Program-made: the position numbers and the translations under genes | In this document: in pieces, positions 1-64,000 of the stretch | How positions within the stretch are numbered: position 1 is the stretch's first letter | Layout: each line of letters begins with the position of its first letter | Notes under the pieces: model-generated | Told to the model about the DNA's origin: nothing | What the model saw: the letters and a program-made list of their open reading frames with translations, nothing else | Databases searched by the model: none | Source: Rhabdothermincola salaria | Lineage (GTDB): Bacteria; Actinomycetota; Acidimicrobiia; Acidimicrobiales; Acidimicrobilacustridaceae | Assembly: GCF_021246445.1 (NCBI RefSeq) | Contig: NZ_JAJQXW010000004.1 | Coordinates: 62,001-126,000, forward strand | Length of the DNA stretch: 64,000 bases | Direction: 5' to 3'

Positions 1-235
1 CCTCCCACCCCCGAATCGAGGTGACCGAGACGCCAGCGGCCACTGCGAGGTCATCGCGCGTGTAGCCAACAGCACGGCGGAGGGATCGGATCGCGATCCC
101 GATCCGACGGGCCTGCACGGTGGGGTCGCCCCCGGCAGGGTCGACCGAGAACGGCATGAGGACGGTCGGTCCGGCGGATGGCACAGTTGACTCCACGTTC
201 GTTGGGGACAGGCTTGACAGTGGTGGCAGGACCAT
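1..235 (-). CDS. XRE-type HTH transcriptional regulator (partial, cut at window start)
   Basis: The minus strand is open from an ATG at 235 to the first base of the window, so the C-terminus lies outside. The 78 visible codons begin with a Pro/Ser-rich lead, then a typical XRE/Cro helix-turn-helix: ARRIGIAIRSLRRAVGYT, followed by DDLAVAAGVSVTSIRGWE, with the Ala-x-x-x-Gly turn and the closing R-x-W-E. A second in-frame ATG at 158 would remove the lead and start just before the HTH. The gene diverges from the phosphatase gene at 554. A TTGACA-like element for the opposite direction lies across its 5' end, so it could regulate its neighbour. No effector domain is visible in the portion available. 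Confidence 0.6.
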   Translation of the reverse strand, partial: MVLPPLSSLSPTNVESTVPSAGPTVLMPFSVDPAGGDPTVQARRIGIAIRSLRRAVGYTRDDLAVAAGVSVTSIRGWE

Positions 236-240
236 AACCT
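214..240 (+). promoter_or_regulatory. candidate -35/-10 promoter reading rightward
   Basis: TTGACA at 214-219 and TAACCT at 235-240 are separated by 15 bases, shorter than the usual 16-18. It overlaps the 5' end of the divergent XRE gene and reads toward the phosphatase gene, leaving a leader of about 300 bases. This is a pattern match only. Confidence 0.25.
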
Positions 241-553
241 CAGGCTGACTTCCCGAGCCGTCGGCCTGCGCTCGCGAGATGTCGCGGGTTAGACGTGGTT
301 CGTTGGTCCTTCTGAAGCGGCCGGCGCACAGCCTCCTGCATGAGGGGCCCCATGGTGGGTCGAGTCGCACACCATGTCAGACGACCTTCCAGTTCCGGCA
401 GAACCAATCTGCTCCGGTGCCGTCACATCTCGAGCTCCTCCTCGTCATCAGGGCAGCTACCGCCGATCCGGTAGCCGACGCACCGGCGCTTGCGGCCGCG
501 TCTCCGTCGTCGGTGCCCGCCAGGCGGGTACCGCATCCCACGAGAGGTTCCCG
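236..553. other. intergenic stretch with no gene seen
   Basis: Open frames cross this stretch on both strands, but none shows recognisable protein sequence. The plus frame that continues into the phosphatase gene upstream of 554 reads as low-complexity Arg/Ser-rich sequence. I see no terminator or RNA gene here beyond the promoter candidate at its left edge. Confidence 0.4.
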
Positions 554-1174
554 ATGACCGTTCGCTCCCCCAGCCCCACCCGACCACCACGGACCGTCGA
601 TGCGGCCGAATGGCACCGACGCCCGGGCGAGGTGTGTGACTGGCTCGTCGTGTGCGGTGACCTGCACCATGATCCGGACAGCGCCGAGGCACAGCTCACC
701 GCATGGGATCGCCTCGGTGTCACCCGCATCGTCGACGTCCGCAGCGAGTACAGCGACGAAGACCTCGTGGCGAGACTCGCCCCCCACCTCGCCTACCACC
801 ACCTCGGGACGCACGACGACGGGACCGGTCAGCCCGACGAATGGTGGCAGGCAGGGCTCGACGTGCTGACCCAACGGACTCACGGCGACCGGCTGCTGGT
901 CCACTGCCACATGGGGGTCAACCGGGGGCCCAGCATGGCCTTCCGCCTGATGCTCGCCGACGGGTGGGGTGTGGCCGCGGCACTCGACGCCATCCGAACG
1001 GCGCGACCGATCGCTGCGGTGCTCTACGCCGATTCGGCGTTGGCTCACCACGCCCGGTCGACCGGCATGGCGACCAGCGAGGTCCGCTCGGCCGTCGCGG
1101 AGCTCCTCGACTGGCAGGACCGGAACCCGGTGGACGTGGCGGGAGTAATCAGCCGCATTCGTCGGGCCAGCTGA
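554..1174 (+). CDS. dual-specificity/tyrosine-type protein phosphatase
   Basis: This 206-residue protein carries the cysteine-phosphatase signature H-C-x5-R in VHCHMGVNRGPS, with the nucleophilic Cys near residue 118 and the phosphate-binding Arg six residues later. The preceding region (WLVVCGDL, then GVTRIVDVRSEYSDEDL) fits the N-terminal strands of the dual-specificity phosphatase fold. It should be a soluble cytoplasmic enzyme removing phosphate from protein Tyr/Ser/Thr, or possibly from a small molecule. ATG 554 was chosen because GAGAGG lies 8 bases upstream and the open frame before it has no conserved character. It stands alone, 133 bases before the sigma-like gene. The substrate is unknown. 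Confidence 0.75.
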   Translation: MTVRSPSPTRPPRTVDAAEWHRRPGEVCDWLVVCGDLHHDPDSAEAQLTAWDRLGVTRIVDVRSEYSDEDLVARLAPHLAYHHLGTHDDGTGQPDEWWQAGLDVLTQRTHGDRLLVHCHMGVNRGPSMAFRLMLADGWGVAAALDAIRTARPIAAVLYADSALAHHARSTGMATSEVRSAVAELLDWQDRNPVDVAGVISRIRRAS

Positions 1175-1307
1175 CGACCGCACGGGATGGCCCGATCGCC
1201 CCACAGGACGCTGGCTTCGGGTCCCTGTCGCCCCTGTGCGCGTCACATCTCACGCCTAGCTCCGTTGCCCTCGGTGTCGGCCCGTCCGCCACCGAAGGGA
1301 GCCGCTG

Positions 1308-1997
1308 ATGGGGACAACGCACGAACCCTGCACCACGTCGATCCAGACGACCGTCTCGCAACGGCGCGCGCAGCGGCGCCGTCGAGAAGCCAGCCAGGCA
1401 CGTGAGCACTACGCCGGTGAGCTGCACGCCATCGCCGTCAGACGCCTCGCAGCCCGCAACGTCAGAGGTGACGACGCCCTCGACGTCGCCCAACGGATCG
1501 CTCTCGGATTCGCCGTCGATCCGGCGGGCGTCATGGGCGCCTATCCCCAGCCCGGCGCCTTCGTGGCCGTGTCGCTCGCCCAACGCCTGATCGATCACCG
1601 CAAGACCGACAGCCGCCAGCGTGGCCAGGGCTGGTCCCGACGTCGCAGCGACGGCTCCCACAGCTCCAGCCGCCAGGTGGTCGCCATCGTGGTGGCCGAT
1701 CCGGAGACCGGCGAAGAACGGGAGCGTCTCGAGGGTCGCCAGGTCCACGACGCCGTGGTGGCCGCCGCCCGGGCCGAGGATGCTCTGTTCGATCGTCTGG
1801 ACCTCGACCCGGTCATGGACGGGATGCCCGCCGAGGACCGATGGGCTCTGTTCCAGGTCGACGTCGTGGGCCGGGCAACCGGGGAGGTGGCCGCCGAGCT
1901 CGGTCACCGCCGGGAGTGGCTGAGCCGTCGGCTCACTGCCGTGCGCCGACGGCTCGCCGCAGACCTGACCGCCGCCGGGTACGTCAGCGCCGCCTGA
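1308..1997 (+). CDS. diverged sigma-70-family-like protein
   Basis: The 229-residue protein begins with a very Arg-rich helix (QRRAQRRRREASQAREHY). It continues with a stretch resembling sigma region 2 (GDDALDVAQRIALGF, then FVAVSLAQRLIDHRKT) and ends with a region-4-like HTH (RATGEVAAELGHRREWLSRR followed by LTAVRRRLAADL). This layout fits a small ECF-type sigma factor or a related HTH protein that binds promoter DNA. The match is weak and judged by eye; the usual DDLVQE-type motif is only loosely present. A second sigma-like gene lies 1 kb downstream with the VWA gene between them, so the group may form one regulatory locus. Confidence 0.5.
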   Translation: MGTTHEPCTTSIQTTVSQRRAQRRRREASQAREHYAGELHAIAVRRLAARNVRGDDALDVAQRIALGFAVDPAGVMGAYPQPGAFVAVSLAQRLIDHRKTDSRQRGQGWSRRRSDGSHSSSRQVVAIVVADPETGEERERLEGRQVHDAVVAAARAEDALFDRLDLDPVMDGMPAEDRWALFQVDVVGRATGEVAAELGHRREWLSRRLTAVRRRLAADLTAAGYVSAA

Positions 1998-2048
1998 CCC
2001 TGGAGGCTCGGCGCGCACAGCATCGGCGGCACGTGTCGTTCATCACCC

Positions 2049-2786
2049 ATGAACGAGAACCCGAACCCCAACAGTGCTCCGATCCCCGAGGGAGAGGACA
2101 CTCCGCACGTCCATCTCTACGTGCTGGTCGATCGGTCCGGATCGATGTCGACCATGGTCCGCGACGTGATCGGCGGGTTCAACCGGCTGCTCGCCGAGCA
2201 ACAGGCGGAAGGCCCCGACGCCCGCATGACCCTCGTGATGTTCGACAGCCAGGACCCCGAGGAGGTCGTCGCCGACGCCGTGCCGATCAGCGAGGTCGTC
2301 CCCCTCGACGAGCGCACCTTCGCCCCCCGGGGCGGGACACCGCTGCTCGACGCCACCGGGCGCATCCTCGTGCGGGCCGCCGTGCACGCCGAGCACCTGC
2401 GCGTGACCGGTCAGCCCGCCGAGCGGATCGTGGTGGTGACCATCACCGATGGCGAGGAAAACCAGTCTCGCGAGTACTCACTCGACACCGTGCGCCGTCT
2501 CGTCGCCCAGCGCATGGAGGACGGGTGGACCTTCGCCTTCCTCGGTGCCGGCCTGGATGCCTACGGCGAGGCGGGCAGCATCGGCTACGACCCCCGGTCG
2601 GTGCAGTCCTTCGCGGCAGACGGGGCCGGTGCGGCCGCCGCCTTCGACTCCATGTCGAAGTCGACCAGCGCCCTGCGACGCAAGAACCGGGCCAAGCAGG
2701 CCATCGACAGCGGCGACTTCTTCGACGGCAAGAAGCACGCTGAGCTCGACCGCCTGCAACGCGAGCGCCGTCGCCGTCCCTCGTGA
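2049..2786 (+). CDS. von Willebrand factor A (VWA) domain protein
   Basis: The 245-residue protein contains a full MIDAS metal site: DRSGSM (D-x-S-x-S) near residue 27, the Thr in PRGGTPLLDATG near residue 100, and Asp in ITDGEEN near residue 134. There is no signal peptide or membrane segment, so it should be an intracellular VWA protein acting in protein-protein contacts. The C-terminal part (SMSKSTSALRRKNRAKQA) is basic and helical. Such free VWA proteins often work as partners of ATPases or kinases, but no such partner is adjacent. No clear Shine-Dalgarno precedes ATG 2049. Confidence 0.8.
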   Translation: MNENPNPNSAPIPEGEDTPHVHLYVLVDRSGSMSTMVRDVIGGFNRLLAEQQAEGPDARMTLVMFDSQDPEEVVADAVPISEVVPLDERTFAPRGGTPLLDATGRILVRAAVHAEHLRVTGQPAERIVVVTITDGEENQSREYSLDTVRRLVAQRMEDGWTFAFLGAGLDAYGEAGSIGYDPRSVQSFAADGAGAAAAFDSMSKSTSALRRKNRAKQAIDSGDFFDGKKHAELDRLQRERRRRPS

Positions 2787-2951
2787 CGGCCGGCGGTCGT
2801 GGGTGGCGGGTGCGGCGGCCCGCCACCCACTCACTCTCCGAGGACACCGGTTCATGACCAGGCTGAAGACCGCCGGCGTAGACGACGAACGGCAGTCGGC
2901 ACCTGACCTACTGTGCGTCACGTGGCGGCAGGACTCCTCGGGTGGTGATCG

Positions 2952-3641
2952 GTGGATGACAGGCGTCAGACGCTGACGGAAGCGACGGACGAACCCTTCA
3001 GCATCCAGCTCGAGCGTTGGTTCGCGTCCCCCGAGGCACTGGCCACGGCGAAGCGTCTCCTGCGGGGAGCGCAGGGCCCCATCCGTGCCGAGGATGTCGT
3101 CCAGGATGCCTTTCTGAAGGTCGCCATACTGCGCAGGGAGGGCCGTATCGACGACGAGGCCCTGGCCGGCCGCCGCGTTGCCAGCTACGGCTGCACGGTG
3201 ATGAAGCGCCTGATCGCCGACGTGTTCCGGGGGCGCCGCAAGCCGGACGTGGAGCTCGACGAGCGAATGGGCCTCGCCCCACCAGACGGCGACGATGAGA
3301 TCCCGTCGGAAGGGGACACTCCCACGCTGGATGCCCTGCGGACCATCGTGGAGACGAGGGGACACGAGGCATGGGCCACGTCGGGGGCGCTCACGTGCCT
3401 GACGCTGGCCGCCTATCCGGCGTGCGACACCGGGGGTGCTCCCCTACCGCAGGGCGGCGCTCGACCGGACCAGGCCCGGCTGTGGCCGTGCCTGTGGTTC
3501 GCTGGGCAACGCGACGGGATCTTCCCCGACGCTGATGGTGGATCTGCCGCGCAACGCCAACGGCTGTCGCGCCGAGCACGCCGGATCACCACACTGGTCG
3601 ACGAGGCGACGGCCCTTCACTTCGCGAGCAGCGGGACATGA
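2952..3641 (+). CDS. ECF sigma-factor-like protein
   Basis: The protein has 229 residues and a GTG start. Residues about 30-95 resemble sigma region 2: AKRLLRGAQGPIRAEDVVQD, AFLKVAILRREGRI, then VMKRLIADVFRGRRKP, with the E-D-V-V-Q-D box typical of ECF factors. Region 4 is hard to recognise; the C-terminal third (SAAQRQRLSRRARRITTLVD) is Arg-rich and may be a remnant. The stop codon overlaps the start of the next gene (ATGA at 3638-3641), so the two are probably co-translated and the downstream protein may be a partner or regulator. It could be a degenerate sigma factor that binds DNA without a full promoter-recognition domain. Confidence 0.5.
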   Translation: MDDRRQTLTEATDEPFSIQLERWFASPEALATAKRLLRGAQGPIRAEDVVQDAFLKVAILRREGRIDDEALAGRRVASYGCTVMKRLIADVFRGRRKPDVELDERMGLAPPDGDDEIPSEGDTPTLDALRTIVETRGHEAWATSGALTCLTLAAYPACDTGGAPLPQGGARPDQARLWPCLWFAGQRDGIFPDADGGSAAQRQRLSRRARRITTLVDEATALHFASSGT

Positions 3642-4843
3642 GCGACCCCGTCTACCCCCAAGACCTCGTGGTCCACGTCGACCCCGATGGCAGCCGCGAG
3701 CTCGTCTCGTTCGTGCCCGGCCCGGCTGGTCACGCCGAGCTCCACGTCGACGACGGCATCGACGTGTACGTCGACTACGCCGACCCGGTGCAGCTGTCGT
3801 CGATCGCCGTCGACGGTGACAGCGCTGCTGGGTTGCTGAGCCATCTCATCGGCGACGACCGAGCCGTCGAAGCACTCGAGACGGACGACGACACCCGACC
3901 CCGGCGGTTGGTCGGCGAGAGCCCCTCGATGGGCCAGCAATCCGACCCTCGTTTCGGCACGAACCGCGCACGCGATGCGTTTCGCCCAGGAGACGCCCAG
4001 ATCATGGGCCGCCTCGCGTTCCTCGAGGCGCTCAGCACCGACGAGGACCTTCCACCTCTGGTCCGCGCCACTGCAGCGCTGGAGGCGGCGTACGAGGCCG
4101 AGGAGCGCCCAGAGCTCACTCCATCCGTCGTTGCGGGGAGGCGGGCCCGTATCACCGAAGCGGCCGAACTCCTCGACCAGGTGCAAGCGGACATCGCCTG
4201 GGTGGCGAACGGGAAGCCGAAGCTTGCCAGTCGGTTGGCCTCACTGTGCTTCGGCGCCCTCAACGATGCGCCCGGACTCCGCGAGGTCGCCGACACCCTC
4301 ACCGGTGGGAGGACTCGGTCCGCAGACCGCATCGCAGCGCCCGCCGCGGCGCGGGCCATGTCGATGGCGTTCTGGGAACCGGCGGTGCGCGCAGCGACCC
4401 TCACCGACGGCGGTCTTCTGCGAGTTCGCACGGTGGGGCCGACCGACGACCTCTGGATGCGTGTGACGGCCCGGGGCTCCCAGGTGCTGATCGCTCTCGT
4501 CCCCGTCCTCAAGGCGGACCGCGGCGGCACGGCGGAGGCGGTCGTTCCCCACGACCTTCGCCTCGACGACCTCGAGCTGACGCTCACCGTCGACCCGCTC
4601 CCGCTGCCCGCATCGTCGCTCGACCGGGCGATGCGCGCTGTGCGCCTTGGACAGAAGGCGGTCCTCCTGCGTTCCTCGGACCCGGCTGCCGCACGGGAGC
4701 TGTGGGAGGACTGTGCGGCGATGTGGGAGGACCTGGGAGACCCGACCCGAGCTGCCCAGGCCCGGCAGTACGCAGAACACGGGATCCCGCAACGCCCTGC
4801 CACGCTCGCCGAAGAAATCGCCAGGGCCCTGCGCCGACGCTGA
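3638..4843 (+). CDS. conserved-looking protein of unknown function, coupled to sigma-like gene
   Basis: The protein has 401 residues and no membrane segment or motif that I recognise. The N-terminal 70 residues are acidic and strand-rich (VDDGIDVYVDYADPVQLSS). The middle is Ala/Glu-rich and helical (PLVRATAALEAAYEAEERPE). The C-terminal 90 residues (RAMRAVRLGQKAVLL, then ELWEDCAAMWEDLGDP) look like TPR-type helical hairpins. The start codon overlaps the stop of the sigma-like gene, which supports a joint role such as an anti-sigma or adaptor protein; that is inference only. It ends 43 bases from the end of the convergent nuclease/helicase gene. Confidence 0.6.
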   Translation: MSDPVYPQDLVVHVDPDGSRELVSFVPGPAGHAELHVDDGIDVYVDYADPVQLSSIAVDGDSAAGLLSHLIGDDRAVEALETDDDTRPRRLVGESPSMGQQSDPRFGTNRARDAFRPGDAQIMGRLAFLEALSTDEDLPPLVRATAALEAAYEAEERPELTPSVVAGRRARITEAAELLDQVQADIAWVANGKPKLASRLASLCFGALNDAPGLREVADTLTGGRTRSADRIAAPAAARAMSMAFWEPAVRAATLTDGGLLRVRTVGPTDDLWMRVTARGSQVLIALVPVLKADRGGTAEAVVPHDLRLDDLELTLTVDPLPLPASSLDRAMRAVRLGQKAVLLRSSDPAAARELWEDCAAMWEDLGDPTRAAQARQYAEHGIPQRPATLAEEIARALRRR

Positions 4844-4886
4844 GACGTTCCGACAGGTCCCCGGAGCTTCGAGGTTCGGGGGCCGC

Positions 4887-7800
4887 TCAGTGGGCGGCGT
4901 CGGCGTGCTCGACGAAGCTGCACAGCGTCGACAGCAGGCGCATCTCGTCGACACTGCGGGCGCGGCTGTCGAGCAGTTCCTTCGTGCACACGAGGTAGGC
5001 GAGGCACCGGGCCCGGCTCACCGCCACGTTGAGCCGGTTCCGCGAGAACAAGAAGTCCGGTCCGCGTGACGCGTCGTCGGACGATGAGCTCGTCATCGTG
5101 AAGAACACCACTGCGGCTTCGCGGCCCTGGAACTTGTCCACCGTTCCGACCGGCACATTCCGGGTGTGCGTGTCACGATCGAGGCGCTGCCTGATCAGGT
5201 TCACCTGGTTGTTGTACGGGGCGACCACCATGACGTCCCCGACGCTCAGCGGGGCCTCGGTCCCGTGCTGGTTGACCCACGGCGTGCCGAGGAGACGGCT
5301 GATCTCGGAGGCCACGAGCTCGGCTTCTTCGGGTGCTTCGTTGCTGCGGTCGCTGTGGTGGGCTTCCATCCACCGCAGACCCGTGCCGGCGCTCGTCCTC
5401 TGACCCCAGCAGCTCGGGTGGCTGGTGAGACGTCCTTCGTAGATCTCGTCGGAGATGAACGAGCACACGTCGGGGTGCATGCGGCGGCTCTCGGCCAGGA
5501 AGATGCCCCGATCGGCGGGCACCGTCACGTCCTCACCGAGGACGTGTTCGAGCACGCTGGCTCCTCCGCCGCCGGGATGGGAGGCCTTCTCCACCTGGGC
5601 GAGCTGCAACGGGTCACCCAGCAGGACCATGCTCTTCGCGGCTCTGGACGCGGCGAGGGCGTCGGCGAGGGCGAGCTGCCCGGCCTCGTCGACGATCAAC
5701 ACGTCGACCGGGGCGTCACGCATGCAGTCGTTGGCGAAGAGCCAGGTGGTGCCCGCAACGAGGTTGTATCCAGGCTCGGCGCAGGGTGGGTTGAGATCCT
5801 CATACGCCACCCCGGACACGTTCTCCGGGCGTTTGGCCGGCTGGCGCTTGATCGCATTCAGCTGGCCCGAGAGTCCATTCTCGGCGAAGAGTGCCACCGA
5901 GGCTTCGAGGAGGTTGTCGATGGCGTGGTGGCTCATGGCGGTGATCCCGACCCTCCTGCCGGCCAGGATCAGATCGCGGACGATGTGCGCACCGCGATAC
6001 GTCTTGCCGGTACCGGGCGGACCCTGGATGGTCAGGTAGCTGTGGTCGAGGTCACGAACCCAGTCGGCCATCTCGTCGAGGTCGTCGCTGAACCGCCCAC
6101 CCGCGGGGCCACCTCCCGGGACGAACGCCGGTAGGTCTCGACGGAGTAGGGCCATGGACACTTCGTTCGGAGCGCCGCCGGTCGGATCGAGAACCTGCGC
6201 CGCCAGCGCGGAGAGCGCCTGAGACTTTGGGGTCTGGCGAGCCGAGTCGTCGATCACCACCAACGATGGGACGACGCCCGCCTCCTGAGACTTCTCGTTC
6301 CACACGAGGTCGAGAACGCGATCGCCAAGATCGAACTGCCTGACTCTTGCACCCGCCAATTGCCCATCCCCGACGGCGTAGACGACCCCGTCATCTCTCG
6401 ACGGGAATCCATCAGTGGACTGGGCTGGGAAGCGGAACCTCATCGCGGGCCACTTCTGCCTGCCCGACGGCGCTTGAAGCCCGACCGGTTCGAGACCGGC
6501 AAGAGCGTCGGAGGCGTCGAGCTCGTCCGCTGCCTCGCCAGCACACCGGGCGGCCATCTGGGCACGGTGCGCGAAGAACTCCCGGCGCCAGTAGCCGCGT
6601 ACGTCTCCGAGCAGGTACTCGGGGGTGCCGGCTCCGAAGGCGTGGAGGCGGCTTACCTGCTCATCGAGCTCGGGCAAGTCGTCGGGCGGCTCGAGATATG
6701 CCGAGCGCCACTCCATACCGGGGGGCCGCTGCTCGATCAGCCAGTCGCGCAGCGCTCGGGTGGCGCGGACGTCGTCCTCGTTGTACGCCGCGATGCGTTC
6801 CAGGATGCCGGCGTCGAGAGTCTTGGTGTACTCCTCATACTCGACGACAGCGCCCGCTCCCTGGTCGATGTCGTGACCGCGCCGAAACGCGGCCAGCCGC
6901 TCGAGATCCTTGAGCCCGTAGGACTCCACGCCGACCTGCACCGCATTGTGCGCGACCGTGAAGAGGTCGACGAAGAGCCCGGTCTCCACGAGCTCGGCCA
7001 GCTCGATCTCGGCGACACCGTGGGATGCGGTGAGCCGTTCGAGCTGCGAGCGTTCGGTGTGGTTGTAGTGGTAGACGTGCATCCCGGGGTGTTCGGCTCG
7101 CCGCTCGGCCAGGTATCCGACGAGAGCGCGAACCGCCTCCGCCTCCTCGTCCAGGTCGTGTGCCCAGTAGGTGCGGTACTGCCAGCCACCGTCGCCGCCG
7201 GCCTCGAGAAATCCGAAAAGGAAGAACAGCCCGCCGTCGGCCCGCCAGAACGGGTGACCCTCGAAGTCGAGGAAGACGTCGCCGTCATCGGGTTCGGGAA
7301 GCGACTCGAAGCCACGACCCCAGGCCGGCTCGTCCGAGGCCTCGATCATGCGATACGGCGGCGGCGCGTCGGAACTCAAGCGGGCCTCGACCTGAAGAGC
7401 GGCTTGCTGGACGGCTCGTCGGAGGCGTTCCTCTCGCACCCCGTCGACCGGCGCCTCGTTGGCGGCGAGCGCAGCGAGCGTTGCGATCCCGCCCGCCTCC
7501 AGAACGCGGCGGTCAGTACTGCGCAGATCGGCCACGTAGATCAGCGAATCGTCGTTCCGCCACTGGGCTTCGCAGCGTTCCGCGAACTCGCAGAACTGGC
7601 AGTGGCTGCATCGCTCGGGGACCGTCTCGGCCCCAGTCGGGTCGGCGTCGAGGGCCGCGGCGAGCTGGGCCTTCAGGCGGTTCCAGTAGGGCCGGAAGTC
7701 TTTGGCGACGAGTGGCTCGACCTGACCGGAGCCGAGCCAGAGATGCAGATGGCGGGGGGCGTGCCCCGTGATGGCCTCCAGCGCATCGGCGTAGAAGCAG

Positions 7801-8258
7801 AGCTGCAGCACATGACCGGGCTTGGCCTCCTGACGGGCCAGCTTGGCGTCGACCGGCTCATAGACCACCGTCCCGGTCGTGGCGTCTTCGGTGCGGACGA
7901 GGAAGTCGGCCACGCCTCGCACCCCGTCGTGAACCAGCGGCATCTGGTAGATCACGTCGTAGCCCTCGTCGAAGGGGCTGCCCACCCGGGTGACCCATGC
8001 AGCAAAGGTCTCCCTGGGCTGTCGAGGCGGAATCTCGAGGATCGACAGACCCTGTCGTCGGTACTCGTCGAGACAGTCCGCTTCGTGTTGCAGACCCTTG
8101 TCGGCCAGGAGTCGGGCGAAGGAGCCGAACGGGCGGTGCGCCGGCGCTGCCCCCGACTTCAGATCCTCGTGGGTCAGCGTCAGGTAGTGGGCGCAGTCCA
8201 GCCACGCCGTGATCCTCGTCGGGGTGAGCAGCCGGTCAGTCAGCGGGGTCTTCTCCAG
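4887..8258 (-). CDS. TM0106-type RecB-like nuclease / RNase H-like / superfamily 1 helicase
   Basis: This is a multidomain DNA-processing enzyme. Numbering from 8258, it has a PD-(D/E)xK nuclease (GVADFLVR, then EPVDAKLAR near residue 135, and QLCFYA) and a Cys cluster (CSHCQFCEFAERC near 225) that may bind Fe-S or zinc. These are followed by an RNase H-like domain (FLDFEGHPF near 330), then an SF1 helicase with Walker A GPPGTGKT near 745, Walker B IVDEAG near 853, and the C-terminal VDKFQGRE and NVAVSRAR motifs. The frame is open and homologous-looking up to the TGA at 8268-8270. This upstream part (TRITAWLDCAHYLTL, FGSFARLLADKGLQHE) contains no ATG, GTG or TTG; the first is GTG 7985. I place the start at CTG 8258 provisionally. 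Such proteins are common in defence islands. Confidence 0.8.
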   Translation of the reverse strand: MEKTPLTDRLLTPTRITAWLDCAHYLTLTHEDLKSGAAPAHRPFGSFARLLADKGLQHEADCLDEYRRQGLSILEIPPRQPRETFAAWVTRVGSPFDEGYDVIYQMPLVHDGVRGVADFLVRTEDATTGTVVYEPVDAKLARQEAKPGHVLQLCFYADALEAITGHAPRHLHLWLGSGQVEPLVAKDFRPYWNRLKAQLAAALDADPTGAETVPERCSHCQFCEFAERCEAQWRNDDSLIYVADLRSTDRRVLEAGGIATLAALAANEAPVDGVREERLRRAVQQAALQVEARLSSDAPPPYRMIEASDEPAWGRGFESLPEPDDGDVFLDFEGHPFWRADGGLFFLFGFLEAGGDGGWQYRTYWAHDLDEEAEAVRALVGYLAERRAEHPGMHVYHYNHTERSQLERLTASHGVAEIELAELVETGLFVDLFTVAHNAVQVGVESYGLKDLERLAAFRRGHDIDQGAGAVVEYEEYTKTLDAGILERIAAYNEDDVRATRALRDWLIEQRPPGMEWRSAYLEPPDDLPELDEQVSRLHAFGAGTPEYLLGDVRGYWRREFFAHRAQMAARCAGEAADELDASDALAGLEPVGLQAPSGRQKWPAMRFRFPAQSTDGFPSRDDGVVYAVGDGQLAGARVRQFDLGDRVLDLVWNEKSQEAGVVPSLVVIDDSARQTPKSQALSALAAQVLDPTGGAPNEVSMALLRRDLPAFVPGGGPAGGRFSDDLDEMADWVRDLDHSYLTIQGPPGTGKTYRGAHIVRDLILAGRRVGITAMSHHAIDNLLEASVALFAENGLSGQLNAIKRQPAKRPENVSGVAYEDLNPPCAEPGYNLVAGTTWLFANDCMRDAPVDVLIVDEAGQLALADALAASRAAKSMVLLGDPLQLAQVEKASHPGGGGASVLEHVLGEDVTVPADRGIFLAESRRMHPDVCSFISDEIYEGRLTSHPSCWGQRTSAGTGLRWMEAHHSDRSNEAPEEAELVASEISRLLGTPWVNQHGTEAPLSVGDVMVVAPYNNQVNLIRQRLDRDTHTRNVPVGTVDKFQGREAAVVFFTMTSSSSDDASRGPDFLFSRNRLNVAVSRARCLAYLVCTKELLDSRARSVDEMRLLSTLCSFVEHADAAH

Positions 8259-8394
8259 TGGTGGGTGTCAGCACTCGACGGGTCGCCGACGGTGGGCAGT
8301 GGACGACGGCCATGGCCGAGCTGGCGGTCGGCGACGCAGAAAGCGAAGGCGTCAGGCAGTCGGGGCAGGTCAAGGCGGGCGTTCGCTCAGCGGG

Positions 8395-9024
8395 TCACGT
8401 CGGGAAGACCGAGACGAGGATCATCTCGGCCTCGACCAAGGTCTCTTCGGCCTCTCGCACCCGAGCAATCGCGTCCTCGATCATGCGGCGCTGTATGGGT
8501 CGGTCTCCTGGCGCCGTCTCGGCTCGGTCGAAGTCCGCATCGATGGTTCCCAGTCGATCCTCGAGGGCGGCAGCGAAAGCGCCTGTGCATTCCGATGCTC
8601 CGGCCATGTGTGCGCCGATCAGCGAGGGGCGGTCGATGTAGTGGTCCTGGATGTACTCCCACGGGCCCCAATCAGGGGTGGGTTGACCCCATTCGACAAC
8701 TACCGCTGTGGTCATGTCATCGACCACGGTGGCCAATTCGGTGGAGTTGGGTGCCTCGGGGGCCTCGAGCACAGCGACTTCCCATCGAGACGAGCTCACG
8801 CGAATCACCTCGAGCCAGGTGCGCCAACCTGATCGGCCAAAGAGGGCGGCGTCGAACCTTGCCCTGTTCTGGGTGAACTCGCCATCCCTCCACAGGGTCG
8901 GGTCGGGCGCAATCGATTCCCACGAGGAGATCTCATCCCCGTCGCGCAGCCTCGACACCACTGGGTCGAAGAAGTACTCCCGCAGCACTTCCAGATGTTG
9001 GTTGTCGGACGATCCGGTCGTCAT
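8395..9024 (-). CDS. hypothetical protein
   Basis: I do not recognise this 209-residue protein. It is acidic, Trp-rich and soluble (EVLREYFFDPVVSRLRDG, WGQPTPDWGPWEYIQDHY) and ends in an amphipathic helix (IEDAIARVREAEETLVEAE). ATG 9024 was chosen over the upstream in-frame GTG 9048 because GAGGAGA lies directly before it. It lies between the nuclease/helicase and the deacetylase-like gene on the same strand. The 136-base gap before the nuclease/helicase makes a shared transcript possible but not compelling. Confidence 0.55.
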   Translation of the reverse strand: MTTGSSDNQHLEVLREYFFDPVVSRLRDGDEISSWESIAPDPTLWRDGEFTQNRARFDAALFGRSGWRTWLEVIRVSSSRWEVAVLEAPEAPNSTELATVVDDMTTAVVVEWGQPTPDWGPWEYIQDHYIDRPSLIGAHMAGASECTGAFAAALEDRLGTIDADFDRAETAPGDRPIQRRMIEDAIARVREAEETLVEAEMILVSVFPT

Positions 9025-9172
9025 AGCCGTCTCCTCGAGCCAGAGCACATGGTTGTCCAGATTCCGGGCCGTGTCGCCGAAGCTGGCGAGGCGGCTAGCA
9101 GGTCGTCGGCGGCATCAGCCGGCGGAATTTCGCAAAGGTCTCTCACGCGACGCTCTCGACCGTGTGAACAGG

Positions 9173-10090
9173 TCATGCGGCAGCCAGCGCGGCGATGGTG
9201 TTGCGGTGCAGTCCGACGAGGTCGTCGGTATCGAGACGGGCGCCTTCGTAGCCGCCGGCCAGGACGGCGGCGATGGGCAGTCCGTTGGCGACGGCCCAGT
9301 CGGCGACGAGGGCGTCTCGTTCGGCCAGCGTGGCGGTGGTCAGGCCCCGCAGGCCACCGGTCGGGCAGTCCTCGTGGGGGTCGACGCCAGCGTTGTACAA
9401 CACGATGTCGGGACGGGGACCGTGTTCCAGCCAGGTGAGCCCGAGTCTGACGGTGGCCAGGTACTCCCCCGCGTCGCCCACCAGCATCGGCGTGGCCTGC
9501 GACGTCGGCGCATAGGAGTCGAACGCCGAGGTCGACACGTCGAGCTGGCGGACCGAGTCGAGTTCGCCGACGATGGACTGGGTGCCACCCCCGAAGTGGG
9601 CGTCGAGGTCGATCACCACAACCTCGAGGCCGCGTTGAGCGGACAGCACTGCGGCCAGCGCCAGACCGTTGACTGTGCAGAATCCGCTGCCCCGTTCGGC
9701 CCGAGCGTGGTGGAGCCCGGCTGCCAGCCCGAATCCGCGCCCATCGTCGAGCGCCGTACCGAGGCTGCTCATGACTGCCCCGGTGGAGGCGAGCACAGCC
9801 GGGTACAGCTCCTCTGACCAGTCCAGCCCGTTCGACTCCGCGAGATCTGAAGGGTCGCCGGTGCGCACCGCCTCGATGTAGGCGTGGTCGTGCATCTCGG
9901 TCACCAGTGACTCCTCAGCGGGTTCAGCGACGCTGACCGTGACGCCCGGGATCGGCTCGTTGGCCAGGGACTGGGCGATGAGCGCCGGCTTGCGAGTCGT
10001 TTCGTACTCTGCAGGGGCATTCTCGGCGTGGGCGGGGGCGTGGACGTGGATCGCGGGCTCCTCGGGTCGGCGGACACTGGACCTCCGCAC
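9173..10090 (-). CDS. histone deacetylase superfamily protein
   Basis: The 305-residue protein has the arginase/deacetylase-fold hallmarks. These are the double His of GLHHARAERGSGFCTVN, the zinc-binding D-x-D-x-H of VIDLDAHFGGGTQ, the second metal Asp in NAGVDPHEDCPTGGL, and a terminal GGYE with the catalytic-type Tyr. The early MHDHAYIEAV also fits the family. It should be a cytoplasmic zinc-dependent deacetylase acting on acetyl-lysine, an acetylpolyamine or another acylated small molecule; the substrate cannot be read from sequence. GTG 10090 is supported by GGAG seven bases upstream. Whether it contributes to the surrounding defence genes is unknown. Confidence 0.85.
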   Translation of the reverse strand: MRRSSVRRPEEPAIHVHAPAHAENAPAEYETTRKPALIAQSLANEPIPGVTVSVAEPAEESLVTEMHDHAYIEAVRTGDPSDLAESNGLDWSEELYPAVLASTGAVMSSLGTALDDGRGFGLAAGLHHARAERGSGFCTVNGLALAAVLSAQRGLEVVVIDLDAHFGGGTQSIVGELDSVRQLDVSTSAFDSYAPTSQATPMLVGDAGEYLATVRLGLTWLEHGPRPDIVLYNAGVDPHEDCPTGGLRGLTTATLAERDALVADWAVANGLPIAAVLAGGYEGARLDTDDLVGLHRNTIAALAAA

Positions 10091-10295
10091 CTGTCGACTC
10101 CGGTCGGAGGTCTGACGCGCGGCTGGTCCAGGGGTTCAACGCCGAGGTCTGGGAGATGTGACAGGCCCCTCTGGATCAGGCGCCGGGCCGGTCCGCGGAG
10201 CCAGCTAGTTCCTCGTCCAGCCGGATCATGAGTGTCCTGTCCGACCCACCCACCACCCTCTTCCCTCAGCGAGCCGCGGCTTCCTTGGCCGACCC

Positions 10296-10787
10296 TCAGA
10301 GATTGCGTTCGAGGAACGACAGAGTCGTCTCACAGGGCGCGTAGCCGCTCTGAGCGGCGTGGTCGCAGATCTCCGCCGCTTGCGCGACCAGGGCCTCCAA
10401 CTCGTCGACATCGCCGTCGCCCCTGCGGACCATCCGCCCAGCGACCTGCCCGAACAACGTCAGTGACGAGAGGAGCTTCAGGTCATCAGGAGTCCCCAAG
10501 AGACTCCGGAGTTCCTGTCCTTCTCCCACCGTCCTCTTCCACACAGCTCGGGTGATGGTCCGGTAGTTCGGACCGAGTATCGGGTGGAGCAGAAAGGCCT
10601 CGGCTTCCGCTGGCGAGCGGATGGCGTAGCTGCGGGCGGTGTGGCTAGAGCCGAGGCCGTCGACCTGGGGGAAGACGAACCACATCCAGTGACCGGTCTT
10701 CCTTCCGCCTTCGATCTCTGCCAGTGCACCGGCGAACGTTCTGCGGTGCTCGTCGACGAAACGGCTCAGATCCTTCGAGCTGGTCAT
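10296..10787 (-). CDS. DUF1810 family protein
   Basis: The 163-residue protein has the family pattern DLSRFVDEH near the N-terminus, then KTGHWMWFVFPQVDGLG, SYAIRSPAEAEAFLLHPILG, and LRSLLGTPDDLKLLSSLTLF. DUF1810 proteins are small soluble alpha-helical proteins of unknown biochemical function. The length matches the family, so the gene appears complete. It is a stand-alone gene with 150-200 base spacers on each side. Confidence 0.9.
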   Translation of the reverse strand: MTSSKDLSRFVDEHRRTFAGALAEIEGGRKTGHWMWFVFPQVDGLGSSHTARSYAIRSPAEAEAFLLHPILGPNYRTITRAVWKRTVGEGQELRSLLGTPDDLKLLSSLTLFGQVAGRMVRRGDGDVDELEALVAQAAEICDHAAQSGYAPCETTLSFLERNL

Positions 10788-10937
10788 CCGTTCAGAATCC
10801 TCTCTTCGTCGCAGTGTCTGCCACGCCGATTCTGGACGTCATCATCGGCGCCCCGGTCACCGGCCGACACTCACCGAACCCCGCTCTGATGGTCGGCATC
10901 TCGTTGATGTCGGAATCTCGCCGGCTGCGACGTGGAA

Positions 10938-11261
10938 TCAGAACGTGAACCATTCGTAGCGAGGGTCGTCAGGGTCGTCCACCAGCTCGAGGGCATGCCG
11001 GCGAGCGCTGTGGGTGTCGTCGCCGTAGCGAGCTCGCCAGAGCCTGGCCTCCTCGATCTCGTCGGCATACGTCGTGCGGGTGCGCAGGTAGACCTGCTCG
11101 GGGGCGTCGATCTCGGCCAGCCGAGCATGGTCCCTCTGGATCGAGTCACGAAACTCCCTGTAGAAGGCCCACTCGACGGTGAACGGCGGGTAGGCCAGGA
11201 GCTGGCTGAGCTCGGTGTGGTGCTTGACGACGGCCTGCTGGAACTCCGCTGGGTCCGTCAT
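10938..11261 (-). CDS. hypothetical small protein
   Basis: This 107-residue soluble, charged protein (EFQQAVVKHHTELSQLL, AFYREFRDSIQRDHARL, DDPDDPRYEWFTF) has no family that I can name. ATG 11261 is preferred, although an in-frame GTG at 11276 is also possible and lies close to a GGAG. The sequence has normal coding character for this genome and no overlapping competitor. It is separated by about 150 bases from both neighbours. Confidence 0.5.
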   Translation of the reverse strand: MTDPAEFQQAVVKHHTELSQLLAYPPFTVEWAFYREFRDSIQRDHARLAEIDAPEQVYLRTRTTYADEIEEARLWRARYGDDTHSARRHALELVDDPDDPRYEWFTF

Positions 11262-11406
11262 GGTCCCTGTCTCCACTTCTCTGCACCGGCGGCACTGACC
11301 AGATTCTTGGGGGTCAGGGTAGGAGATGCCGTTTGATCACTGAAGCCTCGCTCGTCGGGTCATCACGCCCGTCAAGCAGGCACTCTCTCGACCCATCCGC
11401 CTCACC

Positions 11407-12531
11407 TCACTGCGAAGGGCTGCGAGTACGAGGGGACGGGCCGGGGGTGAAGGTGACTTCCTGGGCTGTCAGGTCGACGTGGTGGGCGTGCCACCCGGCA
11501 TCGAGGATTGCTCGTGCGACTGCACTCCCCTGGTAGCCGTACCAATGAGCGAGGTGGACTCGACACGAGTTCGGGAGCGCGACGCCCGTTGCTCGCTCGA
11601 CCTCCGCGAACGTCGTTCGGAACTCGACGGGCTCGTGTGCGACCAGCCATTCCCAGACCGGCCTGTAGCGACCTTTGTGGTCAGCCCTTCCAACAGCGGA
11701 GTCGTCGGTGAGAGCGGGACCGCCGCTACTCGCTCCGGTCGACCCCCTCGGGCCAGGCGCGTCAGCGTAGAGAAACAGGTCGCTCAGCGGATTGTGCCAA
11801 TTCTCGTTCAGCAGCGCGCGCCAGCTCGTTCGAGCGTGGGCCTCGATGTGGGCCGCAGCACCTTCGGTCGCCACGACCGCGTCGAACGCGTCATCCAATG
11901 GAACACGCACTATCCGAGAGTCTGCGACCGCAGAGAAGCCCGAGTGGACCGAAACGGCGTCGGGCAGGTGTGCGAGTTCCTCCGGCGTGGCGAGGACGGC
12001 CACCTCGGCGTCGCCATCGGCCTTCACGTCGAGCAGGGCGCGTATGCCGACGTTGAGCCGGAGAAGGGTGTCGGCGTCGGGGGCCAGCGTGACCCCCCAT
12101 ATCTCGCCGAGGTCATCGAACGACAGGTTTGCGGCATCGGCCACCGCGAGGCACGCATCGATTGCGGCGTCAGCGAGTTCGGAGTCGCAGAACAGCTCGT
12201 ACTTCTCCCGCTGGGCCTCGGTCGCGCCCGCAGCGTAGATCGCCTCTATTGCTGCGGTGCCCGGATCCTCGGTGAGCACTACCTCGTTGGCCTCGCACCA
12301 CGCCTCCACGGCAAGGCAAAAGCCGGCGAGGAGATCGTCGATCCACCTCCCCTCTTCGTCGGGTGACTCGTCGCCCGGGTCGACCGCTTCCTGGACGATC
12401 AGTGCAGGCCCGGCGCTCGCCGGTTTCGGCGCGCATCTCAGGTAGAACTCGAGGATCTGCTCGTTGTCGGGACGAGTCGGGTCGCGAATGTCCCACACGA
12501 CTTCGAGTTCGTCGCTGACCTCCTCGTTCAT
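11407..12531 (-). CDS. uncharacterised third component of the McrBC operon, DUF7662-like C-terminus
   Basis: The 374-residue protein starts at ATG 12531, which overlaps the McrC stop (ATGA, 12528-12531) and follows GGAGG, so it is translated with McrC. The N-terminal 270 residues are acidic and unrecognised (DEEGRWIDDLLAGFCLAVEA, LSFDDLGEIWGV). After a Gly/Ser-rich linker the last 100 residues (KGRYRPVWEWLVAH, VERATGVALPNSCRVHLAHW, AILDAGWHAHHVDL) resemble the DUF7662 type of small domain, with its conserved WEWL, LP-S-R and AGW positions. Operon position suggests a role beside the McrBC nuclease, such as target recognition, regulation or immunity. This is inference. Confidence 0.65.
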   Translation of the reverse strand: MNEEVSDELEVVWDIRDPTRPDNEQILEFYLRCAPKPASAGPALIVQEAVDPGDESPDEEGRWIDDLLAGFCLAVEAWCEANEVVLTEDPGTAAIEAIYAAGATEAQREKYELFCDSELADAAIDACLAVADAANLSFDDLGEIWGVTLAPDADTLLRLNVGIRALLDVKADGDAEVAVLATPEELAHLPDAVSVHSGFSAVADSRIVRVPLDDAFDAVVATEGAAAHIEAHARTSWRALLNENWHNPLSDLFLYADAPGPRGSTGASSGGPALTDDSAVGRADHKGRYRPVWEWLVAHEPVEFRTTFAEVERATGVALPNSCRVHLAHWYGYQGSAVARAILDAGWHAHHVDLTAQEVTFTPGPSPRTRSPSQ

Positions 12532-13754
12532 GCTGCCTCCTGTGCTGAGTGCCCGCATCGGTGCGCGATCCAGTCCGCCAATGTGACGACCTCTGCCTCG
12601 AGCTCTCGATGTGAGCCGGCCAGCGGAACGCGGTAGGTGTGAAGCAATGTCCCAGCGGTCGTGGTTCTCACCGTGTGCACACGAGGCGCATCGGCGGGGC
12701 TGTCCGGGTCCTCGGCATAGATGAGGATTCCTTCGTCGAGGCCCGTCACCGTGGAGTAGGTGAGCAGCTGCTGGTAGTCGCCCATCCGAGCGGCTCCGGT
12801 CGAGAGCTTGTACTTCACGTCGCCTACGTAGACGCGAACGCTGTGTCGCTCGAAGGTGAGGTCGGGAAGCAGTGTCAGCTTGCGGGAAGGACCAGCGATG
12901 GTCTGACCCAGCGGAACTGACGGCTCGGGGCGCACGGTCAGCCGGCCGCGCAGCGCCGTCGTGAGCCGTTGAGTGACGAACGCTTGGAACAGGGCGGGCA
13001 TGTCGACGAGGAATGTGGCGCCCCGGGAAGAACCGTGGCGATCAGCTAGCGAGAGGTTCTTCATGATGAGCTGAGCCAGCTGCACTGAGAACCGGTAGTG
13101 GCGATCGAGCCGCCCGGGTCGCCACCTGTCCATCGCCGTTGCTTCGACCGGGACACGCGTTACCTCGTCGAACCGGTTCATCAACCGCAGTAGGTCGGCC
13201 CGTAGTGGGGCCGGGAGGCCAGGCACACGACGGACCCGTTCGAGCGCCGCCACCAGGAACTGGTTCAGGGGCACGTCGGAGGTGAACTCGTCGAATCGAC
13301 ACGCCATGGGCGACGGCATGGCCGGCCGCCGGAGCTGCGCGGCGATGTCGATCCGGCCTCTTGGTGCAAGGAGACGGTCTTCGGTGTGGCGGTAGCTCCG
13401 ATAGACGCCCCGGGCGGTGGCATCCTCCACCGCCCGGGCGAACACGGCAGCCATGGCGCCGAGCACGCCCAGGTCCTTGCCGAAGTCGAAATCGAACTGG
13501 CCGAAGTCAGGCAGCTTCACCCCCAGCAGGTAGAAGAGATTGCGGAACGGGACTTTGGGCCGAATGAGCACCGCCTGATCGCCCGCGACCACCGTGCCCA
13601 CCTGGGAGTCCGCCTTGAGGTCATACGCCCCGGGCTCACCACCGATGCTGACCGACAGCGCCTGCCCGCCGGCTCGACGCAGATCGACTGCTTGCTCCTG
13701 GGTCAGGGCAACCTGCTTGCTCTCGTACTCCAGGAGTTCGATCAGCTGGGTCAC
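12528..13754 (-). CDS. mcrC: McrC-type nuclease subunit of a McrBC restriction system
   Basis: The 408-residue protein has the McrC layout: a strand-rich N-terminal part (LIRPKVPFRNLFYLLG), a central helical part (EDRLLAPRGRIDIAAQLRRP, FDEFTSDVPLNQFLVAAL), and a PD-(D/E)xK nuclease core with LLPDLTF, then VGDVKYKL, then DYQQLLTY. Asp, Asp and Lys of the active site are all present. McrC is the endonuclease that assembles with the McrB GTPase hexamer and cuts modified DNA. Its GTG start overlaps the McrB stop (GTGA). The downstream gene overlaps it in turn, so all three are co-translated. Confidence 0.9.
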   Translation of the reverse strand: MTQLIELLEYESKQVALTQEQAVDLRRAGGQALSVSIGGEPGAYDLKADSQVGTVVAGDQAVLIRPKVPFRNLFYLLGVKLPDFGQFDFDFGKDLGVLGAMAAVFARAVEDATARGVYRSYRHTEDRLLAPRGRIDIAAQLRRPAMPSPMACRFDEFTSDVPLNQFLVAALERVRRVPGLPAPLRADLLRLMNRFDEVTRVPVEATAMDRWRPGRLDRHYRFSVQLAQLIMKNLSLADRHGSSRGATFLVDMPALFQAFVTQRLTTALRGRLTVRPEPSVPLGQTIAGPSRKLTLLPDLTFERHSVRVYVGDVKYKLSTGAARMGDYQQLLTYSTVTGLDEGILIYAEDPDSPADAPRVHTVRTTTAGTLLHTYRVPLAGSHRELEAEVVTLADWIAHRCGHSAQEAA

Positions 13755-16573
13755 CCCAGGTCCTCGGCCGGAAGCGCTGGCGAGCCAGCAGTGACTGCCC
13801 CGCCCTCAGGCTCGACGACCCCAGCGACGGCGGCCTGTGCTCGATACCGGGACAGCACCGACGGCCAACGAAAGTCTCTGATCTGCGTGTCATCGCCGTA
13901 GAAGAGGTCCTCGATCCACGGGTCGATGTTGTACTTCCAGATCTTGGCCATCTGCGCTTCGTCGAGGCCGGCTCGCATGAAGTGGCTGTGGCCGATGAGC
14001 TGGTCGCCGTTTCCGAGTTCCGTCCTGAGCTCGTCGTTCACCATCGCCACGACGTCAGCCCACGTCGTGTCCCCCTCGACCGCCTCGAGGTAGCGCTCCA
14101 GGACGCCCTCCATCGGTCCATCGTCGGGGAAGATCGGAACGAAGTGGAAGCGTCGCCGCAGCGCCGCGTCGAGGCTGGCGATCGAGCGGTCCGCGGTGTT
14201 CATGGTGGCGATGATCCAGAGATTGCCCGGGAGAGCGAATCCTTCGGGCCGATAGAGCGGGACCACCGTCTCGTCTCGGTACTCGAGGAGGAACAGCAGC
14301 TCGCCGAACACCTTGGGCACGTTCGCCCGGTTGAGTTCGTCGATCACCAGAAGATGCCGTTTCGAGTCCTGCGCTGCATGCTCAGCGATGCCCGCCAACG
14401 GGCCGGCCTGGAGCTGGTAGCTGAGGTTCCCACTTGCGTCGGCGACCGGGCGATAGCCCTCGAAGAAGTCCTCGTAGGACGTCGAGGGGTGGAACTGCAC
14501 GAAGCTCCGCCGCTTGTCATCGGGCGCCAAAGCCTCCGCCAGCTTGCGGGCAAGGTAGGTCTTCCCCGTTCCGGGCGGGCCATAGAGGACGATCTGACGC
14601 TTGTCGTCGAGGAGCTCCACCAGCTCCTCCAGCCACGACGTGTTCGGCAGGTGGCACTCCTTGGCCACTCGCTCGAGCGGGTCTTCAACCGTGGCTCCCT
14701 CGGCGAGCCGGTCCCGCAGCCAGAACGCGAACACCATCTGACCCCACGGGTCATCTGGCAGGAACGGATCGAAGAGTGCCCGCAAGGCGTCGTTGGCCTG
14801 GACCTGTCGCGTACCCCGAGAGAGCCTGGGATCTGGCACGTCGCGGCCCAGCGCGTTGAGTATCGCCGCCTTTCCGTTGTCCCCCCGCAGTGGGTACACG
14901 GGGATGAATCGCTCGGGGTGGGTGAGAGCGAGCATCTTCATGATCACGCCCTCGCCGAGGCCCTTGAGCCCGAGGTCGTCCGGGTCGAGGAGACGGTCGA
15001 TTCGATCCTCGACCGGGGCATCGCCCCACAGCAGGACGTCGAGGGCCTTCATCATGCGGTCGACCATGGCCGGGCTGGCGTTCATGAGGGTCGTGTTGAG
15101 GATGGATTGGAACCCTGGAAAGCCGTAGTGACTCGAGTTGTAGATGCGGCGGAAGTCGTCGAGCTCGAGGTCGAGCAGTGCACTCGGCTCGAGAAGAGCG
15201 GCCATCGAGTCGCGGTGGAGCTTCTGGTCTTGGTCCTTCGGCGTCGGGTAGCTCGTCTCGACCAGGAACTCCTGGAACAGTGCCGCCAACTTCTCGTCGG
15301 GCGGGTTCGTCGGCTTATCCGGCCCGGAGCGCTCACCCGCCGCGAGGTCCATGAGTCGGCCGAGGGCCGGCTGCAGCTGGGCGGCCACCCTCACCACCTC
15401 GTCGGCGAACGCAGGGTCGCCCAGTACAGACGAGCCCTGGAAGCCCTTCCCGAGCATGAACTCGCCATCTTCGGTTGGTTCCTGGATCCCACCGCCGCCC
15501 CACATCCCGGTCATGTTGATGGGAGCAAGATCGGGGAGATCGAGGTCGGCGAAGGCTTCGCGCACCTTCGGGAACCAGCCCGCACCCTTCCTTCCGGGGT
15601 AGAGGCCGACCAGCGCTCCGTCAACTGTGACGAAGACCCGGATTCCGGGGGCCCAGGTGAAACCCTCGACCTGCTTCGGCCGCCAATCGACCCAGGCATT
15701 TGCTCGATAGCGGACGGGCGTCCACTTCTCACTGCACACGGCCCGACGCAGCGGCCGCCCTGCCGCGTCGCTGACCGCCGACTCGAGGACGTCGCCGAGG
15801 ATGCGGACGTCAGCGACCACGGCCGCCGCGTTCGCTCGAGCCAGTTCCTCGAGGCCGTCGGGATACTCGGTTTCGGCATCCTGGTTGAGTTCCATCCCCC
15901 ATCGGAAGCGGTCTTGGAGCGTCAGGTCCAAGCCGACCCAGGGATTGGCGTTGAACCAGTAGAGGGCGCTCTCGACGGTCCAGCTGTCACCCAATGCCAA
16001 GGAGAGCTCCCGAAACGACTGATACAGCTCGGTGAGCTGAAGGCCCATGTCCAGCCAGCCGAGCCGGGTGAAGGACTTCTCCGCACTCGCCCAGAGGCAG
16101 GGCCAGGTGTCGGCGTCCTGCAGGAACCAGAAGAAGGAGGCGAAGAACAGCGCCCGCTTGGGGCCCGGGTGTGCGCCCTTCTTGATCGACTCGACGTAGC
16201 GGATGAAGCGGTCGAGCTTGGCGATGGCGTCCGCCTCGCTCGAGGGCACCGCCAGCACGTGGATGAGCAGCTCGGTGAGCGCGTCCTCGTCCTGGCTCTG
16301 CTTCACCAGCTGGTTGACGAACATTCCGCCGGTGACACCAGCGAGCCCCTCATAGCCCGGCTTCTTGGTCCAGTCTGCGAACGAGCTCTGGAACTCCGTG
16401 ATCGATCGGTCGGCTCGCAGAGCGTCGACGATCTGGAGCAGCTCCTCGGCGCGCTCGCGCCGATGTTCGGCGCTGATCTCGCGCTCCGCCATGTATGCCG
16501 CATCGGCATGCATGGCCTCGACGATCTGGACGAACCGGGTCCTCCGGAAGCCGAGTTCCTCTTCGTCGATCAT
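13751..16573 (-). CDS. mcrB: McrB-type AAA+ GTPase subunit with long N-terminal region
   Basis: The protein has 940 residues from ATG 16573, which follows a strong GGGGAGGAG. The C-terminal third is the motor: Walker A VLYGPPGTGKTYLARKL near residue 664, Walker B LLVIDELNRAN near 745, and the McrB signature MNTADRSI, followed by LDAALRRRFHF. The N-terminal 600 residues are far longer than in classical McrB. They include PGIRVFVTVDGALVGLYPG and ERFIPVYPLRGDNGKAA, so a different DNA- or modification-sensing module is likely. The motor should drive translocation and activate McrC. The gene lies 59 bases after the UvrD-type gene and is probably on the same transcript as the helicase/methyltransferase genes. 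Confidence 0.9.
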   Translation of the reverse strand: MIDEEELGFRRTRFVQIVEAMHADAAYMAEREISAEHRRERAEELLQIVDALRADRSITEFQSSFADWTKKPGYEGLAGVTGGMFVNQLVKQSQDEDALTELLIHVLAVPSSEADAIAKLDRFIRYVESIKKGAHPGPKRALFFASFFWFLQDADTWPCLWASAEKSFTRLGWLDMGLQLTELYQSFRELSLALGDSWTVESALYWFNANPWVGLDLTLQDRFRWGMELNQDAETEYPDGLEELARANAAAVVADVRILGDVLESAVSDAAGRPLRRAVCSEKWTPVRYRANAWVDWRPKQVEGFTWAPGIRVFVTVDGALVGLYPGRKGAGWFPKVREAFADLDLPDLAPINMTGMWGGGGIQEPTEDGEFMLGKGFQGSSVLGDPAFADEVVRVAAQLQPALGRLMDLAAGERSGPDKPTNPPDEKLAALFQEFLVETSYPTPKDQDQKLHRDSMAALLEPSALLDLELDDFRRIYNSSHYGFPGFQSILNTTLMNASPAMVDRMMKALDVLLWGDAPVEDRIDRLLDPDDLGLKGLGEGVIMKMLALTHPERFIPVYPLRGDNGKAAILNALGRDVPDPRLSRGTRQVQANDALRALFDPFLPDDPWGQMVFAFWLRDRLAEGATVEDPLERVAKECHLPNTSWLEELVELLDDKRQIVLYGPPGTGKTYLARKLAEALAPDDKRRSFVQFHPSTSYEDFFEGYRPVADASGNLSYQLQAGPLAGIAEHAAQDSKRHLLVIDELNRANVPKVFGELLFLLEYRDETVVPLYRPEGFALPGNLWIIATMNTADRSIASLDAALRRRFHFVPIFPDDGPMEGVLERYLEAVEGDTTWADVVAMVNDELRTELGNGDQLIGHSHFMRAGLDEAQMAKIWKYNIDPWIEDLFYGDDTQIRDFRWPSVLSRYRAQAAVAGVVEPEGGAVTAGSPALPAEDLG

Positions 16574-16632
16574 GTTCGTCTCCTCCCCTTGTCGCTCACG
16601 TCGTCGCAGCATCGACTGACCGTTGGCATGGT

Positions 16633-18783
16633 TCAGATCCCCAAGACGGGGGTGAGAAAGCGACTCGGAGAGCCGGACCACGCCACCCAGAGGTCGTCGC
16701 GAGCTCTCGTCGAAGCGACGTAGAGAAGCGAACGCTCTCGGCGAATCTCGGCCTCATGCTGCACTGGGTCCTCGGACTCGGGCGTGAGGAACTTCGGGTT
16801 CGGGAGCTCGTCGGAGGACGCGTCGATCACCGCAACGCAGCGGTACTCGAGGCCCTTCATCCGGTGCATCGTGCCGATGGCCACACCATCGGACGCGCTG
16901 AGGTCGGGGCCCAACTCGAACGCCAGCACCCCCACGTCCCGGAGGGCTCGCTCAACAGCAGGGAACGTCCCCTTGGTCCGAGCCGCGATCCCGATCGCAG
17001 ACTCGTCGACACCCTCGGCGATCCATTGCTTCACACGCTCGGCGAGGCCTTCGATCATCTCGCCTCTAGTGGCGAAACCCACGCACGTCGGGACCGCGCC
17101 GTCGAGGAAGCTGTGGTAGCCGGCGACGTCCTGGTTGTCCGTCCCTTCGTCGAGGTCGTCGTACTCGCCTTCGCCGAGCACGGCGAGCGACCACCGCAGG
17201 ATCTGGCGGGTGGTCCGGTAGTTGATCTTGAGCTTCTTGGAGCGGCCGCGAATGTTGATGCCGACCTTGCTGAGCGAGCTGCGCCGGCCGTAGATGCGCT
17301 GGTGGGAGTCACCCACGATGAACAGGTCGTTCTCGCCTTCCCCCACCACCGCACGCAACAGCCGCCACTGCGCCTCGTGAAGGTCCTGGGCTTCGTCGAC
17401 GATCACGTGCTGGTACGGCTTGATCTGCTCCTGCTCCATGTAGCCCGCCGCCTTGGCCGCCACCTGGAGGTGGGTGCGGACGTTGCGTGACTCCATCTCC
17501 CGGGTTGCCGCCTCGATCACCTTCCACACCTGGGCCCGCTGCTTGCGGTCCAGCCGGGTGCCTCGGCCGGCTCTGCTCGCCCGGAAGTACTCGTCGCGCG
17601 AGTCGAGGCCCTGGGCCAGGACGACCTGCTCCCATTCCTGGAGCACGAACGTCGGGGTGAGGTCATAGCCGAGCTCGAGGATCTTCTCGTCCCAGAGCTC
17701 GAGGAGCCGACTGTCCTGGATGATCTGAGGCGCTGACCCCTCGATGTCCTTCACCATTTGGTTGGCCAACCGGTCGACGTTGACGACGTCGGTGACGTCG
17801 AGCAGGTCGGAGCCGCCGAGGAGGCGGAGGTCACGCTCGATCGCCTGGGCGAGGTTCCGGGTGAAGGTGGTGAACAAGATCGGCCTCGAAGTGGAGCCCT
17901 CGAGGTTCTCGGCCAGGGCCTTGGCCCGGTGCATCGCCACGACCGTCTTGCCCGTGCCGGCGCCGCCCGTGACGCGGGCCGGGCCGTTGTAGGTGGGCCG
18001 GTAGGCGATCTCGTGCTGGGACTGGTGCAGATAGGTGCGCCATTGGGCCAACGGACGGGCCAGCATCTCGGCGAGGTCGTCCTCGTCGGTGACGACGTGG
18101 AAGTGCGCCCGCGAGGCCGGCGCGACGATGGCGGCAGCGAGGTCGTCGGTGTCGATCTCCTCAGGGTCGATGTTTCCCGCCACCTGGGCGTAGATGACGT
18201 CCACCGACTCGTCGCCCGTCAGGAGGATCAACGCCTCAGCCTGCCCCTGAGGCAACACGAGCATCAGGGCTTCGAGCTGCGACTCGTCATCCATCACCCG
18301 CAATAGAGGCAGCATCGATTCGTCGATACCGAGCTGAGTGAAGTCCTTGTCTTTGCGATGGTCGTACAACAGGGCCGCCGGCTCGGGAGTGGCAGCCACT
18401 CTCTGTCCGACAGCTTCGATCTGCGAAGCGATCGCGCCGGCGTCGAACACCTCCAACGCCCCGGTAGCGGCGTTCACCTTGAACTCGTTGTTGAGCATCC
18501 AGCGGTCAGCGTCGTCGTGGGTCATCACGTCGACGAGCACCACCCGGTCGGACCCGTCGGGTACGAGGACGATTCCGCGGTGGTTGTCACCGAGCCGGAT
18601 CGTCCTCGCCCGCTTGTCCTTCTGGTGCTTGTAGGTCTCGAGGTGGATGCCCTTGGCCTGGTTGAGCTCGGCCATCGACAGGAGCCGGCACTTCCCGGCC
18701 AGGTCGTGCACCCGGTTCTGGATGACGCGGTCCAGCTTCGAATAGTCGGAGAGGAACTCGCGTGCCACGGCCAGCGTCGCCAT
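16633..18783 (-). CDS. UvrD/Rep-type helicase with RelE/ParE-like N-terminal domain
   Basis: The protein has 716 residues from ATG 18783, which shares its A with the stop of the previous gene (TGATG). Residues 1-100 (REFLSDYSKLDRVIQNRVHD, RARTIRLGDNHRGIVLV, VLVDVMTHDDADRWML) look like a RelE/ParE fold used as a fused domain. The rest is a superfamily 1A helicase: Walker A GGAGTGKTVVAMHRA near 275, DEAQDLHEAQW near 461, INYRTTRQI, and the C-terminal GTMHRMKGLEYR and VASTRARDDLW. It should translocate on and unwind DNA. The fused domain probably serves binding or control rather than mRNA cleavage, which is inference. An upstream open frame exists but is antisense-like sequence, so I reject it. 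Confidence 0.85.
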   Translation of the reverse strand: MATLAVAREFLSDYSKLDRVIQNRVHDLAGKCRLLSMAELNQAKGIHLETYKHQKDKRARTIRLGDNHRGIVLVPDGSDRVVLVDVMTHDDADRWMLNNEFKVNAATGALEVFDAGAIASQIEAVGQRVAATPEPAALLYDHRKDKDFTQLGIDESMLPLLRVMDDESQLEALMLVLPQGQAEALILLTGDESVDVIYAQVAGNIDPEEIDTDDLAAAIVAPASRAHFHVVTDEDDLAEMLARPLAQWRTYLHQSQHEIAYRPTYNGPARVTGGAGTGKTVVAMHRAKALAENLEGSTSRPILFTTFTRNLAQAIERDLRLLGGSDLLDVTDVVNVDRLANQMVKDIEGSAPQIIQDSRLLELWDEKILELGYDLTPTFVLQEWEQVVLAQGLDSRDEYFRASRAGRGTRLDRKQRAQVWKVIEAATREMESRNVRTHLQVAAKAAGYMEQEQIKPYQHVIVDEAQDLHEAQWRLLRAVVGEGENDLFIVGDSHQRIYGRRSSLSKVGINIRGRSKKLKINYRTTRQILRWSLAVLGEGEYDDLDEGTDNQDVAGYHSFLDGAVPTCVGFATRGEMIEGLAERVKQWIAEGVDESAIGIAARTKGTFPAVERALRDVGVLAFELGPDLSASDGVAIGTMHRMKGLEYRCVAVIDASSDELPNPKFLTPESEDPVQHEAEIRRERSLLYVASTRARDDLWVAWSGSPSRFLTPVLGI

Positions 18784-21700
18784 CAGTTCCACCCTCGGAG
18801 TGCGTCTTGAAGTTCGTCGATCGTCCAGTCCCGCACCGGTCGAGCATCCCAGCCTTCGGGGACCTCGTCGCCCACAAGCACCACGCCCACCTTGCGGTCG
18901 GGGAACGCCGCTTCCACGACAAGCCCGTCGCTGGTCTCGAACCCAGCCACGAAGTTCGGGCTGTCGGCCCCGAGGACCGCTTCGACCAGCACCCGCACGT
19001 CGTCGTCGATCAGCTCGAGCTCCTCGCGTTGCTCCTCGGTGAGGGTGGCGACCATCGGCGAAGGAGGCTCGCCCACCCCGTCGGCCACCGATGCCGTCAC
19101 TCCAGTCAACGCGACGGCTCCAGCTCGGTGGCGGATCCAGAGGTCGTCGTGATCGCCGCTCGTCGCCTGGGTCGACCCCGCGATCACGGCGCCGGTGCTG
19201 TCGTCGGGCGTACCCAGGAACTGCAGAACATTGGCCCAGGCCAACCAGTCCGACCACCGGGCCCGGTGCGAGAGATCGGTCACGGCGGCATCGTCGTCGG
19301 GCAGCACGGCGAAGGCGGTCCACCGCTCGGCATTGGGATCGGCGAGGTCCAGATAGAGCACCAGGTCAAGACCGTTGACAGTCGACGTCGTCGCCACCAT
19401 CCCTATGGTCGCCTCGGGATCGGCCGTGCCTGCGACATCGAACGGCTCACTCGCCAACACCGCATCCAACACCGAGCTCATCTGCTCGGCATCGACCCGA
19501 GGAGGGCCGGATGCGCCGGCGAGACCCGCGACGGAGGAGAGGGCGAGTCGGCGCCAATCCTCATTACTGGGGCGGATCAGGTACTGCAGCAGCAGGTCCA
19601 TGGGGTTGCGCTGGATCTCGCCGACATCGATGGTGCCGTGGCGGGCCAGGTGGACTTGCTGCGCCTTCCCCTTGGCGTCGGTGCCGAGCAAGGTGCGGTG
19701 TGGGGGGATCTGGGGCGGGTCGGCGGTGACGGCGGTGTGGAAGCGTTCGACGTCGTCCCACGACAGGTTCCACACCAGCCGGCCGGACGCCCGCACGCCG
19801 GCGCGTTTGCGAGCGTCGTCGGCGATTCTGTTGTGGTCGGCTGAGGCGTGGAACTGGTAGCCGTCGAGGTAGATGGTGACCTCAGGTGCAGCTGCGTCCA
19901 TGCGCTTGATCAGAAAGTCGGGCGCCGTGTTCGGCGAGGTCATCAGGCCGGGCTGCTCCTCGATGCGGTACCGGATGACGTCGGCGCCCCGGGTGATGGT
20001 GAGCTCGAAGGCTTCGTAGCGACCCTTGCCCGGCACCCTGATGTAGTCGAGCTCGCCGCTGGTGTCGTGCTCCACCCACTCGCGAAGGGCCACCTTGAAC
20101 CGCCGCTCGAGCTCGGACTCCTCGACCTGGGCGATGCTCACGTCGCCGATGGTGGCCACCTTGATCGGGTCCCAGTCCTCGAGCAAGGCGTCGAGCAGTT
20201 CCTTGGCCAGCTCACGCCGGGCCAGGTCGTACTCCCACCGGTCGATGACGCCGAGCAGGCAGCGGTGGCACGCGGGGCGGCCCTCGGAGCGGCACGGGCA
20301 CCGCACGATGTGCTCGCGTGCGGCGAGGAGGATCTGGTGGACCTCGTCGGGGTCGGCGAGCGGTCCGAGATATCCCGTGCCACCGGGTACCTGGTCATAC
20401 AGCACAAGAAACCGGCGCCGGCCCTGGCCACTCACGTTGGGGGCGTCTGCGGTGGCAACCGTGAGGTGCTCGGGGTTGCCACCGAGGCGGGCCCGAATGC
20501 CGAGCAGTAGCGCTGCCTTGAAGCTCACCAAGCGCTCGTCGACCTCGAACATCGAGACGGGCACCACGAAACGGATGGCCTCGGTGGTGAGCTCGTGCAA
20601 CAGCACCACCGGGTCCCACTGCTCGCCGACGGAACCTGACCGGACCTTGCACCAGCCCTGGTGCAGGCGCTCGGGGCGCCTGCCACCACCGTCGTTGCGC
20701 GCATCCTTCACCGCACCGCAGTGGCGGCACACCGTGAACGACGCGACGTGGCGGTCCTGGCCCGCCACTGGACGTTGCTCCCCGGGCCGTTCGCTCATGC
20801 CCAGGTTGAACGTCCGCAGCCGGGTGCGGTGGCACAGCTCGGCGCCGAAGGTCTGCGCCTGGATGAGCCACGCCCCGCTGACCTCGGTCGGCTCAGGGTC
20901 GACGAGCGTGACGACCTCGTAGCCCTCTCGGACCCGTTCGTCGGTGTCGTCGTACACCCGGGACTGCTCCTCGGATCCCGAGGCCAGCGTAGTGCGCAGA
21001 CGTAGCACCCAATGCTGGGAACCGACGTCGGCGATGCCGGCCCGGCCGCACCGGGGGCAGGTCGTGGGCGGTCTTCCCTCCTGCTCGAGGTCGGCGAAGG
21101 CGCAGTCGGGGCAGAGGCGCCAGCGCTCGTAGAGCGGCTCGGCGGCTGCGCCGATCTCGAGCGCGTCGACGACGTGGCGGTGGCCGTCGGCGTAGAAGGT
21201 GTTGCCGGGGGCGAACTCCCGGATGGCGATGCGGCCGGGTCGGTCGTAAGACACGACCTCGGTGCGGTACTCGTCGTCGACCTTCGACCACATGGTGGCC
21301 GACAGCTCAACCGAGTCGTCGACCAGCGTGTAGTTGGGCAGCACGCCGATGCGTTCGAGGGCGCTCAGCGAGTACTCGTCGCGGTGGTCGCGCAGGAGGC
21401 GAACCACCGCCGACCGCTGGCCCTTGAGCGACTTCAGCTCCTCCTCGTCGGGCTCGCTGCGGTTGCCGATGGCCTCGAGCTTGTCGATGGCGGTGTTGAG
21501 GCGGTTGCGGCGCAGGTCGAGGTCCTTGCGGTGCCCGAACCAGTCGTCGGCCGCCTCCTTCAAGCGCGGCTCGATGCCGCCACCGGCAAAGTCCCGCAGC
21601 TTGTCGGCTGCGGGTTTCGTGAGCTGGGTGCCGAACAGGTCGATGAACGCGTCTACGTGGGCCGGTGTCCCGATCGAGGCGTCGACGATCACCCGGAAGA

Positions 21701-24700
21701 GGCCCTCGGCCTCGAACGCCCGCTTCATGAGATCGCCGACGCGGTTGGCCAGGGGCGGGCCGGCGACAGTGCCCTTGGCGATCAGGTCGATGAGGTAGGC
21801 GACGTACTGACGCTCGAGCGTCTCGGTTGCCTCGAGGTAGCAGTTCGGTGGGCGGACGACCCCGGCGAGCATGGCCTCGGGTTCGGCCAGGTAGTACAGC
21901 CCGTGGGTGTCGCTGCGAACGAAGGTAGTGACGAGAGCGTTGCCCGTGGCCCGGCCCGCCCGCCCGACTCGTTGGATGTACGACGCCGGGTTGCGGGGCA
22001 CCGAGGTGAGCATCACGGCGGAGAGGTCGCCGATGTCGATGCCCATCTCGAGCGTGGGTGTGGCTGTGAGCACGTTGGGTGCGTCCGGCGCGGTGCCGAC
22101 CTTGAACGCGGTCTCGACCGCTTCACGCTCGCGGCGGTTGAGCAGTCCCGTGTGCTCGGCGGTGACGACCCGGCGAGGTCGGCCCTGGCGGTAGAAGCGG
22201 CGGTAGTAGCCGCTGTCCACCACCGTTTGGGAACGGAGGTGACCGGGGCAGCGGTAACGACGGCAGGGCACGCCGATCCACCGGTCGTGTATGTCGGGAA
22301 GTACCGTGTCGGCCGCGCCGCACAGATCGCACCGCACCACGACCGGGTCCAGCAGCTCGTCGCCGGTGCCGGGGATGTCGACGGCCACGACCGCACGCCG
22401 GTCGAGCCCGTAGACCCGCTGACCACCGGCGGCGTCGACGCGCCGGATCACTTCGGTCGCTTGTGCCAGCGTGTCGACGACCCGCTGGTTGACGGCCTGT
22501 GCATGCACCGGGTCCAGCCCGAGGGTGCGCGCTGCCCAGTCGATGAACCACGTCGGCGTCATGGCCATCGCGGTCAGCGAGTCGAACTCGCTTCGTCCTG
22601 CGGTGGTCGCGAAGATCGGGCGGCCCTGGCCTTGGGCGAACGGGGGCAGCCCGGCGGGTCGGCCGCCCCAGATGAACCACTGCTTGCCGCCGTCCTCGAC
22701 GTACTTCTGCAGCAATGGGTGGAAGAGGGCGCCGCTGGTGCGCAGCCGCTCGCCCAGCCCGAGCACGTAGCCCTCGAGCCCGCGCTCGACCGTTTCGGCC
22801 AGGTCGCCGAGAACGTCCCGGACCGCTTCTGCCGCCAGGTCGACCGCCTCGTCGAGTTCGCCCCACGCCACCCCGCTGGCTGCGGCCACCGATTGCTCGA
22901 GGGTGCGGCCGACCCGGGCCCGCAGGCCGAACTCGAGGTCGACCTCGAAGCCGACCCGGCTGTCGAGGACGGCTAGTGCATCGGCTGGTGGGTCCTCGGT
23001 CCACACCGGCCGCACCCGGTGATCGCGAAGCAGATCAGGGGGCACGAGCCCGAAGCGGTCGTGAGGCGTATGGGCCTCGGCCATGAGCGCATCGCCCAGG
23101 TCGACCAGGTTGATGCCGTCGGGGTGGTCCTGGAGTACACCCGAGATGAGCGCCCGCAGGTTGAAGCGGTGGCTACGGCCTGCGAAGAAGGCCGCTCGGT
23201 GCGAGGCGTCCTGCACCGAATCGGTGAAGGCCAGGAGCTTGCGCTCCTCGGCCTCGACATGGGCTGAGCCGAACATGGTGTTGATCGTCACGGAGGCCAA
23301 CGAGGCAACGGCGAGGCCGACGAAGCGGATGGCGTCGGTCTCACGGCACGCCGGGCAGGTCTGGCGGCGACCGTCGTCGTCTTCGACGCTCACGTGGACG
23401 GCGATGGTGTGCTCGTCCGCCGTACCCGTCACCCGCAGAGCGATCGGGTCGAAGGGCACTGCGGCGGGGTCCTCGCCGTGGGCGCGCAGGACCACCCTCA
23501 CCAGTGGCGACCGGTCGATGGCGGCGCGGTAGATGGCGCCGGGGTTGTCGGAGAACGTGTCCCGTAGTTCGGAGCGCAGGGTCATCCAGCCGGCGTGGCC
23601 GCACCGGCGGCAGTAGACGGCCGGCAGATCGACCGCGGCTGCCATGGGGCCTTGGCCCACTACACCCTCGCCGTTCTCGGCGAGGGGGGCCGGAAGGGCC
23701 GCGGCCGCCGGCGCGTCGGCCCAACGGAACGACGTAGTGGCATCGACGCCTCGCAGCACGCGTGACACCTCGCGCACCCAGAGCTGCACTTCGACCGGCA
23801 GCAGAGGGGTGATCCGGGTGCCGACCCGTCGCCGGGCGATCGACAGCAGGGCGAGGTAGCGCGACACGGCGATGGCGACCCGTTCGGGGTCGTGTTGGGC
23901 CACCCGTCCCCAGTCGGGTGCCCGGGCCACGATCTCCACCACTGCGTCGTCGAACGAGCGGGTGCGCTCACCCACCGCGCTGAGCACGGCCCGGGTGAGG
24001 GGGTGGGCGAGCAGGCGCACCCCGAGCTCGACTGGGTCGCCCACCGGGGTGTGGGTGGGATCGTCGGGCCGGTGGCAGAAGGCGAAGGCCAACGCCTCGA
24101 GGTCGTCCTCGTCGATCTGGAGCACATCGTCGACACTGGGTATCGGGAGCTCGTAGTCGACGCGCCCGCAGGCCTCGTCGACGGTCTGACGGGTCTCGCC
24201 GATCACCGCGTCGGCACCGACGTCGACCCCGAACACCTTTGTGGCGAAGTCGCGCAGATCGGCCTCGGCCGACCGCTCGCTACCCATGGTGGCCGACGTC
24301 GCCACCGGCGCCGCCGAGCCCAGGGGCCGGTCGGGCGTCGCCATGTCGAGCGTCGCCCCGAGTCGGCGCAGGAGCATGGCCACGTCGGTGCCCTGGGCGC
24401 CGTCGTAGGTGTGGAACTCGTCGAGCACCACGTAGCGGAGCGTCTCCGGCTCGTTCGCTGCCCACAGGTCGTGGTCCTCGCGCCGCAGCAACAGGAAGTC
24501 GAGCATCTTGTAGTTGGTGAGCAGGATGTCGGGAGGGCTAGTGCGCAGGGCGTAGCGCTCGTCGACCAGGTGGTCGGGTCCCATGGTCGTGTGGCTGCCG
24601 TTGTCACCGATGTACAGCCCGGCGGTGAGCCCCGACAGGCGGGGGTCCTCGGCGATGAGCCCCGCGATGCGCGTTGCCTGATCCGATGCCAGGGCGTTCA

Positions 24701-25115
24701 TCGGGTACAGGATCAACGCCTTGATCCCCTTGCCGCCGATGTCGCGCTGACGGGCACAGTGGTCGAGGATCGGCAGAAGGAAACACTCGGTCTTACCGGA
24801 CCCGGTGCCGGTGGTGACGAGGGTGGCTTCGGGGTCACGCCCGCCGACGCTGGACAACCGCTCGAAAGCGGCAGCCTGGTGCTGGTACGGAACGAGCCCC
24901 TCGGGTAGCCAGCCCAGCGGCGACTTCCAGTCCGACCCGACAGGCCGGAACGGCGTGCGCACCCGCAGGTAGGGCCCCCGAAAGATCCCCTGAGCCGGAT
25001 CGGTCAGGAACGCCTCGAGCGCGTCCCGCACGTCGTCGTCCGCCAGCGAGAAGGTAGTGGCCAGGTAGTCGACCAACGCTCGGCGGACCTCGCCTGCCAC
25101 CAGCGAAGGGATCAT
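18783..25115 (-). CDS. YprA/DruE-type DEAD-box helicase with DUF1998 and terminal nuclease-like domain
   Basis: This 2110-residue protein is the core of the system. Helicase lobe 1 has Walker A VTTGTGSGKTECFLLP near residue 103, VVLDEFHTYDGAQGTD near 228, and ATSATMGS. Cys pairs (CRRCGHAGW, CPACRETD, CDLCGAAD, CPRCGRAG) suggest zinc sites. Lobe 2 ends in TLEMGIDIGDLSAVMLTS and YIQRVGRAGRATG near 1045. DUF1998 follows near 1570 (VPGGTGYLG, CPCRSEGRPACHRCL). The last 380 residues contain a Vsr/DUF559-like nuclease pattern (TAPDFLI, then VTIYLDGYQFHASADH and ARKRAGVRASG). Size and single-chain architecture fit DruE of Druantia and the YprA proteins of ARMADA better than DISARM, where the functions are split between DrmA and DrmB. 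It overlaps both neighbours. Confidence 0.85.
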   Translation of the reverse strand: MIPSLVAGEVRRALVDYLATTFSLADDDVRDALEAFLTDPAQGIFRGPYLRVRTPFRPVGSDWKSPLGWLPEGLVPYQHQAAAFERLSSVGGRDPEATLVTTGTGSGKTECFLLPILDHCARQRDIGGKGIKALILYPMNALASDQATRIAGLIAEDPRLSGLTAGLYIGDNGSHTTMGPDHLVDERYALRTSPPDILLTNYKMLDFLLLRREDHDLWAANEPETLRYVVLDEFHTYDGAQGTDVAMLLRRLGATLDMATPDRPLGSAAPVATSATMGSERSAEADLRDFATKVFGVDVGADAVIGETRQTVDEACGRVDYELPIPSVDDVLQIDEDDLEALAFAFCHRPDDPTHTPVGDPVELGVRLLAHPLTRAVLSAVGERTRSFDDAVVEIVARAPDWGRVAQHDPERVAIAVSRYLALLSIARRRVGTRITPLLPVEVQLWVREVSRVLRGVDATTSFRWADAPAAAALPAPLAENGEGVVGQGPMAAAVDLPAVYCRRCGHAGWMTLRSELRDTFSDNPGAIYRAAIDRSPLVRVVLRAHGEDPAAVPFDPIALRVTGTADEHTIAVHVSVEDDDGRRQTCPACRETDAIRFVGLAVASLASVTINTMFGSAHVEAEERKLLAFTDSVQDASHRAAFFAGRSHRFNLRALISGVLQDHPDGINLVDLGDALMAEAHTPHDRFGLVPPDLLRDHRVRPVWTEDPPADALAVLDSRVGFEVDLEFGLRARVGRTLEQSVAAASGVAWGELDEAVDLAAEAVRDVLGDLAETVERGLEGYVLGLGERLRTSGALFHPLLQKYVEDGGKQWFIWGGRPAGLPPFAQGQGRPIFATTAGRSEFDSLTAMAMTPTWFIDWAARTLGLDPVHAQAVNQRVVDTLAQATEVIRRVDAAGGQRVYGLDRRAVVAVDIPGTGDELLDPVVVRCDLCGAADTVLPDIHDRWIGVPCRRYRCPGHLRSQTVVDSGYYRRFYRQGRPRRVVTAEHTGLLNRREREAVETAFKVGTAPDAPNVLTATPTLEMGIDIGDLSAVMLTSVPRNPASYIQRVGRAGRATGNALVTTFVRSDTHGLYYLAEPEAMLAGVVRPPNCYLEATETLERQYVAYLIDLIAKGTVAGPPLANRVGDLMKRAFEAEGLFRVIVDASIGTPAHVDAFIDLFGTQLTKPAADKLRDFAGGGIEPRLKEAADDWFGHRKDLDLRRNRLNTAIDKLEAIGNRSEPDEEELKSLKGQRSAVVRLLRDHRDEYSLSALERIGVLPNYTLVDDSVELSATMWSKVDDEYRTEVVSYDRPGRIAIREFAPGNTFYADGHRHVVDALEIGAAAEPLYERWRLCPDCAFADLEQEGRPPTTCPRCGRAGIADVGSQHWVLRLRTTLASGSEEQSRVYDDTDERVREGYEVVTLVDPEPTEVSGAWLIQAQTFGAELCHRTRLRTFNLGMSERPGEQRPVAGQDRHVASFTVCRHCGAVKDARNDGGGRRPERLHQGWCKVRSGSVGEQWDPVVLLHELTTEAIRFVVPVSMFEVDERLVSFKAALLLGIRARLGGNPEHLTVATADAPNVSGQGRRRFLVLYDQVPGGTGYLGPLADPDEVHQILLAAREHIVRCPCRSEGRPACHRCLLGVIDRWEYDLARRELAKELLDALLEDWDPIKVATIGDVSIAQVEESELERRFKVALREWVEHDTSGELDYIRVPGKGRYEAFELTITRGADVIRYRIEEQPGLMTSPNTAPDFLIKRMDAAAPEVTIYLDGYQFHASADHNRIADDARKRAGVRASGRLVWNLSWDDVERFHTAVTADPPQIPPHRTLLGTDAKGKAQQVHLARHGTIDVGEIQRNPMDLLLQYLIRPSNEDWRRLALSSVAGLAGASGPPRVDAEQMSSVLDAVLASEPFDVAGTADPEATIGMVATTSTVNGLDLVLYLDLADPNAERWTAFAVLPDDDAAVTDLSHRARWSDWLAWANVLQFLGTPDDSTGAVIAGSTQATSGDHDDLWIRHRAGAVALTGVTASVADGVGEPPSPMVATLTEEQREELELIDDDVRVLVEAVLGADSPNFVAGFETSDGLVVEAAFPDRKVGVVLVGDEVPEGWDARPVRDWTIDELQDALRGWN

Positions 25116-28100
25116 CCGTACTCCCCCGCGTCGAGGCGACGCTGGAACTCGACGTAGGCACGGGTCATCTCCGCCTCACGATCGGGCCGGGTGAAAGGCG
25201 GCGTGTACTGGCCCTCCCAGTCCACCGAGTCCGGGTCCTCCTCCCACTGCTCGAACATCTTCCACACGCTCTTCCACTCCGGCCCCCGCCTCTTGTCCTT
25301 CGCCTCCTGCTGGAGCTGAGCTTGGCGATAGCCGGCCGACTGGTGGTGAGCGCAGATCTTGCGCCCCTCAGAGTCGAACGCCATGGCGTACTCGTACTTG
25401 CGCAAAACCGCGAACTGCGTCCGGTACATCGCACAAAGCTGCTCAGCTGTGAGGCCAAGCATGAGCGCTGCGAGAGCATCGATCTCGACGAGTGCGAGCC
25501 GGCGCTCGAAGTCGCCGCGTAACGGCGTGTCCATTGTCCAAGCGGTCTGCCCTACACCAAGCAGGACCCGACGTAGGAGCGGGTCCGTCCAGCGGTCGTT
25601 GAGCCAGGTCGGAGAGTGAAGGTCTTCCCAAAGGGGAGCATAGGTAGAGGTCAGGCAGTTCAGTCGAGCAGTTCGAATGAGGATCGGCTCGGCGAATGGC
25701 GTGTAGAGAGGAAACACAGAGCGGGTGACGGTTGTGTCCTGGATATTGGACTTTCCTACTTGCTTAACCAGATAGTCGTATGGAATGGACGACCAGAGTC
25801 CCGCTAGGAGCACCGTCCTAGATGCATCCTGCATCGCGATTGTGTGACATGCATTGACGTGAGTCGGTCCTGGCATGATCAAGGCCGGATGCAACGACCG
25901 CTCCAGCCCAGGCTGAGTCATTGAGCGGTAAATCATTCGGACGTACGACGAAGAAGGACGTCCATCCCAGTGCGTGTAGCGACTCAAGAAGGTATCCCGG
26001 TCGGTTCGACGTTGGTAGTTCGTCCGTGGGACCACGTCGGCCAACAAGCCAACGAGATCCCACTCCTCGTAGTCTTGGTTGTGTCGACATCCTTCGTTGG
26101 GTTGTTTCGCAAAGGGCGTCGCAACAGTGAAATGAGGTCCCTGGAGAATTACATCATCCCATGTACCCGGCACTTCCGTATCCCACAAGATAGAACCGTC
26201 TTCCTTTGCCCCTTTCTCATGCCAGCCGGCACTCCAAAAGTACCCGTGATCGTTGAGCCTTACAGGTTGACTCGCGAGGGCTGATAGAGCTCCAAGGTCT
26301 TGGCTGCTGACGGGGCGCATCAGTCGGGCTTGGCTCGGGGCCGTGCCAGGCTCGTCGAAGAGCTGAGCCCAATCCGACAGAACCTCGATGTCAATCCGTA
26401 CAATTCGACTTCGATGAACTCGAAGATCCCACCCGCCGGCGGGCAGTTGCACCCCAGGGGCGGGGCCCGATCCGTCGTGGTCGAAGGAACCGTCGACCTG
26501 GATGGGGTGGACGAGGCCCGCAATCTGTTGGAATGACACTTCGCCAGCCGGCCCATATATGGCGACGGCATACTCTACCCAGAAGTCAACTTCCTCAAAA
26601 AGTAGAAGTGCGTTAAGGAACAAAAAGTGCCGACAAAACCGTCTGTAAGCGAGCTCGCGGAGTTGCCCGGCCTTCGGATCGACCAGATGGCGAATTGGCT
26701 GGGCCAGACCTATGGCCCCCAGAGCACCCGCATGACGCCAGACGGTGTCCATGAAGACCATGTAGAGGTTGGTTTGGACACCAGCGAGGACTGGGCGGAG
26801 CTGAATCGACCCTATCGACTGGACGAGCCCTTCATGTGACGCAACCTCCGCCAGATAGGTCGACTTGCGTTCGAGGGTCTCTAGACCCGCCCGCCGCCGT
26901 GCTTTGCGCTCTCGCTCGGGCGCCTTTTCCACTATCCCCCACCATGGTTCCCACTCAGCGAGAACGGTGTCATCTAGCCATCTCGGTCGCACCCATGGTG
27001 GGTTTCCCACTTGAAGGCTGAATCCGCCTGCGCGGAACAGGGGCGCGTACTCAAGCTCCCAGTGCCACGCTCCTTCCTTGCGGGCGAGGTCGGTCGACCG
27101 ACGGAGCCAGGAAAGTTCATCCAAGGCCGCCAAGAGGGATTCGCGACCCGCTGCTCGCAACTTCTCAGCCGCCTGAATCGCCTCCAGGTCGGCAAACAGA
27201 TCGAGCTGCCCGGTCGGTTCCGTCGGCTTGGGACCGATGATCCGTTCCAGGGTCGTCAGCCACTCGTTCCACGTCGGAAGCTTCACCTCGCCGTCGAGCG
27301 TCCAGAACCACAGGCCGACCCATGCGTCCATCACCAGCCGAAGCCGCCCCAGAGCGGACTCGGGGTTGTTCAGGATCTTTTCGGCGGCTCGGCGATCGTC
27401 TGCCGGCGCTCCACCATCGCCGTCGGTGCCGTAGAGGCCGAGCGGCCGGCGCATGCGTTGGTTGAGGCGGTCGAGGAGGTCGGTCGCCTCCTCCCACAGG
27501 CGCTCTACTCCGGCGGCGAGGGCGGTGAGGCGATCGGCGTCCTTGGCGCTCGGCGCCTTGAGGATCGTCTTGCGCCACTCCGCCAGCGCCTTGGCCTGGT
27601 CGGGGGCGAGCTCCTTGGCTTCTTTGCGGCCGGCGACGGCACCCCAGCCGTGGCCCGGAAGGAGGAAGTGATGGATCTCATCGGGCTCGAGCGTCTCGGA
27701 GAGCGGCCGATCGGTGGGCGGCACGGCCTCGGCGGCCTTGTCCTTGGCCCAGAGTTTGTCCTTCAGACGACCGGCGTTCCACGTGGCCCGTCGGCAGCCG
27801 ACGAGGCTGTTGCCGCGGCGGAGGCGGAGACCGAACCAAGGGGCCTTGAGGCCGGGATACATGCAGTTGAGCCAGAGGCTGACCTCGGCCAGCTCCACGG
27901 CGGTGGTGTTGAGGTCGACCCCGTAGCTCTGGTGGAGGGCGAAGTGGGCCTTCACCTTCTGAAGCTCGCGCTGGTAGCGCTCGGCGTCGAGGGTCTCGCC
28001 GAGCTCGGCCTGGCGGCGTTTGAGGTACTCGGCCGAGAGCTGGTTGATGGCCTCGTTGAGGAACGCTCCCGAGCCGAGCGCCGGCTCGCAGATGGTGAGG

Positions 28101-29896
28101 TCGAGGATCTGGCGGGCCTCAGTGACGCCGGCCGACCCGCCGGGGACGCGGGCGTGGTCGTCGGTGCCGAGCAGCTCGGCCAGGGCGTGGCGCACCACGC
28201 ACGAGGTGAGAACCTCGGGCGTGTAGTAGCTGGCCGAGCGTTGCCGGTCGCGGCCGGCCAGGCGGTAGACATAGCTGCCGCCGGGGTGACGCACCCGTTC
28301 GGTGCGTCCGCTCAGTGGGTCGGTCTCGCGGACGAACACCTCGTCGGGGAAATCGTCGGCGTCGCTGACCGGCACCATCCAGGTTCCGCCGGAAGGGTCG
28401 CCGCCCTTGGCCACCTCGTAAAGGTCCTGGTCGCGCTGGGCGAAGAAGCCCGTGTAGGCCATGAGCCCCTCGTACACCGCGCCGAGCTGGTTGATACCGA
28501 GCTGGGCGTAGGAGATGAAGCCGCGTTGGTCGGTCTTCTTCTTGCCCTCCCGGTTGAGCATGAGCAGAGCCAGGACCCGCTGGAGGGCCTCGTTGCGCAG
28601 CGGCACCGAGTCGAGCAGCGGCGTGGAGCCGGGGTCGAAGATGGTGGCGTCGAGGCCGGGGAACTGCAAGTAGTCCTCGGCCGAGCGGGTGGCGCCCGGG
28701 GCTTCGGGCTCGAACACCAGCATCTGCTCAGCGACCTCGGCGTGGTAGCCGTCGTTCACCAGTCCGAACAGCACCCGCAGCGATTCGTCGAGGTGGGTGC
28801 CGGTGCGGGCGTGTTCGTCGTCAAGCTCCACCAAGACCAGCTCGCGCAGCCGGTCGAGGCTGTAGCCGGCCAGGTAGGCGTCGTCGTTGGTGGGCAGCAC
28901 ACCCAGCTCGGGCCGCGATTCGGCGTAGAGCAGCACGATCAGGCGGTAGAGGTAGCGCAGACACTGGCGGGTGAGGGCGGAGGGATCGACCTTGTTCTCG
29001 CCCGAGTAAACGGCGAGATTCTTGGCCAGCCGCTGGGCGATGACCTCGTTGGCCAGCACCTCGACCGAGCGGCGCATGCCCTCGCGCAGTTCCTTGGACA
29101 CGCCGACGGCGTGGCGGTTCTGCTTGTCGTCGACCTCGTCGAAGAATGACGTGGAGCCATCCTCCTCGCCGGCGAGATGATCGGGCACGAGAGCATCTGC
29201 GGAGAAGAGGGCGGCGATGGTCTCGAGCTCGCCCTTGGCCTTGGTATCGGATCGCTCCAATGCGGCGTCGAACTGGACTGCGAGGAAGCGACCTTCGGCC
29301 CACTTCGACCGCTCGGCCAGCAGCAGCGACGAACCGCCGCACAGGAGCACGAACCGAGGCGGGTCGTCGACCGAGAACAACTCGCCGGGCACGTCGGCCA
29401 CCGACGTGACCTTCACCTTGTCGCCGTCACGGCGCAGCGGCTCGAGGAGACAGCCAGGGGGCCGCCCCTCCTCGCGGGCGTCCGTGTCGAACAGCTCGTC
29501 GACTTCCGATGCGGCACCGGCGTCGACGGCCACCAACAGCGGCCCGGTGGCGGTGTCGACGCGGGCGGCGATAGGCACGACGAGTTCGTCAGTGCCAGTG
29601 TTGCGTTCAAAGGTGGCGTCGGCGCGCTCAGGGGAGAACCCGAGAGCGGTGAGCACGACATCGTTGAGCGTGCGCACGGCATTGGGGTACGCAGCCGTGC
29701 TGGCCTCGGTCACCGCCGCTCGGGCGTCGAAGAACGCCCGGTGTAACGACCGCAAGCCGGTCCGAGCGGTGGGGCGGCCGCGCCCCTCTGCTACGTCCCA
29801 CCCCTTCCTTAGGTCCTCGAGGTCGCTGGCCAAGCGCGCATCGAGGTAGTGGTCGGAGAAGAATTCGGCCCGGTTGACGATGCTGTCGAAACTCAT
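25112..29896 (-). CDS. large Eco57I/PglX-like N6-adenine DNA methyltransferase (DrmMI-type)
   Basis: The protein has 1594 residues. The SAM-binding motif I-like TICEPALGSGAFLNEA is near residue 604 and the catalytic NPPW (LQVGNPPWVRPRW) near 965, with a long helical insert between them. The N-terminal 600 residues are helical and acidic, as in type IIL/PglX-like enzymes. It should methylate adenine at a specific site, marking self DNA for the coupled helicase/nuclease genes. After NPPW, from about 25.65 to 26.7 kb, base composition becomes clearly more AT-rich than the neighbours. This is the expected position of the target-recognition domain and suggests exchange of specificity. It starts inside the DrmD stop and ends inside the YprA start (ATGA at both ends). 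Confidence 0.85.
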   Translation of the reverse strand: MSFDSIVNRAEFFSDHYLDARLASDLEDLRKGWDVAEGRGRPTARTGLRSLHRAFFDARAAVTEASTAAYPNAVRTLNDVVLTALGFSPERADATFERNTGTDELVVPIAARVDTATGPLLVAVDAGAASEVDELFDTDAREEGRPPGCLLEPLRRDGDKVKVTSVADVPGELFSVDDPPRFVLLCGGSSLLLAERSKWAEGRFLAVQFDAALERSDTKAKGELETIAALFSADALVPDHLAGEEDGSTSFFDEVDDKQNRHAVGVSKELREGMRRSVEVLANEVIAQRLAKNLAVYSGENKVDPSALTRQCLRYLYRLIVLLYAESRPELGVLPTNDDAYLAGYSLDRLRELVLVELDDEHARTGTHLDESLRVLFGLVNDGYHAEVAEQMLVFEPEAPGATRSAEDYLQFPGLDATIFDPGSTPLLDSVPLRNEALQRVLALLMLNREGKKKTDQRGFISYAQLGINQLGAVYEGLMAYTGFFAQRDQDLYEVAKGGDPSGGTWMVPVSDADDFPDEVFVRETDPLSGRTERVRHPGGSYVYRLAGRDRQRSASYYTPEVLTSCVVRHALAELLGTDDHARVPGGSAGVTEARQILDLTICEPALGSGAFLNEAINQLSAEYLKRRQAELGETLDAERYQRELQKVKAHFALHQSYGVDLNTTAVELAEVSLWLNCMYPGLKAPWFGLRLRRGNSLVGCRRATWNAGRLKDKLWAKDKAAEAVPPTDRPLSETLEPDEIHHFLLPGHGWGAVAGRKEAKELAPDQAKALAEWRKTILKAPSAKDADRLTALAAGVERLWEEATDLLDRLNQRMRRPLGLYGTDGDGGAPADDRRAAEKILNNPESALGRLRLVMDAWVGLWFWTLDGEVKLPTWNEWLTTLERIIGPKPTEPTGQLDLFADLEAIQAAEKLRAAGRESLLAALDELSWLRRSTDLARKEGAWHWELEYAPLFRAGGFSLQVGNPPWVRPRWLDDTVLAEWEPWWGIVEKAPERERKARRRAGLETLERKSTYLAEVASHEGLVQSIGSIQLRPVLAGVQTNLYMVFMDTVWRHAGALGAIGLAQPIRHLVDPKAGQLRELAYRRFCRHFLFLNALLLFEEVDFWVEYAVAIYGPAGEVSFQQIAGLVHPIQVDGSFDHDGSGPAPGVQLPAGGWDLRVHRSRIVRIDIEVLSDWAQLFDEPGTAPSQARLMRPVSSQDLGALSALASQPVRLNDHGYFWSAGWHEKGAKEDGSILWDTEVPGTWDDVILQGPHFTVATPFAKQPNEGCRHNQDYEEWDLVGLLADVVPRTNYQRRTDRDTFLSRYTHWDGRPSSSYVRMIYRSMTQPGLERSLHPALIMPGPTHVNACHTIAMQDASRTVLLAGLWSSIPYDYLVKQVGKSNIQDTTVTRSVFPLYTPFAEPILIRTARLNCLTSTYAPLWEDLHSPTWLNDRWTDPLLRRVLLGVGQTAWTMDTPLRGDFERRLALVEIDALAALMLGLTAEQLCAMYRTQFAVLRKYEYAMAFDSEGRKICAHHQSAGYRQAQLQQEAKDKRRGPEWKSVWKMFEQWEEDPDSVDWEGQYTPPFTRPDREAEMTRAYVEFQRRLDAGEYG

Positions 29897-32739
29897 ACCC
29901 GTACGTCCTTCGGCACCAACACTGCGAGGACCCGCACCAACGGTGAGCCGGTGGTGCGCAGTGACTCGATGAGCCGGGCGGTCGAGGCCTCGACGTCGTC
30001 GATCTGGCGCTGCTTCTCGGTTCGGCGGCGCTCGATCTCGAGCTCGAGGGCGAGCTGGTGGGAGCGACCCACCCAGGCCTCGAGTCGATCGCGAGGGCCG
30101 GTGAGCAGCTCGTCCACCCGATCGTCGTGCTCAGACCGGCGGCGATCCAGCTCGGCGCGGGCGGCCTCGACCACACCGGGGAGGGCATGCTGAAGGAGCA
30201 GCGGGTCGGAGGCCAGGCCAGGGTTGGCCATACGGGGGCCGACGCCGGCCGCATCGAGCACGTCAAACAGGTCGTCGATTCGATGGTCGCCACCGGTGCC
30301 GAGGCCGATCGCCAGCCAGTCCACGAGCTGGGGTCGCCCCCGGCCGTTCGACCACACGCCCTGGACGCAGAACGTCGGGGTGCCGACGTCGGCGGCGATG
30401 ATCGGCGCCTGATTGCGACCGATGCCGACCAGCACCTTGTCGACGAGCCAGTCGACTAGCGGGTGCAGCGGCGAGAGGAACCCGACCTCGGGCCACTGCG
30501 AGTCCTCGGACTGCCGGGCGCGGTCGAGCTGGGTGTTGGCGGTGTGGTGGTCGGCGGTGACCTTCAGGCGGTCGACGACCTTCTGCTCGGAGAGGTAGGT
30601 CTGAGGCAACGCCGAGAGGCGGCGGACGAGGTCCTTCGGTGGGGTGAGGGAGAGGAACGAGGGGTCGGTGCTATCGCCCCGCAGCTCGAGGGTGCCGGGG
30701 TCGGCGAAGGCCGATGCCATGGCCTCGGTGACGAACTCGTGGTCGGAGGCGAAGAGCGACGGTGGGTTGCGTTCCGCCACTGGATCAAGGCCGGTGCCGC
30801 CACTCATAAGGGTGAGCAGGTCGAACGGCTTCTCTGGCTTGATGGGGATCACGTCGTCTGCGTCGACGCCATCCTTGAGCGCCTGCATGATCGCCTCTTC
30901 CTCGGCATCGGGGGCGTGAAGGCCGAGCAGCGACCCGGACTCGCCGAAGGCCCGGTGGGCCTCGTCCTCGCGATGGAGAAGGCGAGAGAGGACCCGGACG
31001 TCGCCGACGAGGCGGGGGTGGTCGGGGGTGACCACGAGGGCTCGAATGTCGGGCGGATGCTCCTGGCCATAGCGGTCGATGCGGCCGTTGCGCTGCTCGA
31101 TGGTGATGAGCGACCACGGCAGGTCGAAGTGGATGAGGTGGTGGCACTGGCGGTGGAGGTTCACGCCCTCCGAAGCCATATCGCCGGTGAGCAGCATGCG
31201 GACCTTGGAGTCGCCGAGTCCGAACTCCTCGATGACGTCCATCTGCTTCACGTCGGCGAGCCCGCCGTGCAGGACTCGGACGTGCTTGTCCGCGTCGAGG
31301 CCGAGCAGCTCCGGGAGCATGGCGTGGAGCCAGTCGAGGGTGGCGATGCGTTCGGAGAAGATGACCACGCGGATGTCTGAGCGGGGACCGATGTCGATCG
31401 CCTTCAGTTGCTCGACGAGCGACTGAAGCTTTGCCGCCCCGGTGTCGTCGACCGCTTCGGCCAGCTCGCCCAGGCGGGTCAGGGCGTCGTCCTCGGCCTT
31501 CCTCGCCGGGTCCTTCAGCTCCCCGTTGCTGTTGTGCAGGTTGCGGCGCCGGTTGCGGATGGTCTCGGCCAGTGCCTTGTGCGACGACAGGGCGGCCTTG
31601 AAGAGCGTCCAGGGAAAGAGGCTCGAGCCCTTGCCCGTGACCGGCGCCGGGCCGTCGGGATGGATCCAGGTGTCGGACAGCTCGGCGAACATGGCTGACT
31701 CGGCCCGGTCGGGCGTAACCGGGATGGGGCGGGGCGGGAGGCGGTCGGCCCACTGGTGGCCGACCTCGGCCGAAACCTCCTCGTGAGCCTTGTGGCGGCG
31801 GATGTAGAGGTGCTCGATGTCACCGGGCTGGATGTTCTTGGGATCCACGATCGCGGTGGGGTCGAGAAGACGGATGAGCTCGGCGAAGCTCTCGGGGTCG
31901 CCGTTGTGGGGTGTGGCCGACGTGAGGATGAGCGCCTCGGTGCGAGGAGCGAGCACCCGGGCGAGCTGGTTGTTGAGGGTGCCCCGGTTCACGAGGTTGT
32001 GGCACTCGTCGATCACGACGGCGTCCCAGTGGATGCCCTCGAGGTGGTGGCGGTAGCGGCCGGCGTTCTTGAGAGTGTCGATCGAGATGATCGCCCGGCG
32101 GTAGTGAGCGAATGGGTTCCGGTTGGCGGGGATCTTGCGTCGCACCCGCTGGATGCCCTCGGAGTCGAGGCGCACGAGCGGGATGGCGAAGCGGGTCCAC
32201 AGCTCGTGCTGGAACTGCTCGAGAATGTGGCGCGGCGTGACCACCAGGATGCGCTCGCCCCTCCCCCGCCGGATGAGCTCGGACAACAGCAGCCCGACCT
32301 CGAGCGTCTTGCCCAGACCAACGGCGTCGGCGATGAGCACCCTGGGTTGCAGGTTGTCGAGCGCCTTGTGGACCGCTCGCCGTTGGTACTCGAGGCGGTC
32401 AAGGAGCTGGCGGCTGGCGACGGCCAGTTCGGTGTCGCTCGACGGCACCGGGGTCTTGCGCAGGATGGCCTCGAGATAGAGACGACTGCGCCGGAAGTTG
32501 GGGGAATCGTCGTCGACCAGACGCGTCTCTTCAGGGCGCAGCGGCTCAACGCTGTCGAGCTTGGTGAAGAACGTCGCCTCGGCGTCGCGCACGAACGACG
32601 ACGTCCCGATGCACCGGACCATGAGCCCATCCGACGGGGTGTGTTGCACGGCGCGGACCAGCCACTCCTCATCACGTACCAGCACCTGAGCGCCACTGGC
32701 GATGTGCGGCAAGAGGTCGTCAGCGGTCCGGGTGGGCAT
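29893..32739 (-). CDS. DrmD-like SNF2-family helicase
   Basis: The 948-residue superfamily 2 SNF2-type ATPase has Walker A in LIADAVGLGKTLEVGLLL near residue 145, VVTPRHILEQF, VVIDECHNLVNRGT near 243, LTSATPHNGD, and the C-terminal EGVNLHRQCHHLIHFDLP followed by IEQRNGRIDRYGQ. The N-terminal region (GAQVLVRDEEWLVRAV) and overall size match DrmD of class 1 DISARM. It should use ATP to move on double-stranded DNA. It is the first large gene of the seven-gene run and overlaps the methyltransferase start by four bases. AGGTGG precedes ATG 32739. A divergent promoter region of about 400 bases separates it from the Hhe-type gene. Confidence 0.85.
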   Translation of the reverse strand: MPTRTADDLLPHIASGAQVLVRDEEWLVRAVQHTPSDGLMVRCIGTSSFVRDAEATFFTKLDSVEPLRPEETRLVDDDSPNFRRSRLYLEAILRKTPVPSSDTELAVASRQLLDRLEYQRRAVHKALDNLQPRVLIADAVGLGKTLEVGLLLSELIRRGRGERILVVTPRHILEQFQHELWTRFAIPLVRLDSEGIQRVRRKIPANRNPFAHYRRAIISIDTLKNAGRYRHHLEGIHWDAVVIDECHNLVNRGTLNNQLARVLAPRTEALILTSATPHNGDPESFAELIRLLDPTAIVDPKNIQPGDIEHLYIRRHKAHEEVSAEVGHQWADRLPPRPIPVTPDRAESAMFAELSDTWIHPDGPAPVTGKGSSLFPWTLFKAALSSHKALAETIRNRRRNLHNSNGELKDPARKAEDDALTRLGELAEAVDDTGAAKLQSLVEQLKAIDIGPRSDIRVVIFSERIATLDWLHAMLPELLGLDADKHVRVLHGGLADVKQMDVIEEFGLGDSKVRMLLTGDMASEGVNLHRQCHHLIHFDLPWSLITIEQRNGRIDRYGQEHPPDIRALVVTPDHPRLVGDVRVLSRLLHREDEAHRAFGESGSLLGLHAPDAEEEAIMQALKDGVDADDVIPIKPEKPFDLLTLMSGGTGLDPVAERNPPSLFASDHEFVTEAMASAFADPGTLELRGDSTDPSFLSLTPPKDLVRRLSALPQTYLSEQKVVDRLKVTADHHTANTQLDRARQSEDSQWPEVGFLSPLHPLVDWLVDKVLVGIGRNQAPIIAADVGTPTFCVQGVWSNGRGRPQLVDWLAIGLGTGGDHRIDDLFDVLDAAGVGPRMANPGLASDPLLLQHALPGVVEAARAELDRRRSEHDDRVDELLTGPRDRLEAWVGRSHQLALELEIERRRTEKQRQIDDVEASTARLIESLRTTGSPLVRVLAVLVPKDVRV

Positions 32740-33135
32740 GGCTCAGACCACCACCTGAGCGTTGACAGCGGTCCAGATCTGTCGATCTGACGCGCCGGTC
32801 CTCCGAATGACCGGCGGCTCATCGACGAAGCCATCGACCCCGAGGACGTCAGACTCGCTTGCCGCCATTCCCGTCACTTCGCCAAGGTCTCCTTCGCAAC
32901 TCCGTGCACCGTAGGCCAAGAACCGCAAACGAGCCTGAGACTCTCGCGCCTGTCTGACACCAGGACGTCACCGAGACCCGTTCGTGATATGGCCGAGCGG
33001 CTCGAGGTCCCCCGGCGCCGAGCCCGCTGAACCCCTCTTGGTACGTTAGGCACGCCCGTCGACGGTCCGGAAAGACGCCGTCAAGAGGCGAGGCACCGGC
33101 GAGTCCAGATCGGGCAGCCGACTGAGGGGCGGGGC
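32740..33135. other. divergent intergenic region between the DrmD-like and Hhe-type genes
   Basis: This 396-base stretch must hold the promoters of both the minus-strand defence run and the plus-strand Hhe-type gene. I see no convincing -35/-10 pair. The only coding candidate is the short minus-strand frame at 32743-32868. No strong inverted repeat or recognisable RNA was found by eye. Confidence 0.4.
32743..32868 (-). CDS. possible small leader protein before the DrmD-like gene
   Basis: A 41-codon frame (MAASESDVLGVDGFVD start, IWTAVNAQVVV end) stops three bases before the DrmD ATG, a spacing typical of coupled genes. It could be a small component or a leader peptide. The frame is open further upstream to an ATG at 32928. 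The Shine-Dalgarno is weak and I recognise no family, so chance is a real possibility. Confidence 0.25.
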   Translation of the reverse strand: MAASESDVLGVDGFVDEPPVIRRTGASDRQIWTAVNAQVVV

Positions 33136-36100
33136 GTGGATCACAGCGGACAGTTCGATGGGCAGCCGGCCGAGAGTTCTGGGACTGAACCGGCTGTGGC
33201 GCCAGGCCGCTCCGGGGTGAACCTCGATGCCCACCCCGGAGAACCAGAGCTTTCCGTCTCGGGAGAGGCCACGAACACACCGGCCTTCTCGGTGGACGTC
33301 GAGGGCCCCGACAAGATCTTCTACGCACTCGCGCACAACCGTGTGCCGGTCATTCGAAAGCTGGGGGTGCGCAACGACCACGCCGACGCCTCCGGCACCG
33401 TGGCGATCAAGATCACCAGCTCGTGGTCCCGGTCCGCCGAGCCGCCGGTCCTGCCCTTCCAGGTCACGATGCAGTGCCCGGGGCGTGGCGACGTCGGGAT
33501 CCTCGAAGGGCTCGACATCCGGATGAACGACGCCCAGATGACGCTCATCGAAGAAGCGTGTCCCGCCACCCTCCGGCTCGAGATCCAACCGGAGCACGGG
33601 CCAAGCCAGATGATCGAGCGGCACCTCGAGATCCTCGCTCGCGACGAGTGGGCCTTCGATCCGGAGTTCCCCAGCGCGATCGCCGCGTTCGTGCAGCCGA
33701 ACCACCCCACGACGAACGACGTGCTGAAGGCGGCATCGGCATTGCTGCAGCGCAACACCGGGGACGGCTCGCTCCAGGGTTACCAGGGCGGCCCGGAGCG
33801 GGCGGTAGCCATCGGCGAGGCCATCTACCTCGCCATCCAAGACTTCATCGACACCTACATCAACCCACCCGCATCATTCGAGGAGAACGGACAAAAGGTC
33901 CGGGCCCTGGATCGGGTGCTGGAAGAGCGCAACGGCACATGCATCGACCTGGCCTGCGCGTATGCCGCGTGCCTCGAACAAGCCGGTCTCCATCCGCTGA
34001 TCTGGTTGGTGGACGGCCATGCGTTCGCAGGCTTCTTCGACACGGAGAGCAGCCTTCCCCAGGCGTCGCTCACAGATCCGACCACGATGCTCAACATCAT
34101 CGAGGGTGGCGGGATCACCGCAGTGGAGACCACCTGCATCCCGAACAAGCAGCCGTTCGCTGAGGCAACGAAGGCCCCTTTGGGCCACTTCACCGAGCTC
34201 CGCCTCCGGGCGATGGTAGACGTCCACGCCGCTCATCGGGCCGGGATCCGGCCCCTCCCCGCCCGGGTCCGAACCGGCGACGTGATCACCGTCGTCATCG
34301 ACCCGGGCCCGGGTACCGCGCCGGTCATCGAGCGACGCGATGCCGCGACCAACAGGATCCTTCCGCAGACCGTGCCGGCACGCATCGAGAGCTGGAAGAG
34401 CGCGCTGCTCGACCTCTCCATGCGCAACCCCCTGCTCAACTTCCGGCCGTCACGCGGCGGACTCGAGCTCCTGCCACCCCGCGGCAAGCTCCCGCAGATC
34501 GAGGACCACCTCCACAGCGGAGAGGGCTTCATGGTCCATCCTGCTGACCAGGTCGGCGAGCTCGCACGGGCCCGCGGCGTTCGAGAGGCAACGGCCGAGG
34601 CTGACGAGCTCCTCCAAGAAGCCTGGGACGCCCTCGGGGCGGTGCTCTCGACGACCCGAACCAAGGAGTTCGCCACCCGTCTACGGAGCCTGATCAGCAA
34701 GGCGCGTCTCCAAGAGCAGGAGACCGGCGCCAACAACCTCTACCTGACCCTCGGTTCTCTCACCTGGGAAGATCCCCGCTCGTCCGCCGGGCCGGTGCAG
34801 TCTCCGATCTTCTTGGTTCCCGTTCGGCTCGATCGGGCACGAGGCTCGGACATACCCGTCGTTCGGCTGGACGAAGGGGGCATCTCGACGCCCAACTACT
34901 GCCTGATCGAAGCACTACGCGCCCGCCACAACCTCACCGTCCCGTTCTTCTCCGAGGACATGGCCGACGACTCGGGGCTCGACATCGAGCGCGGCATGTC
35001 CAGCCTGCGAAAGGCCATCACCGACCGCGGCTTGCCGTTCCTCGTCAATGACTCCTCGGCGCTGGCCGTACTGCAGTTCAGCAAGTTCCGCCTCTGGAAG
35101 GATCTCGACGACCACTGGGCCGAGCTCATGGCCTCGCCAGTGGTCAAGCACTTCGTCGAAAACCCGAAGACGCCCTACGTCGACCCGGCCAACCCCGCCA
35201 AGGACGCCGTCGTGCTCGATGAGACCGAGGTGTTCACACCGGTCCCCGCCGACGGCGCCCAACTGCGAGCGATCACGCGTGCCGTCAACGGCGAATCCTT
35301 CGTACTGGAGGGGCCCCCGGGCACCGGCAAGTCGCAGACCATCACCAACCTCCTGGCCAACGCCCTGGCCAAGGGGCGCACGGTGCTGTTCGTGGCCGAG
35401 AAGCAGGCTGCTCTGAGCGTCGTCAAGGAACGACTCCACAGCGTGGGACTCGATCCCTACTGTCTCGACCTCCACGACAAGGGCTCCGACCCGGCGAGCA
35501 TCCGCCGCCAGCTCCTGCATGCCCTCGACCACCATCCCGGTCACGATGCGGCTGCATGGGAACGAACCGAGCGGGATTTCGCGGCTGGAGCGTCGATGCT
35601 GCGCACCTACCGCGACCGCCTGCACAGCCCCAACACCAACGGCGTCTCCTACTGGGCCGCGCACGTACGGCTTGGCGAGCTGGGACCGGGACAGCAGGCA
35701 CCCGTCCCTCGTCGCTTCCTCGAGGTGGACGCTGCGACCGTCACCGCCATTCGCGAGGTCCTCGCCAGTCTGCCAGCCGTGTCGGGCCCCGCCCAGCCCC
35801 GACCGGCCCACCCTTGGCATCTCGCCGACGCCACCTCCTTCGAACAGATCGACCGACCGGCTCTGACCACGGCGATCAACAATGTTCGAGCGGCTCTCGA
35901 CGCACTACCCACCGTTCCGTTGAGCCTGCCGATCGCCGGAGAGGCCACCACCCTCGACGAGCTCTTGGCCACGCAGCAACTGCTGTGGCTCCACACGGTC
36001 GGTGCGCTGCCCCCCACGACGATGTGGGAACGCGTCAGCGCAGCAGGATGGCGAGATCGGGCCAACGCCCTCGTCGAGCAGGCTCGCGCCGCCGTCGCGT

Positions 36101-39100
36101 CGCACGGTGAAGTCGTCGGACAGGTAGGTGTCGATCTCCTGGACGTCGACTTCGGGCCGACACTCGCGGCACTCGAAGCGGCGAAGTCCTCCTTCGCGCT
36201 GGGTCGCAAGGGTCGGATCCGAGGCGCCCTGGGTGACCTCGCGACCCGCCCGCCCTTCACCGGAATGGAGCCTCCTGCCGCAGCGGAGCTCGTAGCCCGG
36301 TTCGCGGCGGCCGCTACCGCCTTGAGGAGCTGGACCGACGCGATTCGCTCGGTCGACGGCCTCGAGCTTCCCGCGGACTGGCGGGTCGAGGCGCCCGGCG
36401 CACTCGACACCGCAGCCACCTACATCGACGTGTTGGACGGCGCGGCCAGACTGCTCTCCGGAACCGGCGACTGCGCCGTCGCAGCCCGACGATTCGTGGA
36501 CGCACCACCCATGCTCCCGCCGGGCATCCTCACCCATCTAGGCGCCTTCGACTCCGCGCTGCGCGACGTACAACAGAGGCTCGGCGCCACAGAGCACAGC
36601 ATCGACCGTTGGCGAAATGGTGAGGGGCTCCTCGACGCGGCCCGCCGCAGTGTCGACGACTGGGCCGCCGACGCCGAGGAGAACCGGTTCATCCGGCTGC
36701 AGCGTTGGCTCGTCCTGAGCAAGGAACTCGAGCCGTTGACCGACGCCGGCCTCAACGAGTTCGTCGAGGTGCTGCTGACCGGATCCGTGAACGGGATCGA
36801 TGCCGCGGACGTCTTCGAGCGTGGCTTCATGGCGACCACGCTCCTCGACTGCGCCGAGCGCTCGAACCTCGACGTCTTCGATCGCTACGAGCACGACCGG
36901 AGCATCGGCCGCTTCACCGCGTTGCTGGAGGAGCGTCAGGAACGACTTCGTACGGTGATCCCCTCGCTGTTGGCTGATGGCCGCCGGTTCAACGCGCAAG
37001 CGGGAGTCGGCGAAGTCGCCAGTCTGCGCAACGAGCTGCAGCGCAAGTCCAGCCGGGGCGGCCGTTCGGTGCGACAGCTGCTCTCCCACTACCCGGAGCT
37101 GATCCAGCAGCTCTCCCCTTGCTTCTTGATGAGCCCCGACTCGGTCGCCAAGTTCCTGACGCCTGGGAAGATCACCTTCGACATCGCCGTCTTCGACGAG
37201 GCCTCACAGATTCGGGTTGCTGAAGCCGTCGGCGCCATGGGACGCGCCCGATCCGTGGTCGTGGTGGGTGACTCCCGTCAGATGCCGCCGACCACGTTCG
37301 GAGCGGCCGGCTCAGCCGAACCCGACGACCTCTACGGCACCACGGACATCGACCCCTTGGTCCCGGAGGAAGCCGACAGCATCCTCGAGGAAGCGATCGA
37401 CTCCGGACTCGACCAGGAGTGGCTGTCATGGCACTACCGGAGCCAGGACGAAGCGCTCATCAAGTTCAGCAACGACCGCTATTACGAAAGCAAGCTCGCA
37501 TCGTTCCCTACGCCGGCGCCGAATCGAGGCGGCCGGGGTCTCGACTACCGGCGAGTGGCCGGCCAGTTCGACCATGGCGGGAAGCGCAACAACCCGGTCG
37601 AGGCGAAGGCCATCGTCGAAGAGATCCGCCGACGCGCCCACGATCCGGTCGAGTCCACGTGGTCCATCGGCGTGGTCACCCTCAACCGGGAACAACAGCT
37701 GGAGATCGAGACGCAGCTCGATGCCTTGGGCGACCCCAGGGTGAACCAGCTACGCGAGACGGGCGAGGACGAAGAGCGGCTCTTCGTCCTCAACTTGGAG
37801 AACGTCCAAGGGCGCGAGCGTGACGTCATCCTCTTCTCCACGGCGTTCTCCCGCCGGGCCGACGGCACCGCCATGCCACTCAACTTCGGGCCGCTCAACC
37901 GGGTCGGTGGGGAGCGTCGCCTGAACGTGGCCGTCACACGAGCACGGCGACAGGTGGTCGTGTTCTCCTCATTCGACCCGGAGGACATCGACGAGAACCG
38001 CACCACATCGGTCGGTTTGCGACACCTGCGGGAGTACCTGCAACTGGCGCGTGATTTCTCCGGCCAAGGCCATGCCGCGACGGACGTCGACACCGAGCCG
38101 ACGGACCGACACCGCCGAGAGATCACCGAGGCCCTGCGCGAGCGAGGGCTGCGCGTCACCGCCGATCTGGGTCTGTCGAGCTTCAAAGTCGACCTTGCGC
38201 TCTCCTTGCCCGAGGTCGGCGACAAGTGGCTCGTCGGGGTGCTTCTCGACGGCCCGGACTGGGCAGACCGTCCCACGGTCATCGACCGCGATGCTCTCCC
38301 CGTCTCCGTGTTGGGCGGCATGCTCGGCTGGCCGAGGATCGCTCGTGTGTGGCTGCCTTCGTGGCGCTCGGAGCCCGACCAGGTCATCGCGGATCTGGTC
38401 GAAGCCACCCGGACCGCGATGCACACACCGGAGCCTGACCATGCCGCACTGGCGCCTGAAACGACGAACGCCACGACAACGGGCTTCTCCGCAGAGGAAC
38501 CGGGGGTGCCATCCGAGCCGGTGGTCGTGACAGCACCCCCGCCTGATCGGACGGAGAGCGTGCAGTCAGCGGCGGCGCCAGTGCCCGGGGCGCCCGACGA
38601 CCCGGGGGCCTACGACGACGAGGAGCTCTTCGAACCCTGGCCCCTCGAGCCGATCCTCGGAAGCCCCGAGGACCTCGACCTCCAGACGCCGGCAGTCCGT
38701 GCTGCGGCCATGGATGCGATCTCGTTCGAGGGCCCCATCGAGGTCGAGCGTCTGCTGAAGTCTGTCGCCAATCGATTCGGGCTGGCGCGGGTCAGGGCCT
38801 CACGGCTGGCGGCGCTCCGCAGCGCCATCCCTCCGGAGCTCATCGAGACGTCCTCCTTCGGTGAGTGGGCCTGGCCCTCGGCCGACAGGGGCCGGGGGTG
38901 GAAGGCGTTCCGCACCTCGGACTCACTGATCCGTCCCATCGACGAGATCGCCCCTGCCGAGATCCTCAACGCCGCCTCGGCCGTCCTCGCCCACGCCTTC
39001 TCGGCGGAACGCGAGGAGTTGGTCCGAGAGCTCGCCGGGCTGTTCGGCGCCAAGCGGGTGACCGCAAAGATCGCCGAACGGGTCGGATCGATCATCGACT

Positions 39101-39162
39101 GGGGACTCGCCGAGGGCCGCCTGGCCGAGGACGACGGTCGGCTGCGGCCGGGCCCGAGCTGA
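33136..39162 (+). CDS. Hhe-type defence protein: transglutaminase-like, DUF4011, SF1 helicase, Vsr/DUF559-like nuclease, DUF3320
   Basis: The protein has 2008 residues with a GTG start after AGGGGCGGGG. In order: a beta-rich N-terminus; a transglutaminase-like segment near 265-300 (RNGTCIDLACAYAACLEQAG, then VDGHAFAGFF, giving Cys and His); DUF4011 near 415 (SWKSALLDLSMRNPLLNF); SF1 helicase Walker A LEGPPGTGKSQT near 724, VFDEASQIRV near 1353, and LNVAVTRARRQ near 1597; a PD-(D/E)xK-like segment near 1660-1745 (ITEALRERGLRVTADLGLS, KVDLALS); and DUF3320 near 1930-2000. This is the layout of Hhe, a single-gene anti-phage system. It should unwind and cut DNA; the N-terminal domain may act as a peptidase-like or binding module. 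It diverges from the seven-gene run. Confidence 0.85.
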   Translation: MDHSGQFDGQPAESSGTEPAVAPGRSGVNLDAHPGEPELSVSGEATNTPAFSVDVEGPDKIFYALAHNRVPVIRKLGVRNDHADASGTVAIKITSSWSRSAEPPVLPFQVTMQCPGRGDVGILEGLDIRMNDAQMTLIEEACPATLRLEIQPEHGPSQMIERHLEILARDEWAFDPEFPSAIAAFVQPNHPTTNDVLKAASALLQRNTGDGSLQGYQGGPERAVAIGEAIYLAIQDFIDTYINPPASFEENGQKVRALDRVLEERNGTCIDLACAYAACLEQAGLHPLIWLVDGHAFAGFFDTESSLPQASLTDPTTMLNIIEGGGITAVETTCIPNKQPFAEATKAPLGHFTELRLRAMVDVHAAHRAGIRPLPARVRTGDVITVVIDPGPGTAPVIERRDAATNRILPQTVPARIESWKSALLDLSMRNPLLNFRPSRGGLELLPPRGKLPQIEDHLHSGEGFMVHPADQVGELARARGVREATAEADELLQEAWDALGAVLSTTRTKEFATRLRSLISKARLQEQETGANNLYLTLGSLTWEDPRSSAGPVQSPIFLVPVRLDRARGSDIPVVRLDEGGISTPNYCLIEALRARHNLTVPFFSEDMADDSGLDIERGMSSLRKAITDRGLPFLVNDSSALAVLQFSKFRLWKDLDDHWAELMASPVVKHFVENPKTPYVDPANPAKDAVVLDETEVFTPVPADGAQLRAITRAVNGESFVLEGPPGTGKSQTITNLLANALAKGRTVLFVAEKQAALSVVKERLHSVGLDPYCLDLHDKGSDPASIRRQLLHALDHHPGHDAAAWERTERDFAAGASMLRTYRDRLHSPNTNGVSYWAAHVRLGELGPGQQAPVPRRFLEVDAATVTAIREVLASLPAVSGPAQPRPAHPWHLADATSFEQIDRPALTTAINNVRAALDALPTVPLSLPIAGEATTLDELLATQQLLWLHTVGALPPTTMWERVSAAGWRDRANALVEQARAAVASHGEVVGQVGVDLLDVDFGPTLAALEAAKSSFALGRKGRIRGALGDLATRPPFTGMEPPAAAELVARFAAAATALRSWTDAIRSVDGLELPADWRVEAPGALDTAATYIDVLDGAARLLSGTGDCAVAARRFVDAPPMLPPGILTHLGAFDSALRDVQQRLGATEHSIDRWRNGEGLLDAARRSVDDWAADAEENRFIRLQRWLVLSKELEPLTDAGLNEFVEVLLTGSVNGIDAADVFERGFMATTLLDCAERSNLDVFDRYEHDRSIGRFTALLEERQERLRTVIPSLLADGRRFNAQAGVGEVASLRNELQRKSSRGGRSVRQLLSHYPELIQQLSPCFLMSPDSVAKFLTPGKITFDIAVFDEASQIRVAEAVGAMGRARSVVVVGDSRQMPPTTFGAAGSAEPDDLYGTTDIDPLVPEEADSILEEAIDSGLDQEWLSWHYRSQDEALIKFSNDRYYESKLASFPTPAPNRGGRGLDYRRVAGQFDHGGKRNNPVEAKAIVEEIRRRAHDPVESTWSIGVVTLNREQQLEIETQLDALGDPRVNQLRETGEDEERLFVLNLENVQGRERDVILFSTAFSRRADGTAMPLNFGPLNRVGGERRLNVAVTRARRQVVVFSSFDPEDIDENRTTSVGLRHLREYLQLARDFSGQGHAATDVDTEPTDRHRREITEALRERGLRVTADLGLSSFKVDLALSLPEVGDKWLVGVLLDGPDWADRPTVIDRDALPVSVLGGMLGWPRIARVWLPSWRSEPDQVIADLVEATRTAMHTPEPDHAALAPETTNATTTGFSAEEPGVPSEPVVVTAPPPDRTESVQSAAAPVPGAPDDPGAYDDEELFEPWPLEPILGSPEDLDLQTPAVRAAAMDAISFEGPIEVERLLKSVANRFGLARVRASRLAALRSAIPPELIETSSFGEWAWPSADRGRGWKAFRTSDSLIRPIDEIAPAEILNAASAVLAHAFSAEREELVRELAGLFGAKRVTAKIAERVGSIIDWGLAEGRLAEDDGRLRPGPS

Positions 39163-39407
39163 CGGAATGACATGAGCCTGTCGCTCTTCGGCGACGGCGC
39201 CTACCTTTGCCGCCTGCGCGACCCAGCTGGAGTTCTCGGGTGGCGAGGGTCTCCCTCGACGCTGGGAGCGACAGGTAGCCCTCGGGCCCTTGCGACCGGT
39301 CAGGCCCCGGGGCCCCGGGGCCCGAACTGAGCAGCGGCCTTCGGAACATGCGGGTCAGTGTCACATCCAGCCCTTATGTTCTGGATGAACAATGAAGAGG
39401 GGATCGA

Positions 39408-40445
39408 GTGGTGGACGATTCAGAGGAAACCTGGGATCTGAGTGAACTCAGCCCCTACGACCGGCAGGCTTGGCAGGGGATCCAGCGGTGGCAGGACGCT
39501 CCGAGTCGTCGAAGCCTCGTACCGGAGAAGGCTCGTCGGAAGGCCGGACAGATCGGTCAGGGTGTCGCGGAAGCCTGGAAGGAGATCCCCGGAAGCGCTC
39601 ACATCGATGAGGTGGTGCAAATGGCACTGACCGGGGGGAACGAAGCCTTGACCGATGCGGTGGCTGCGTCGCTGAGGCGCGATCGGATCATCCATGCAGC
39701 GAATAGCGCCGGCTGCCCGGTCGAGGAAATCGCCGACCTGCGAAGCCTGGACCTCCAGTCCGTCGACACGATCTGTCCGAGCTTGAACATCCGGTATGCG
39801 GCCGCGTCGGCGGTCACCGGTGCGGGTTCGGGGTTCGTCGCTGGCGGAGGGACCGCCGCCATCATGGGCACCGGAGGGGTCGCCGCGGCACCCGGCGGGC
39901 TGGCCGTCGGCGGAGCACTCGCCGCTGACGTCGTCGCGACGATCGCCCTGGCAGCACGAGTGGTTACCCACTACGCCGGCTACTACGGCTACGACGCTCG
40001 CGAGGAAGAAGAGAAGGCCGTGATCCTCGCTGTCATCGGGGTCGGCGTCGTAGGGGAGGGAGCAGCCAAGCAGACCGCGATGCTCCACGTTCGACAGATA
40101 GCGATGATGGTTGCCCGACGAGCGGCGTGGAGGGAGCTTGGTGAAGAAGTGATCGTCAAGCTGATCCAAGGCTTGTTCGCGAAGCTCAGCGTGACGTTGA
40201 CCAAGAGGAAGCTTGCGCAGGCACTGCCGGTCGCCGGGATAGCAATCGGCGCTGGCTTCAACTACGCGCTCATGCGGAAGGTTGGCACCGCCGCATCTTT
40301 CGCCTACCGCGAGCGCTTCCTCATCGAGAAGTACGGGCTCGACTCCGGCGGGCCCACCCCGGACCTCGCTGACGTGATCGACATCGAGGACTTCGAGGAC
40401 ATGCCTGCGATAGAGGACCACACGGACGAATCAGACATGAACTGA
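39408..40445 (+). CDS. EcsC family protein
   Basis: The 345-residue protein has the EcsC pattern: a Gly/Ala-rich middle (SAVTGAGSGFVAGGG, GGLAVGGALAADVVATIALA), then VVTHYAGYYGYDAREEEEK, and the C-terminal ALPVAGIAIGAGFNYALMRK followed by GTAASFAYRERFL. Family members are thought to associate with membranes through the Gly-rich helices; the biochemical role is unsettled. GTG 39408 follows GAAGAGGGG; GTG 39411 is an equally possible start. The 245 bases before it contain a long CCCC/GGGG-rich palindromic run at about 39300-39325 but no clear promoter. Confidence 0.85.
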   Translation: MVDDSEETWDLSELSPYDRQAWQGIQRWQDAPSRRSLVPEKARRKAGQIGQGVAEAWKEIPGSAHIDEVVQMALTGGNEALTDAVAASLRRDRIIHAANSAGCPVEEIADLRSLDLQSVDTICPSLNIRYAAASAVTGAGSGFVAGGGTAAIMGTGGVAAAPGGLAVGGALAADVVATIALAARVVTHYAGYYGYDAREEEEKAVILAVIGVGVVGEGAAKQTAMLHVRQIAMMVARRAAWRELGEEVIVKLIQGLFAKLSVTLTKRKLAQALPVAGIAIGAGFNYALMRKVGTAASFAYRERFLIEKYGLDSGGPTPDLADVIDIEDFEDMPAIEDHTDESDMN

Positions 40446-40793
40446 GACCCGTGAACGGGTCCACCTGTTCTGCGAGTCCATGACCTTCAACTCCCAGCGC
40501 CGTGAGACCCGAGCGGCCACCGTACCGCTGCTCGCCTTGCACCCCGATTGTTCGTTGCCAGCCACACCGCGTCGCGACCGGACGCAGTTACTCGAGCACG
40601 TCCGACACCACTACTGATGGTGCACCGGATGGATCGGCGCATGAACATCGATCCGAAGCACGCCGCCGATCACCGAGAAATTCTTCCCCGTAGGGGAACG
40701 GCGCCGAGGGCGTTGACAACAAGGCGGACGGTGGCGCACTCCTGGAAAGGCAGCCCGTCGACACCCGGTCGTCGGCCCCCGAGGAGAGTCATC
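40446..40793. other. intergenic stretch with no gene seen
   Basis: The plus frame of the next gene is open through most of this stretch, but its translation there is low-complexity and lacks conserved segments, so I start that gene at 40794. No RNA, repeat or confident promoter was found. Confidence 0.4.
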
Positions 40794-41516
40794 GTGAGCA
40801 CCGCAACCACCAACTTCACCACGTCGAACTCCGCCCCTGCGCCTTCCGGCCGACCGGAGCCCACACCGGTGGAGGTGTTTCGGGCGATCCACCTCGACTT
40901 CGAAGGCACCGCCACCGAGGAGCCCTCACTGCTCGGCATTGCTTGCGAGGGTGAGTGGCACGCCGTCGTGCTCGAACCGGCACTGCGCACCCTCGCCGGG
41001 TGCGGCGTGCTGGGCCAACACGTCAGTGCCGCCGACCTCCCCAAGGTGTTGGCCGCCGTTCGCCGTCGGGCCGAGACCGAGGACCGGCGGCTGTTCGCCT
41101 GGTCCACTCGGGAGCTCGATGCCATAACTGCTGCGCTCGAGGACCCTGACGAGATTGCCTGGTGGACCGAGCACCTCGAGAACGCCATCCCCTTCGCCCG
41201 GCGTTGGGCTCGACGACATGGCGTGGAGCTCCCTCGGGTCCGCCTCCCCAGGGGACACCGCCATACCCGCAACCACCTCGGGCGCTACCTCGCCGCAGTC
41301 GGCTACGACGTGCCCGGCGGCGCAGGGCCCGGCCACACCGCCGCCCGCATCCGCACCCTCCGAGATCAGCTGGCCCGTCGGGGCGACTGGTCCGGTCTGA
41401 CTGCCACCGCCAAAGGCAAGTGGACCAAGCTCTGCGCCCACAACCGAAGCGACTGCCTGGGCATGGCGGCCGTCCTCGGGCAGGTCGCCACGGACCTTGA
41501 GGGCGAGGGGCGATGA
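40794..41516 (+). CDS. putative DEDD-type (RNase H-like) exonuclease
   Basis: The 240-residue protein starts at a GTG preceded by GAGGAGAG. IHLDFEGTATEEPSLLGIAC resembles the first D-x-E motif of DEDD exonucleases, and the same motif occurs in the RNase H-like part of the nuclease/helicase at 4887-8258. A terminal CAHNRSDCLGMAAVLGQV fits the last Asp motif (N-x-x-D). The middle is helical (STRELDAITAALEDPDE, ENAIPFARRWARRHG). It may be a 3'-5' exonuclease acting on DNA or RNA; a catalytically reduced RNase H-fold protein is the alternative. Its stop overlaps the start of the next gene (ATGA), so the two are coupled. Confidence 0.5.
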   Translation: MSTATTNFTTSNSAPAPSGRPEPTPVEVFRAIHLDFEGTATEEPSLLGIACEGEWHAVVLEPALRTLAGCGVLGQHVSAADLPKVLAAVRRRAETEDRRLFAWSTRELDAITAALEDPDEIAWWTEHLENAIPFARRWARRHGVELPRVRLPRGHRHTRNHLGRYLAAVGYDVPGGAGPGHTAARIRTLRDQLARRGDWSGLTATAKGKWTKLCAHNRSDCLGMAAVLGQVATDLEGEGR

Positions 41517-42070
41517 CATCCACCGGAGAGATCGCGCCGCCCGAGAGGACCTGGGCCTCCGCCGCGGCACGACGGGACTGGGAGGCGCGCACAGCGCCGC
41601 CTGCGACTCCCTCCCCCACGCCGCTCGCACCCGCGCCACGAACCCGCCCAGGTGGTCGGACGGCAGCTGCTCGTCGTCGAGTGGAGGGCGCGTCACTGGA
41701 GTTGTTCGACGAGCCCCCACCGACAGAGGTCGAGTCGTTCGAACGACGATGGGCCGATGAAGTGGACTTTGCGACCGTGCGTCGATCCAACCGCGGCTGG
41801 ACCGTCGTCCACCTCTACGGACCGAACGCCCCGATGGGACCGCTCACCGCCTCCGATAGCCACCACCACGACTTCACCACCGCCCTCGAGGCCGCCGAGC
41901 GCCGCAACCAGTGGCGTGACGAACGCAGAGCCGCCGACGCGGCTCGCCGCCAGCGGAAGCCCTGGCGACGACCCTCCTCCTCCCTTGATGAGTTATCGAT
42001 CAGCAAAGCCGCCCCGACCGAGTCGCCCACGCCTCCACTTCGGGGCGCATCCAAATCTTCCCTGCGCTGA
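41513..42070 (+). CDS. hypothetical protein coupled to the exonuclease-like gene
   Basis: The 185-residue protein has a Pro/Ala-rich disordered N-terminus, a compact segment in the middle (ESFERRWADEVDFATVRRSN, GWTVVHLYG), and a basic helical tail (ERRNQWRDERRAADAARRQR). I recognise no family. The ATGA overlap at 41513-41516 indicates co-translation with the upstream putative nuclease. Its 3' end overlaps the 3' end of the minus-strand HTH gene by 71 bases, so one of the two ends may be shorter in reality. Confidence 0.5.
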   Translation: MTSTGEIAPPERTWASAAARRDWEARTAPPATPSPTPLAPAPRTRPGGRTAAARRRVEGASLELFDEPPPTEVESFERRWADEVDFATVRRSNRGWTVVHLYGPNAPMGPLTASDSHHHDFTTALEAAERRNQWRDERRAADAARRQRKPWRRPSSSLDELSISKAAPTESPTPPLRGASKSSLR

Positions 42071-42185
42071 GCTCAGCAACCGGGTTAGGAAAGCCTGGGT
42101 CCTCGTGGACGATCTGGTGCACGCGTTGTCGGGAGATGCCGAGCATCTCGGCGATCTCCGCCACACCAACTAGATCGAGGTCCAC
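42000..42185 (-). CDS. excisionase/AlpA-like helix-turn-helix protein
   Basis: The 61-residue protein, if started at GTG 42185 (GAGGG just before), consists almost entirely of a winged-helix motif: LVGVAEIAEMLGISRQRVHQ, then DPGFPNPVAELSAGKIW and EVEAWATRSGR. This is the pattern of AlpA/excisionase and helix_turn_helix_17-type proteins that bind DNA near attachment sites or promoters. A longer frame reaches 42344 but reads through the divergent promoter region. Its position opposite a recombinase-like gene and beside a perfect inverted repeat fits a local repressor or a recombination directionality factor. Confidence 0.65.
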   Translation of the reverse strand: MDLDLVGVAEIAEMLGISRQRVHQIVHEDPGFPNPVAELSAGKIWMRPEVEAWATRSGRLC

Positions 42186-42200
42186 CCCTCGATTCTGCTG

Positions 42201-42244
42201 TTGACGTGTGACACTGCACCGGTATGCTTGACGACCGTCAAGCA
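42201..42244 (+). promoter_or_regulatory. promoter with overlapping 8+8 inverted repeat, candidate operator
   Basis: TTGACG (42201-42206) and TATGCT (42223-42228) are 16 bases apart and point to the recombinase-like gene. A perfect inverted repeat, TGCTTGAC-GACC-GTCAAGCA (42225-42244), overlaps the -10 element, so a bound protein would block transcription. The small HTH protein encoded just to the left is the obvious candidate repressor. Confidence 0.5.
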
Positions 42245-42316
42245 CCACACTCGAAGTGGCCCCGGCGCAGCGGCAACTGCCCGGGGCCTGGCCGGCACCT
42301 GTTTGGAGGTACCGAC

Positions 42317-43204
42317 ATGGCCGATGGTAGGTCTGCGCGCTCACCTGGGGGGCTGGTCGATGAGCTCGCCGTGGTGCTCACCGAACTCACCGAATTGGAG
42401 GTGTTGTCGAGCCAGAGCCTTCCGAGGGTGACCGAACTGGTCGGTCGGTTCGGCCGGTTCCTCGAGGCGGGTGTGGGTCGAGCGTCACTGCGGGAGGTCG
42501 TGGCCGAAGACGCACGGCTGTTCGTGGTGGCGGACGCGGCGTCGGGCCCGGTCGGGGTGTCAACGATGCATCTGCGCCGGTCGGCGCTGCGGTTGGTGTT
42601 TCGCACGGCACGCCGAGTTGGGTTCGCTGATGGGGATCCAACCGTGGATCTGGTCTTGCCTCCCAAGTCAGGGGTGCGGACCCGGCCGTTGCACGACGAG
42701 GAGGTGGCACTCGCCCGCAGCGGCGCGTTGCACACGTTGACGAGCACCCGCCTGGCTGCGGCCTGGGCGTTGGCGGAAGCGACGGCGCGCACCGCCGAGA
42801 TCCCGAGGCTGACGGTCGGCGATGTGGATCTCGAGACGGGGCGGGTGTGGATCCACGGTGGCGGCCGAACCGTGCCCCGCTGGGGATCCCTCTCTTCGTG
42901 GGGAGCGACCCAGCTCGAACGACACCTGCGGACCCTCACGGCGGGCTCCGAGCAGCTGATCATCTATCGGGGCTGCGGATCGGATCAGAGTCGTCAGGCG
43001 TCGGCGTGTGTGGTCATCGGCGACGTGCTCGCCCGGGCGGGGCTCGGAGCCGAGCCCGACGTGCGGCCGCTGTCGGTCGTGGCCTGGGCAGGCCGTCAGG
43101 TCCTCGATGAGACCGGGCGGATCGAGGAGGTGGCCCGGCGGCTGGGGATGCGCAGCCTCGACCGGGCGGCTCAGCTGATCGGGTTCGATTGGCAGCAGTC
43201 CTAG
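42317..43204 (+). CDS. tyrosine-recombinase-like protein with degenerate active site
   Basis: The 295-residue protein has a strong GGAGGT six bases before ATG 42317. The N-terminal half looks like a core-binding domain (LRLVFRTARRVGFADGDP). The C-terminal half follows the catalytic fold: ATARTAEIPRLTVGDVDLET keeps the first Arg, and WIHGGGRTVPRW fits the beta strands. But the H-x-x-R box reads VRPLSVVAWAGR, LGH has become LGM, and no Tyr nucleophile is present near the end (QLIGFDWQQS). It probably binds DNA without strand exchange, or helps the transposase-like protein encoded three bases downstream. The close spacing supports a single transcript. Confidence 0.7.
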   Translation: MADGRSARSPGGLVDELAVVLTELTELEVLSSQSLPRVTELVGRFGRFLEAGVGRASLREVVAEDARLFVVADAASGPVGVSTMHLRRSALRLVFRTARRVGFADGDPTVDLVLPPKSGVRTRPLHDEEVALARSGALHTLTSTRLAAAWALAEATARTAEIPRLTVGDVDLETGRVWIHGGGRTVPRWGSLSSWGATQLERHLRTLTAGSEQLIIYRGCGSDQSRQASACVVIGDVLARAGLGAEPDVRPLSVVAWAGRQVLDETGRIEEVARRLGMRSLDRAAQLIGFDWQQS

Positions 43205-43207
43205 CCC

Positions 43208-44617
43208 ATGGCATCTGGTCGGCCCGTCGGCGCGCTCGAGAAGGTGGAGGCGCTGTTCGCCAACCCCGCGCTCTACGAGTTGGCGGAGTTGGTGCCCGAA
43301 CCGGACCGCTCCTGCGGTGGGCGCCCGCGTCACTACCCGAAGTTCATGGTCCTCGCCTTCGACGCGTTGTTGTCGGTGTTCGGCTCCGCCCGCCAGGTCG
43401 AAGCCGAACTGGCCCACCCTCTGGTGTGGGGTCTGATCCGCGACACCGCCGCCCGACACCGCCCCGAGGAGAGGCTTCCGGACCGGCCGATGCGCAAGCA
43501 CCACCACCGGTACCTGCGCGACCGGTACCTCACCGACCCCGCCATCTTCGCGTCGCTCGCGGATCGTCACCGCCAACTGGCCATCGACCAGGCCCGCTCG
43601 CTGGGGCTGCTCGACCCGCACGGTGGCGGCTCCTACACCCACCCCGAGCCGTCGCGGATGCTCTATGCCGACGGCAAGGTGATCACCCCGCTGTTCAAGG
43701 CCCAGGGCGACGAACCCAAGCTCGACAAGGCCACCGGTGAGTTGCGCATCCCGCGCCACGAATCCGACGGGCACCTGCACTTCCAAGGCGACGGAGAGAC
43801 CGCGTTCGGGGTCAAGTTCGTGCTCGTCGCCGTGCGCAGCCCGCATCACCGCGGTCGCATCATCGTGGATGCCGAATGGGTGCCCACCGCCGGCGGTGAA
43901 GCCGCCACCGCCATGGACTGCTTCACCCGCCTGGCTCCGCTCGCCCCCGGAGCCCAAGGGGTCATCTACGACACCGCCCTGCGCGGCACCCACCACCAGC
44001 GCCTCATGCGCGACCTCGGTCTTCTGCCCGTCAATCGGGTCACCGCCGCCAAAGCCGGCGCCAAGCGGCCGCGCCGCAAGGACGGCCAGCGCGAGAAGAA
44101 GAGCGTGCACCTCGAGGACAAGACCATCACTGCCCCCGACGGCACCCGCCATCACCTGCGCCTCTACGCCCGCGGCGGCGACCTCGGCATCGGAGACCTC
44201 ACCGACACCGGCGACATCACCTTCACCGAACTGCGCCGGATGCGCACCCACCGCAACGCCGACAAGAACGGCCGCTACCGCTGGTACAACGACTACCGGC
44301 TCCCCGACCGTCACGGCGGCGGCACCCTCACCGTGCGCCTTCACGGCAACGACCAGGATCGGGCCCGCAAGCTGAACCGCACCGAGAACCTGCGACCCAT
44401 TCCCCCTGGGGATCCGGACTTCGCGCGGCTCTACCCGCGTCGCAACGACGCCGAGTCCATCAACCGCGACCTCGACGACACCCTCTATCTGCGACGAGCC
44501 CACAGCCTCGGTGCGGCCCGCCAGCACCTCAACCTGCTCGGCTACGCCCTCGTCATCAACGCCATCGCCGTCCACCGCTACACGCGGCGACGAGCCCCCG
44601 ACGCCCGAGCGGCCTGA
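43208..44617 (+). CDS. DDE-type transposase-like protein
   Basis: The 469-residue protein has a helical N-terminal part (PKFMVLAFDALLSVFGSARQ) and RNase H-like transposase features: ADGKVITPLF (first Asp), GVIYDTALRGTHHQRLM (second Asp), and RRNDAESINRDLDDTLYL (Glu), followed by the ARQHLNLLGYALVINAIAVH helix usual in such transposases. I cannot place it in a named IS family. No terminal inverted repeats or target duplications were found by eye around it and the upstream recombinase-like gene. The pair may therefore be a domesticated or non-classical element rather than a simple insertion sequence. Confidence 0.6.
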   Translation: MASGRPVGALEKVEALFANPALYELAELVPEPDRSCGGRPRHYPKFMVLAFDALLSVFGSARQVEAELAHPLVWGLIRDTAARHRPEERLPDRPMRKHHHRYLRDRYLTDPAIFASLADRHRQLAIDQARSLGLLDPHGGGSYTHPEPSRMLYADGKVITPLFKAQGDEPKLDKATGELRIPRHESDGHLHFQGDGETAFGVKFVLVAVRSPHHRGRIIVDAEWVPTAGGEAATAMDCFTRLAPLAPGAQGVIYDTALRGTHHQRLMRDLGLLPVNRVTAAKAGAKRPRRKDGQREKKSVHLEDKTITAPDGTRHHLRLYARGGDLGIGDLTDTGDITFTELRRMRTHRNADKNGRYRWYNDYRLPDRHGGGTLTVRLHGNDQDRARKLNRTENLRPIPPGDPDFARLYPRRNDAESINRDLDDTLYLRRAHSLGAARQHLNLLGYALVINAIAVHRYTRRRAPDARAA

Positions 44618-44798
44618 ACCGCTAGCTCGTCGAGCGCATCGCACCGAGAGAGGCGACGCAGCGCGCCTCGATCCGCCCCACAGCCCCGATTCGCGCTCCC
44701 AACGGCGGCCGAGGCCGACCGAACCTCACTGGCAGCCCCACTACGCTGACCCCCGATCGGCGAGCAGTGGGTTTCGCGCCACCTTTTCGCCATCCCCC

Positions 44799-44872
44799 GC
44801 CCTCGTAGCTCAGTCGGATAGAGCGACCGCCTCCTAAGCGGTAGGCCACAGGTTCGATTCCTGTCGGGGGCG
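44799..44872 (+). tRNA. tRNA-Arg (anticodon CCU)
   Basis: The cloverleaf folds fully: acceptor GCCCTCG with CGGGGGC (one G-U pair), D-arm GCTC/GAGC, anticodon stem ACCGC/GCGGT with loop CTCCTAA (anticodon CCT, decoding AGG), and T-arm ACAGG/CCTGT around TTCGATT. The discriminator is G and no CCA is encoded. TACGCT at 44742-44747 may be its -10 element. It sits at the right edge of the mobile/defence region, a typical integration position. Confidence 0.95.
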
Positions 44873-44961
44873 CTCGAAGCACCACCGCCGGCCTCTGGTC
44901 ATCGCCACGGACCGGTGCGAGGCTCGCGACGGTTCGGTCCTCGACACCTCGGAGGTGACCC

Positions 44962-45318
44962 GTGCGCCCACCCGGCGACATCGACATCGGCTCGGTCCTG
45001 CAGGGAGCCCAGCGGTCCACCGACGTGCGCCGGGTGTTCGGCGACGCCATCGAGCGCGACGGCGTGACGGTCATCCCGGTCGCCCAACTGCGCGGCGCCG
45101 GGGGTGGTGGTGGCGGCACGGATGCCGACACCGACGCAGCCGGTTCCGGCGGGGGCTACGCCATCACCGCTCGCCCGGTGGGCGTGCTGGTGATCCGCGA
45201 CGGCCAGGTGGAATGGCAGCCCACTCGTGACCCCGATCGGCTCGCCCTCGCCGGACTCGCCACGTTCGCCCTGGTGCTCCTGGTCGTACGGGGTGCGCTG
45301 CGGCGGGGCCGCAGCTGA
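44962..45318 (+). CDS. GerW/YtfJ-family-like small protein with C-terminal membrane helix
   Basis: The 118-residue protein starts at GTG after a good GGAGGTGA. It has the family order: DIGSVLQGAQRSTDVRRVFG, then VTVIPVAQLRG, a Gly-rich stretch (GAGGGGGGTD, GSGGGYAI), then RPVGVLVIRDGQVEWQP. In spore formers GerW is needed for a germination enzyme; in actinomycetes similar proteins exist with no established role. The end has one membrane helix (LALAGLATFALVLLVVRGAL) followed by Arg, so it is probably membrane-anchored. It stands alone. Confidence 0.75.
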   Translation: MRPPGDIDIGSVLQGAQRSTDVRRVFGDAIERDGVTVIPVAQLRGAGGGGGGTDADTDAAGSGGGYAITARPVGVLVIRDGQVEWQPTRDPDRLALAGLATFALVLLVVRGALRRGRS

Positions 45319-45503
45319 ACGGGCGGCATCGATCCCATGAGGTCAGCACTCTAGGAAAGTGGGGCGCGGCGGTGCCGACCGTGGGGTGGAGTGTCCAGGC
45401 CGACACCACCGCGCTACGTGTCTAGCGCATCACGCAGCGCGCGTGGGACACCCCCGGTCGTGGGCCTCACGAGACCGCCCCTCCGCCGGACGCCACCGGG
45501 AGA

Positions 45504-45698
45504 TCAGTGCGTGCTCCGACGCCAGTCGAACGGGATCATGGCCAGCCAGAACACCGCCACGACCCCCCACAGCACGGCGCCGAGCGTGTGCTGGTGGTCG
45601 ATGTCGGCGATCACGTACGACAACGTGAGCACGAGGAACAGCACGTCGATGACGATGCGGGTGGAACGGGCGGTGAACCAAGAGGTGGCAGCATCCAT
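45504..45698 (-). CDS. small membrane protein
   Basis: This 64-residue protein has two predicted membrane helices (VIDVLFLVLTLSYVIA and LGAVLWGVVAVFWLAMIPFD) joined by a short His-containing loop (DIDHQHT). The family is not recognised. ATG 45698 has only a weak Shine-Dalgarno. The hydrophobic pattern and the clean start and stop argue that it is real. Confidence 0.5.
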   Translation of the reverse strand: MDAATSWFTARSTRIVIDVLFLVLTLSYVIADIDHQHTLGAVLWGVVAVFWLAMIPFDWRRSTH

Positions 45699-45993
45699 GC
45701 CCTACGACATCGGACGGCGGCCGGTGGCCCTGTAGGTGCCGGCCGGTGCTCGGGACTACGGGCAAGGGGCAAGCGTGCGAGCGGCTCTGACGTGCGGCGG
45801 TTGCCCTTCCCCGGGGGCTCGCGAGCAGTAGGATCGCGACCAGCGCAGAGGCCCACCGCTCCGGCGCTTGCCCACAGGTGACCCCCCGGGGTCGATCAGC
45901 CCTCACGGCCCGCCATGAGGACGAACCACACGCCGTCGATGCTGGCGGCGACCACGCAGCGACGATCGCTCCTCACCAATCCGGAGGGCTTCG

Positions 45994-46992
45994 ATGGCGA
46001 CCACCCGTGACGGGTTCCCTGCGGGGTTCCTGGACTCCGATCAGATCCACGTCGCGGACTCGTCTCTGGCCGGTCATCCTGCGGAAACAATGGCTGCGGA
46101 TACTGCAGCCACGGACACGACACTTCTCCCCCGCAGCCGCCCCGACGGCCCGACCGGCGCTCCTCGCAGCGCGGTCCGCTACCGCCAGCCGATCCAGTTC
46201 GACACCCCGGCGGATCAGCGGCGAGTCGGTGTGGTGGTGCCCTTCGACTTCTCCCTCGACTGGGAGTACTGGCGCTACCTCCCCGAGGGCGTCGAGCTGC
46301 ACTTCACTCGCACCCCCCACCTCCAGCGCGACCAGGGCATGTACCTCGCCCGTTCCTGCGGCAAGCCGAGCGTGGTGGCCCGCTCGGCCCGGTCGCTGCT
46401 GAGCGTCGCCCCGCACTCCACCCTCTACGCCTGCACCTCCGGCAGCTTCGTGCACGGGGTGGAAGGCGAGGCCGCGCTGCGCCAAGCCATGCAGGACGCC
46501 GGCTGCGCCAACCCCATCACCAGCTCCGGCGCCGCCATGCAGGCCCTCGCCCTGGCCGGCGCCGAGCGGGTGGCGGTCACCGCGCCGTACTCCGGAGCAC
46601 TCACCCGAGGCCTCGTGCAGTTCGTGGAGGACTCCGGCTTCGAAGTCGTCTCGGCGCACTACCTGGGCCTGCACCGCGGCATCGCCCAGGTCAGCCTGGC
46701 CACGGTGGTCGACCTGGTGCGCCAGACCGCTCGATCGGGGGCCGATGCCGTGTTCGTGAGCTGCACGTCGCTGCGCACCTTCGGCGTCGTCGCCCAGCTC
46801 GAGGCCGAGCTCGGCATCCCGGTGTTCACGTCCAACCAGGTGTCGCTGTGGGCGGCCCTCGACGCCGCCGGTGCCCTGGCCGGACGCCGGGCCAGCGACG
46901 GTGGCCGCTGGCTCCTCGGCGACGGCGACCCGGTGGCGCTCTCCACGCAGATCCTGCTGGCCGCGTCCGGCGCCCTCACCACCGCCGCCTGA
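45994..46992 (+). CDS. maleate cis-trans isomerase / Asp-Glu racemase superfamily protein
   Basis: After a variable N-terminal lead, this 332-residue protein has VGVVVPFDFSLDWEYWRYLP and the two cysteine motifs of the maleate isomerase/arylmalonate decarboxylase group: YACTSGSFVHG and VSCTSLRTFG, one in each half. Both catalytic Cys are present, so a cofactor-free isomerase, racemase or decarboxylase acting on a short dicarboxylate-like substrate is likely. A second member lies at 55378-56109, at the other end of the catabolic cluster. The true start could be internal, because the first 65 residues look unordered. Confidence 0.75.
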   Translation: MATTRDGFPAGFLDSDQIHVADSSLAGHPAETMAADTAATDTTLLPRSRPDGPTGAPRSAVRYRQPIQFDTPADQRRVGVVVPFDFSLDWEYWRYLPEGVELHFTRTPHLQRDQGMYLARSCGKPSVVARSARSLLSVAPHSTLYACTSGSFVHGVEGEAALRQAMQDAGCANPITSSGAAMQALALAGAERVAVTAPYSGALTRGLVQFVEDSGFEVVSAHYLGLHRGIAQVSLATVVDLVRQTARSGADAVFVSCTSLRTFGVVAQLEAELGIPVFTSNQVSLWAALDAAGALAGRRASDGGRWLLGDGDPVALSTQILLAASGALTTAA

Positions 46993-47041
46993 CACTGCCG
47001 GCGCCACGCCGGCGGCACACCGCGCTGGCTCCCCGTGGCGA

Positions 47042-48673
47042 TCAGCCGACCCGCGGGAGCGTGCCCAGGCCGGCTCCGTCGAGCGACGACAACGTCACCG
47101 AGGTGGCCCGGCCATCGGCAACGTCGAAGGTGGCCGACTCGAGGTAGTCGGGGAGCTCCTCGAAGGCCTGGTAGGTGAACTCGTCGCCGTCGAAGTGCTC
47201 GAGGGGGTACACGGTCACGCCCTCGGGTCCGACCAGCACCTCGAGCCCCCCGTCCGCCCCGACGCGCACCTCGGCGGTGCCGACGTAGTCGTTGGCGTAG
47301 GTGCCCACGTAGGCGTCGTCGGGCGCGGCCGGCGCCGGGTCGGCGGGCGTGGGGAACTCGTTGGGCTCGCCGAGGATGCCGGCGAAGCGCTGGCCCCACA
47401 GCTCGAGCCACTCGTCGGTGTCGGCCTCACCGGTGAGGGCGGCGTCGAGCACGGCGTCGGCGATCGCCTCGGGGATGCCCTTGGGCTCGCCGTTGGTGAG
47501 CACCACCACTCCCAGGTCCTGGCCGGGCAGGAGCTTGGCCACGGTGGCGGCACCCGTCGAGAACGCCCCCGAGTGGGCCCAGGCCACGGTGCCGTCGGCC
47601 TCGGTCTCCACGCCCCAGCCCAGCCCGTAGAAGCTGGCCGGGGCACTCGGGTCAGCGACGGGCCGGTTGCGGATGAACGGGGTGTGGGCCTCCAAGAGCG
47701 CGTCGGCGTCGATGAGCTGCTCGCCGTCGAGCGAGCCCTCCGCCAGCTGGAGGCGCAGCCACTGGGCCAGGTCCTCGACGTTGGAGCTGACCCCACCGGC
47801 CGGCGCCTGGGGATCCGGGTAGCGCTGGACGCCGGCCTCCCAGGAACCGTCGCGGAACACGTGCGGTTCGGCGCGGTTCGCCTCGGCCTCGAAGTCCGAT
47901 CGGCGCATGCTCGTCGACGTCATCCCCGCCGGATCGAACAGCACCTCGTCGGCCACGTCGTCCCAGGTCTCCCCGGCGGCGACGGCGGCGGCCTGTCCGC
48001 CCATCGTCATGCCGAAGTTGGAGTAGCTGTAGTTCTCCCGGAACCCGGACTCGAGCGGCACGTAGCGCAGGCGTTCGAGGATGGTGTCGCGGTCGAAGCC
48101 GATGCCCTCGAGGTCGTTGCCGGCCACTGCCCCGGGCAGACCGGTGCGGTGGGAGAAGGTGTCGGCGAAGGTGACGTGCTCGGACACCCACGGCTCGCTG
48201 AGCTGGAGGTCGGGGTCGTACTCGGCGATGGGGTCGTCCCAGGCGAACAGGCCCTGGCCGACCAGGCCGGCCATGATCGTCGAGGACACCGGCTTGGACA
48301 GCGACGCGATCTGGAAGACGGTGTCGGCCCCCACGGGCTCGTCCGTGTCCACGTCTCGCACCCCGAACCCCTCGGCGGCCACGACCTCGTCGTCGTGGAC
48401 GATGGCCACGGCCACACCCGGGATGCCGGTCTCGGCCATCGCCTCCTCGACGATGTCGGGGAGCTGCTCCACGGCCCGGTCGACATCGGCACGGGTCAGC
48501 GCGCCGGCCTCGCTCGCGTCACCGGACCCACCCGACCCCGCAGCGGTGGACGACGTCGCGGCCGACGCGCCGGCGTCGTCCTCGCCGTCGTCGGTGCAGC
48601 CCGCCATGGCCAACGACGCGGCCAGCACGACCGCCACGAGCGAGCGCAGGCGCACCACGCGTCGTCGTCCCAT
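47042..48673 (-). CDS. lipoprotein serine beta-lactamase-like hydrolase (class C/PBP4* type)
   Basis: The protein has 543 residues from ATG 48673, preceded by GGGAGGT. A lipoprotein signal is clear: basic MGRRRVVRLRS, hydrophobic VAVVLAASLAMAGC, with Cys as lipid anchor, then a Ser/Gly-rich linker. The hydrolase domain has SxxK in QIASLSKPVS and the Y-x-N motif in YSYSNFGMT, plus WAHSGAFSTG near the third box. The C-terminus (YVGTYANDYVGTAEVRV) resembles DUF3471. It should face the outside of the membrane and cleave a peptide, ester or lactam bond. Resistance is not implied; such proteins are often peptidases or esterases. Confidence 0.85.
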   Translation of the reverse strand: MGRRRVVRLRSLVAVVLAASLAMAGCTDDGEDDAGASAATSSTAAGSGGSGDASEAGALTRADVDRAVEQLPDIVEEAMAETGIPGVAVAIVHDDEVVAAEGFGVRDVDTDEPVGADTVFQIASLSKPVSSTIMAGLVGQGLFAWDDPIAEYDPDLQLSEPWVSEHVTFADTFSHRTGLPGAVAGNDLEGIGFDRDTILERLRYVPLESGFRENYSYSNFGMTMGGQAAAVAAGETWDDVADEVLFDPAGMTSTSMRRSDFEAEANRAEPHVFRDGSWEAGVQRYPDPQAPAGGVSSNVEDLAQWLRLQLAEGSLDGEQLIDADALLEAHTPFIRNRPVADPSAPASFYGLGWGVETEADGTVAWAHSGAFSTGAATVAKLLPGQDLGVVVLTNGEPKGIPEAIADAVLDAALTGEADTDEWLELWGQRFAGILGEPNEFPTPADPAPAAPDDAYVGTYANDYVGTAEVRVGADGGLEVLVGPEGVTVYPLEHFDGDEFTYQAFEELPDYLESATFDVADGRATSVTLSSLDGAGLGTLPRVG

Positions 48674-48780
48674 CAGCTGACCTCCCGGGGGTGTCGCCCT
48701 CCGCCCGTTCGGTGACGCAAGAGGCAGCGAGAGCTGGATCATCGGCCGTCAACGATTAGCACACCGCGAGCGCGAGGCGT

Positions 48781-48867
48781 ACGAGGCCAGCCGGCTTCCC
48801 ACACGGCGGTGCACGCCCGGCGCCGACCGCACGCCACGCGCCGAGCTCGACGAGACCAGCCGGCTTC
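48781..48867. repeat. pair of 18-bp direct repeats at the 3' end of gntR
   Basis: ACGAGGCCAGCCGGCTTC (48781-48798) recurs as ACGAGACCAGCCGGCTTC (48850-48867), with 17 of 18 bases matching, 69 bases apart. The second copy covers part of the GntR stop codon. The inner AGCCGGCT is itself palindromic. It may be a local duplication or a pair of hairpin arms. Confidence 0.5.
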
Positions 48868-49519
48868 AGGTGGGGCCGGCGCCCACCTGCGACGCCAGGT
48901 GGGCGCTCACGCTGGCCACCGCGGCCACGCGGTCGCCGGTGGCCAGCGCGTCGAGGAGGGCCCGATGCTCGCCGACCACGTCGGAGGGGTCGGGGTGCTC
49001 GACGGGCAGCGACCGCAGGCACAGGCGGGTCTCGGCCAGCAAGGTGGCGTACATGCGGGTGAGGCGGGCGCTGCCGGCCCCGGCGACCAGTAGCTCGTGG
49101 AACCGCAGGTCGGCTTCGGCCACGTCGGCCCACCGCCCCTCGGCGGCGGCCACCGCCATCTCCTCCACCAGCTGGCGCAGCCCGTCGAGCACCGGCCCCG
49201 GGCCCAGGTCGGCGACGTGCTCCGCCGCGGCGCGCTCGATGGCCAGACGGGCCACGGCCACGTCGGCGGCGTCGTCGGGGCCGAGCTCGGCCACGAACAC
49301 CCCTCGGTGCGGTTCGGCCCGCAGCAGGCCCTCCTGGGCCAGACGCTGGAACGCCTCGCGCACCGGGCCACGCGACACGCCGAGCGCCTCGGCCAGCTGG
49401 GACTCCGTGAGCTGCATGCCGGGCTCGAAGCTGCCGTCCATGATCCGCTCGCGGATGCTCTCGGCGATGATCGTCGCCGTCGGGCGGCGGGCGACGGGTT
49501 CGAGGTCGGTGAAGGGCAT
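48866..49519 (-). CDS. GntR family (FadR/FCD type) transcriptional regulator
   Basis: The protein has 217 residues. The winged helix lies at residues 12-75 (IIAESIRERIMDGSFEPGMQ, LTESQLAEALGVSRGPVREA, FQRLAQEGLL), followed by an FCD effector domain (LAIERAAAEHVADLG, DLRFHELLVAGAG, VGEHRALLDALATGD) whose Asp/His residues usually bind a metal and a carboxylate effector. ATG 49519 follows CGGAG. It diverges from the hydroxyacid dehydrogenase operon. A perfect 14-bp palindrome sits in the shared promoter, and the same palindrome recurs before the aminotransferase, so it probably controls both transcription units and itself. Confidence 0.9.
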   Translation of the reverse strand: MPFTDLEPVARRPTATIIAESIRERIMDGSFEPGMQLTESQLAEALGVSRGPVREAFQRLAQEGLLRAEPHRGVFVAELGPDDAADVAVARLAIERAAAEHVADLGPGPVLDGLRQLVEEMAVAAAEGRWADVAEADLRFHELLVAGAGSARLTRMYATLLAETRLCLRSLPVEHPDPSDVVGEHRALLDALATGDRVAAVASVSAHLASQVGAGPT

Positions 49520-49536
49520 GCTCGCTCCGAGATGTC

Positions 49537-49567
49537 GATTGTCGACAATCCTACCACCGGCTAGGGT
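49537..49567 (+). promoter_or_regulatory. GntR operator (site 1) over the dehydrogenase promoter
   Basis: The palindrome GATTGTCGACAATC occupies 49537-49550. TTGTCG (49539-49544) and TAGGGT (49562-49567), 17 bases apart, form a promoter whose -35 element lies inside the palindrome. The GTG start at 49575 is 8 bases after the -10, so the transcript is probably leaderless. On the other strand TAGGAT (49548-49553) may be the -10 of gntR, which gives autoregulation. Confidence 0.7.
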
Positions 49568-49574
49568 CGGGGGC

Positions 49575-50555
49575 GTGAGCCGGAGCCGACCCGTCATCGC
49601 CGTGGTGGTGGACCCCCGCGATGGCGACCCGCCCGGGCTCGAGCGCCTCCGCGAGATCGCCACCGTCGAGGTCGTCCGCCGAGCGCCCGAGCTCGTCGCC
49701 GCCGTGGAGCGCGCCGACGTGCTCGCCGTCTACGACTTCCGCACCACCCTCGTCGCCGACCTCGGCGAGCGGGCCGGCGAGCTGGCCTGGATCCACGCCG
49801 CCAGCGCCGGCGTCGACGCGGTGCTCACCCCCTCGGTGGTGCGTAGCGACACCGTCGTCACCAACGCCCAGGGCGTGTTCGACGAACCCATCGCCGAATG
49901 GGTGCTCGCCGTGCTGTTGCTGTTCGCCAAGGACCTGCGCCGCAGCCTCGACCTGCAGGCCCATCGCACCTGGCGCCACCGCGAGAGCGACCGCCTCGCC
50001 GGCCGGCACGTGCTGGTCGTCGGCGCCGGCTCCATCGGCGGGGCCATCGCCCGCCTCCTCGGCGCCGCCGGCATGCAGGTCCGCGGCGTCGCCCGCACGG
50101 CCCGACCCGACGATCCCGACTTCGACGCCGTGGTGGCCACCGCCGACCTCCACGCCGAGCTGGCCCGGGCCGACGACGTCGTGGTCGCGGCTCCTCTCAC
50201 CCCCGCCACCCACCACCTCCTCGACGCCGAGGCCTTCCAGGCCATGAGGCCGGGCGCCCGACTCGTCAACGTCGGCCGGGGACCGGTCGTCGACGAGGCC
50301 GCCCTGCTCGACGCCCTGCGCGCCGGTCGGGTCGGCGCCGCCGCCCTCGACGTCTTCGAGACCGAACCGCTCGACCCCGACCACCCCTTCTGGACCATGG
50401 AGCAGGTGCTGGTGTCACCCCACATGTCTGGCGACGTCGACGGCTGGGTGGCCGCCCTCGGAACCCAGTTCACCGACAACGTCCAGCGCTGGATCGCCGA
50501 CGAGCCCCTCCGCCACGTCGTCGACAAGCAGGCCCTGACCGGAGGTGGCGCGTGA
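49575..50555 (+). CDS. D-2-hydroxyacid dehydrogenase family protein
   Basis: The 326-residue NAD(P)-dependent enzyme has nucleotide-binding VLVVGAGSIGGAIARLLG, then catalytic Arg in LVNVGRGPVVDE, Glu in ALDVFETEPLD, and His in VSPHMSGD. It should reduce a 2-keto acid or oxidise a 2-hydroxy acid; the substrate is not evident. GTG 49575 is chosen because it directly follows the -10 and operator. It is the first gene of an operon, and its stop overlaps the amidase start (GTGA). Confidence 0.88.
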   Translation: MSRSRPVIAVVVDPRDGDPPGLERLREIATVEVVRRAPELVAAVERADVLAVYDFRTTLVADLGERAGELAWIHAASAGVDAVLTPSVVRSDTVVTNAQGVFDEPIAEWVLAVLLLFAKDLRRSLDLQAHRTWRHRESDRLAGRHVLVVGAGSIGGAIARLLGAAGMQVRGVARTARPDDPDFDAVVATADLHAELARADDVVVAAPLTPATHHLLDAEAFQAMRPGARLVNVGRGPVVDEAALLDALRAGRVGAAALDVFETEPLDPDHPFWTMEQVLVSPHMSGDVDGWVAALGTQFTDNVQRWIADEPLRHVVDKQALTGGGA

Positions 50556-51952
50556 GCAACATCGAGTGGATGAGCGCCACCGAGCTGCTCGACGGCTATC
50601 GCCGGGGCGACCTCTCCCCCGTCGAGGTGGTCGACCACCTCCTCGATCGCATCGATCGCCACGACCCGGCGGTGAACGCCTGGTGCTTCCTCGACCCCGA
50701 GCGCACCCGCGCCGACGCCGCCGCCTCCGCCGAACGCTGGGCAGCCGGCGAACCGATCGGACGCCTCGACGGCGTGCCCGTCGGCATCAAGGACGTCTTC
50801 CTCACCGAGGGCTGGCCCACCCGCAAGGGGTCGGCCACCGTCGACCCCGCCGGACCGTGGCCCGACGACTCCCCCTGCGTCAGCGCCCTGCGCCGCAACG
50901 GGGCGGTGCTGCTGGGCAAGACCACCACCCCGGAGCTGGGCTGGAAGGGCGTCACCGACGCCCCCGCCACCGGCACCACCCGCAACCCCTGGGCCGTCGA
51001 GCTCACGCCCGGCGGGTCGAGCGGCGGCAGCTCCGCCGCCCTCGCCGCCGGCATGGTGCCCCTCGCGCTCGGCACCGACGGCGGCGGCTCCATCCGGATC
51101 CCCGCCGCCTTCGCCGGGGTGGCCGGCATCAAGCCCACGTGGGGCCGGGTGCCGCACTGGCCGGTGAGCCCCTACGGCGGGCTGGCCCACGCCGGGCCGA
51201 TGGCGCGCACCATCGCCGACACCGCCCTGCTGCTCGACGTGCTGGCCGAACCCGACCACCGCGACCCCGCCGCTCTGCTGCCCGACGGCATCGGCCACCT
51301 CGCCGCATGCGGCGGGGGGATCGCCGGGGTGCGGGTGGCCTTCAGCGCGGATCTCGGGTTCGTGGACGTCGACCCCGAGGTGGCCGCCCTCGTCACCGAC
51401 GCGGCCGCCACCTTCACCGACCTCGGCGCCCACGTCGACGCCGCCGACCCCGGCTTCGACGACCCGGTCGACACCTTCTCGGTGCTGTGGAACAGCGGGG
51501 CGGCCCAGGCCACGAGCGCCGACACCCCGGACCAGCACCGCCTCCGCGACCCCGGCCTGCGCGAAATCTGCGCCGACGGCAGGCGGTACTCCGCCGTCGA
51601 CTACATCGACGCCCTCAACCGCCGGGGCGCGCTGGCGGTCTCGATGGGCGAGTTCCACCAGCGCCACGACCTGCTCGTCACGCCGGCGGTCCCCATCGCC
51701 GCCTTCCGGGCCGGCGTGGAGGTGCCCGACGGCTGGCCGCACCCACGCTGGATGTCGTGGACGCCGTTCTCGTACCCGTTCAACCTCACCCAGCAGCCCG
51801 CCGTCTCGGTGCCCTGCGGCTTCACCTCAGCCGGCCTGCCCGTCGGCCTGCAGATCATCGGTCCCCGTGGCGCCGACGCGCTGGTGCTGCGGGCGGCCCA
51901 CGCCTACGAGACGGCCCGGCCGTTCCACCTCCGCCATCCCGACCTGGGCTGA
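50552..51952 (+). CDS. amidase signature family enzyme
   Basis: The 466-residue protein has the Ser-cisSer-Lys triad: Lys in VPVGIKDVFLTEGWPT, cis-Ser and nucleophile region in LTPGGSSGGSSAALAAG, and the following GTDGGGSIRIPAAFAG. It hydrolyses an amide (or carbamoyl) bond, releasing an amine or ammonia. GTG 50552 overlaps the previous stop and is preceded by GGAGG. Together with the aminotransferase and aldehyde dehydrogenase it suggests degradation of an amide- or amine-containing compound; the compound cannot be named from sequence. Confidence 0.9.
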   Translation: MSNIEWMSATELLDGYRRGDLSPVEVVDHLLDRIDRHDPAVNAWCFLDPERTRADAAASAERWAAGEPIGRLDGVPVGIKDVFLTEGWPTRKGSATVDPAGPWPDDSPCVSALRRNGAVLLGKTTTPELGWKGVTDAPATGTTRNPWAVELTPGGSSGGSSAALAAGMVPLALGTDGGGSIRIPAAFAGVAGIKPTWGRVPHWPVSPYGGLAHAGPMARTIADTALLLDVLAEPDHRDPAALLPDGIGHLAACGGGIAGVRVAFSADLGFVDVDPEVAALVTDAAATFTDLGAHVDAADPGFDDPVDTFSVLWNSGAAQATSADTPDQHRLRDPGLREICADGRRYSAVDYIDALNRRGALAVSMGEFHQRHDLLVTPAVPIAAFRAGVEVPDGWPHPRWMSWTPFSYPFNLTQQPAVSVPCGFTSAGLPVGLQIIGPRGADALVLRAAHAYETARPFHLRHPDLG

Positions 51953-52013
51953 GGCCCGAGCCGGGCCGCTCGGCCGACCACCCCCGCCCCACCGACCGCC
52001 AGGAGCCCCCACC

Positions 52014-53432
52014 GTGGACCAGACGCCCGTCACCATCGCCGGCACCCCCACCACCACCCAGGAGTCGGTGGAGGTCCTCAACCCCTACACCGGGGCCGTC
52101 GTCGCCGAGGTCCCCCTCTGCGGGCCCGACGAGGTCGACCGGGCCTGCACCCACGCCAAGGAGGTCCTGCGCGCCGACGACCTCGCCCTGCACCAGCGGG
52201 TGGCCGTGCTGGAGACCGCCTCCCGGTTGATCGCCGAGCGGGCCGAGGACCTGGCCCGCACGTTGGCCGTCGAGGCCGGCAAGCCCATCCGCACCGCCCG
52301 GGGCGAGGTGGCCCGTGCCGTCGACACCTTCGCCTTCGCCGGCGCCGAGGCCCGCCACCTCGGAGGCGAGGTGCTGCCCATGGCCGCCTCGGCCAGCGGT
52401 GCCGGCAAGTTGGGCTTCGCCCTGCGCGTCCCCGCCGGCGTGGTGGCCGCCATCTCGCCGTTCAACTTCCCGCTCAACCTGGTGGCCCACAAGCTGGCCC
52501 CGGCCATCGCCGCCGGGTGCCCGGTGGTGCTCAAGCCCGCCCCGCAGACCCCGCTCACCGCCCTGGCCCTCGTCGACCTGCTCGTCGACGCCGGCCTCCC
52601 GGCCGACTGGATCTCGGTGGTGACCGACCGCCGGGCCGAGGCCGGCGGCCCCCTCGTGGAGCATCCGGTCCCCGCCGTGGTCACCTTCACCGGCTCGGTG
52701 CCGGTCGGCTGGGGCATCGCCGCCGCCGCCCCCCGCAAGCGGGTGCTGCTCGAGCTCGGATCGAACTCCCCCCTCCTCGTCGAGCCCGACGCCGACCTCG
52801 ACGGGCTGGCCGCCCGCTGCGGGCCGGCCGCCTTCGGCTTCGCCGGCCAGAGCTGCATCTCCGTGCAGCGCCTGCTGGTGCACCGCTCCGTGCACGACCA
52901 GTTGGTGGACGCCCTGGCCCGCACCGCCGACGGGCTGGTGGTGGGCGACCCCCTTGACGAGGCCACCGACGTCGGACCGCTCATCGCCCCCGACGAAGCC
53001 GATCGGGTGCAGTCCTGGATCGCCGAGGCCGTGGCCGCCGGCGCCCGGGTGGTGGCCGGAGGCGATCGCGAGGGCGGCGTGCTACGCCCGACCGTGGTGA
53101 CGGGCGTCGACACCGACAGCGACCTGTGGCGTCGCGAGGTGTTCGGCCCGGTGGTGGCGGTGCGGGCCTACGACAGCTTCGACGAGGCGATCGCCCTGGC
53201 CAACGACAGCGACTTCGGGCTCCACGCCGGGGTGTTCACCAACGACCTGCGCACCGCCCTGCGAGCCGTGCGCGAGCTCGACTTCGGTGGCGTGCTCGTC
53301 AACGAGGTGCCCACCTTCCGTGCCGACCAGCAGCCCTACGGCGGCGTGCGCGATGCCGGCAACACCCGCGAGGGGCCCGCCTACGCCATCGAGGAGATGA
53401 CCACGCTGCGCTTCGTGAGCCTCCAGGCCTGA
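52014..53432 (+). CDS. NAD(P)-dependent aldehyde dehydrogenase
   Basis: The 472-residue protein carries the family motifs: AISPFNFPLNLVAHKLAPAI, VVLKPAPQTPL, VTFTGSVPVGWGIA, the general base Glu in LLELGSNSPLLV, and catalytic Cys in FGFAGQSCISVQR. It converts an aldehyde or semialdehyde to the acid, possibly the product of the neighbouring class III aminotransferase. GTG 52014 has AGGAG about 9 bases upstream. It lies 61 bases after the amidase gene on the same strand and converges on the aminotransferase gene. Confidence 0.9.
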   Translation: MDQTPVTIAGTPTTTQESVEVLNPYTGAVVAEVPLCGPDEVDRACTHAKEVLRADDLALHQRVAVLETASRLIAERAEDLARTLAVEAGKPIRTARGEVARAVDTFAFAGAEARHLGGEVLPMAASASGAGKLGFALRVPAGVVAAISPFNFPLNLVAHKLAPAIAAGCPVVLKPAPQTPLTALALVDLLVDAGLPADWISVVTDRRAEAGGPLVEHPVPAVVTFTGSVPVGWGIAAAAPRKRVLLELGSNSPLLVEPDADLDGLAARCGPAAFGFAGQSCISVQRLLVHRSVHDQLVDALARTADGLVVGDPLDEATDVGPLIAPDEADRVQSWIAEAVAAGARVVAGGDREGGVLRPTVVTGVDTDSDLWRREVFGPVVAVRAYDSFDEAIALANDSDFGLHAGVFTNDLRTALRAVRELDFGGVLVNEVPTFRADQQPYGGVRDAGNTREGPAYAIEEMTTLRFVSLQA

Positions 53433-53466
53433 GCGCCCCACCCGGGGGCCACGCCGGGGCCGGGGC

Positions 53467-54723
53467 TCAGGTCCCGGCGAGGGCCTTGTCGAAGGCCTCG
53501 GCCAGGCGGGCCAGCCCGTCGTCGACCTCCTCGGCGCTGACCACCAGCGGCGGGATGAGGCGCAGCACCTGGCCGCTGGCCCCGCACGCCAGGGTCAACA
53601 GCCCGGCCTCGGTGGCCGCCACCCGCACCGCCTGCACCAGCTCGCCGGCGCTGTGCCCGGGACCGTCGGCCAGCTCGACGCCGATCATGAGGCCACGACC
53701 GCGCACGTCGGCGATCTCGGGGTGGGCGGCAGCGAGGGCCCGCACCCCGGCGACGAGTCGCTCGCCCTGGGTGGCGGAGTTGGCGACCAGGTCCTCGTCG
53801 GCCACCACGTCGAGGGTGGCGACCGCGGCCGCGCAGGCCACCGGGTTGCCGCCGTAGGTGCCACCCTGGGAGCCGGGTGCGCCGGCGGCCATGAGCTCGG
53901 GGGAGGCCACGATGGCCGACAACGGCATGCCGCTGGCCAGGCCCTTGGCCACCACCACCACGTCGGGGTGCACGCCCGAGTGGTCCATGCCCCACATGCG
54001 CCCGGTGCGGCCCACGCCGGTCTGCACCTCGTCGGCGACCAGCAAGATGCCGTGGCGGTCGCAGCGCTCGCGCAGCCCTCGGAGGAAGGCGTCCGGGGCC
54101 GGCACGTAGCCACCCTCGCCCAGCACGGGCTCGATGATGATCGCCGCGGTCTCGGAGGGGGCCGTGGTGGTGGCGAAGAGGTGGTCGAGCTCACGCAGGC
54201 AGAAGGCCACCGCCTCGTCCTCGGACCATCCGTAGCGGTGGGCGTAGGGGAACGGCGCCAGCACCACCCCGCCCATGAGCGGCTGCAGCCCGGCGCGCAC
54301 GGCCAGCTTGGAGGTGGTGAGCGATGCCGCACCCATGGTGCGACCGTGGAAGCCCCCCTGGAAGGCCACCAGGTTGGGGCGCCCGGTGGCGTGGCGGGCA
54401 AGGCGCAGGGCCGCTTCGACCGCCTCGGACCCGGAGTTGGCCACGAACACCGAGCCGAAGCCGGGCAGCGCCGCGCAGAGGGCATCGCTGAGCTCGTCGA
54501 GGCGAGGGTGCATCACCGTGGTGACCTGCCCGTGGATGAGCTCCCCCGCCTGGTGGCGGATGGCCTCCACCACCCGGGGATGGCAGTGCCCGGTGCTGGT
54601 GACCCCGATGCCGGCGGTGAAGTCGAGGTGGCGGTGACCGTCGGCGTCGACGAGCCAGCACCCCTCGCCACGCACCGCCTCGACGGTGGTGGCCTGGAGC
54701 AGCAGCGGGGAGCGTGTGGCCAT
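53467..54723 (-). CDS. class III (4-aminobutyrate-like) PLP-dependent aminotransferase
   Basis: The 418-residue protein has FTAGIGVTSTGHCHPRVVEA, VFVANSGSEAVEAALRLAR, AFQGGFHGRTMGA, IIEPVLGEGGYVPA, LLVADEVQTGVGRTG, and the PLP lysine in VVVAKGLASGMPLSA. This is the omega-amino acid/GabT-like group, which moves an amino group from a terminal amine to 2-oxoglutarate or pyruvate and yields a semialdehyde. ATG 54723 is preceded by AGAAGG. The palindromic GntR-type site lies 22-35 bases upstream, which ties it to the operon read from 49575. Confidence 0.9.
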   Translation of the reverse strand: MATRSPLLLQATTVEAVRGEGCWLVDADGHRHLDFTAGIGVTSTGHCHPRVVEAIRHQAGELIHGQVTTVMHPRLDELSDALCAALPGFGSVFVANSGSEAVEAALRLARHATGRPNLVAFQGGFHGRTMGAASLTTSKLAVRAGLQPLMGGVVLAPFPYAHRYGWSEDEAVAFCLRELDHLFATTTAPSETAAIIIEPVLGEGGYVPAPDAFLRGLRERCDRHGILLVADEVQTGVGRTGRMWGMDHSGVHPDVVVVAKGLASGMPLSAIVASPELMAAGAPGSQGGTYGGNPVACAAAVATLDVVADEDLVANSATQGERLVAGVRALAAAHPEIADVRGRGLMIGVELADGPGHSAGELVQAVRVAATEAGLLTLACGASGQVLRLIPPLVVSAEEVDDGLARLAEAFDKALAGT

Positions 54724-54741
54724 CGGTGCGGACCCTTCTGG

Positions 54742-54760
54742 TAGGATTGTCGACAATCTA
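54742..54760. promoter_or_regulatory. GntR operator (site 2) between aminotransferase and DUF3830 genes
   Basis: The same 14-bp palindrome GATTGTCGACAATC is found at 54745-54758 inside an almost symmetric GTAG...CTAC frame. TAGGAT (54742-54747, plus) and TAGATT (complement of 54755-54760, minus) could be the -10 elements of the two divergent genes, so one bound dimer could shut both. Confidence 0.7.
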
Positions 54761-54858
54761 CCGATTGGTTCGGTCGCTGTCGAGAGCCCCACGACCCACC
54801 CCGCGAGGACCGGGACCGATCGATCACCCGACCACCCGCCCCACCCCCAGGAGTCCCC

Positions 54859-55359
54859 ATGCCCCGCGAGATCGAGGTGGTCCTGCCCACCCGTGGAGTG
54901 GTGGCGATCGCCCACCTGCTCGACGACGACGCCCCCCGGACCTGCGCCGCGGTGTGGGACGCCCTCCCCCTGGGCGGCGACATCTTCCACGCCAAGTACG
55001 CCCGCAACGAGCTCTACACGTTCGTGCCCCCCTTCGCGCCGGCCGCCATCGGCCTCGAGAACCCGACCATCACGCCCATCCCGGGCGACCTCGTGTACTT
55101 CGAGTTCGGGGCCGGGATGCTGCCGGCGGGCAGCTACGGCTACGCCGACGACGAGGGCGTCGCCGGGGCCGACTCGGTCATCGACCTGGCCCTCTTCTAC
55201 GGTCGAAACAACCTGCTGGTGAACGGCGACGTGGGCTGGGTGCCAGGCAATGTCTTCGGCACCGTGGTCGAAGGTCTCGACGAGCTGGCCGCCGCCGGCA
55301 ACGACGTGTGGCGCCGGGGCGCCGTCGGCGAGTCCCTCCAGTTCCGCCGCCGCTCCTGA
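54859..55359 (+). CDS. DUF3830 family protein (cyclophilin-like fold)
   Basis: The 166-residue protein matches the DUF3830 pattern: RTCAAVWDALPLGGDIFHAK, NELYTFVPPF, ENPTITPIPGDLVYFEFGAG, YGRNNLLVNGDVGWVPGNVF. The family has a cyclophilin-like beta-barrel and no firmly assigned activity; members often sit beside amidase, racemase and GntR genes, as here. AGGAG lies before ATG 54859. It shares its promoter region and palindromic site with the divergent aminotransferase gene. Confidence 0.88.
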   Translation: MPREIEVVLPTRGVVAIAHLLDDDAPRTCAAVWDALPLGGDIFHAKYARNELYTFVPPFAPAAIGLENPTITPIPGDLVYFEFGAGMLPAGSYGYADDEGVAGADSVIDLALFYGRNNLLVNGDVGWVPGNVFGTVVEGLDELAAAGNDVWRRGAVGESLQFRRRS

Positions 55360-55377
55360 CCGACCACCGGGACCGGG

Positions 55378-56109
55378 TCAGGTGGCGAAGAGCCGCCCGA
55401 GCCCCTCGGCCCGGATCCGCCCCAGCGCACCGGCGAGGCGCAGTGCCTCCCACATGGTGACCAGGTTGGCGGTCAGCACCGGCTTGGCCAGACGCTGCTC
55501 GAGGTCGACCACCACGCCGGCGGAGTGCAGGGCGGTGTCGGGGACGAGCACGGCCTCGGCGTCGGGATGGTCGCCGGAGGTCACGAACCCCAGCACCCGC
55601 TCGGGCCCGAACGTGCCCACCTCGGTGGCGGTGATGATGTCCTCCGCCCCGGTGGCCACCACCGTGATGCCCGCCTCGGCCAGGAACGACGCGAACGCCT
55701 CGGTGACGTCCGGGGGATAGGTGGCGGCCACCGCCACCCGCTCCACCCCCAGGGTGCGGATGGCGTTCACGAACGCGAACGACGTCGAGGAGGCGGGCAC
55801 GCCCAGCTGCTCGGAGAGCGGTTCGACCTGGCGACGGGCCCCGTCGAGGCCGAACACGAAGCTGCCCGACGTGCACGCCCACAGCACCGCGTCGGGCCGG
55901 TCGAGCTCGGCGGCGCCCTGGGCCAGCCGGTCCGGGCCTCCCAGATCGAGCAGGGCGTCCACGCGGTGGGCGTCCTCCCCCACCGAGGTGTGGACCACCT
56001 GCACGACGGGTGACGGCTCGAGCCGAGAGGCCATCAGCGGGTAGTCGTCCTCGGCGGCGTACCCCGGATAGAGGAACCCCAGGCGCACCGGTCGCGTCGC
56101 GTCGCTCAC
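55378..56109 (-). CDS. maleate isomerase/Asp-Glu racemase-like protein lacking the second Cys
   Basis: The 243-residue protein starts with RLGFLYPGYAAEDDYPLMAS. It has the first motif LWACTSGSFVFG, nearly identical to that of the protein at 45994-46992, then STSFAFVNAIRTLGVERVAV. The position of the second catalytic Cys reads VLVPDTALHSAG, without Cys. It may therefore carry out a one-cysteine reaction such as decarboxylation or elimination, or use a different residue. It is convergent with the DUF3830 gene, 18 bases away, and likely belongs to the same catabolic region. Confidence 0.8.
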   Translation of the reverse strand: MSDATRPVRLGFLYPGYAAEDDYPLMASRLEPSPVVQVVHTSVGEDAHRVDALLDLGGPDRLAQGAAELDRPDAVLWACTSGSFVFGLDGARRQVEPLSEQLGVPASSTSFAFVNAIRTLGVERVAVAATYPPDVTEAFASFLAEAGITVVATGAEDIITATEVGTFGPERVLGFVTSGDHPDAEAVLVPDTALHSAGVVVDLEQRLAKPVLTANLVTMWEALRLAGALGRIRAEGLGRLFAT

Positions 56110-56169
56110 CTCGGCGACCCTACCGGTGCGCCGCCACCGGAGCTCTCGCGGGCCGCGCCCGGTCCGGCC

Positions 56170-56883
56170 CTACGCCGTCTGGTCGGTCCAGCCGGTGCCG
56201 TTCCACCAGCGCAGACCGCCACCCCCCGACGGGTCCGGGTACCACCCCTCCGACACTGCGTCGGGCTCGACGGTCCGCTCGGGACCCGTGGCGGCGCCCA
56301 CTGCGGCGGGCGTCCCCACGATGGTCGGCACGACCGTGGTGGCCTGTGCGGAGACCGGCAGCACGTACCCGCGACGAGCGGCGTCGATCCGGGCCACCAG
56401 CTCGCCCCGACGTTCTGGCGCATCGGGCAGGAAGCACTCGGCCGCCGAGATCGGCGACACGGTCAACTTGCCGCCGGGGTGGACGAGCAGCACGCCGCGG
56501 AGCGACTTGCGGGCGCTGACCGACTCGGCCGGGGCGCGGAACACGACGGTGCCGTCGGTCCTGGTCAACGTGGCGGATCCCTGCCACACCACCAGCTGCG
56601 CCGTCGGCCACACCGTCAGGGTCGTGGCCCCGGTCAGGTAGAGGTCGATGGCGATGGGCTCGTCGGGGCTGTACCGAGCGCCCGCCCAGAGGTCCGCCGC
56701 CGGCTCGGGCCGGATGAGCAGTGCCCCCAGGGCGAAGGGCGCGGCAAGCATCAGCGCGAGCAGCACACCCAAGAGCCATCCCGGGTCGACGGTGATCGCC
56801 ATGTAGACGGCCACGACGAAGAAGCTCCCAAACATGGCGGCGGCCGCGACCACGAGCAGTCGACGGATACCTCGCTTGGTCAT
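56170..56883 (-). CDS. membrane protein with C-terminal DUF2510
   Basis: The 237-residue protein has two N-terminal membrane helices (LLVVAAAAMFGSFFVVAVY and LLGVLLALMLAAPFALGALL), then a soluble beta-rich domain. It ends in the actinobacterial DUF2510 motif GWYPDPSGGGGLRWWNGTGW. DUF2510 is a short Trp-rich module found at the ends of many actinobacterial membrane proteins, with no proven function. Three MTK-type residues at the start and the divergent spacing support ATG 56883. Confidence 0.8.
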   Translation of the reverse strand: MTKRGIRRLLVVAAAAMFGSFFVVAVYMAITVDPGWLLGVLLALMLAAPFALGALLIRPEPAADLWAGARYSPDEPIAIDLYLTGATTLTVWPTAQLVVWQGSATLTRTDGTVVFRAPAESVSARKSLRGVLLVHPGGKLTVSPISAAECFLPDAPERRGELVARIDAARRGYVLPVSAQATTVVPTIVGTPAAVGAATGPERTVEPDAVSEGWYPDPSGGGGLRWWNGTGWTDQTA

Positions 56884-57029
56884 GACGGCTCACCTCACGG
56901 GGCGACCCTCGTTCCGGGAGAGGTCCGACGGGCCTCGTCGCGTCCGAGCGAGCGCTCGCCCGAGACCATCCTCACCCCGTCCGCCCGAGGCGGCCACGGC
57001 CCTGCGACGGGCGCCGACCGGGCCCTTGG

Positions 57030-57347
57030 TCATGGCGACGTGAGCTTCACCGCCGTCAGCGCGCCCAGCAACGCCATCAGGGCCAGCATCCTCGGGATGG
57101 TGGCCGGGTCCTGGTGCACGACCATCCCGGCGACCACCGTCCCGGCGACGGCCGCTCCCGTCCAGACCGCGTAGGCGGTCCCGATGGGGATGGTGCGAGA
57201 TGCGTACTCCAGGCCGGCCAGGCTCACCACCATGCACAACAGCACCACCGCCGTGGGTACCGGGCGCCGGAACCCACCGGTCGCAGGCAACACCGAGGCC
57301 CACCCCACCTCGAACAGACCGGCGATCACCAACACGATCCACGCCAC
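57030..57347 (-). CDS. gdx: guanidinium exporter of the small multidrug resistance family
   Basis: The 105-residue protein has four membrane helices. It carries the SMR glutamate in IAGLFEVGWASVL and the Gdx-type signature TIPIGTAYAVWTG in the third helix, followed by VAGTVVAGMVV. Gdx (formerly SugE) exports guanidinium in exchange for protons as an antiparallel dimer. GTG 57347 follows AGGAGG by 7 bases. A candidate guanidine-III riboswitch ends exactly at that Shine-Dalgarno, which supports this assignment over a broad-range drug exporter. Confidence 0.88.
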   Translation of the reverse strand: MAWIVLVIAGLFEVGWASVLPATGGFRRPVPTAVVLLCMVVSLAGLEYASRTIPIGTAYAVWTGAAVAGTVVAGMVVHQDPATIPRMLALMALLGALTAVKLTSP

Positions 57348-57360
57348 GACGAAGCCTCCT

Positions 57361-57408
57361 GCGTGCCCGTCGTGCCGGCCGGTACGGGACGCCCCTCGTC
57401 GGGGACCG
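57361..57408 (-). ncRNA. candidate guanidine-III (ykkC-III) riboswitch upstream of gdx
   Basis: Read on the minus strand, the region contains GACGAGG, then GCGTCCCGT, ACCGGCCGG, and ACGGGCACGC. GCGT-CCCGT pairs fully with ACGGG-c-ACGC, reproducing the long pseudoknot pairing of the class, and short CCG/CGG pairing can close the first helix. GACGAGG-x-GCG and CGTAC match the conserved residues as I remember them. The 3' pairing strand abuts AGGAGG at 57355-57360, so ligand-dependent folding could hide or free the ribosome site. Confidence 0.65.
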
Positions 57409-57527
57409 CCACCTCGGCGGTCCGTCCTCCAGTCAACCTCGACCCGTCGTCGACGACAACCCCTGCGGCACCCACCCGGGCCCGCTCCGGTAGCGTCCCG
57501 CGCCGTGGCCACCCTGGACCAGCCCCG

Positions 57528-58304
57528 ATGATCTTCGAGACCCGCCGGCACCGGATGCGCCGCGAACGCTACGAAGCCGGCTTCCTGCCCGAGTGGCGCG
57601 AGCTGCTCGGCCGCAAGGTCGGCCACTGGAACCACCTCGACGACGACGAGCGGGCCCGCCTCGAGGCGCTGGCCCTGTCGATCATCGCCGAGAAGGACTG
57701 GGAGGCGGCCAACGGCTTCGCCCTCACCGACGAGATCATGGTGGTGATCGCCAGCCAAGCCGCCCTCTTGGTCCTGGGGCTGCCCGACGACCCCTACCGG
57801 GACGTCCACTCGATCCTCGTGCACCCCACGACCATGGTCCGCGAAGGCCCCCACTCCCAGGTCGGTGGGCTGATGTCCGACGCCCCCATGGCCATCCTCG
57901 GCCAAGCCGTCTACCAGGGCCCGGTGGTGATCGCGTGGGACACCGCCCTCGCCGAGGCCCGGCACCCGGGACGGGGCCACAACGTGGTGTTCCACGAGTT
58001 CGCCCACAAGCTCGACATGCTCGACGGCACGGTGGACGGCACCCCGCCCTTGGCCACCCAGGAGCAGCACGACGAGTGGGTGCGGGTGTGCACCGACGTC
58101 TATCACCAGGTCGAGGAGGGCCGCGGCGGACGGGCCTTGCGCTCCTACGCCGGTGTGAACCCCGGGGAGTTCTTCGCGGTGGCCACCGAGGTGTTCTTCG
58201 ACGCGCCGGCGGCGCTGGCCGAGGAGCACCCCGACCTCTACGACGTACTGCGCGGCTTCTACCGCCAGGACCCCCTCACCCGCCTCTCGCCCGCCCGCCC
58301 CTGA
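57528..58304 (+). CDS. MtfA-like zinc-dependent M90 peptidase
   Basis: The 258-residue protein has the zinc motif VVFHEFAHKLDMLDG (H-E-x-x-H), with a likely third ligand Glu in VATEVFFDAP. The family strings VHSILVHPTTMVREGP, GQAVYQGPVVIAWD and LRSYAGVNPGEFFAV are also present. In enterobacteria MtfA binds the Mlc repressor and has aminopeptidase activity; the actinobacterial role is not established. ATG 57528 was preferred; TAGCGT at 57491-57496 could be its -10 element. The gene diverges from gdx. Confidence 0.88.
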   Translation: MIFETRRHRMRRERYEAGFLPEWRELLGRKVGHWNHLDDDERARLEALALSIIAEKDWEAANGFALTDEIMVVIASQAALLVLGLPDDPYRDVHSILVHPTTMVREGPHSQVGGLMSDAPMAILGQAVYQGPVVIAWDTALAEARHPGRGHNVVFHEFAHKLDMLDGTVDGTPPLATQEQHDEWVRVCTDVYHQVEEGRGGRALRSYAGVNPGEFFAVATEVFFDAPAALAEEHPDLYDVLRGFYRQDPLTRLSPARP

Positions 58305-58335
58305 GGGGCCGGAACGGTCCGAGCGGCAACGGGTC

Positions 58336-59064
58336 TCAGGTGCCCACGATCGTCGGGGCCTCACCGAAGGGGGAGCCGAAGCGCTCGCACCAGATCACGA
58401 CCGACCGCATGCTGGACAGGTCGAGGTCGGCGGGGATCTCGTAGTTCTGGTTGCCGATGTTGCCCTTGAGGTGGCCGAGCTCGACGAGGTCGTCGTAGGA
58501 CCCCGAGCCGACCTCGGCGGTGGACAGCACGACCCGCAGATCGGGACCGTTGTCGGTGTCGAGGTCCTCGATGCGCAGCAGCCGCGAGCCGTCGGGCTGC
58601 ACCACCAGGTAGGCCTGGCCCGAGGCGGGGTGGTCGAGGCTGGTGAACTCACCGAACGACACCGCCACCGGGGCGCCGGTGCGCTCGGCCTCGGCCAGCC
58701 CCGCCTCGAGCGGGTCGGCCGGCATCGCCGGCTCATCCGCCATCGGCTCATCCGCCATCGGCTCATCCGCCATCGGCTCATCCGCCATCGGCTCGTCGGC
58801 CATCGGTTCGTCGGCCATCGGTTCCCCGGCGGCACCGGCCACGACCAGGCCGGGCAGCGCCTCGTCGACCTTGTCGTCGATGAACAGCTTCTGGGGCTGG
58901 AACACGATCAGCACGTAGGCGACGACGGCCACCAGCACGGCACCGCCGACCGCACCGCCGATCCAGAGACCCCGACGCCGTCGGCGGGGCCGCTCGTCGG
59001 CCGGGTACGAGGCACCGGGCTCGGGGGCGCCGGCATCAGTGGGGGAGGACGGGTTCTCGCTCAT
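58336..59064 (-). CDS. DM13-domain membrane-anchored protein with MADEP repeat linker
   Basis: The 242-residue protein has a cytoplasmic basic N-terminus, one membrane helix (LWIGGAVGGAVLVAVVAYVL), a linker of six MADEP units, and an extracytoplasmic domain with the DM13 pattern (GSRLLRIEDLDTDNGPDLRV, DLVELGHLKGNIGNQNYEIP, SMRSVVIWCERFGSPFGEA). DM13 domains have been proposed to act in redox or electron-transfer contexts; the terminal Trp-Cys is the usual conserved position. The gene diverges from the response regulator gene and might be a target or sensor partner, which is inference. Confidence 0.85.
   Translation of the reverse strand: MSENPSSPTDAGAPEPGASYPADERPRRRRRGLWIGGAVGGAVLVAVVAYVLIVFQPQKLFIDDKVDEALPGLVVAGAAGEPMADEPMADEPMADEPMADEPMADEPMADEPAMPADPLEAGLAEAERTGAPVAVSFGEFTSLDHPASGQAYLVVQPDGSRLLRIEDLDTDNGPDLRVVLSTAEVGSGSYDDLVELGHLKGNIGNQNYEIPADLDLSSMRSVVIWCERFGSPFGEAPTIVGT
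58730..58819. repeat. six tandem 15-bp units encoding MADEP
   Basis: The unit ggctcatccgccatc repeats at a 15-base step from 58730; the first four copies are identical and the last two differ at a few bases. On the minus strand each unit encodes MADEP. Identity at the DNA level indicates recent slippage, so copy number probably varies between strains. Confidence 0.9.
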
Positions 59065-59175
59065 GACCGAGAGCATCCACCAGAGGTGTCGCCACGTGCT
59101 CACCAACCTCTCAACGTTCACGAAACTCGCGGCGTCGCCCCTCGACAGCCCACCGGCGAGTCGTACGCTTCGGTC

Positions 59176-59907
59176 GTGGACAGCCCCGAGACCGCCGGCA
59201 CGGTGCTCGTCGTCGACGACGAGCCCACCGTGCGCGAGGTCGTCGCCCAGTACCTGCGGCGCGATGGCTACGCCGTCCACGAGTCCGGCGACGGCTCCGA
59301 CGCGACCCAGTGGCTCGCCGACAACGACCCCGACCTGGTGGTGCTCGACGTGATGTTGCCCGGCGTCGACGGCCTCACCATCTTGAAGGACCTGCGTCGC
59401 CACAGCGACGTGCCGGTGATCCTGCTCACCGCCCGGGTCGAGGAGGTCGACCGCATCGTCGGCCTCGAGCTCGGCGCCGACGACTACGTGGTGAAGCCCT
59501 TCTCCCCCCGTGAGCTGGCCGTGCGGGTCCGCAACGTCCTGCGGCGCACGTCGTCGGGCAACAGCGACGGCAACGGTGGGGCTGCACCCGGCTCCGACCC
59601 CGAGCGGGTGCTGTGCTTCGGCGAGCTGCACATCGATCGCCGCGCCCGGGAGGTGACCGTGGCCGGGCGACCGGTCGCCCTCACCCCCAAGGAGTTCGAC
59701 CTGCTCGACCACCTGGCAGCCTCGCCCCGCCAGGTCTTCTCCCGCCATCAACTGCTCACCCAGGTCTGGGACTCCTCGGCCGACTACCAGGACCCGGCCA
59801 CCGTCACCGTCCACGTGGGGCGCCTGCGCCAGAAGCTCGAGGCCGACCCGAACGAACCCCGTTGGATCGCCACCGTGTGGGGCGTCGGCTACCGGTTCGA
59901 ACCATGA
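59176..59907 (+). CDS. OmpR/PhoB-family response regulator
   Basis: The 243-residue protein has a receiver domain (VLVVDDEPTVREVVAQYL, phosphorylated Asp58 in VVLDVMLPGVDGL, Lys107 in YVVKPFSPRE) and a C-terminal winged helix (ALTPKEFDLLDHLAASPRQV, VTVHVGRLRQKLE, WGVGYRFEP). GTG 59176 lies 6 bases after a TACGCT -10-like hexamer (59164-59169), so the mRNA is likely leaderless. It overlaps the sensor kinase gene by four bases (ATGA), forming a standard two-gene signalling operon. Confidence 0.92.
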   Translation: MDSPETAGTVLVVDDEPTVREVVAQYLRRDGYAVHESGDGSDATQWLADNDPDLVVLDVMLPGVDGLTILKDLRRHSDVPVILLTARVEEVDRIVGLELGADDYVVKPFSPRELAVRVRNVLRRTSSGNSDGNGGAAPGSDPERVLCFGELHIDRRAREVTVAGRPVALTPKEFDLLDHLAASPRQVFSRHQLLTQVWDSSADYQDPATVTVHVGRLRQKLEADPNEPRWIATVWGVGYRFEP

Positions 59908-61082
59908 GCGCTCCCTTCGTGACCGCCGCCGCCACCTGGTCCGAGGAGATCGCCGCCCACCCCGGGCGGGCCGCGCTCGCCTCGATCGTCCTGCTCGCCG
60001 CCGTGCTGGGTGCCGGCTGGCTGGTGCGGGCCATGAACCGGCGCACCCGGTCGCTGCGGGCCCAGGTCCTCACCATCACCCTCACCGGGTTGGCCCTGGG
60101 CACCGCCGCCGCCCTGGCCCTGGCCTGGCTCATGGTGCTCGACGGCGGCGACCTGGCCACCGTGATCTCGGTGCTGGCCCTCACCTCGGTGTTCGCCGCC
60201 GGGCTGGTCATCGTGGCCACCGCCCCGCTCGGTCGCGACGTCCGCCACCTCGAGGCCACGGTCGGACGCATCGAACACGGGGACCGCACGGCCCGGGCCC
60301 GCATCGACCGGGCCGACGAGCTGGGCCACGTCGGCCGGGCCCTCGATCAGCTCAACGCCCGCCTCGACGACCTCGAACGAGAGCGCACGGCCCTCGAGGC
60401 CGAGCGCACCGAGGTGCTGGCCAGCATCAGCCACGACCTGCGCACCCCGCTCGCCGCGCTGCGCGCCGCGGTGGAGGCGCTGGCCGACGGCGTCGTCGAC
60501 GACGCCCCCCGCTGGTACCGGTCGATGCAGCGAGACGTCGAGGCCCTCGGCGCCCTCGTCGACGACCTGTTCCTGCTGGTGCGGGTCGAGAGCGGCCGCC
60601 TCGACCTCGCCGTCACCTCCATCGACCTGGCCGAGGTGGCCGACACCGCCCTCGACGCCCTCGCCCCCACCGCCGGGGCCGCGGGGGTGGGCCTCACCCT
60701 CGACACGGCCGGGCGGGTCGGCACCCAGGGCGACGCCGCCGCCCTCGGGCGCGTGGTGCGCAACCTGGTCGACAACGCCATCCGCCACACCCCGGCGGGC
60801 TCCACCGTGCACGTGTCGGTGGGGGTCGACCCGAGCGGGCCCTGGATCCGCGTCGTCGACGAAGGACCCGGCTTCGACCCCGAGTTCGCCACCCGGGCCT
60901 TCGACCGCTTCACCCGAGCCGATGCCAGCCGCACCCGCGACACCGGCGGCGCCGGGCTGGGCCTGGCCATCGCCCGCGGCCTGGTGGAGGCCCACGGCGG
61001 TGAGGTCTGGGTCGAACCGCCCCCCGGCGGCCGGGTGGCCTTCAGCCTTCCCGCCGAACCCACGAGCGCCACCCCCGGATGA
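59904..61082 (+). CDS. sensor histidine kinase
   Basis: The 392-residue protein has two membrane helices early (ALASIVLLAAVLGAGWLV and ITLTGLALGTAAALALAWLM), probably a third (LALTSVFAAGLVIVATAP), then HAMP-like sequence. The dimerisation box is LASISHDLRTPLAAL, with phosphorylated His near residue 177. ATP-binding motifs are VRNLVDNAIRHTP (N), VVDEGPGFDP (G1), and GGAGLGLAIARGLVEAHGG (G2). No large extracellular sensor domain is visible, so it may sense within the membrane. It is coupled to the response regulator by an ATGA overlap. Confidence 0.92.
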   Translation: MSAPFVTAAATWSEEIAAHPGRAALASIVLLAAVLGAGWLVRAMNRRTRSLRAQVLTITLTGLALGTAAALALAWLMVLDGGDLATVISVLALTSVFAAGLVIVATAPLGRDVRHLEATVGRIEHGDRTARARIDRADELGHVGRALDQLNARLDDLERERTALEAERTEVLASISHDLRTPLAALRAAVEALADGVVDDAPRWYRSMQRDVEALGALVDDLFLLVRVESGRLDLAVTSIDLAEVADTALDALAPTAGAAGVGLTLDTAGRVGTQGDAAALGRVVRNLVDNAIRHTPAGSTVHVSVGVDPSGPWIRVVDEGPGFDPEFATRAFDRFTRADASRTRDTGGAGLGLAIARGLVEAHGGEVWVEPPPGGRVAFSLPAEPTSATPG

Positions 61083-61117
61083 GGGCCGCCCGCGGCTCGG
61101 CGGCCACCCGTCGATCC

Positions 61118-62617
61118 TCAGTCCGTGGGTGAGCGGAGCCGGCGGCGCAAGGTGACCACCGACAGCGCCAGGATCACCGGGTAGATCTCCAGGCGGCCCA
61201 GCAGCATCTGGACCATGGTCACCAGGCGGGCCGTCCACGGCAGGGTGAGGTAGTCGCTGGCCGGGCCCACGTCGCCGAGACCCGGGCCCACGTTGCCGAA
61301 GCTCGACGCCGCCGCCGAGACCGACGTGACGATGTCAGGGCCGGTGAGGGCGATGAGCAGCGCGCCGCCACCGAACACGACCAGGGCCATGAGCACGAAG
61401 CCGACGATGTGGCCGGCCACCCGTTCGTCGACGCTGCTCCCGCCGATGCGCACCGGGCGCACCAGTCGGGGGTGCAGCTGGCGCAGGGCGGCCCGATGGG
61501 CGTAGCTGGCCGCGGCCAGCACCCGGACGAGCTTGACGCCACCGGCCGTGGACCCGGCCATGGCTCCGATGGGCAACAGCAACAGGATGACCATCTGGGC
61601 GGCCTGGCTCCAGAGACCGAAGTCGGCGGTGGCGTACCCGGTGGTGGAGGTGACCGAGGTGATGGTGAAGAACGAGTCGCGGAGGTGGCGTTCGACCGAG
61701 GTGTCGGTGTCGGCGACGACGAGCACGACCAGGGTGGCGACGAGGACCACCGCGGCGTAGGTGCGGAACTCCGCCGATCGCAGCAACGGACCGGGCCGGC
61801 CTCGCAGGGCGCGGTAGTAGAGAGCGAAGCTGCCCCCGGCGAGGAACATGGCGACGATGGCGATCCACTCGACGAGCGCCGAGTCGAAGTGGGCCAACGA
61901 CGCGTTGTGGGGCGAGAAGCCCCCGGTGGACACGGTCGTGAACGAGTGGGCGAAGCCGTCGTAGAGGCTGGTGCCGGCCAACACGTAGGCCGCGACCACC
62001 ACCAGGGTGAAGCCCACGTAGACCAACCAGAGGTTGCGGGCGGTGTGGCGCACGCGGGGGGTGAGCCGCTCCCCCGCCGGCCCCGGCGCCTCGGCCTGCA
62101 TGAGGCTCATGGCCCCGGCCCCCACGGTGGGCAGCACCGCGATCACCAACACGATGACCCCCATGCCGCCGATCCACTGGGTGATGGCCCGGTACATCAA
62201 CAGGCCCTGGGAGGTGTCGGCCACCGGCCGCAGCACCGTCGCCCCCGTGGTGGTGAAACCGGAGATGGACTCGAACAGGGCCTGGTCGGGGGCGGTGAGC
62301 CGTCCGGTGGCCAGGTACGGCAGCGCGCCCACCACGGCGAGGGCCACCCACGCCAGGGTGACGGTGACGAACACGTCGAGGATGCGGACCTCGTGCGGAG
62401 GCTCGGTGGCGCGCCACACGACGAGACCCACGACGAGGGTGGGAACGCCGCAGGCGAGCAGCGCCACCGCGTCCGGCCCGCTGTCGGCGATCTCGACGAC
62501 GGCCCCGATGAGCATGCCCACCCCCGCCACCGCGCCGGAGAGGGCGGCCACGTAGAGCGGGAGGGAGCGTCGACGGCGCGACGGTGTGAGCCAGCGCTCG
62601 ACGAACACCTCGGTCAT
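61118..62617 (-). CDS. trkH: TrkH-family potassium uptake channel subunit
   Basis: The 499-residue, mostly hydrophobic protein has four selectivity-loop regions typical of TrkH/KtrB: ESISGFTTTGATVLRP, TVSTGGFSPHNASL, TSTTGYATADFGLW, and ASSFGNVGPGLGDVGP. Each keeps the central Gly. It forms the potassium-conducting membrane subunit and works as a dimer with a cytosolic TrkA/KtrA ring. Its start overlaps the TrkA stop (ATGA), so both are made together. It converges with the histidine kinase gene, 35 bases away. Confidence 0.92.
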   Translation of the reverse strand: MTEVFVERWLTPSRRRRSLPLYVAALSGAVAGVGMLIGAVVEIADSGPDAVALLACGVPTLVVGLVVWRATEPPHEVRILDVFVTVTLAWVALAVVGALPYLATGRLTAPDQALFESISGFTTTGATVLRPVADTSQGLLMYRAITQWIGGMGVIVLVIAVLPTVGAGAMSLMQAEAPGPAGERLTPRVRHTARNLWLVYVGFTLVVVAAYVLAGTSLYDGFAHSFTTVSTGGFSPHNASLAHFDSALVEWIAIVAMFLAGGSFALYYRALRGRPGPLLRSAEFRTYAAVVLVATLVVLVVADTDTSVERHLRDSFFTITSVTSTTGYATADFGLWSQAAQMVILLLLPIGAMAGSTAGGVKLVRVLAAASYAHRAALRQLHPRLVRPVRIGGSSVDERVAGHIVGFVLMALVVFGGGALLIALTGPDIVTSVSAAASSFGNVGPGLGDVGPASDYLTLPWTARLVTMVQMLLGRLEIYPVILALSVVTLRRRLRSPTD

Positions 62618-63963
62618 CGCACGAAGAGCTGGCGGGCCTTGCCCACGTCGCCGGCGCGGGCGAACACGGCCACGGTGTCGCCGGCTGCCAGCTCGGTGGG
62701 GCCGTGGACGATCTCGACGCGGCCGTCCGGTCGCACCACGGCGCCGAGGAGCACGCCGCGAGGCGTGCGCAGGTCGGCCACCACCCCGCCGTCGGCCGTG
62801 CTCCCCGGCTCGACCACGAACTCGTTGACCTCCACGTCGCTCTCGAGGAAGGTCGTGACCGAACCGGTGCCGCCGCGCATCTCCCGCAGCACGGTGTTGG
62901 CCGACGCCGTGCGGGGGCTCAGCGTGGCGTCGATGCCGAAGCGGGTGACGAGCGGCAGCAGGGCCAGGCGATGCAGCACCGCGATGGTGAACCCCGACCC
63001 CTCGGCCCCGGCGAAGGCGCAGGCCAAGACGTTGGCGGTGTCCTCGCCGGTGGTGGCGACCACGGCGTCCATGGTGGCCACCGACTCCTCCACCAACAGC
63101 TCGATGTCGGTGATGTCGCCCTGGATCACCCTCATCTTCGGTGCCGCCGCCGCCAGGTCCTCGGCCAGGGCGCCGTCACGCTCGACGAGCACGACCTCGG
63201 CCCCCTCGGCCGACATCGTGTTGGCCACCCTCGCCCCCACCGCCCCTCCGCCCAGCACCATCAGACGTCGCACCCGGCGCCCCATCGCCCCCAGCAGGCC
63301 CAGCGTCCGGCGCCGGGCGGCCCGGGTGGTCAGCACCCGCACGTGGTCGCCGGCCTCGAGCACCTCGTCGCCGTGGGGGATGATCGTGTGCCCGCCGCGG
63401 GTGATGGCCCCGAAGAGGAACTGCCAGTCGGCGTCGCTCGCCGCCCGCACGGACCGCAGGCGCTGGCCGACCAGCACCGAGTCGGCCTTGAGCACCGCAC
63501 CCAGCACGACCAGCTCGCCACCGACCATCGGGTACACCTCGTCGGCCCCCGAGAGGTGGAGCAGCTCGAGGATCTCCTCGGCGGTGTCGGCGTCGGGGTC
63601 GATGACCACGTCGGCGCCCACCCGCTCGAGCAGGGCCCGGCCCTCGGGGCCCCGCAGCTCGTCGGTCTGCACCCGGACCACCGTGCGAGGCACGCCGTGC
63701 TCCTTGGCCAGCAACGAGGTGATCAGGTTGACCTCGTCGTCCTGGGTGACCCCGGCGACCAGCGAGGCCCGGTCCACCCCCGCCTCGGCGAGCACCGTGG
63801 GGTGGGTGCCGCTGCCGACCAGCACCTGCACGTCGAGGTCCTGGCCCAACGCCTCGGCCGTGGCTTCGTCCTGCTCGACCACGACGACGTCGTGGCCCTC
63901 GGCGCCGAGGCGCTCGGCCAGGTACCACCCGACCTCACCGGCACCAACGATGATCACGTGCAC
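62614..63963 (-). CDS. trkA: TrkA-type potassium uptake regulatory subunit
   Basis: The 449-residue cytosolic protein is made of two tandem TrkA-N/TrkA-C units. Nucleotide-binding loops are HVIIVGAGEVGWYLAERLG at the start and LMVLGGGAVGARVANTMS near residue 235. Each is followed by a TrkA-C part (ELVVLGAVLKADSVLVGQRL; VNEFVVEPGSTADGGVVADL). The double-length form is typical of TrkA rather than KtrA. It binds NAD(H) or ATP and gates the TrkH channel. GTG 63963 is 38 bases from the window end, so the promoter is only partly visible. Confidence 0.92.
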   Translation of the reverse strand: MHVIIVGAGEVGWYLAERLGAEGHDVVVVEQDEATAEALGQDLDVQVLVGSGTHPTVLAEAGVDRASLVAGVTQDDEVNLITSLLAKEHGVPRTVVRVQTDELRGPEGRALLERVGADVVIDPDADTAEEILELLHLSGADEVYPMVGGELVVLGAVLKADSVLVGQRLRSVRAASDADWQFLFGAITRGGHTIIPHGDEVLEAGDHVRVLTTRAARRRTLGLLGAMGRRVRRLMVLGGGAVGARVANTMSAEGAEVVLVERDGALAEDLAAAAPKMRVIQGDITDIELLVEESVATMDAVVATTGEDTANVLACAFAGAEGSGFTIAVLHRLALLPLVTRFGIDATLSPRTASANTVLREMRGGTGSVTTFLESDVEVNEFVVEPGSTADGGVVADLRTPRGVLLGAVVRPDGRVEIVHGPTELAAGDTVAVFARAGDVGKARQLFVR

Positions 63964-64000
63964 AAGAGCCGAGTCTGGCCCATCGTCGGAGGGGCGGGCG

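Follow-up and report, generated by a model that had tools for sequence, protein, structure and literature searches.

ARMADA Type II was described from Escherichia coli NCTC 12900 and ATCC 8739 in a 2025 preprint by Bell et al. (PMC12458937), in which protection of E. coli required all four Arm genes and the C-terminal nuclease of ArmC was named 'Vsr-type'. The system is newly described, and we found no statement of its self/non-self rule in the ARMADA literature consulted. In an earlier survey (Bell et al. 2024, eLife, PMC11090510), branches of the McrB tree are associated with a 'DISARM-like' YprA/SNF2/PglX cassette, and Picton et al. (2021, PMC8565348) report complementary protection, shown by experiment, by BREX and the type IV enzyme BrxU of pEFER.

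We analysed a stretch of 64,000 nucleotides (the window) from Rhabdothermincola salaria (GCF_021246445.1, contig NZ_JAJQXW010000004.1, positions 62,001-126,000 of the forward strand), whose genome is high in GC. A locus in the window resembles the E. coli ARMADA Type II locus in four genes, their order, their similar sizes and their motifs, but adds mcrB, mcrC and a further gene (gene 7) after armD on the same strand. The features are as follows; McrB motif positions are counted from the GTG at 16681.

29893-32739, minus strand: ArmA, BrxHII/DrmD-like SNF2 (RapA-type) helicase, 948 aa; GLGKT at 141, DECH at 244
25112-29896, minus strand: ArmB, PglX-like amino-methyltransferase, 1594 aa; NPPW at 965, SAM-binding-like GSG stretch at 603
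18783-25115, minus strand: ArmC, YprA/DruE-like helicase, 2110 aa; GTGSGKT at 103, DEFH at 232, MZB/DUF1998 at 1533-1620
19686-20048, minus strand: nuclease-like stretch of ArmC, about residues 1690-1810; conserved DG...H...D...R columns
16633-18783, minus strand: ArmD, UvrD/GajB-like helicase, 716 aa; N-terminal stretch aligning with the RelE-like end of ArmD
13751-16573, minus strand: McrB, AAA+ GTPase whose N-terminus is long and modular; motifs GPPGTGKT at 701, Walker B at 778 and MNTADRS (NxxD) at 827
15338-15946, minus strand: predicted reader module of McrB with a DUF1054-like fold; model mean pLDDT 80
12528-13754, minus strand: McrC, PD-(D/E)xK nuclease partner; PF10117 141 bits, PDLTFE..VGDVK at 297
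11407-12531, minus strand: gene 7, 374 aa; no relatives of its body found by family and homology searches
11449-11640, minus strand: DUF7662 domain of gene 7, predicted winged-helix-like; residues 307-370, PF24698 at 26.5 bits against a cut-off of 26

Layout of the operon

The ORF list of the window contained all seven head-to-tail minus-strand genes of the initial annotation, spanning 32739 to 11407, and its junctions were identical when re-read from the sequence: ATGA, ATGA, TGATG, a 59-base gap, GTGA and ATGA. Five junctions are thus overlaps, and the sixth, between armD and mcrB, is the gap. Three starts were refined, to ATG 18783 for armD (the mechanical ORF extends to 19323), ATG 16573 for mcrB (mechanical start 16681) and ATG 12531 for gene 7 (mechanical start 12558). 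The gap carries a ribosome-binding site, GGGGAGGAG, 6 bases ahead of the mcrB ATG, and a consensus scan of it found no promoter-like or terminator-like site. Because of the five overlaps, this ribosome-binding site and the lack of a terminator-like match in the scan, the seven genes of the operon are probably co-transcribed, and by order and junctions McrBC and the extra gene continue the gene string of the core as annotated. The family labels also agreed with the family matches (SNF2/DrmD, methyltransferase, DruE/YprA with MZB, which equals DUF1998, UvrD, McrB-type AAA+ and McrC PF10117), and seven long, family-matched and overlapping or nearly overlapping genes would hardly be a chance feature. 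On the other flank lies a divergent PDC-S37-like helicase-nuclease (33136-39162), a further defence candidate.

Identity of the four-gene core

All four core proteins aligned with their counterparts in E. coli ATCC 8739: ArmA over residues 12-942 (34.8% identity), ArmB over residues 1-1514 (34.9%), ArmC over residues 1-1858 (30.4%, 753 bits) and ArmD over residues 5-712 (35.2%, the RelE-like end being matched by sequence alignment). The matches cover 88-99% of the window proteins' own length at 30-35% identity, the reference being record NZ_CP033020.1, an assembly that differs from the one cited in PMC12458937. The ARMADA Type II gene order was likewise reproduced, with a BrxHII-like helicase, a PglX-like methyltransferase, a YprA/DUF1998 helicase and a RelE-UvrD helicase. 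In the sequence alignment, the DG...H...D...R columns of ArmC were identical in 15 of 15 aligned ArmC rows, which include a pair of almost identical E. coli proteins. The NPPW motif of ArmB is compatible with N6-adenine or N4-cytosine methylation.

PADLOC labelled the core proteins DrmD, type IIG methyltransferase, DruE and GajB, which would suit a DISARM or Druantia core, an identity that we consider extremely improbable given that gene order and near full-length matches equal those of ARMADA II. DUF1998 lies within the single YprA protein (the MZB is inside the 2110-aa product, with no separate DUF1998 gene, DrmB), whereas in DISARM it is split off; none of the seven proteins had a Pfam match to the PLD nuclease family (DrmC). 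Against the single Druantia reference compared, E. coli type III DruE, the best segment of ArmC scored 118 bits versus 753 bits to E. coli ArmC, in a comparison that left out ARMADA Type I, BRIGADE and TALON references; on this score gap, the gene order and the fused DUF1998 we rejected DISARM or Druantia as the core identity. No DruH was among the PADLOC matches listed for the seven proteins (best 25 rows each for ArmA, ArmC and ArmD). In the tree that included ArmC, the Druantia branch was very long, and the outgroup, MrfA from the window genome, proved to be an incorrect or incomplete ORF (612 aa), so its branch was disregarded.

The initial annotation had placed a three-gene core on the ARMADA/Druantia side, off DISARM. 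Order and near full-length matches bear out that placement, as do the ArmC score and the fused DUF1998 of the YprA protein, whose clustering it had singled out; the count of three does not stand, since the UvrD gene corresponds to armD. Genes 1-4 therefore read, by homology, as a complete ARMADA Type II system, beyond the earlier 'ARMADA-like'.

The McrBC pair and gene 7

Genes 5 and 6 have the signatures of a canonical McrBC pair, an NxxD McrB and a PF10117 PD-(D/E)xK McrC. McrB matched the McrB entries 6hz4, 7vsr and 6ut6 in the PDB; a CoCoNuT assignment was rejected, because that class expects the NxD form of the McrB signature and the motif here, NTAD, is the NxxD form. The predicted model of the McrB N-terminal module aligned best with DUF1054 (VIA-align Z 14.3 to 2a8e and 11.9 to 3mqz) and more weakly with McrB-N DNA-binding domain entries (Z 5.3-6.2), and the modelled parts flanking it resembled HhH glycosylases (Z about 7). 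Foldseek returned no match under E 0.001 for the McrB N-terminus model, and a plasmid search with the N-terminus gave no match.

Gene 7 had been called a new protein, which holds for its body and not for its C-terminus, where DUF7662 was recognized as the only family match. Searches of 396 genomes of the phylum and 298 of the order matched DUF7662 ends only and never the body; no relatives appeared in viral contigs or PDB sequences, and the one weak plasmid match was to the DUF7662 end. The AlphaFold2 model was poor outside DUF7662 (mean pLDDT 55), most of that block reached pLDDT 85-98, and Foldseek gave no match for the model under E 0.001. In structure comparison, the DUF7662 matches that include winged-helix proteins reached Z 3.4-5.4, no higher than background. 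Because this end is predicted to be winged-helix-like, gene 7 may be a DNA-binding accessory. Elsewhere, DUF7662 partner domains, as judged by eye, were PD-(D/E)xK-like, GIY-YIG-like and PIN-like.

McrBC near ARMADA II in other genomes

We counted McrC in 50 ARMADA-II genomes, two of which (G448 and G738) show ArmC as a contig-end fragment only. Excluded before the count were 15 of 22 phylum genomes with weaker YprA matches (best 6e-46) and 43 of 80 ArmD loci, among which two (L114, L127) had weak same-strand and four (L059, L063, L074, L108) opposite-strand YprA matches. McrC was present in 12 of the 50 and absent from 38; it lay within 10 kb of ARMADA II in 4 of the 12, the window genome included, and elsewhere or on another contig in 8. 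As McrC is so often apart or absent, McrBC is dispensable to ARMADA II. The four linked cases show three arrangements, with McrBC from at least two, probably three, lineages, and three of the four fall in one taxonomic order. Type I HsdS, which is commoner (35/50), was never within 10 kb (0/35; Fisher p 0.0028, or 0.011 without the window genome). Mrr, another modification-dependent nuclease family, adjoined ARMADA II in 2 of 25 genomes, and the excess of McrC over Mrr linkage was not significant (p 0.07; 0.15 without the window genome). A co-occurrence test with an approximate denominator was weak (p 0.014; 0.05 without the window genome), and a uniform-placement figure of 2e-5 (without the window genome) was set aside because its null was too generous.

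These counts bear on whether ARMADA II and an independent McrBC merely hitch-hike side by side in an island, with incidental read-through and no functional link. Six same-order loci (L172-L177) carry related McrBC pairs with no clear ArmC in the stretches examined (best match 39 bits), the McrC and McrB trees intermix ARMADA-linked and unlinked pairs, a further defence candidate sits on the other flank, and Mrr linkage is not significantly below that of McrC. Yet ARMADA II and McrBC lie close together in three different arrangements, with McrBC drawn from two lineages or more, and the commoner HsdS never shares this proximity, so we regard hitch-hiking as unlikely, if still a serious contender.

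A single seven-protein machine, with ArmD or gene 7 physically coupling the ARMADA core to McrBC, would fit the three Streptomyces/Amycolatopsis loci (L053, L065, L110) in which an ArmD-type RelE-UvrD gene directly follows McrB-McrC, with no ArmC in the stretch examined. The window-lineage ArmD groups with these three and with 23 relatives that show no ARMADA gene (support 0.99). L053, on plasmid p1 of Streptomyces sp. BHT-5-2, has the order SNF2-PglX-Hsp70-McrB-McrC-RelE/UvrD; like the window, it has McrBC adjoining an ArmD relative (41% identity) and SNF2 (PADLOC: DpdE) and PglX-like genes upstream, but it has no ArmC match, places McrBC before the UvrD gene and includes an Hsp70-like gene. 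McrC occurred in 6 of 14 genomes (12 with ArmD relatives lacking an ARMADA operon at the locus, plus L065 and L110), beside ArmD only in L065 and L110. Among the plasmid records listed (30 of 50 for ArmD, 60 of 135 for McrC), only NZ_CP081497.1 appeared in both, and 38 kb taken from it gave no ArmC match. Against such a machine, no relative with the seven-gene set was present among the loci examined, the gene 7 body was confined to the window in the phylum and order searches, and the closest relatives with both systems have McrBC divergent or convergent; we judge it very improbable. In 80 ArmD loci (the best 80 of 319 relatives listed, with up to 10-kb flanks), tblastn with the window proteins found no ARMADA locus with McrBC; this survey missed Mobilicoccus, whose McrBC is farther upstream and came to light in other searches.

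The joint system of the initial annotation thus fares unevenly: McrBC and ARMADA mostly lie apart (8/12), but their proximity recurs (4/12 versus 0/35 for HsdS). With relatives mostly of this kind, McrBC is a recurrent partner of ARMADA II and not a fixed part of one conserved seven-gene system.

Discussion

We favour the reading, at a probability of roughly two in three, that the locus encodes two complementary DNA-targeting defence systems, ARMADA and McrBC, which are probably co-transcribed. It is supported by the ARMADA II order with nearly end-to-end homology to the studied E. coli locus, by the motifs of six enzymes, including McrB NxxD and McrC PD-(D/E)xK, by the predicted fold of the McrB N-terminus, by McrC linkage in the absence of HsdS linkage, by the Mrr neighbours and by the BREX and BrxU precedent. 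It is weakened by McrC lying apart in 8 of 12 genomes and missing from 38 of 50, by the non-significant McrC-Mrr difference and by three of four linked cases falling in one order.

Under the two-system reading, ArmB would use amino-methylation to mark DNA or to probe it, and the ArmA, ArmC and ArmD motors, with the nuclease-like end of ArmC and the RelE-like end of ArmD, would stop phage DNA lacking the self state. The McrB N-terminal modules may read modified bases, upon which McrBC would translocate with GTP and cut, catching phages whose DNA modifications evade ARMADA; gene 7 could act as a DNA-binding accessory through its winged-helix-like end. Self-marking combined with attack on modified phage DNA, as initially proposed, would remain the best reading of this division of labour. 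N6-methyladenine as the ArmB product would be compatible with McrBC in the same cell; N4-methylcytosine could expose the host's own DNA to McrBC and would call for an explanation.

The ARMADA and McrBC components are known, and their placement in one operon is the new aspect. The arrangement had been called not a textbook one; a link of McrBC to a 'DISARM-like' YprA cassette had been published before (PMC11090510), and the order ARMADA II-McrBC-gene 7 was not found in relatives among the loci examined. That cassette likewise has a canonical NxxD McrB beside SNF2, PglX and YprA genes, whereas the window cassette is ARMADA II with McrBC downstream on the same strand, a comparison of descriptions and not of gene orders. 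BREX with BrxU also pairs a methylation-based system with a modification-dependent nuclease, but the protein families differ on both sides, and that pairing was tested by experiment whereas ours is predicted from gene content.

The McrBC-ARMADA pairing is repeated but differently arranged, a hint that selection, and not the passing on of a single unit, lies behind it. A broader proposal, which we hold to be distinctly doubtful, is that a two-layer immune unit of ARMADA II and type IV restriction has been put together repeatedly and is fixed here as a single operon. ArmD-type RelE-UvrD helicases would then be a common component that also works with McrBC, as hinted at by the McrB-McrC-ArmD loci in which no ArmC was found, and gene 7 would be a new adaptor of the winged-helix type. 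Their shared operon suggests that the two systems combine protection from phages with ordinary DNA and protection from phages whose DNA is chemically modified, and such a natural operon with an added modification-dependent nuclease would show directly whether modified phage DNA goes unseen by ARMADA.

Operon structure and surroundings

All seven genes described in the initial annotation, running from ArmA through ArmB, ArmC, ArmD, McrB and McrC to gene 7, were recovered on the minus strand by ORF reading, and base-by-base reading reproduced every junction that it had given: in gene order, ATGA, ATGA, TGATG, a 59-base gap, GTGA and ATGA. A purine-rich ribosome-binding site, GGGGAGGAG, lies at the end of the gap, six bases ahead of the start codon of McrB. 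Scanning the gap for consensus sites gave no promoter and no terminator; one transcript for the seven genes is likely. The G+C content of the window is 63–75%, and the closest proteins among the named relatives in the matches listed were from Actinomycetota.

Features of the region
32739–11407 (−), seven-gene operon
33136–39162 (+), divergent gene for a 2008-aa protein with DUF4011, SF1 helicase halves and an MTES_1575 nuclease domain
44799–44873 (+), tRNA-Arg gene, where G+C climbs from ~0.69 to ~0.73

Residues 412–2003 of the 2008-aa protein matched the PADLOC candidate PDC-S37 at 870 bits, and this protein adjoining the operon is a further defence candidate. The lower-G+C stretch containing the operon is possibly an island that ends close to the tRNA-Arg gene. 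The four ORFs between 40551 and 44614 gave no match in a Pfam scan, and therefore no integrase was seen among them.

The ARMADA Type II core

Family searches showed in genes 1–4 the gene order and families given for ARMADA Type II in PMC12458937. The reference locus was that of E. coli ATCC 8739, one of the two strains used in that study (Bell et al. 2025, bioRxiv).

Identity of window proteins to their E. coli ATCC 8739 counterparts
ArmA, 34.8%, residues 12–942 of 948
ArmB, 34.9%, residues 1–1514 of 1594
ArmC, 30.4%, residues 1–1858 of 2110
ArmD, 35.2%, residues 5–712 of about 717

The window ArmC scored 753 bits against E. coli ArmC, whereas its best segment reached 118 bits against Druantia III DruE, which is encoded beside the ARMADA locus of the same strain. 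The ARMADA-like core of the initial annotation is thus borne out by the published order, the identities of 30.4–35.2% and the ArmC scores, and on sequence grounds genes 1–4 are assigned to ARMADA Type II. PADLOC named them DrmD, type IIG enzyme, DruE and GajB, with no ARMADA label among the matches listed. The closest ArmC among matches in the phylum and order genomes was that of genome G443 (57%).

Sequence reading located NPPW in ArmB, DExx boxes, and a Walker A motif each in ArmA, ArmC and ArmD. These are counterparts of motifs whose mutation abolished defence or weakened it in the ARMADA study (PMC12458937). Near the ArmC C-terminus, the DG...H...D...R columns were identical in all 15 aligned rows. 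In genome G566 (L155 8360–16302, L154 15207–15778), partial second copies of ArmB ends lie on either side of the full-length ArmB, and ArmD is followed by a partial copy of itself; these are possible remnants of duplication or recombination in an ARMADA locus.

McrBC and gene 7

The AAA+ core of gene 5 carries GPPGTGKT, LVIDELNR and MNTADRS, the last being the NxxD signature of canonical McrB. A CoCoNuT identity was rejected on this motif, since CoCoNuTs have NxD by the rule in PMC11090510. Gene 6 is McrC (PF10117, PDLTFE..VGDVK). The McrB part preceding the GTPase had no match among PDB sequences or plasmids. In an AlphaFold2 model of the N-terminal 654 residues (eight sequences, mean pLDDT 80), residues 210–412 aligned with 2a8e at Z 14.3 and with 3mqz, a DUF1054 structure, at Z 11.9; their similarity to McrB N-terminal DNA-binding domain entries was weaker (Z 5.3–6.2). 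Foldseek returned nothing below E 0.001. The flanking helical parts resembled HhH base-excision glycosylases at Z about 7, a level that may be background among helical folds. From the model, a role of this N-terminus in reading modified bases is plausible.

For the body of gene 7, searches of 396 phylum genomes, 298 order genomes, viral contigs, plasmids and PDB sequences found no relative, and on this basis it is new. Only its DUF7662 C-terminus was found elsewhere, at E 0.001 or better, in 10 other genomes of the 396 and 9 others of the 298. This end (block pLDDT 85–98) looks like a winged helix in the model; RepE, CtsR, CodY and CRP were among the structure rows at Z 3.4–5.4, within background. 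Judged by eye, DUF7662 also occurs elsewhere in fusions with PD-(D/E)xK-like, GIY-YIG-like and PIN-like sequences. The host genome has another DUF7662 stretch (G000:C5:163910–164170), with a type I HsdS match 1.7 kb away. No mention of DUF7662 was found in the open-licence literature searched.

Linkage of McrBC to ARMADA

We assembled 50 ARMADA II genomes, 13 by a strong ArmC match (from 396 phylum and 397 order genomes) and 37 by an ArmD locus with ArmC directly upstream (a subset of the best 80 of 319 ArmD relatives), so that membership was decided by ArmC or by ArmC and ArmD. McrC was present in 12 of the 50, and in 20 of 148 genomes of the order. By position, four of the 12 had McrC no further than 10 kb from an end of ARMADA, in three arrangements; in the other eight it was more than 600 kb away (two) or on a different contig (six). 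These counts, like those for HsdS and Mrr below, are lower bounds because the assemblies are fragmented.

McrC in the four linked genomes
Host genome, 3.0 kb downstream, same strand as ARMADA
G374, 5.7 kb upstream, divergent, TIR-domain gene between on the ARMADA strand (L158 8419–9696)
G443, 2.0 kb downstream, convergent, two ARMADA-strand genes between ArmD and McrC (L152 13805–15625)
G783 (Mobilicoccus massiliensis), about 2 kb upstream, divergent

One of the two intervening G443 genes had a weak match to EVE, a modified-base reader, below the Pfam cut-off. In G783, Mrr-type matches lie between ArmB and ArmC (C21 666953–667291) and after ArmD (676772–677128).

That the two systems meet by incidental co-location in defence islands is the main rival explanation, which we consider unlikely though not negligible. 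As the control for such an effect, HsdS of type I systems was found in 35 of these 50 genomes but never within 10 kb (one case at about 15 kb, G800), against 4/12 for McrC (Fisher p 0.0028; 0.011 without the host genome, left out because it was chosen for having the pairing). However, Mrr nucleases lay within 10 kb in 2/25 genomes (G783, with two, and G791), so the McrBC excess over Mrr is not significant (p 0.07; 0.15 without the host genome). The linkage beyond chance expected from the initial annotation held against HsdS but not significantly against Mrr.

Also in keeping with incidental co-location, six loci examined from the same taxonomic order had related McrBC pairs but, over the fetched stretches, no clear ArmC. 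In phylogenies of McrC and the McrB GTPase part, the ARMADA-linked pairs did not form one clade: those of the host genome and G374 grouped with unlinked pairs, and in the McrC tree G443 joined the unlinked G510 pair (support 99/98); Mobilicoccus, represented in the McrB tree only, had a very long branch. Since the linked pairs split although the G443 ArmC is the closest found to that of the window, McrBC has probably come to lie next to related ARMADA cores on more than one occasion.

ArmD is mobile as well. The window's lineage fell in an ArmD group of 31 (support 0.99). This group includes 23 relatives for which no ARMADA operon is visible, part of them on short contigs, together with three RelE-UvrD proteins linked to McrBC. 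In the loci of these three proteins, L053, L065 and L110, McrB, McrC and UvrD are adjacent and ArmC was not found; in L053, SNF2, PglX-like and Hsp70-like genes precede them. The Hsp70-like gene (L053 12007–14739) lies inside this Streptomyces SNF2-PglX-McrBC-RelE/UvrD locus.

Discussion

Bell et al. 2024 (eLife, PMC11090510) described branches of McrB linked to a 'DISARM-like' system, and their Figure 2 legend names YprA, DUF1998, SWI2/SNF2 and PglX; the 2025 preprint (PMC12458937) states that this finding was a sign of uncharted YprA diversity. In the searched text of open-licence papers, we found no description of ARMADA and McrBC in one operon. The principle of pairing a methylation-based system with a modification-dependent nuclease was tested for BREX and BrxU (PMC8565348). 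McrBC is a separate, recurrent partner of ARMADA II, and the most likely working, at a probability of roughly two in three, is that the two systems, expressed from one transcript, would complement each other against unmodified and modified phage DNA.
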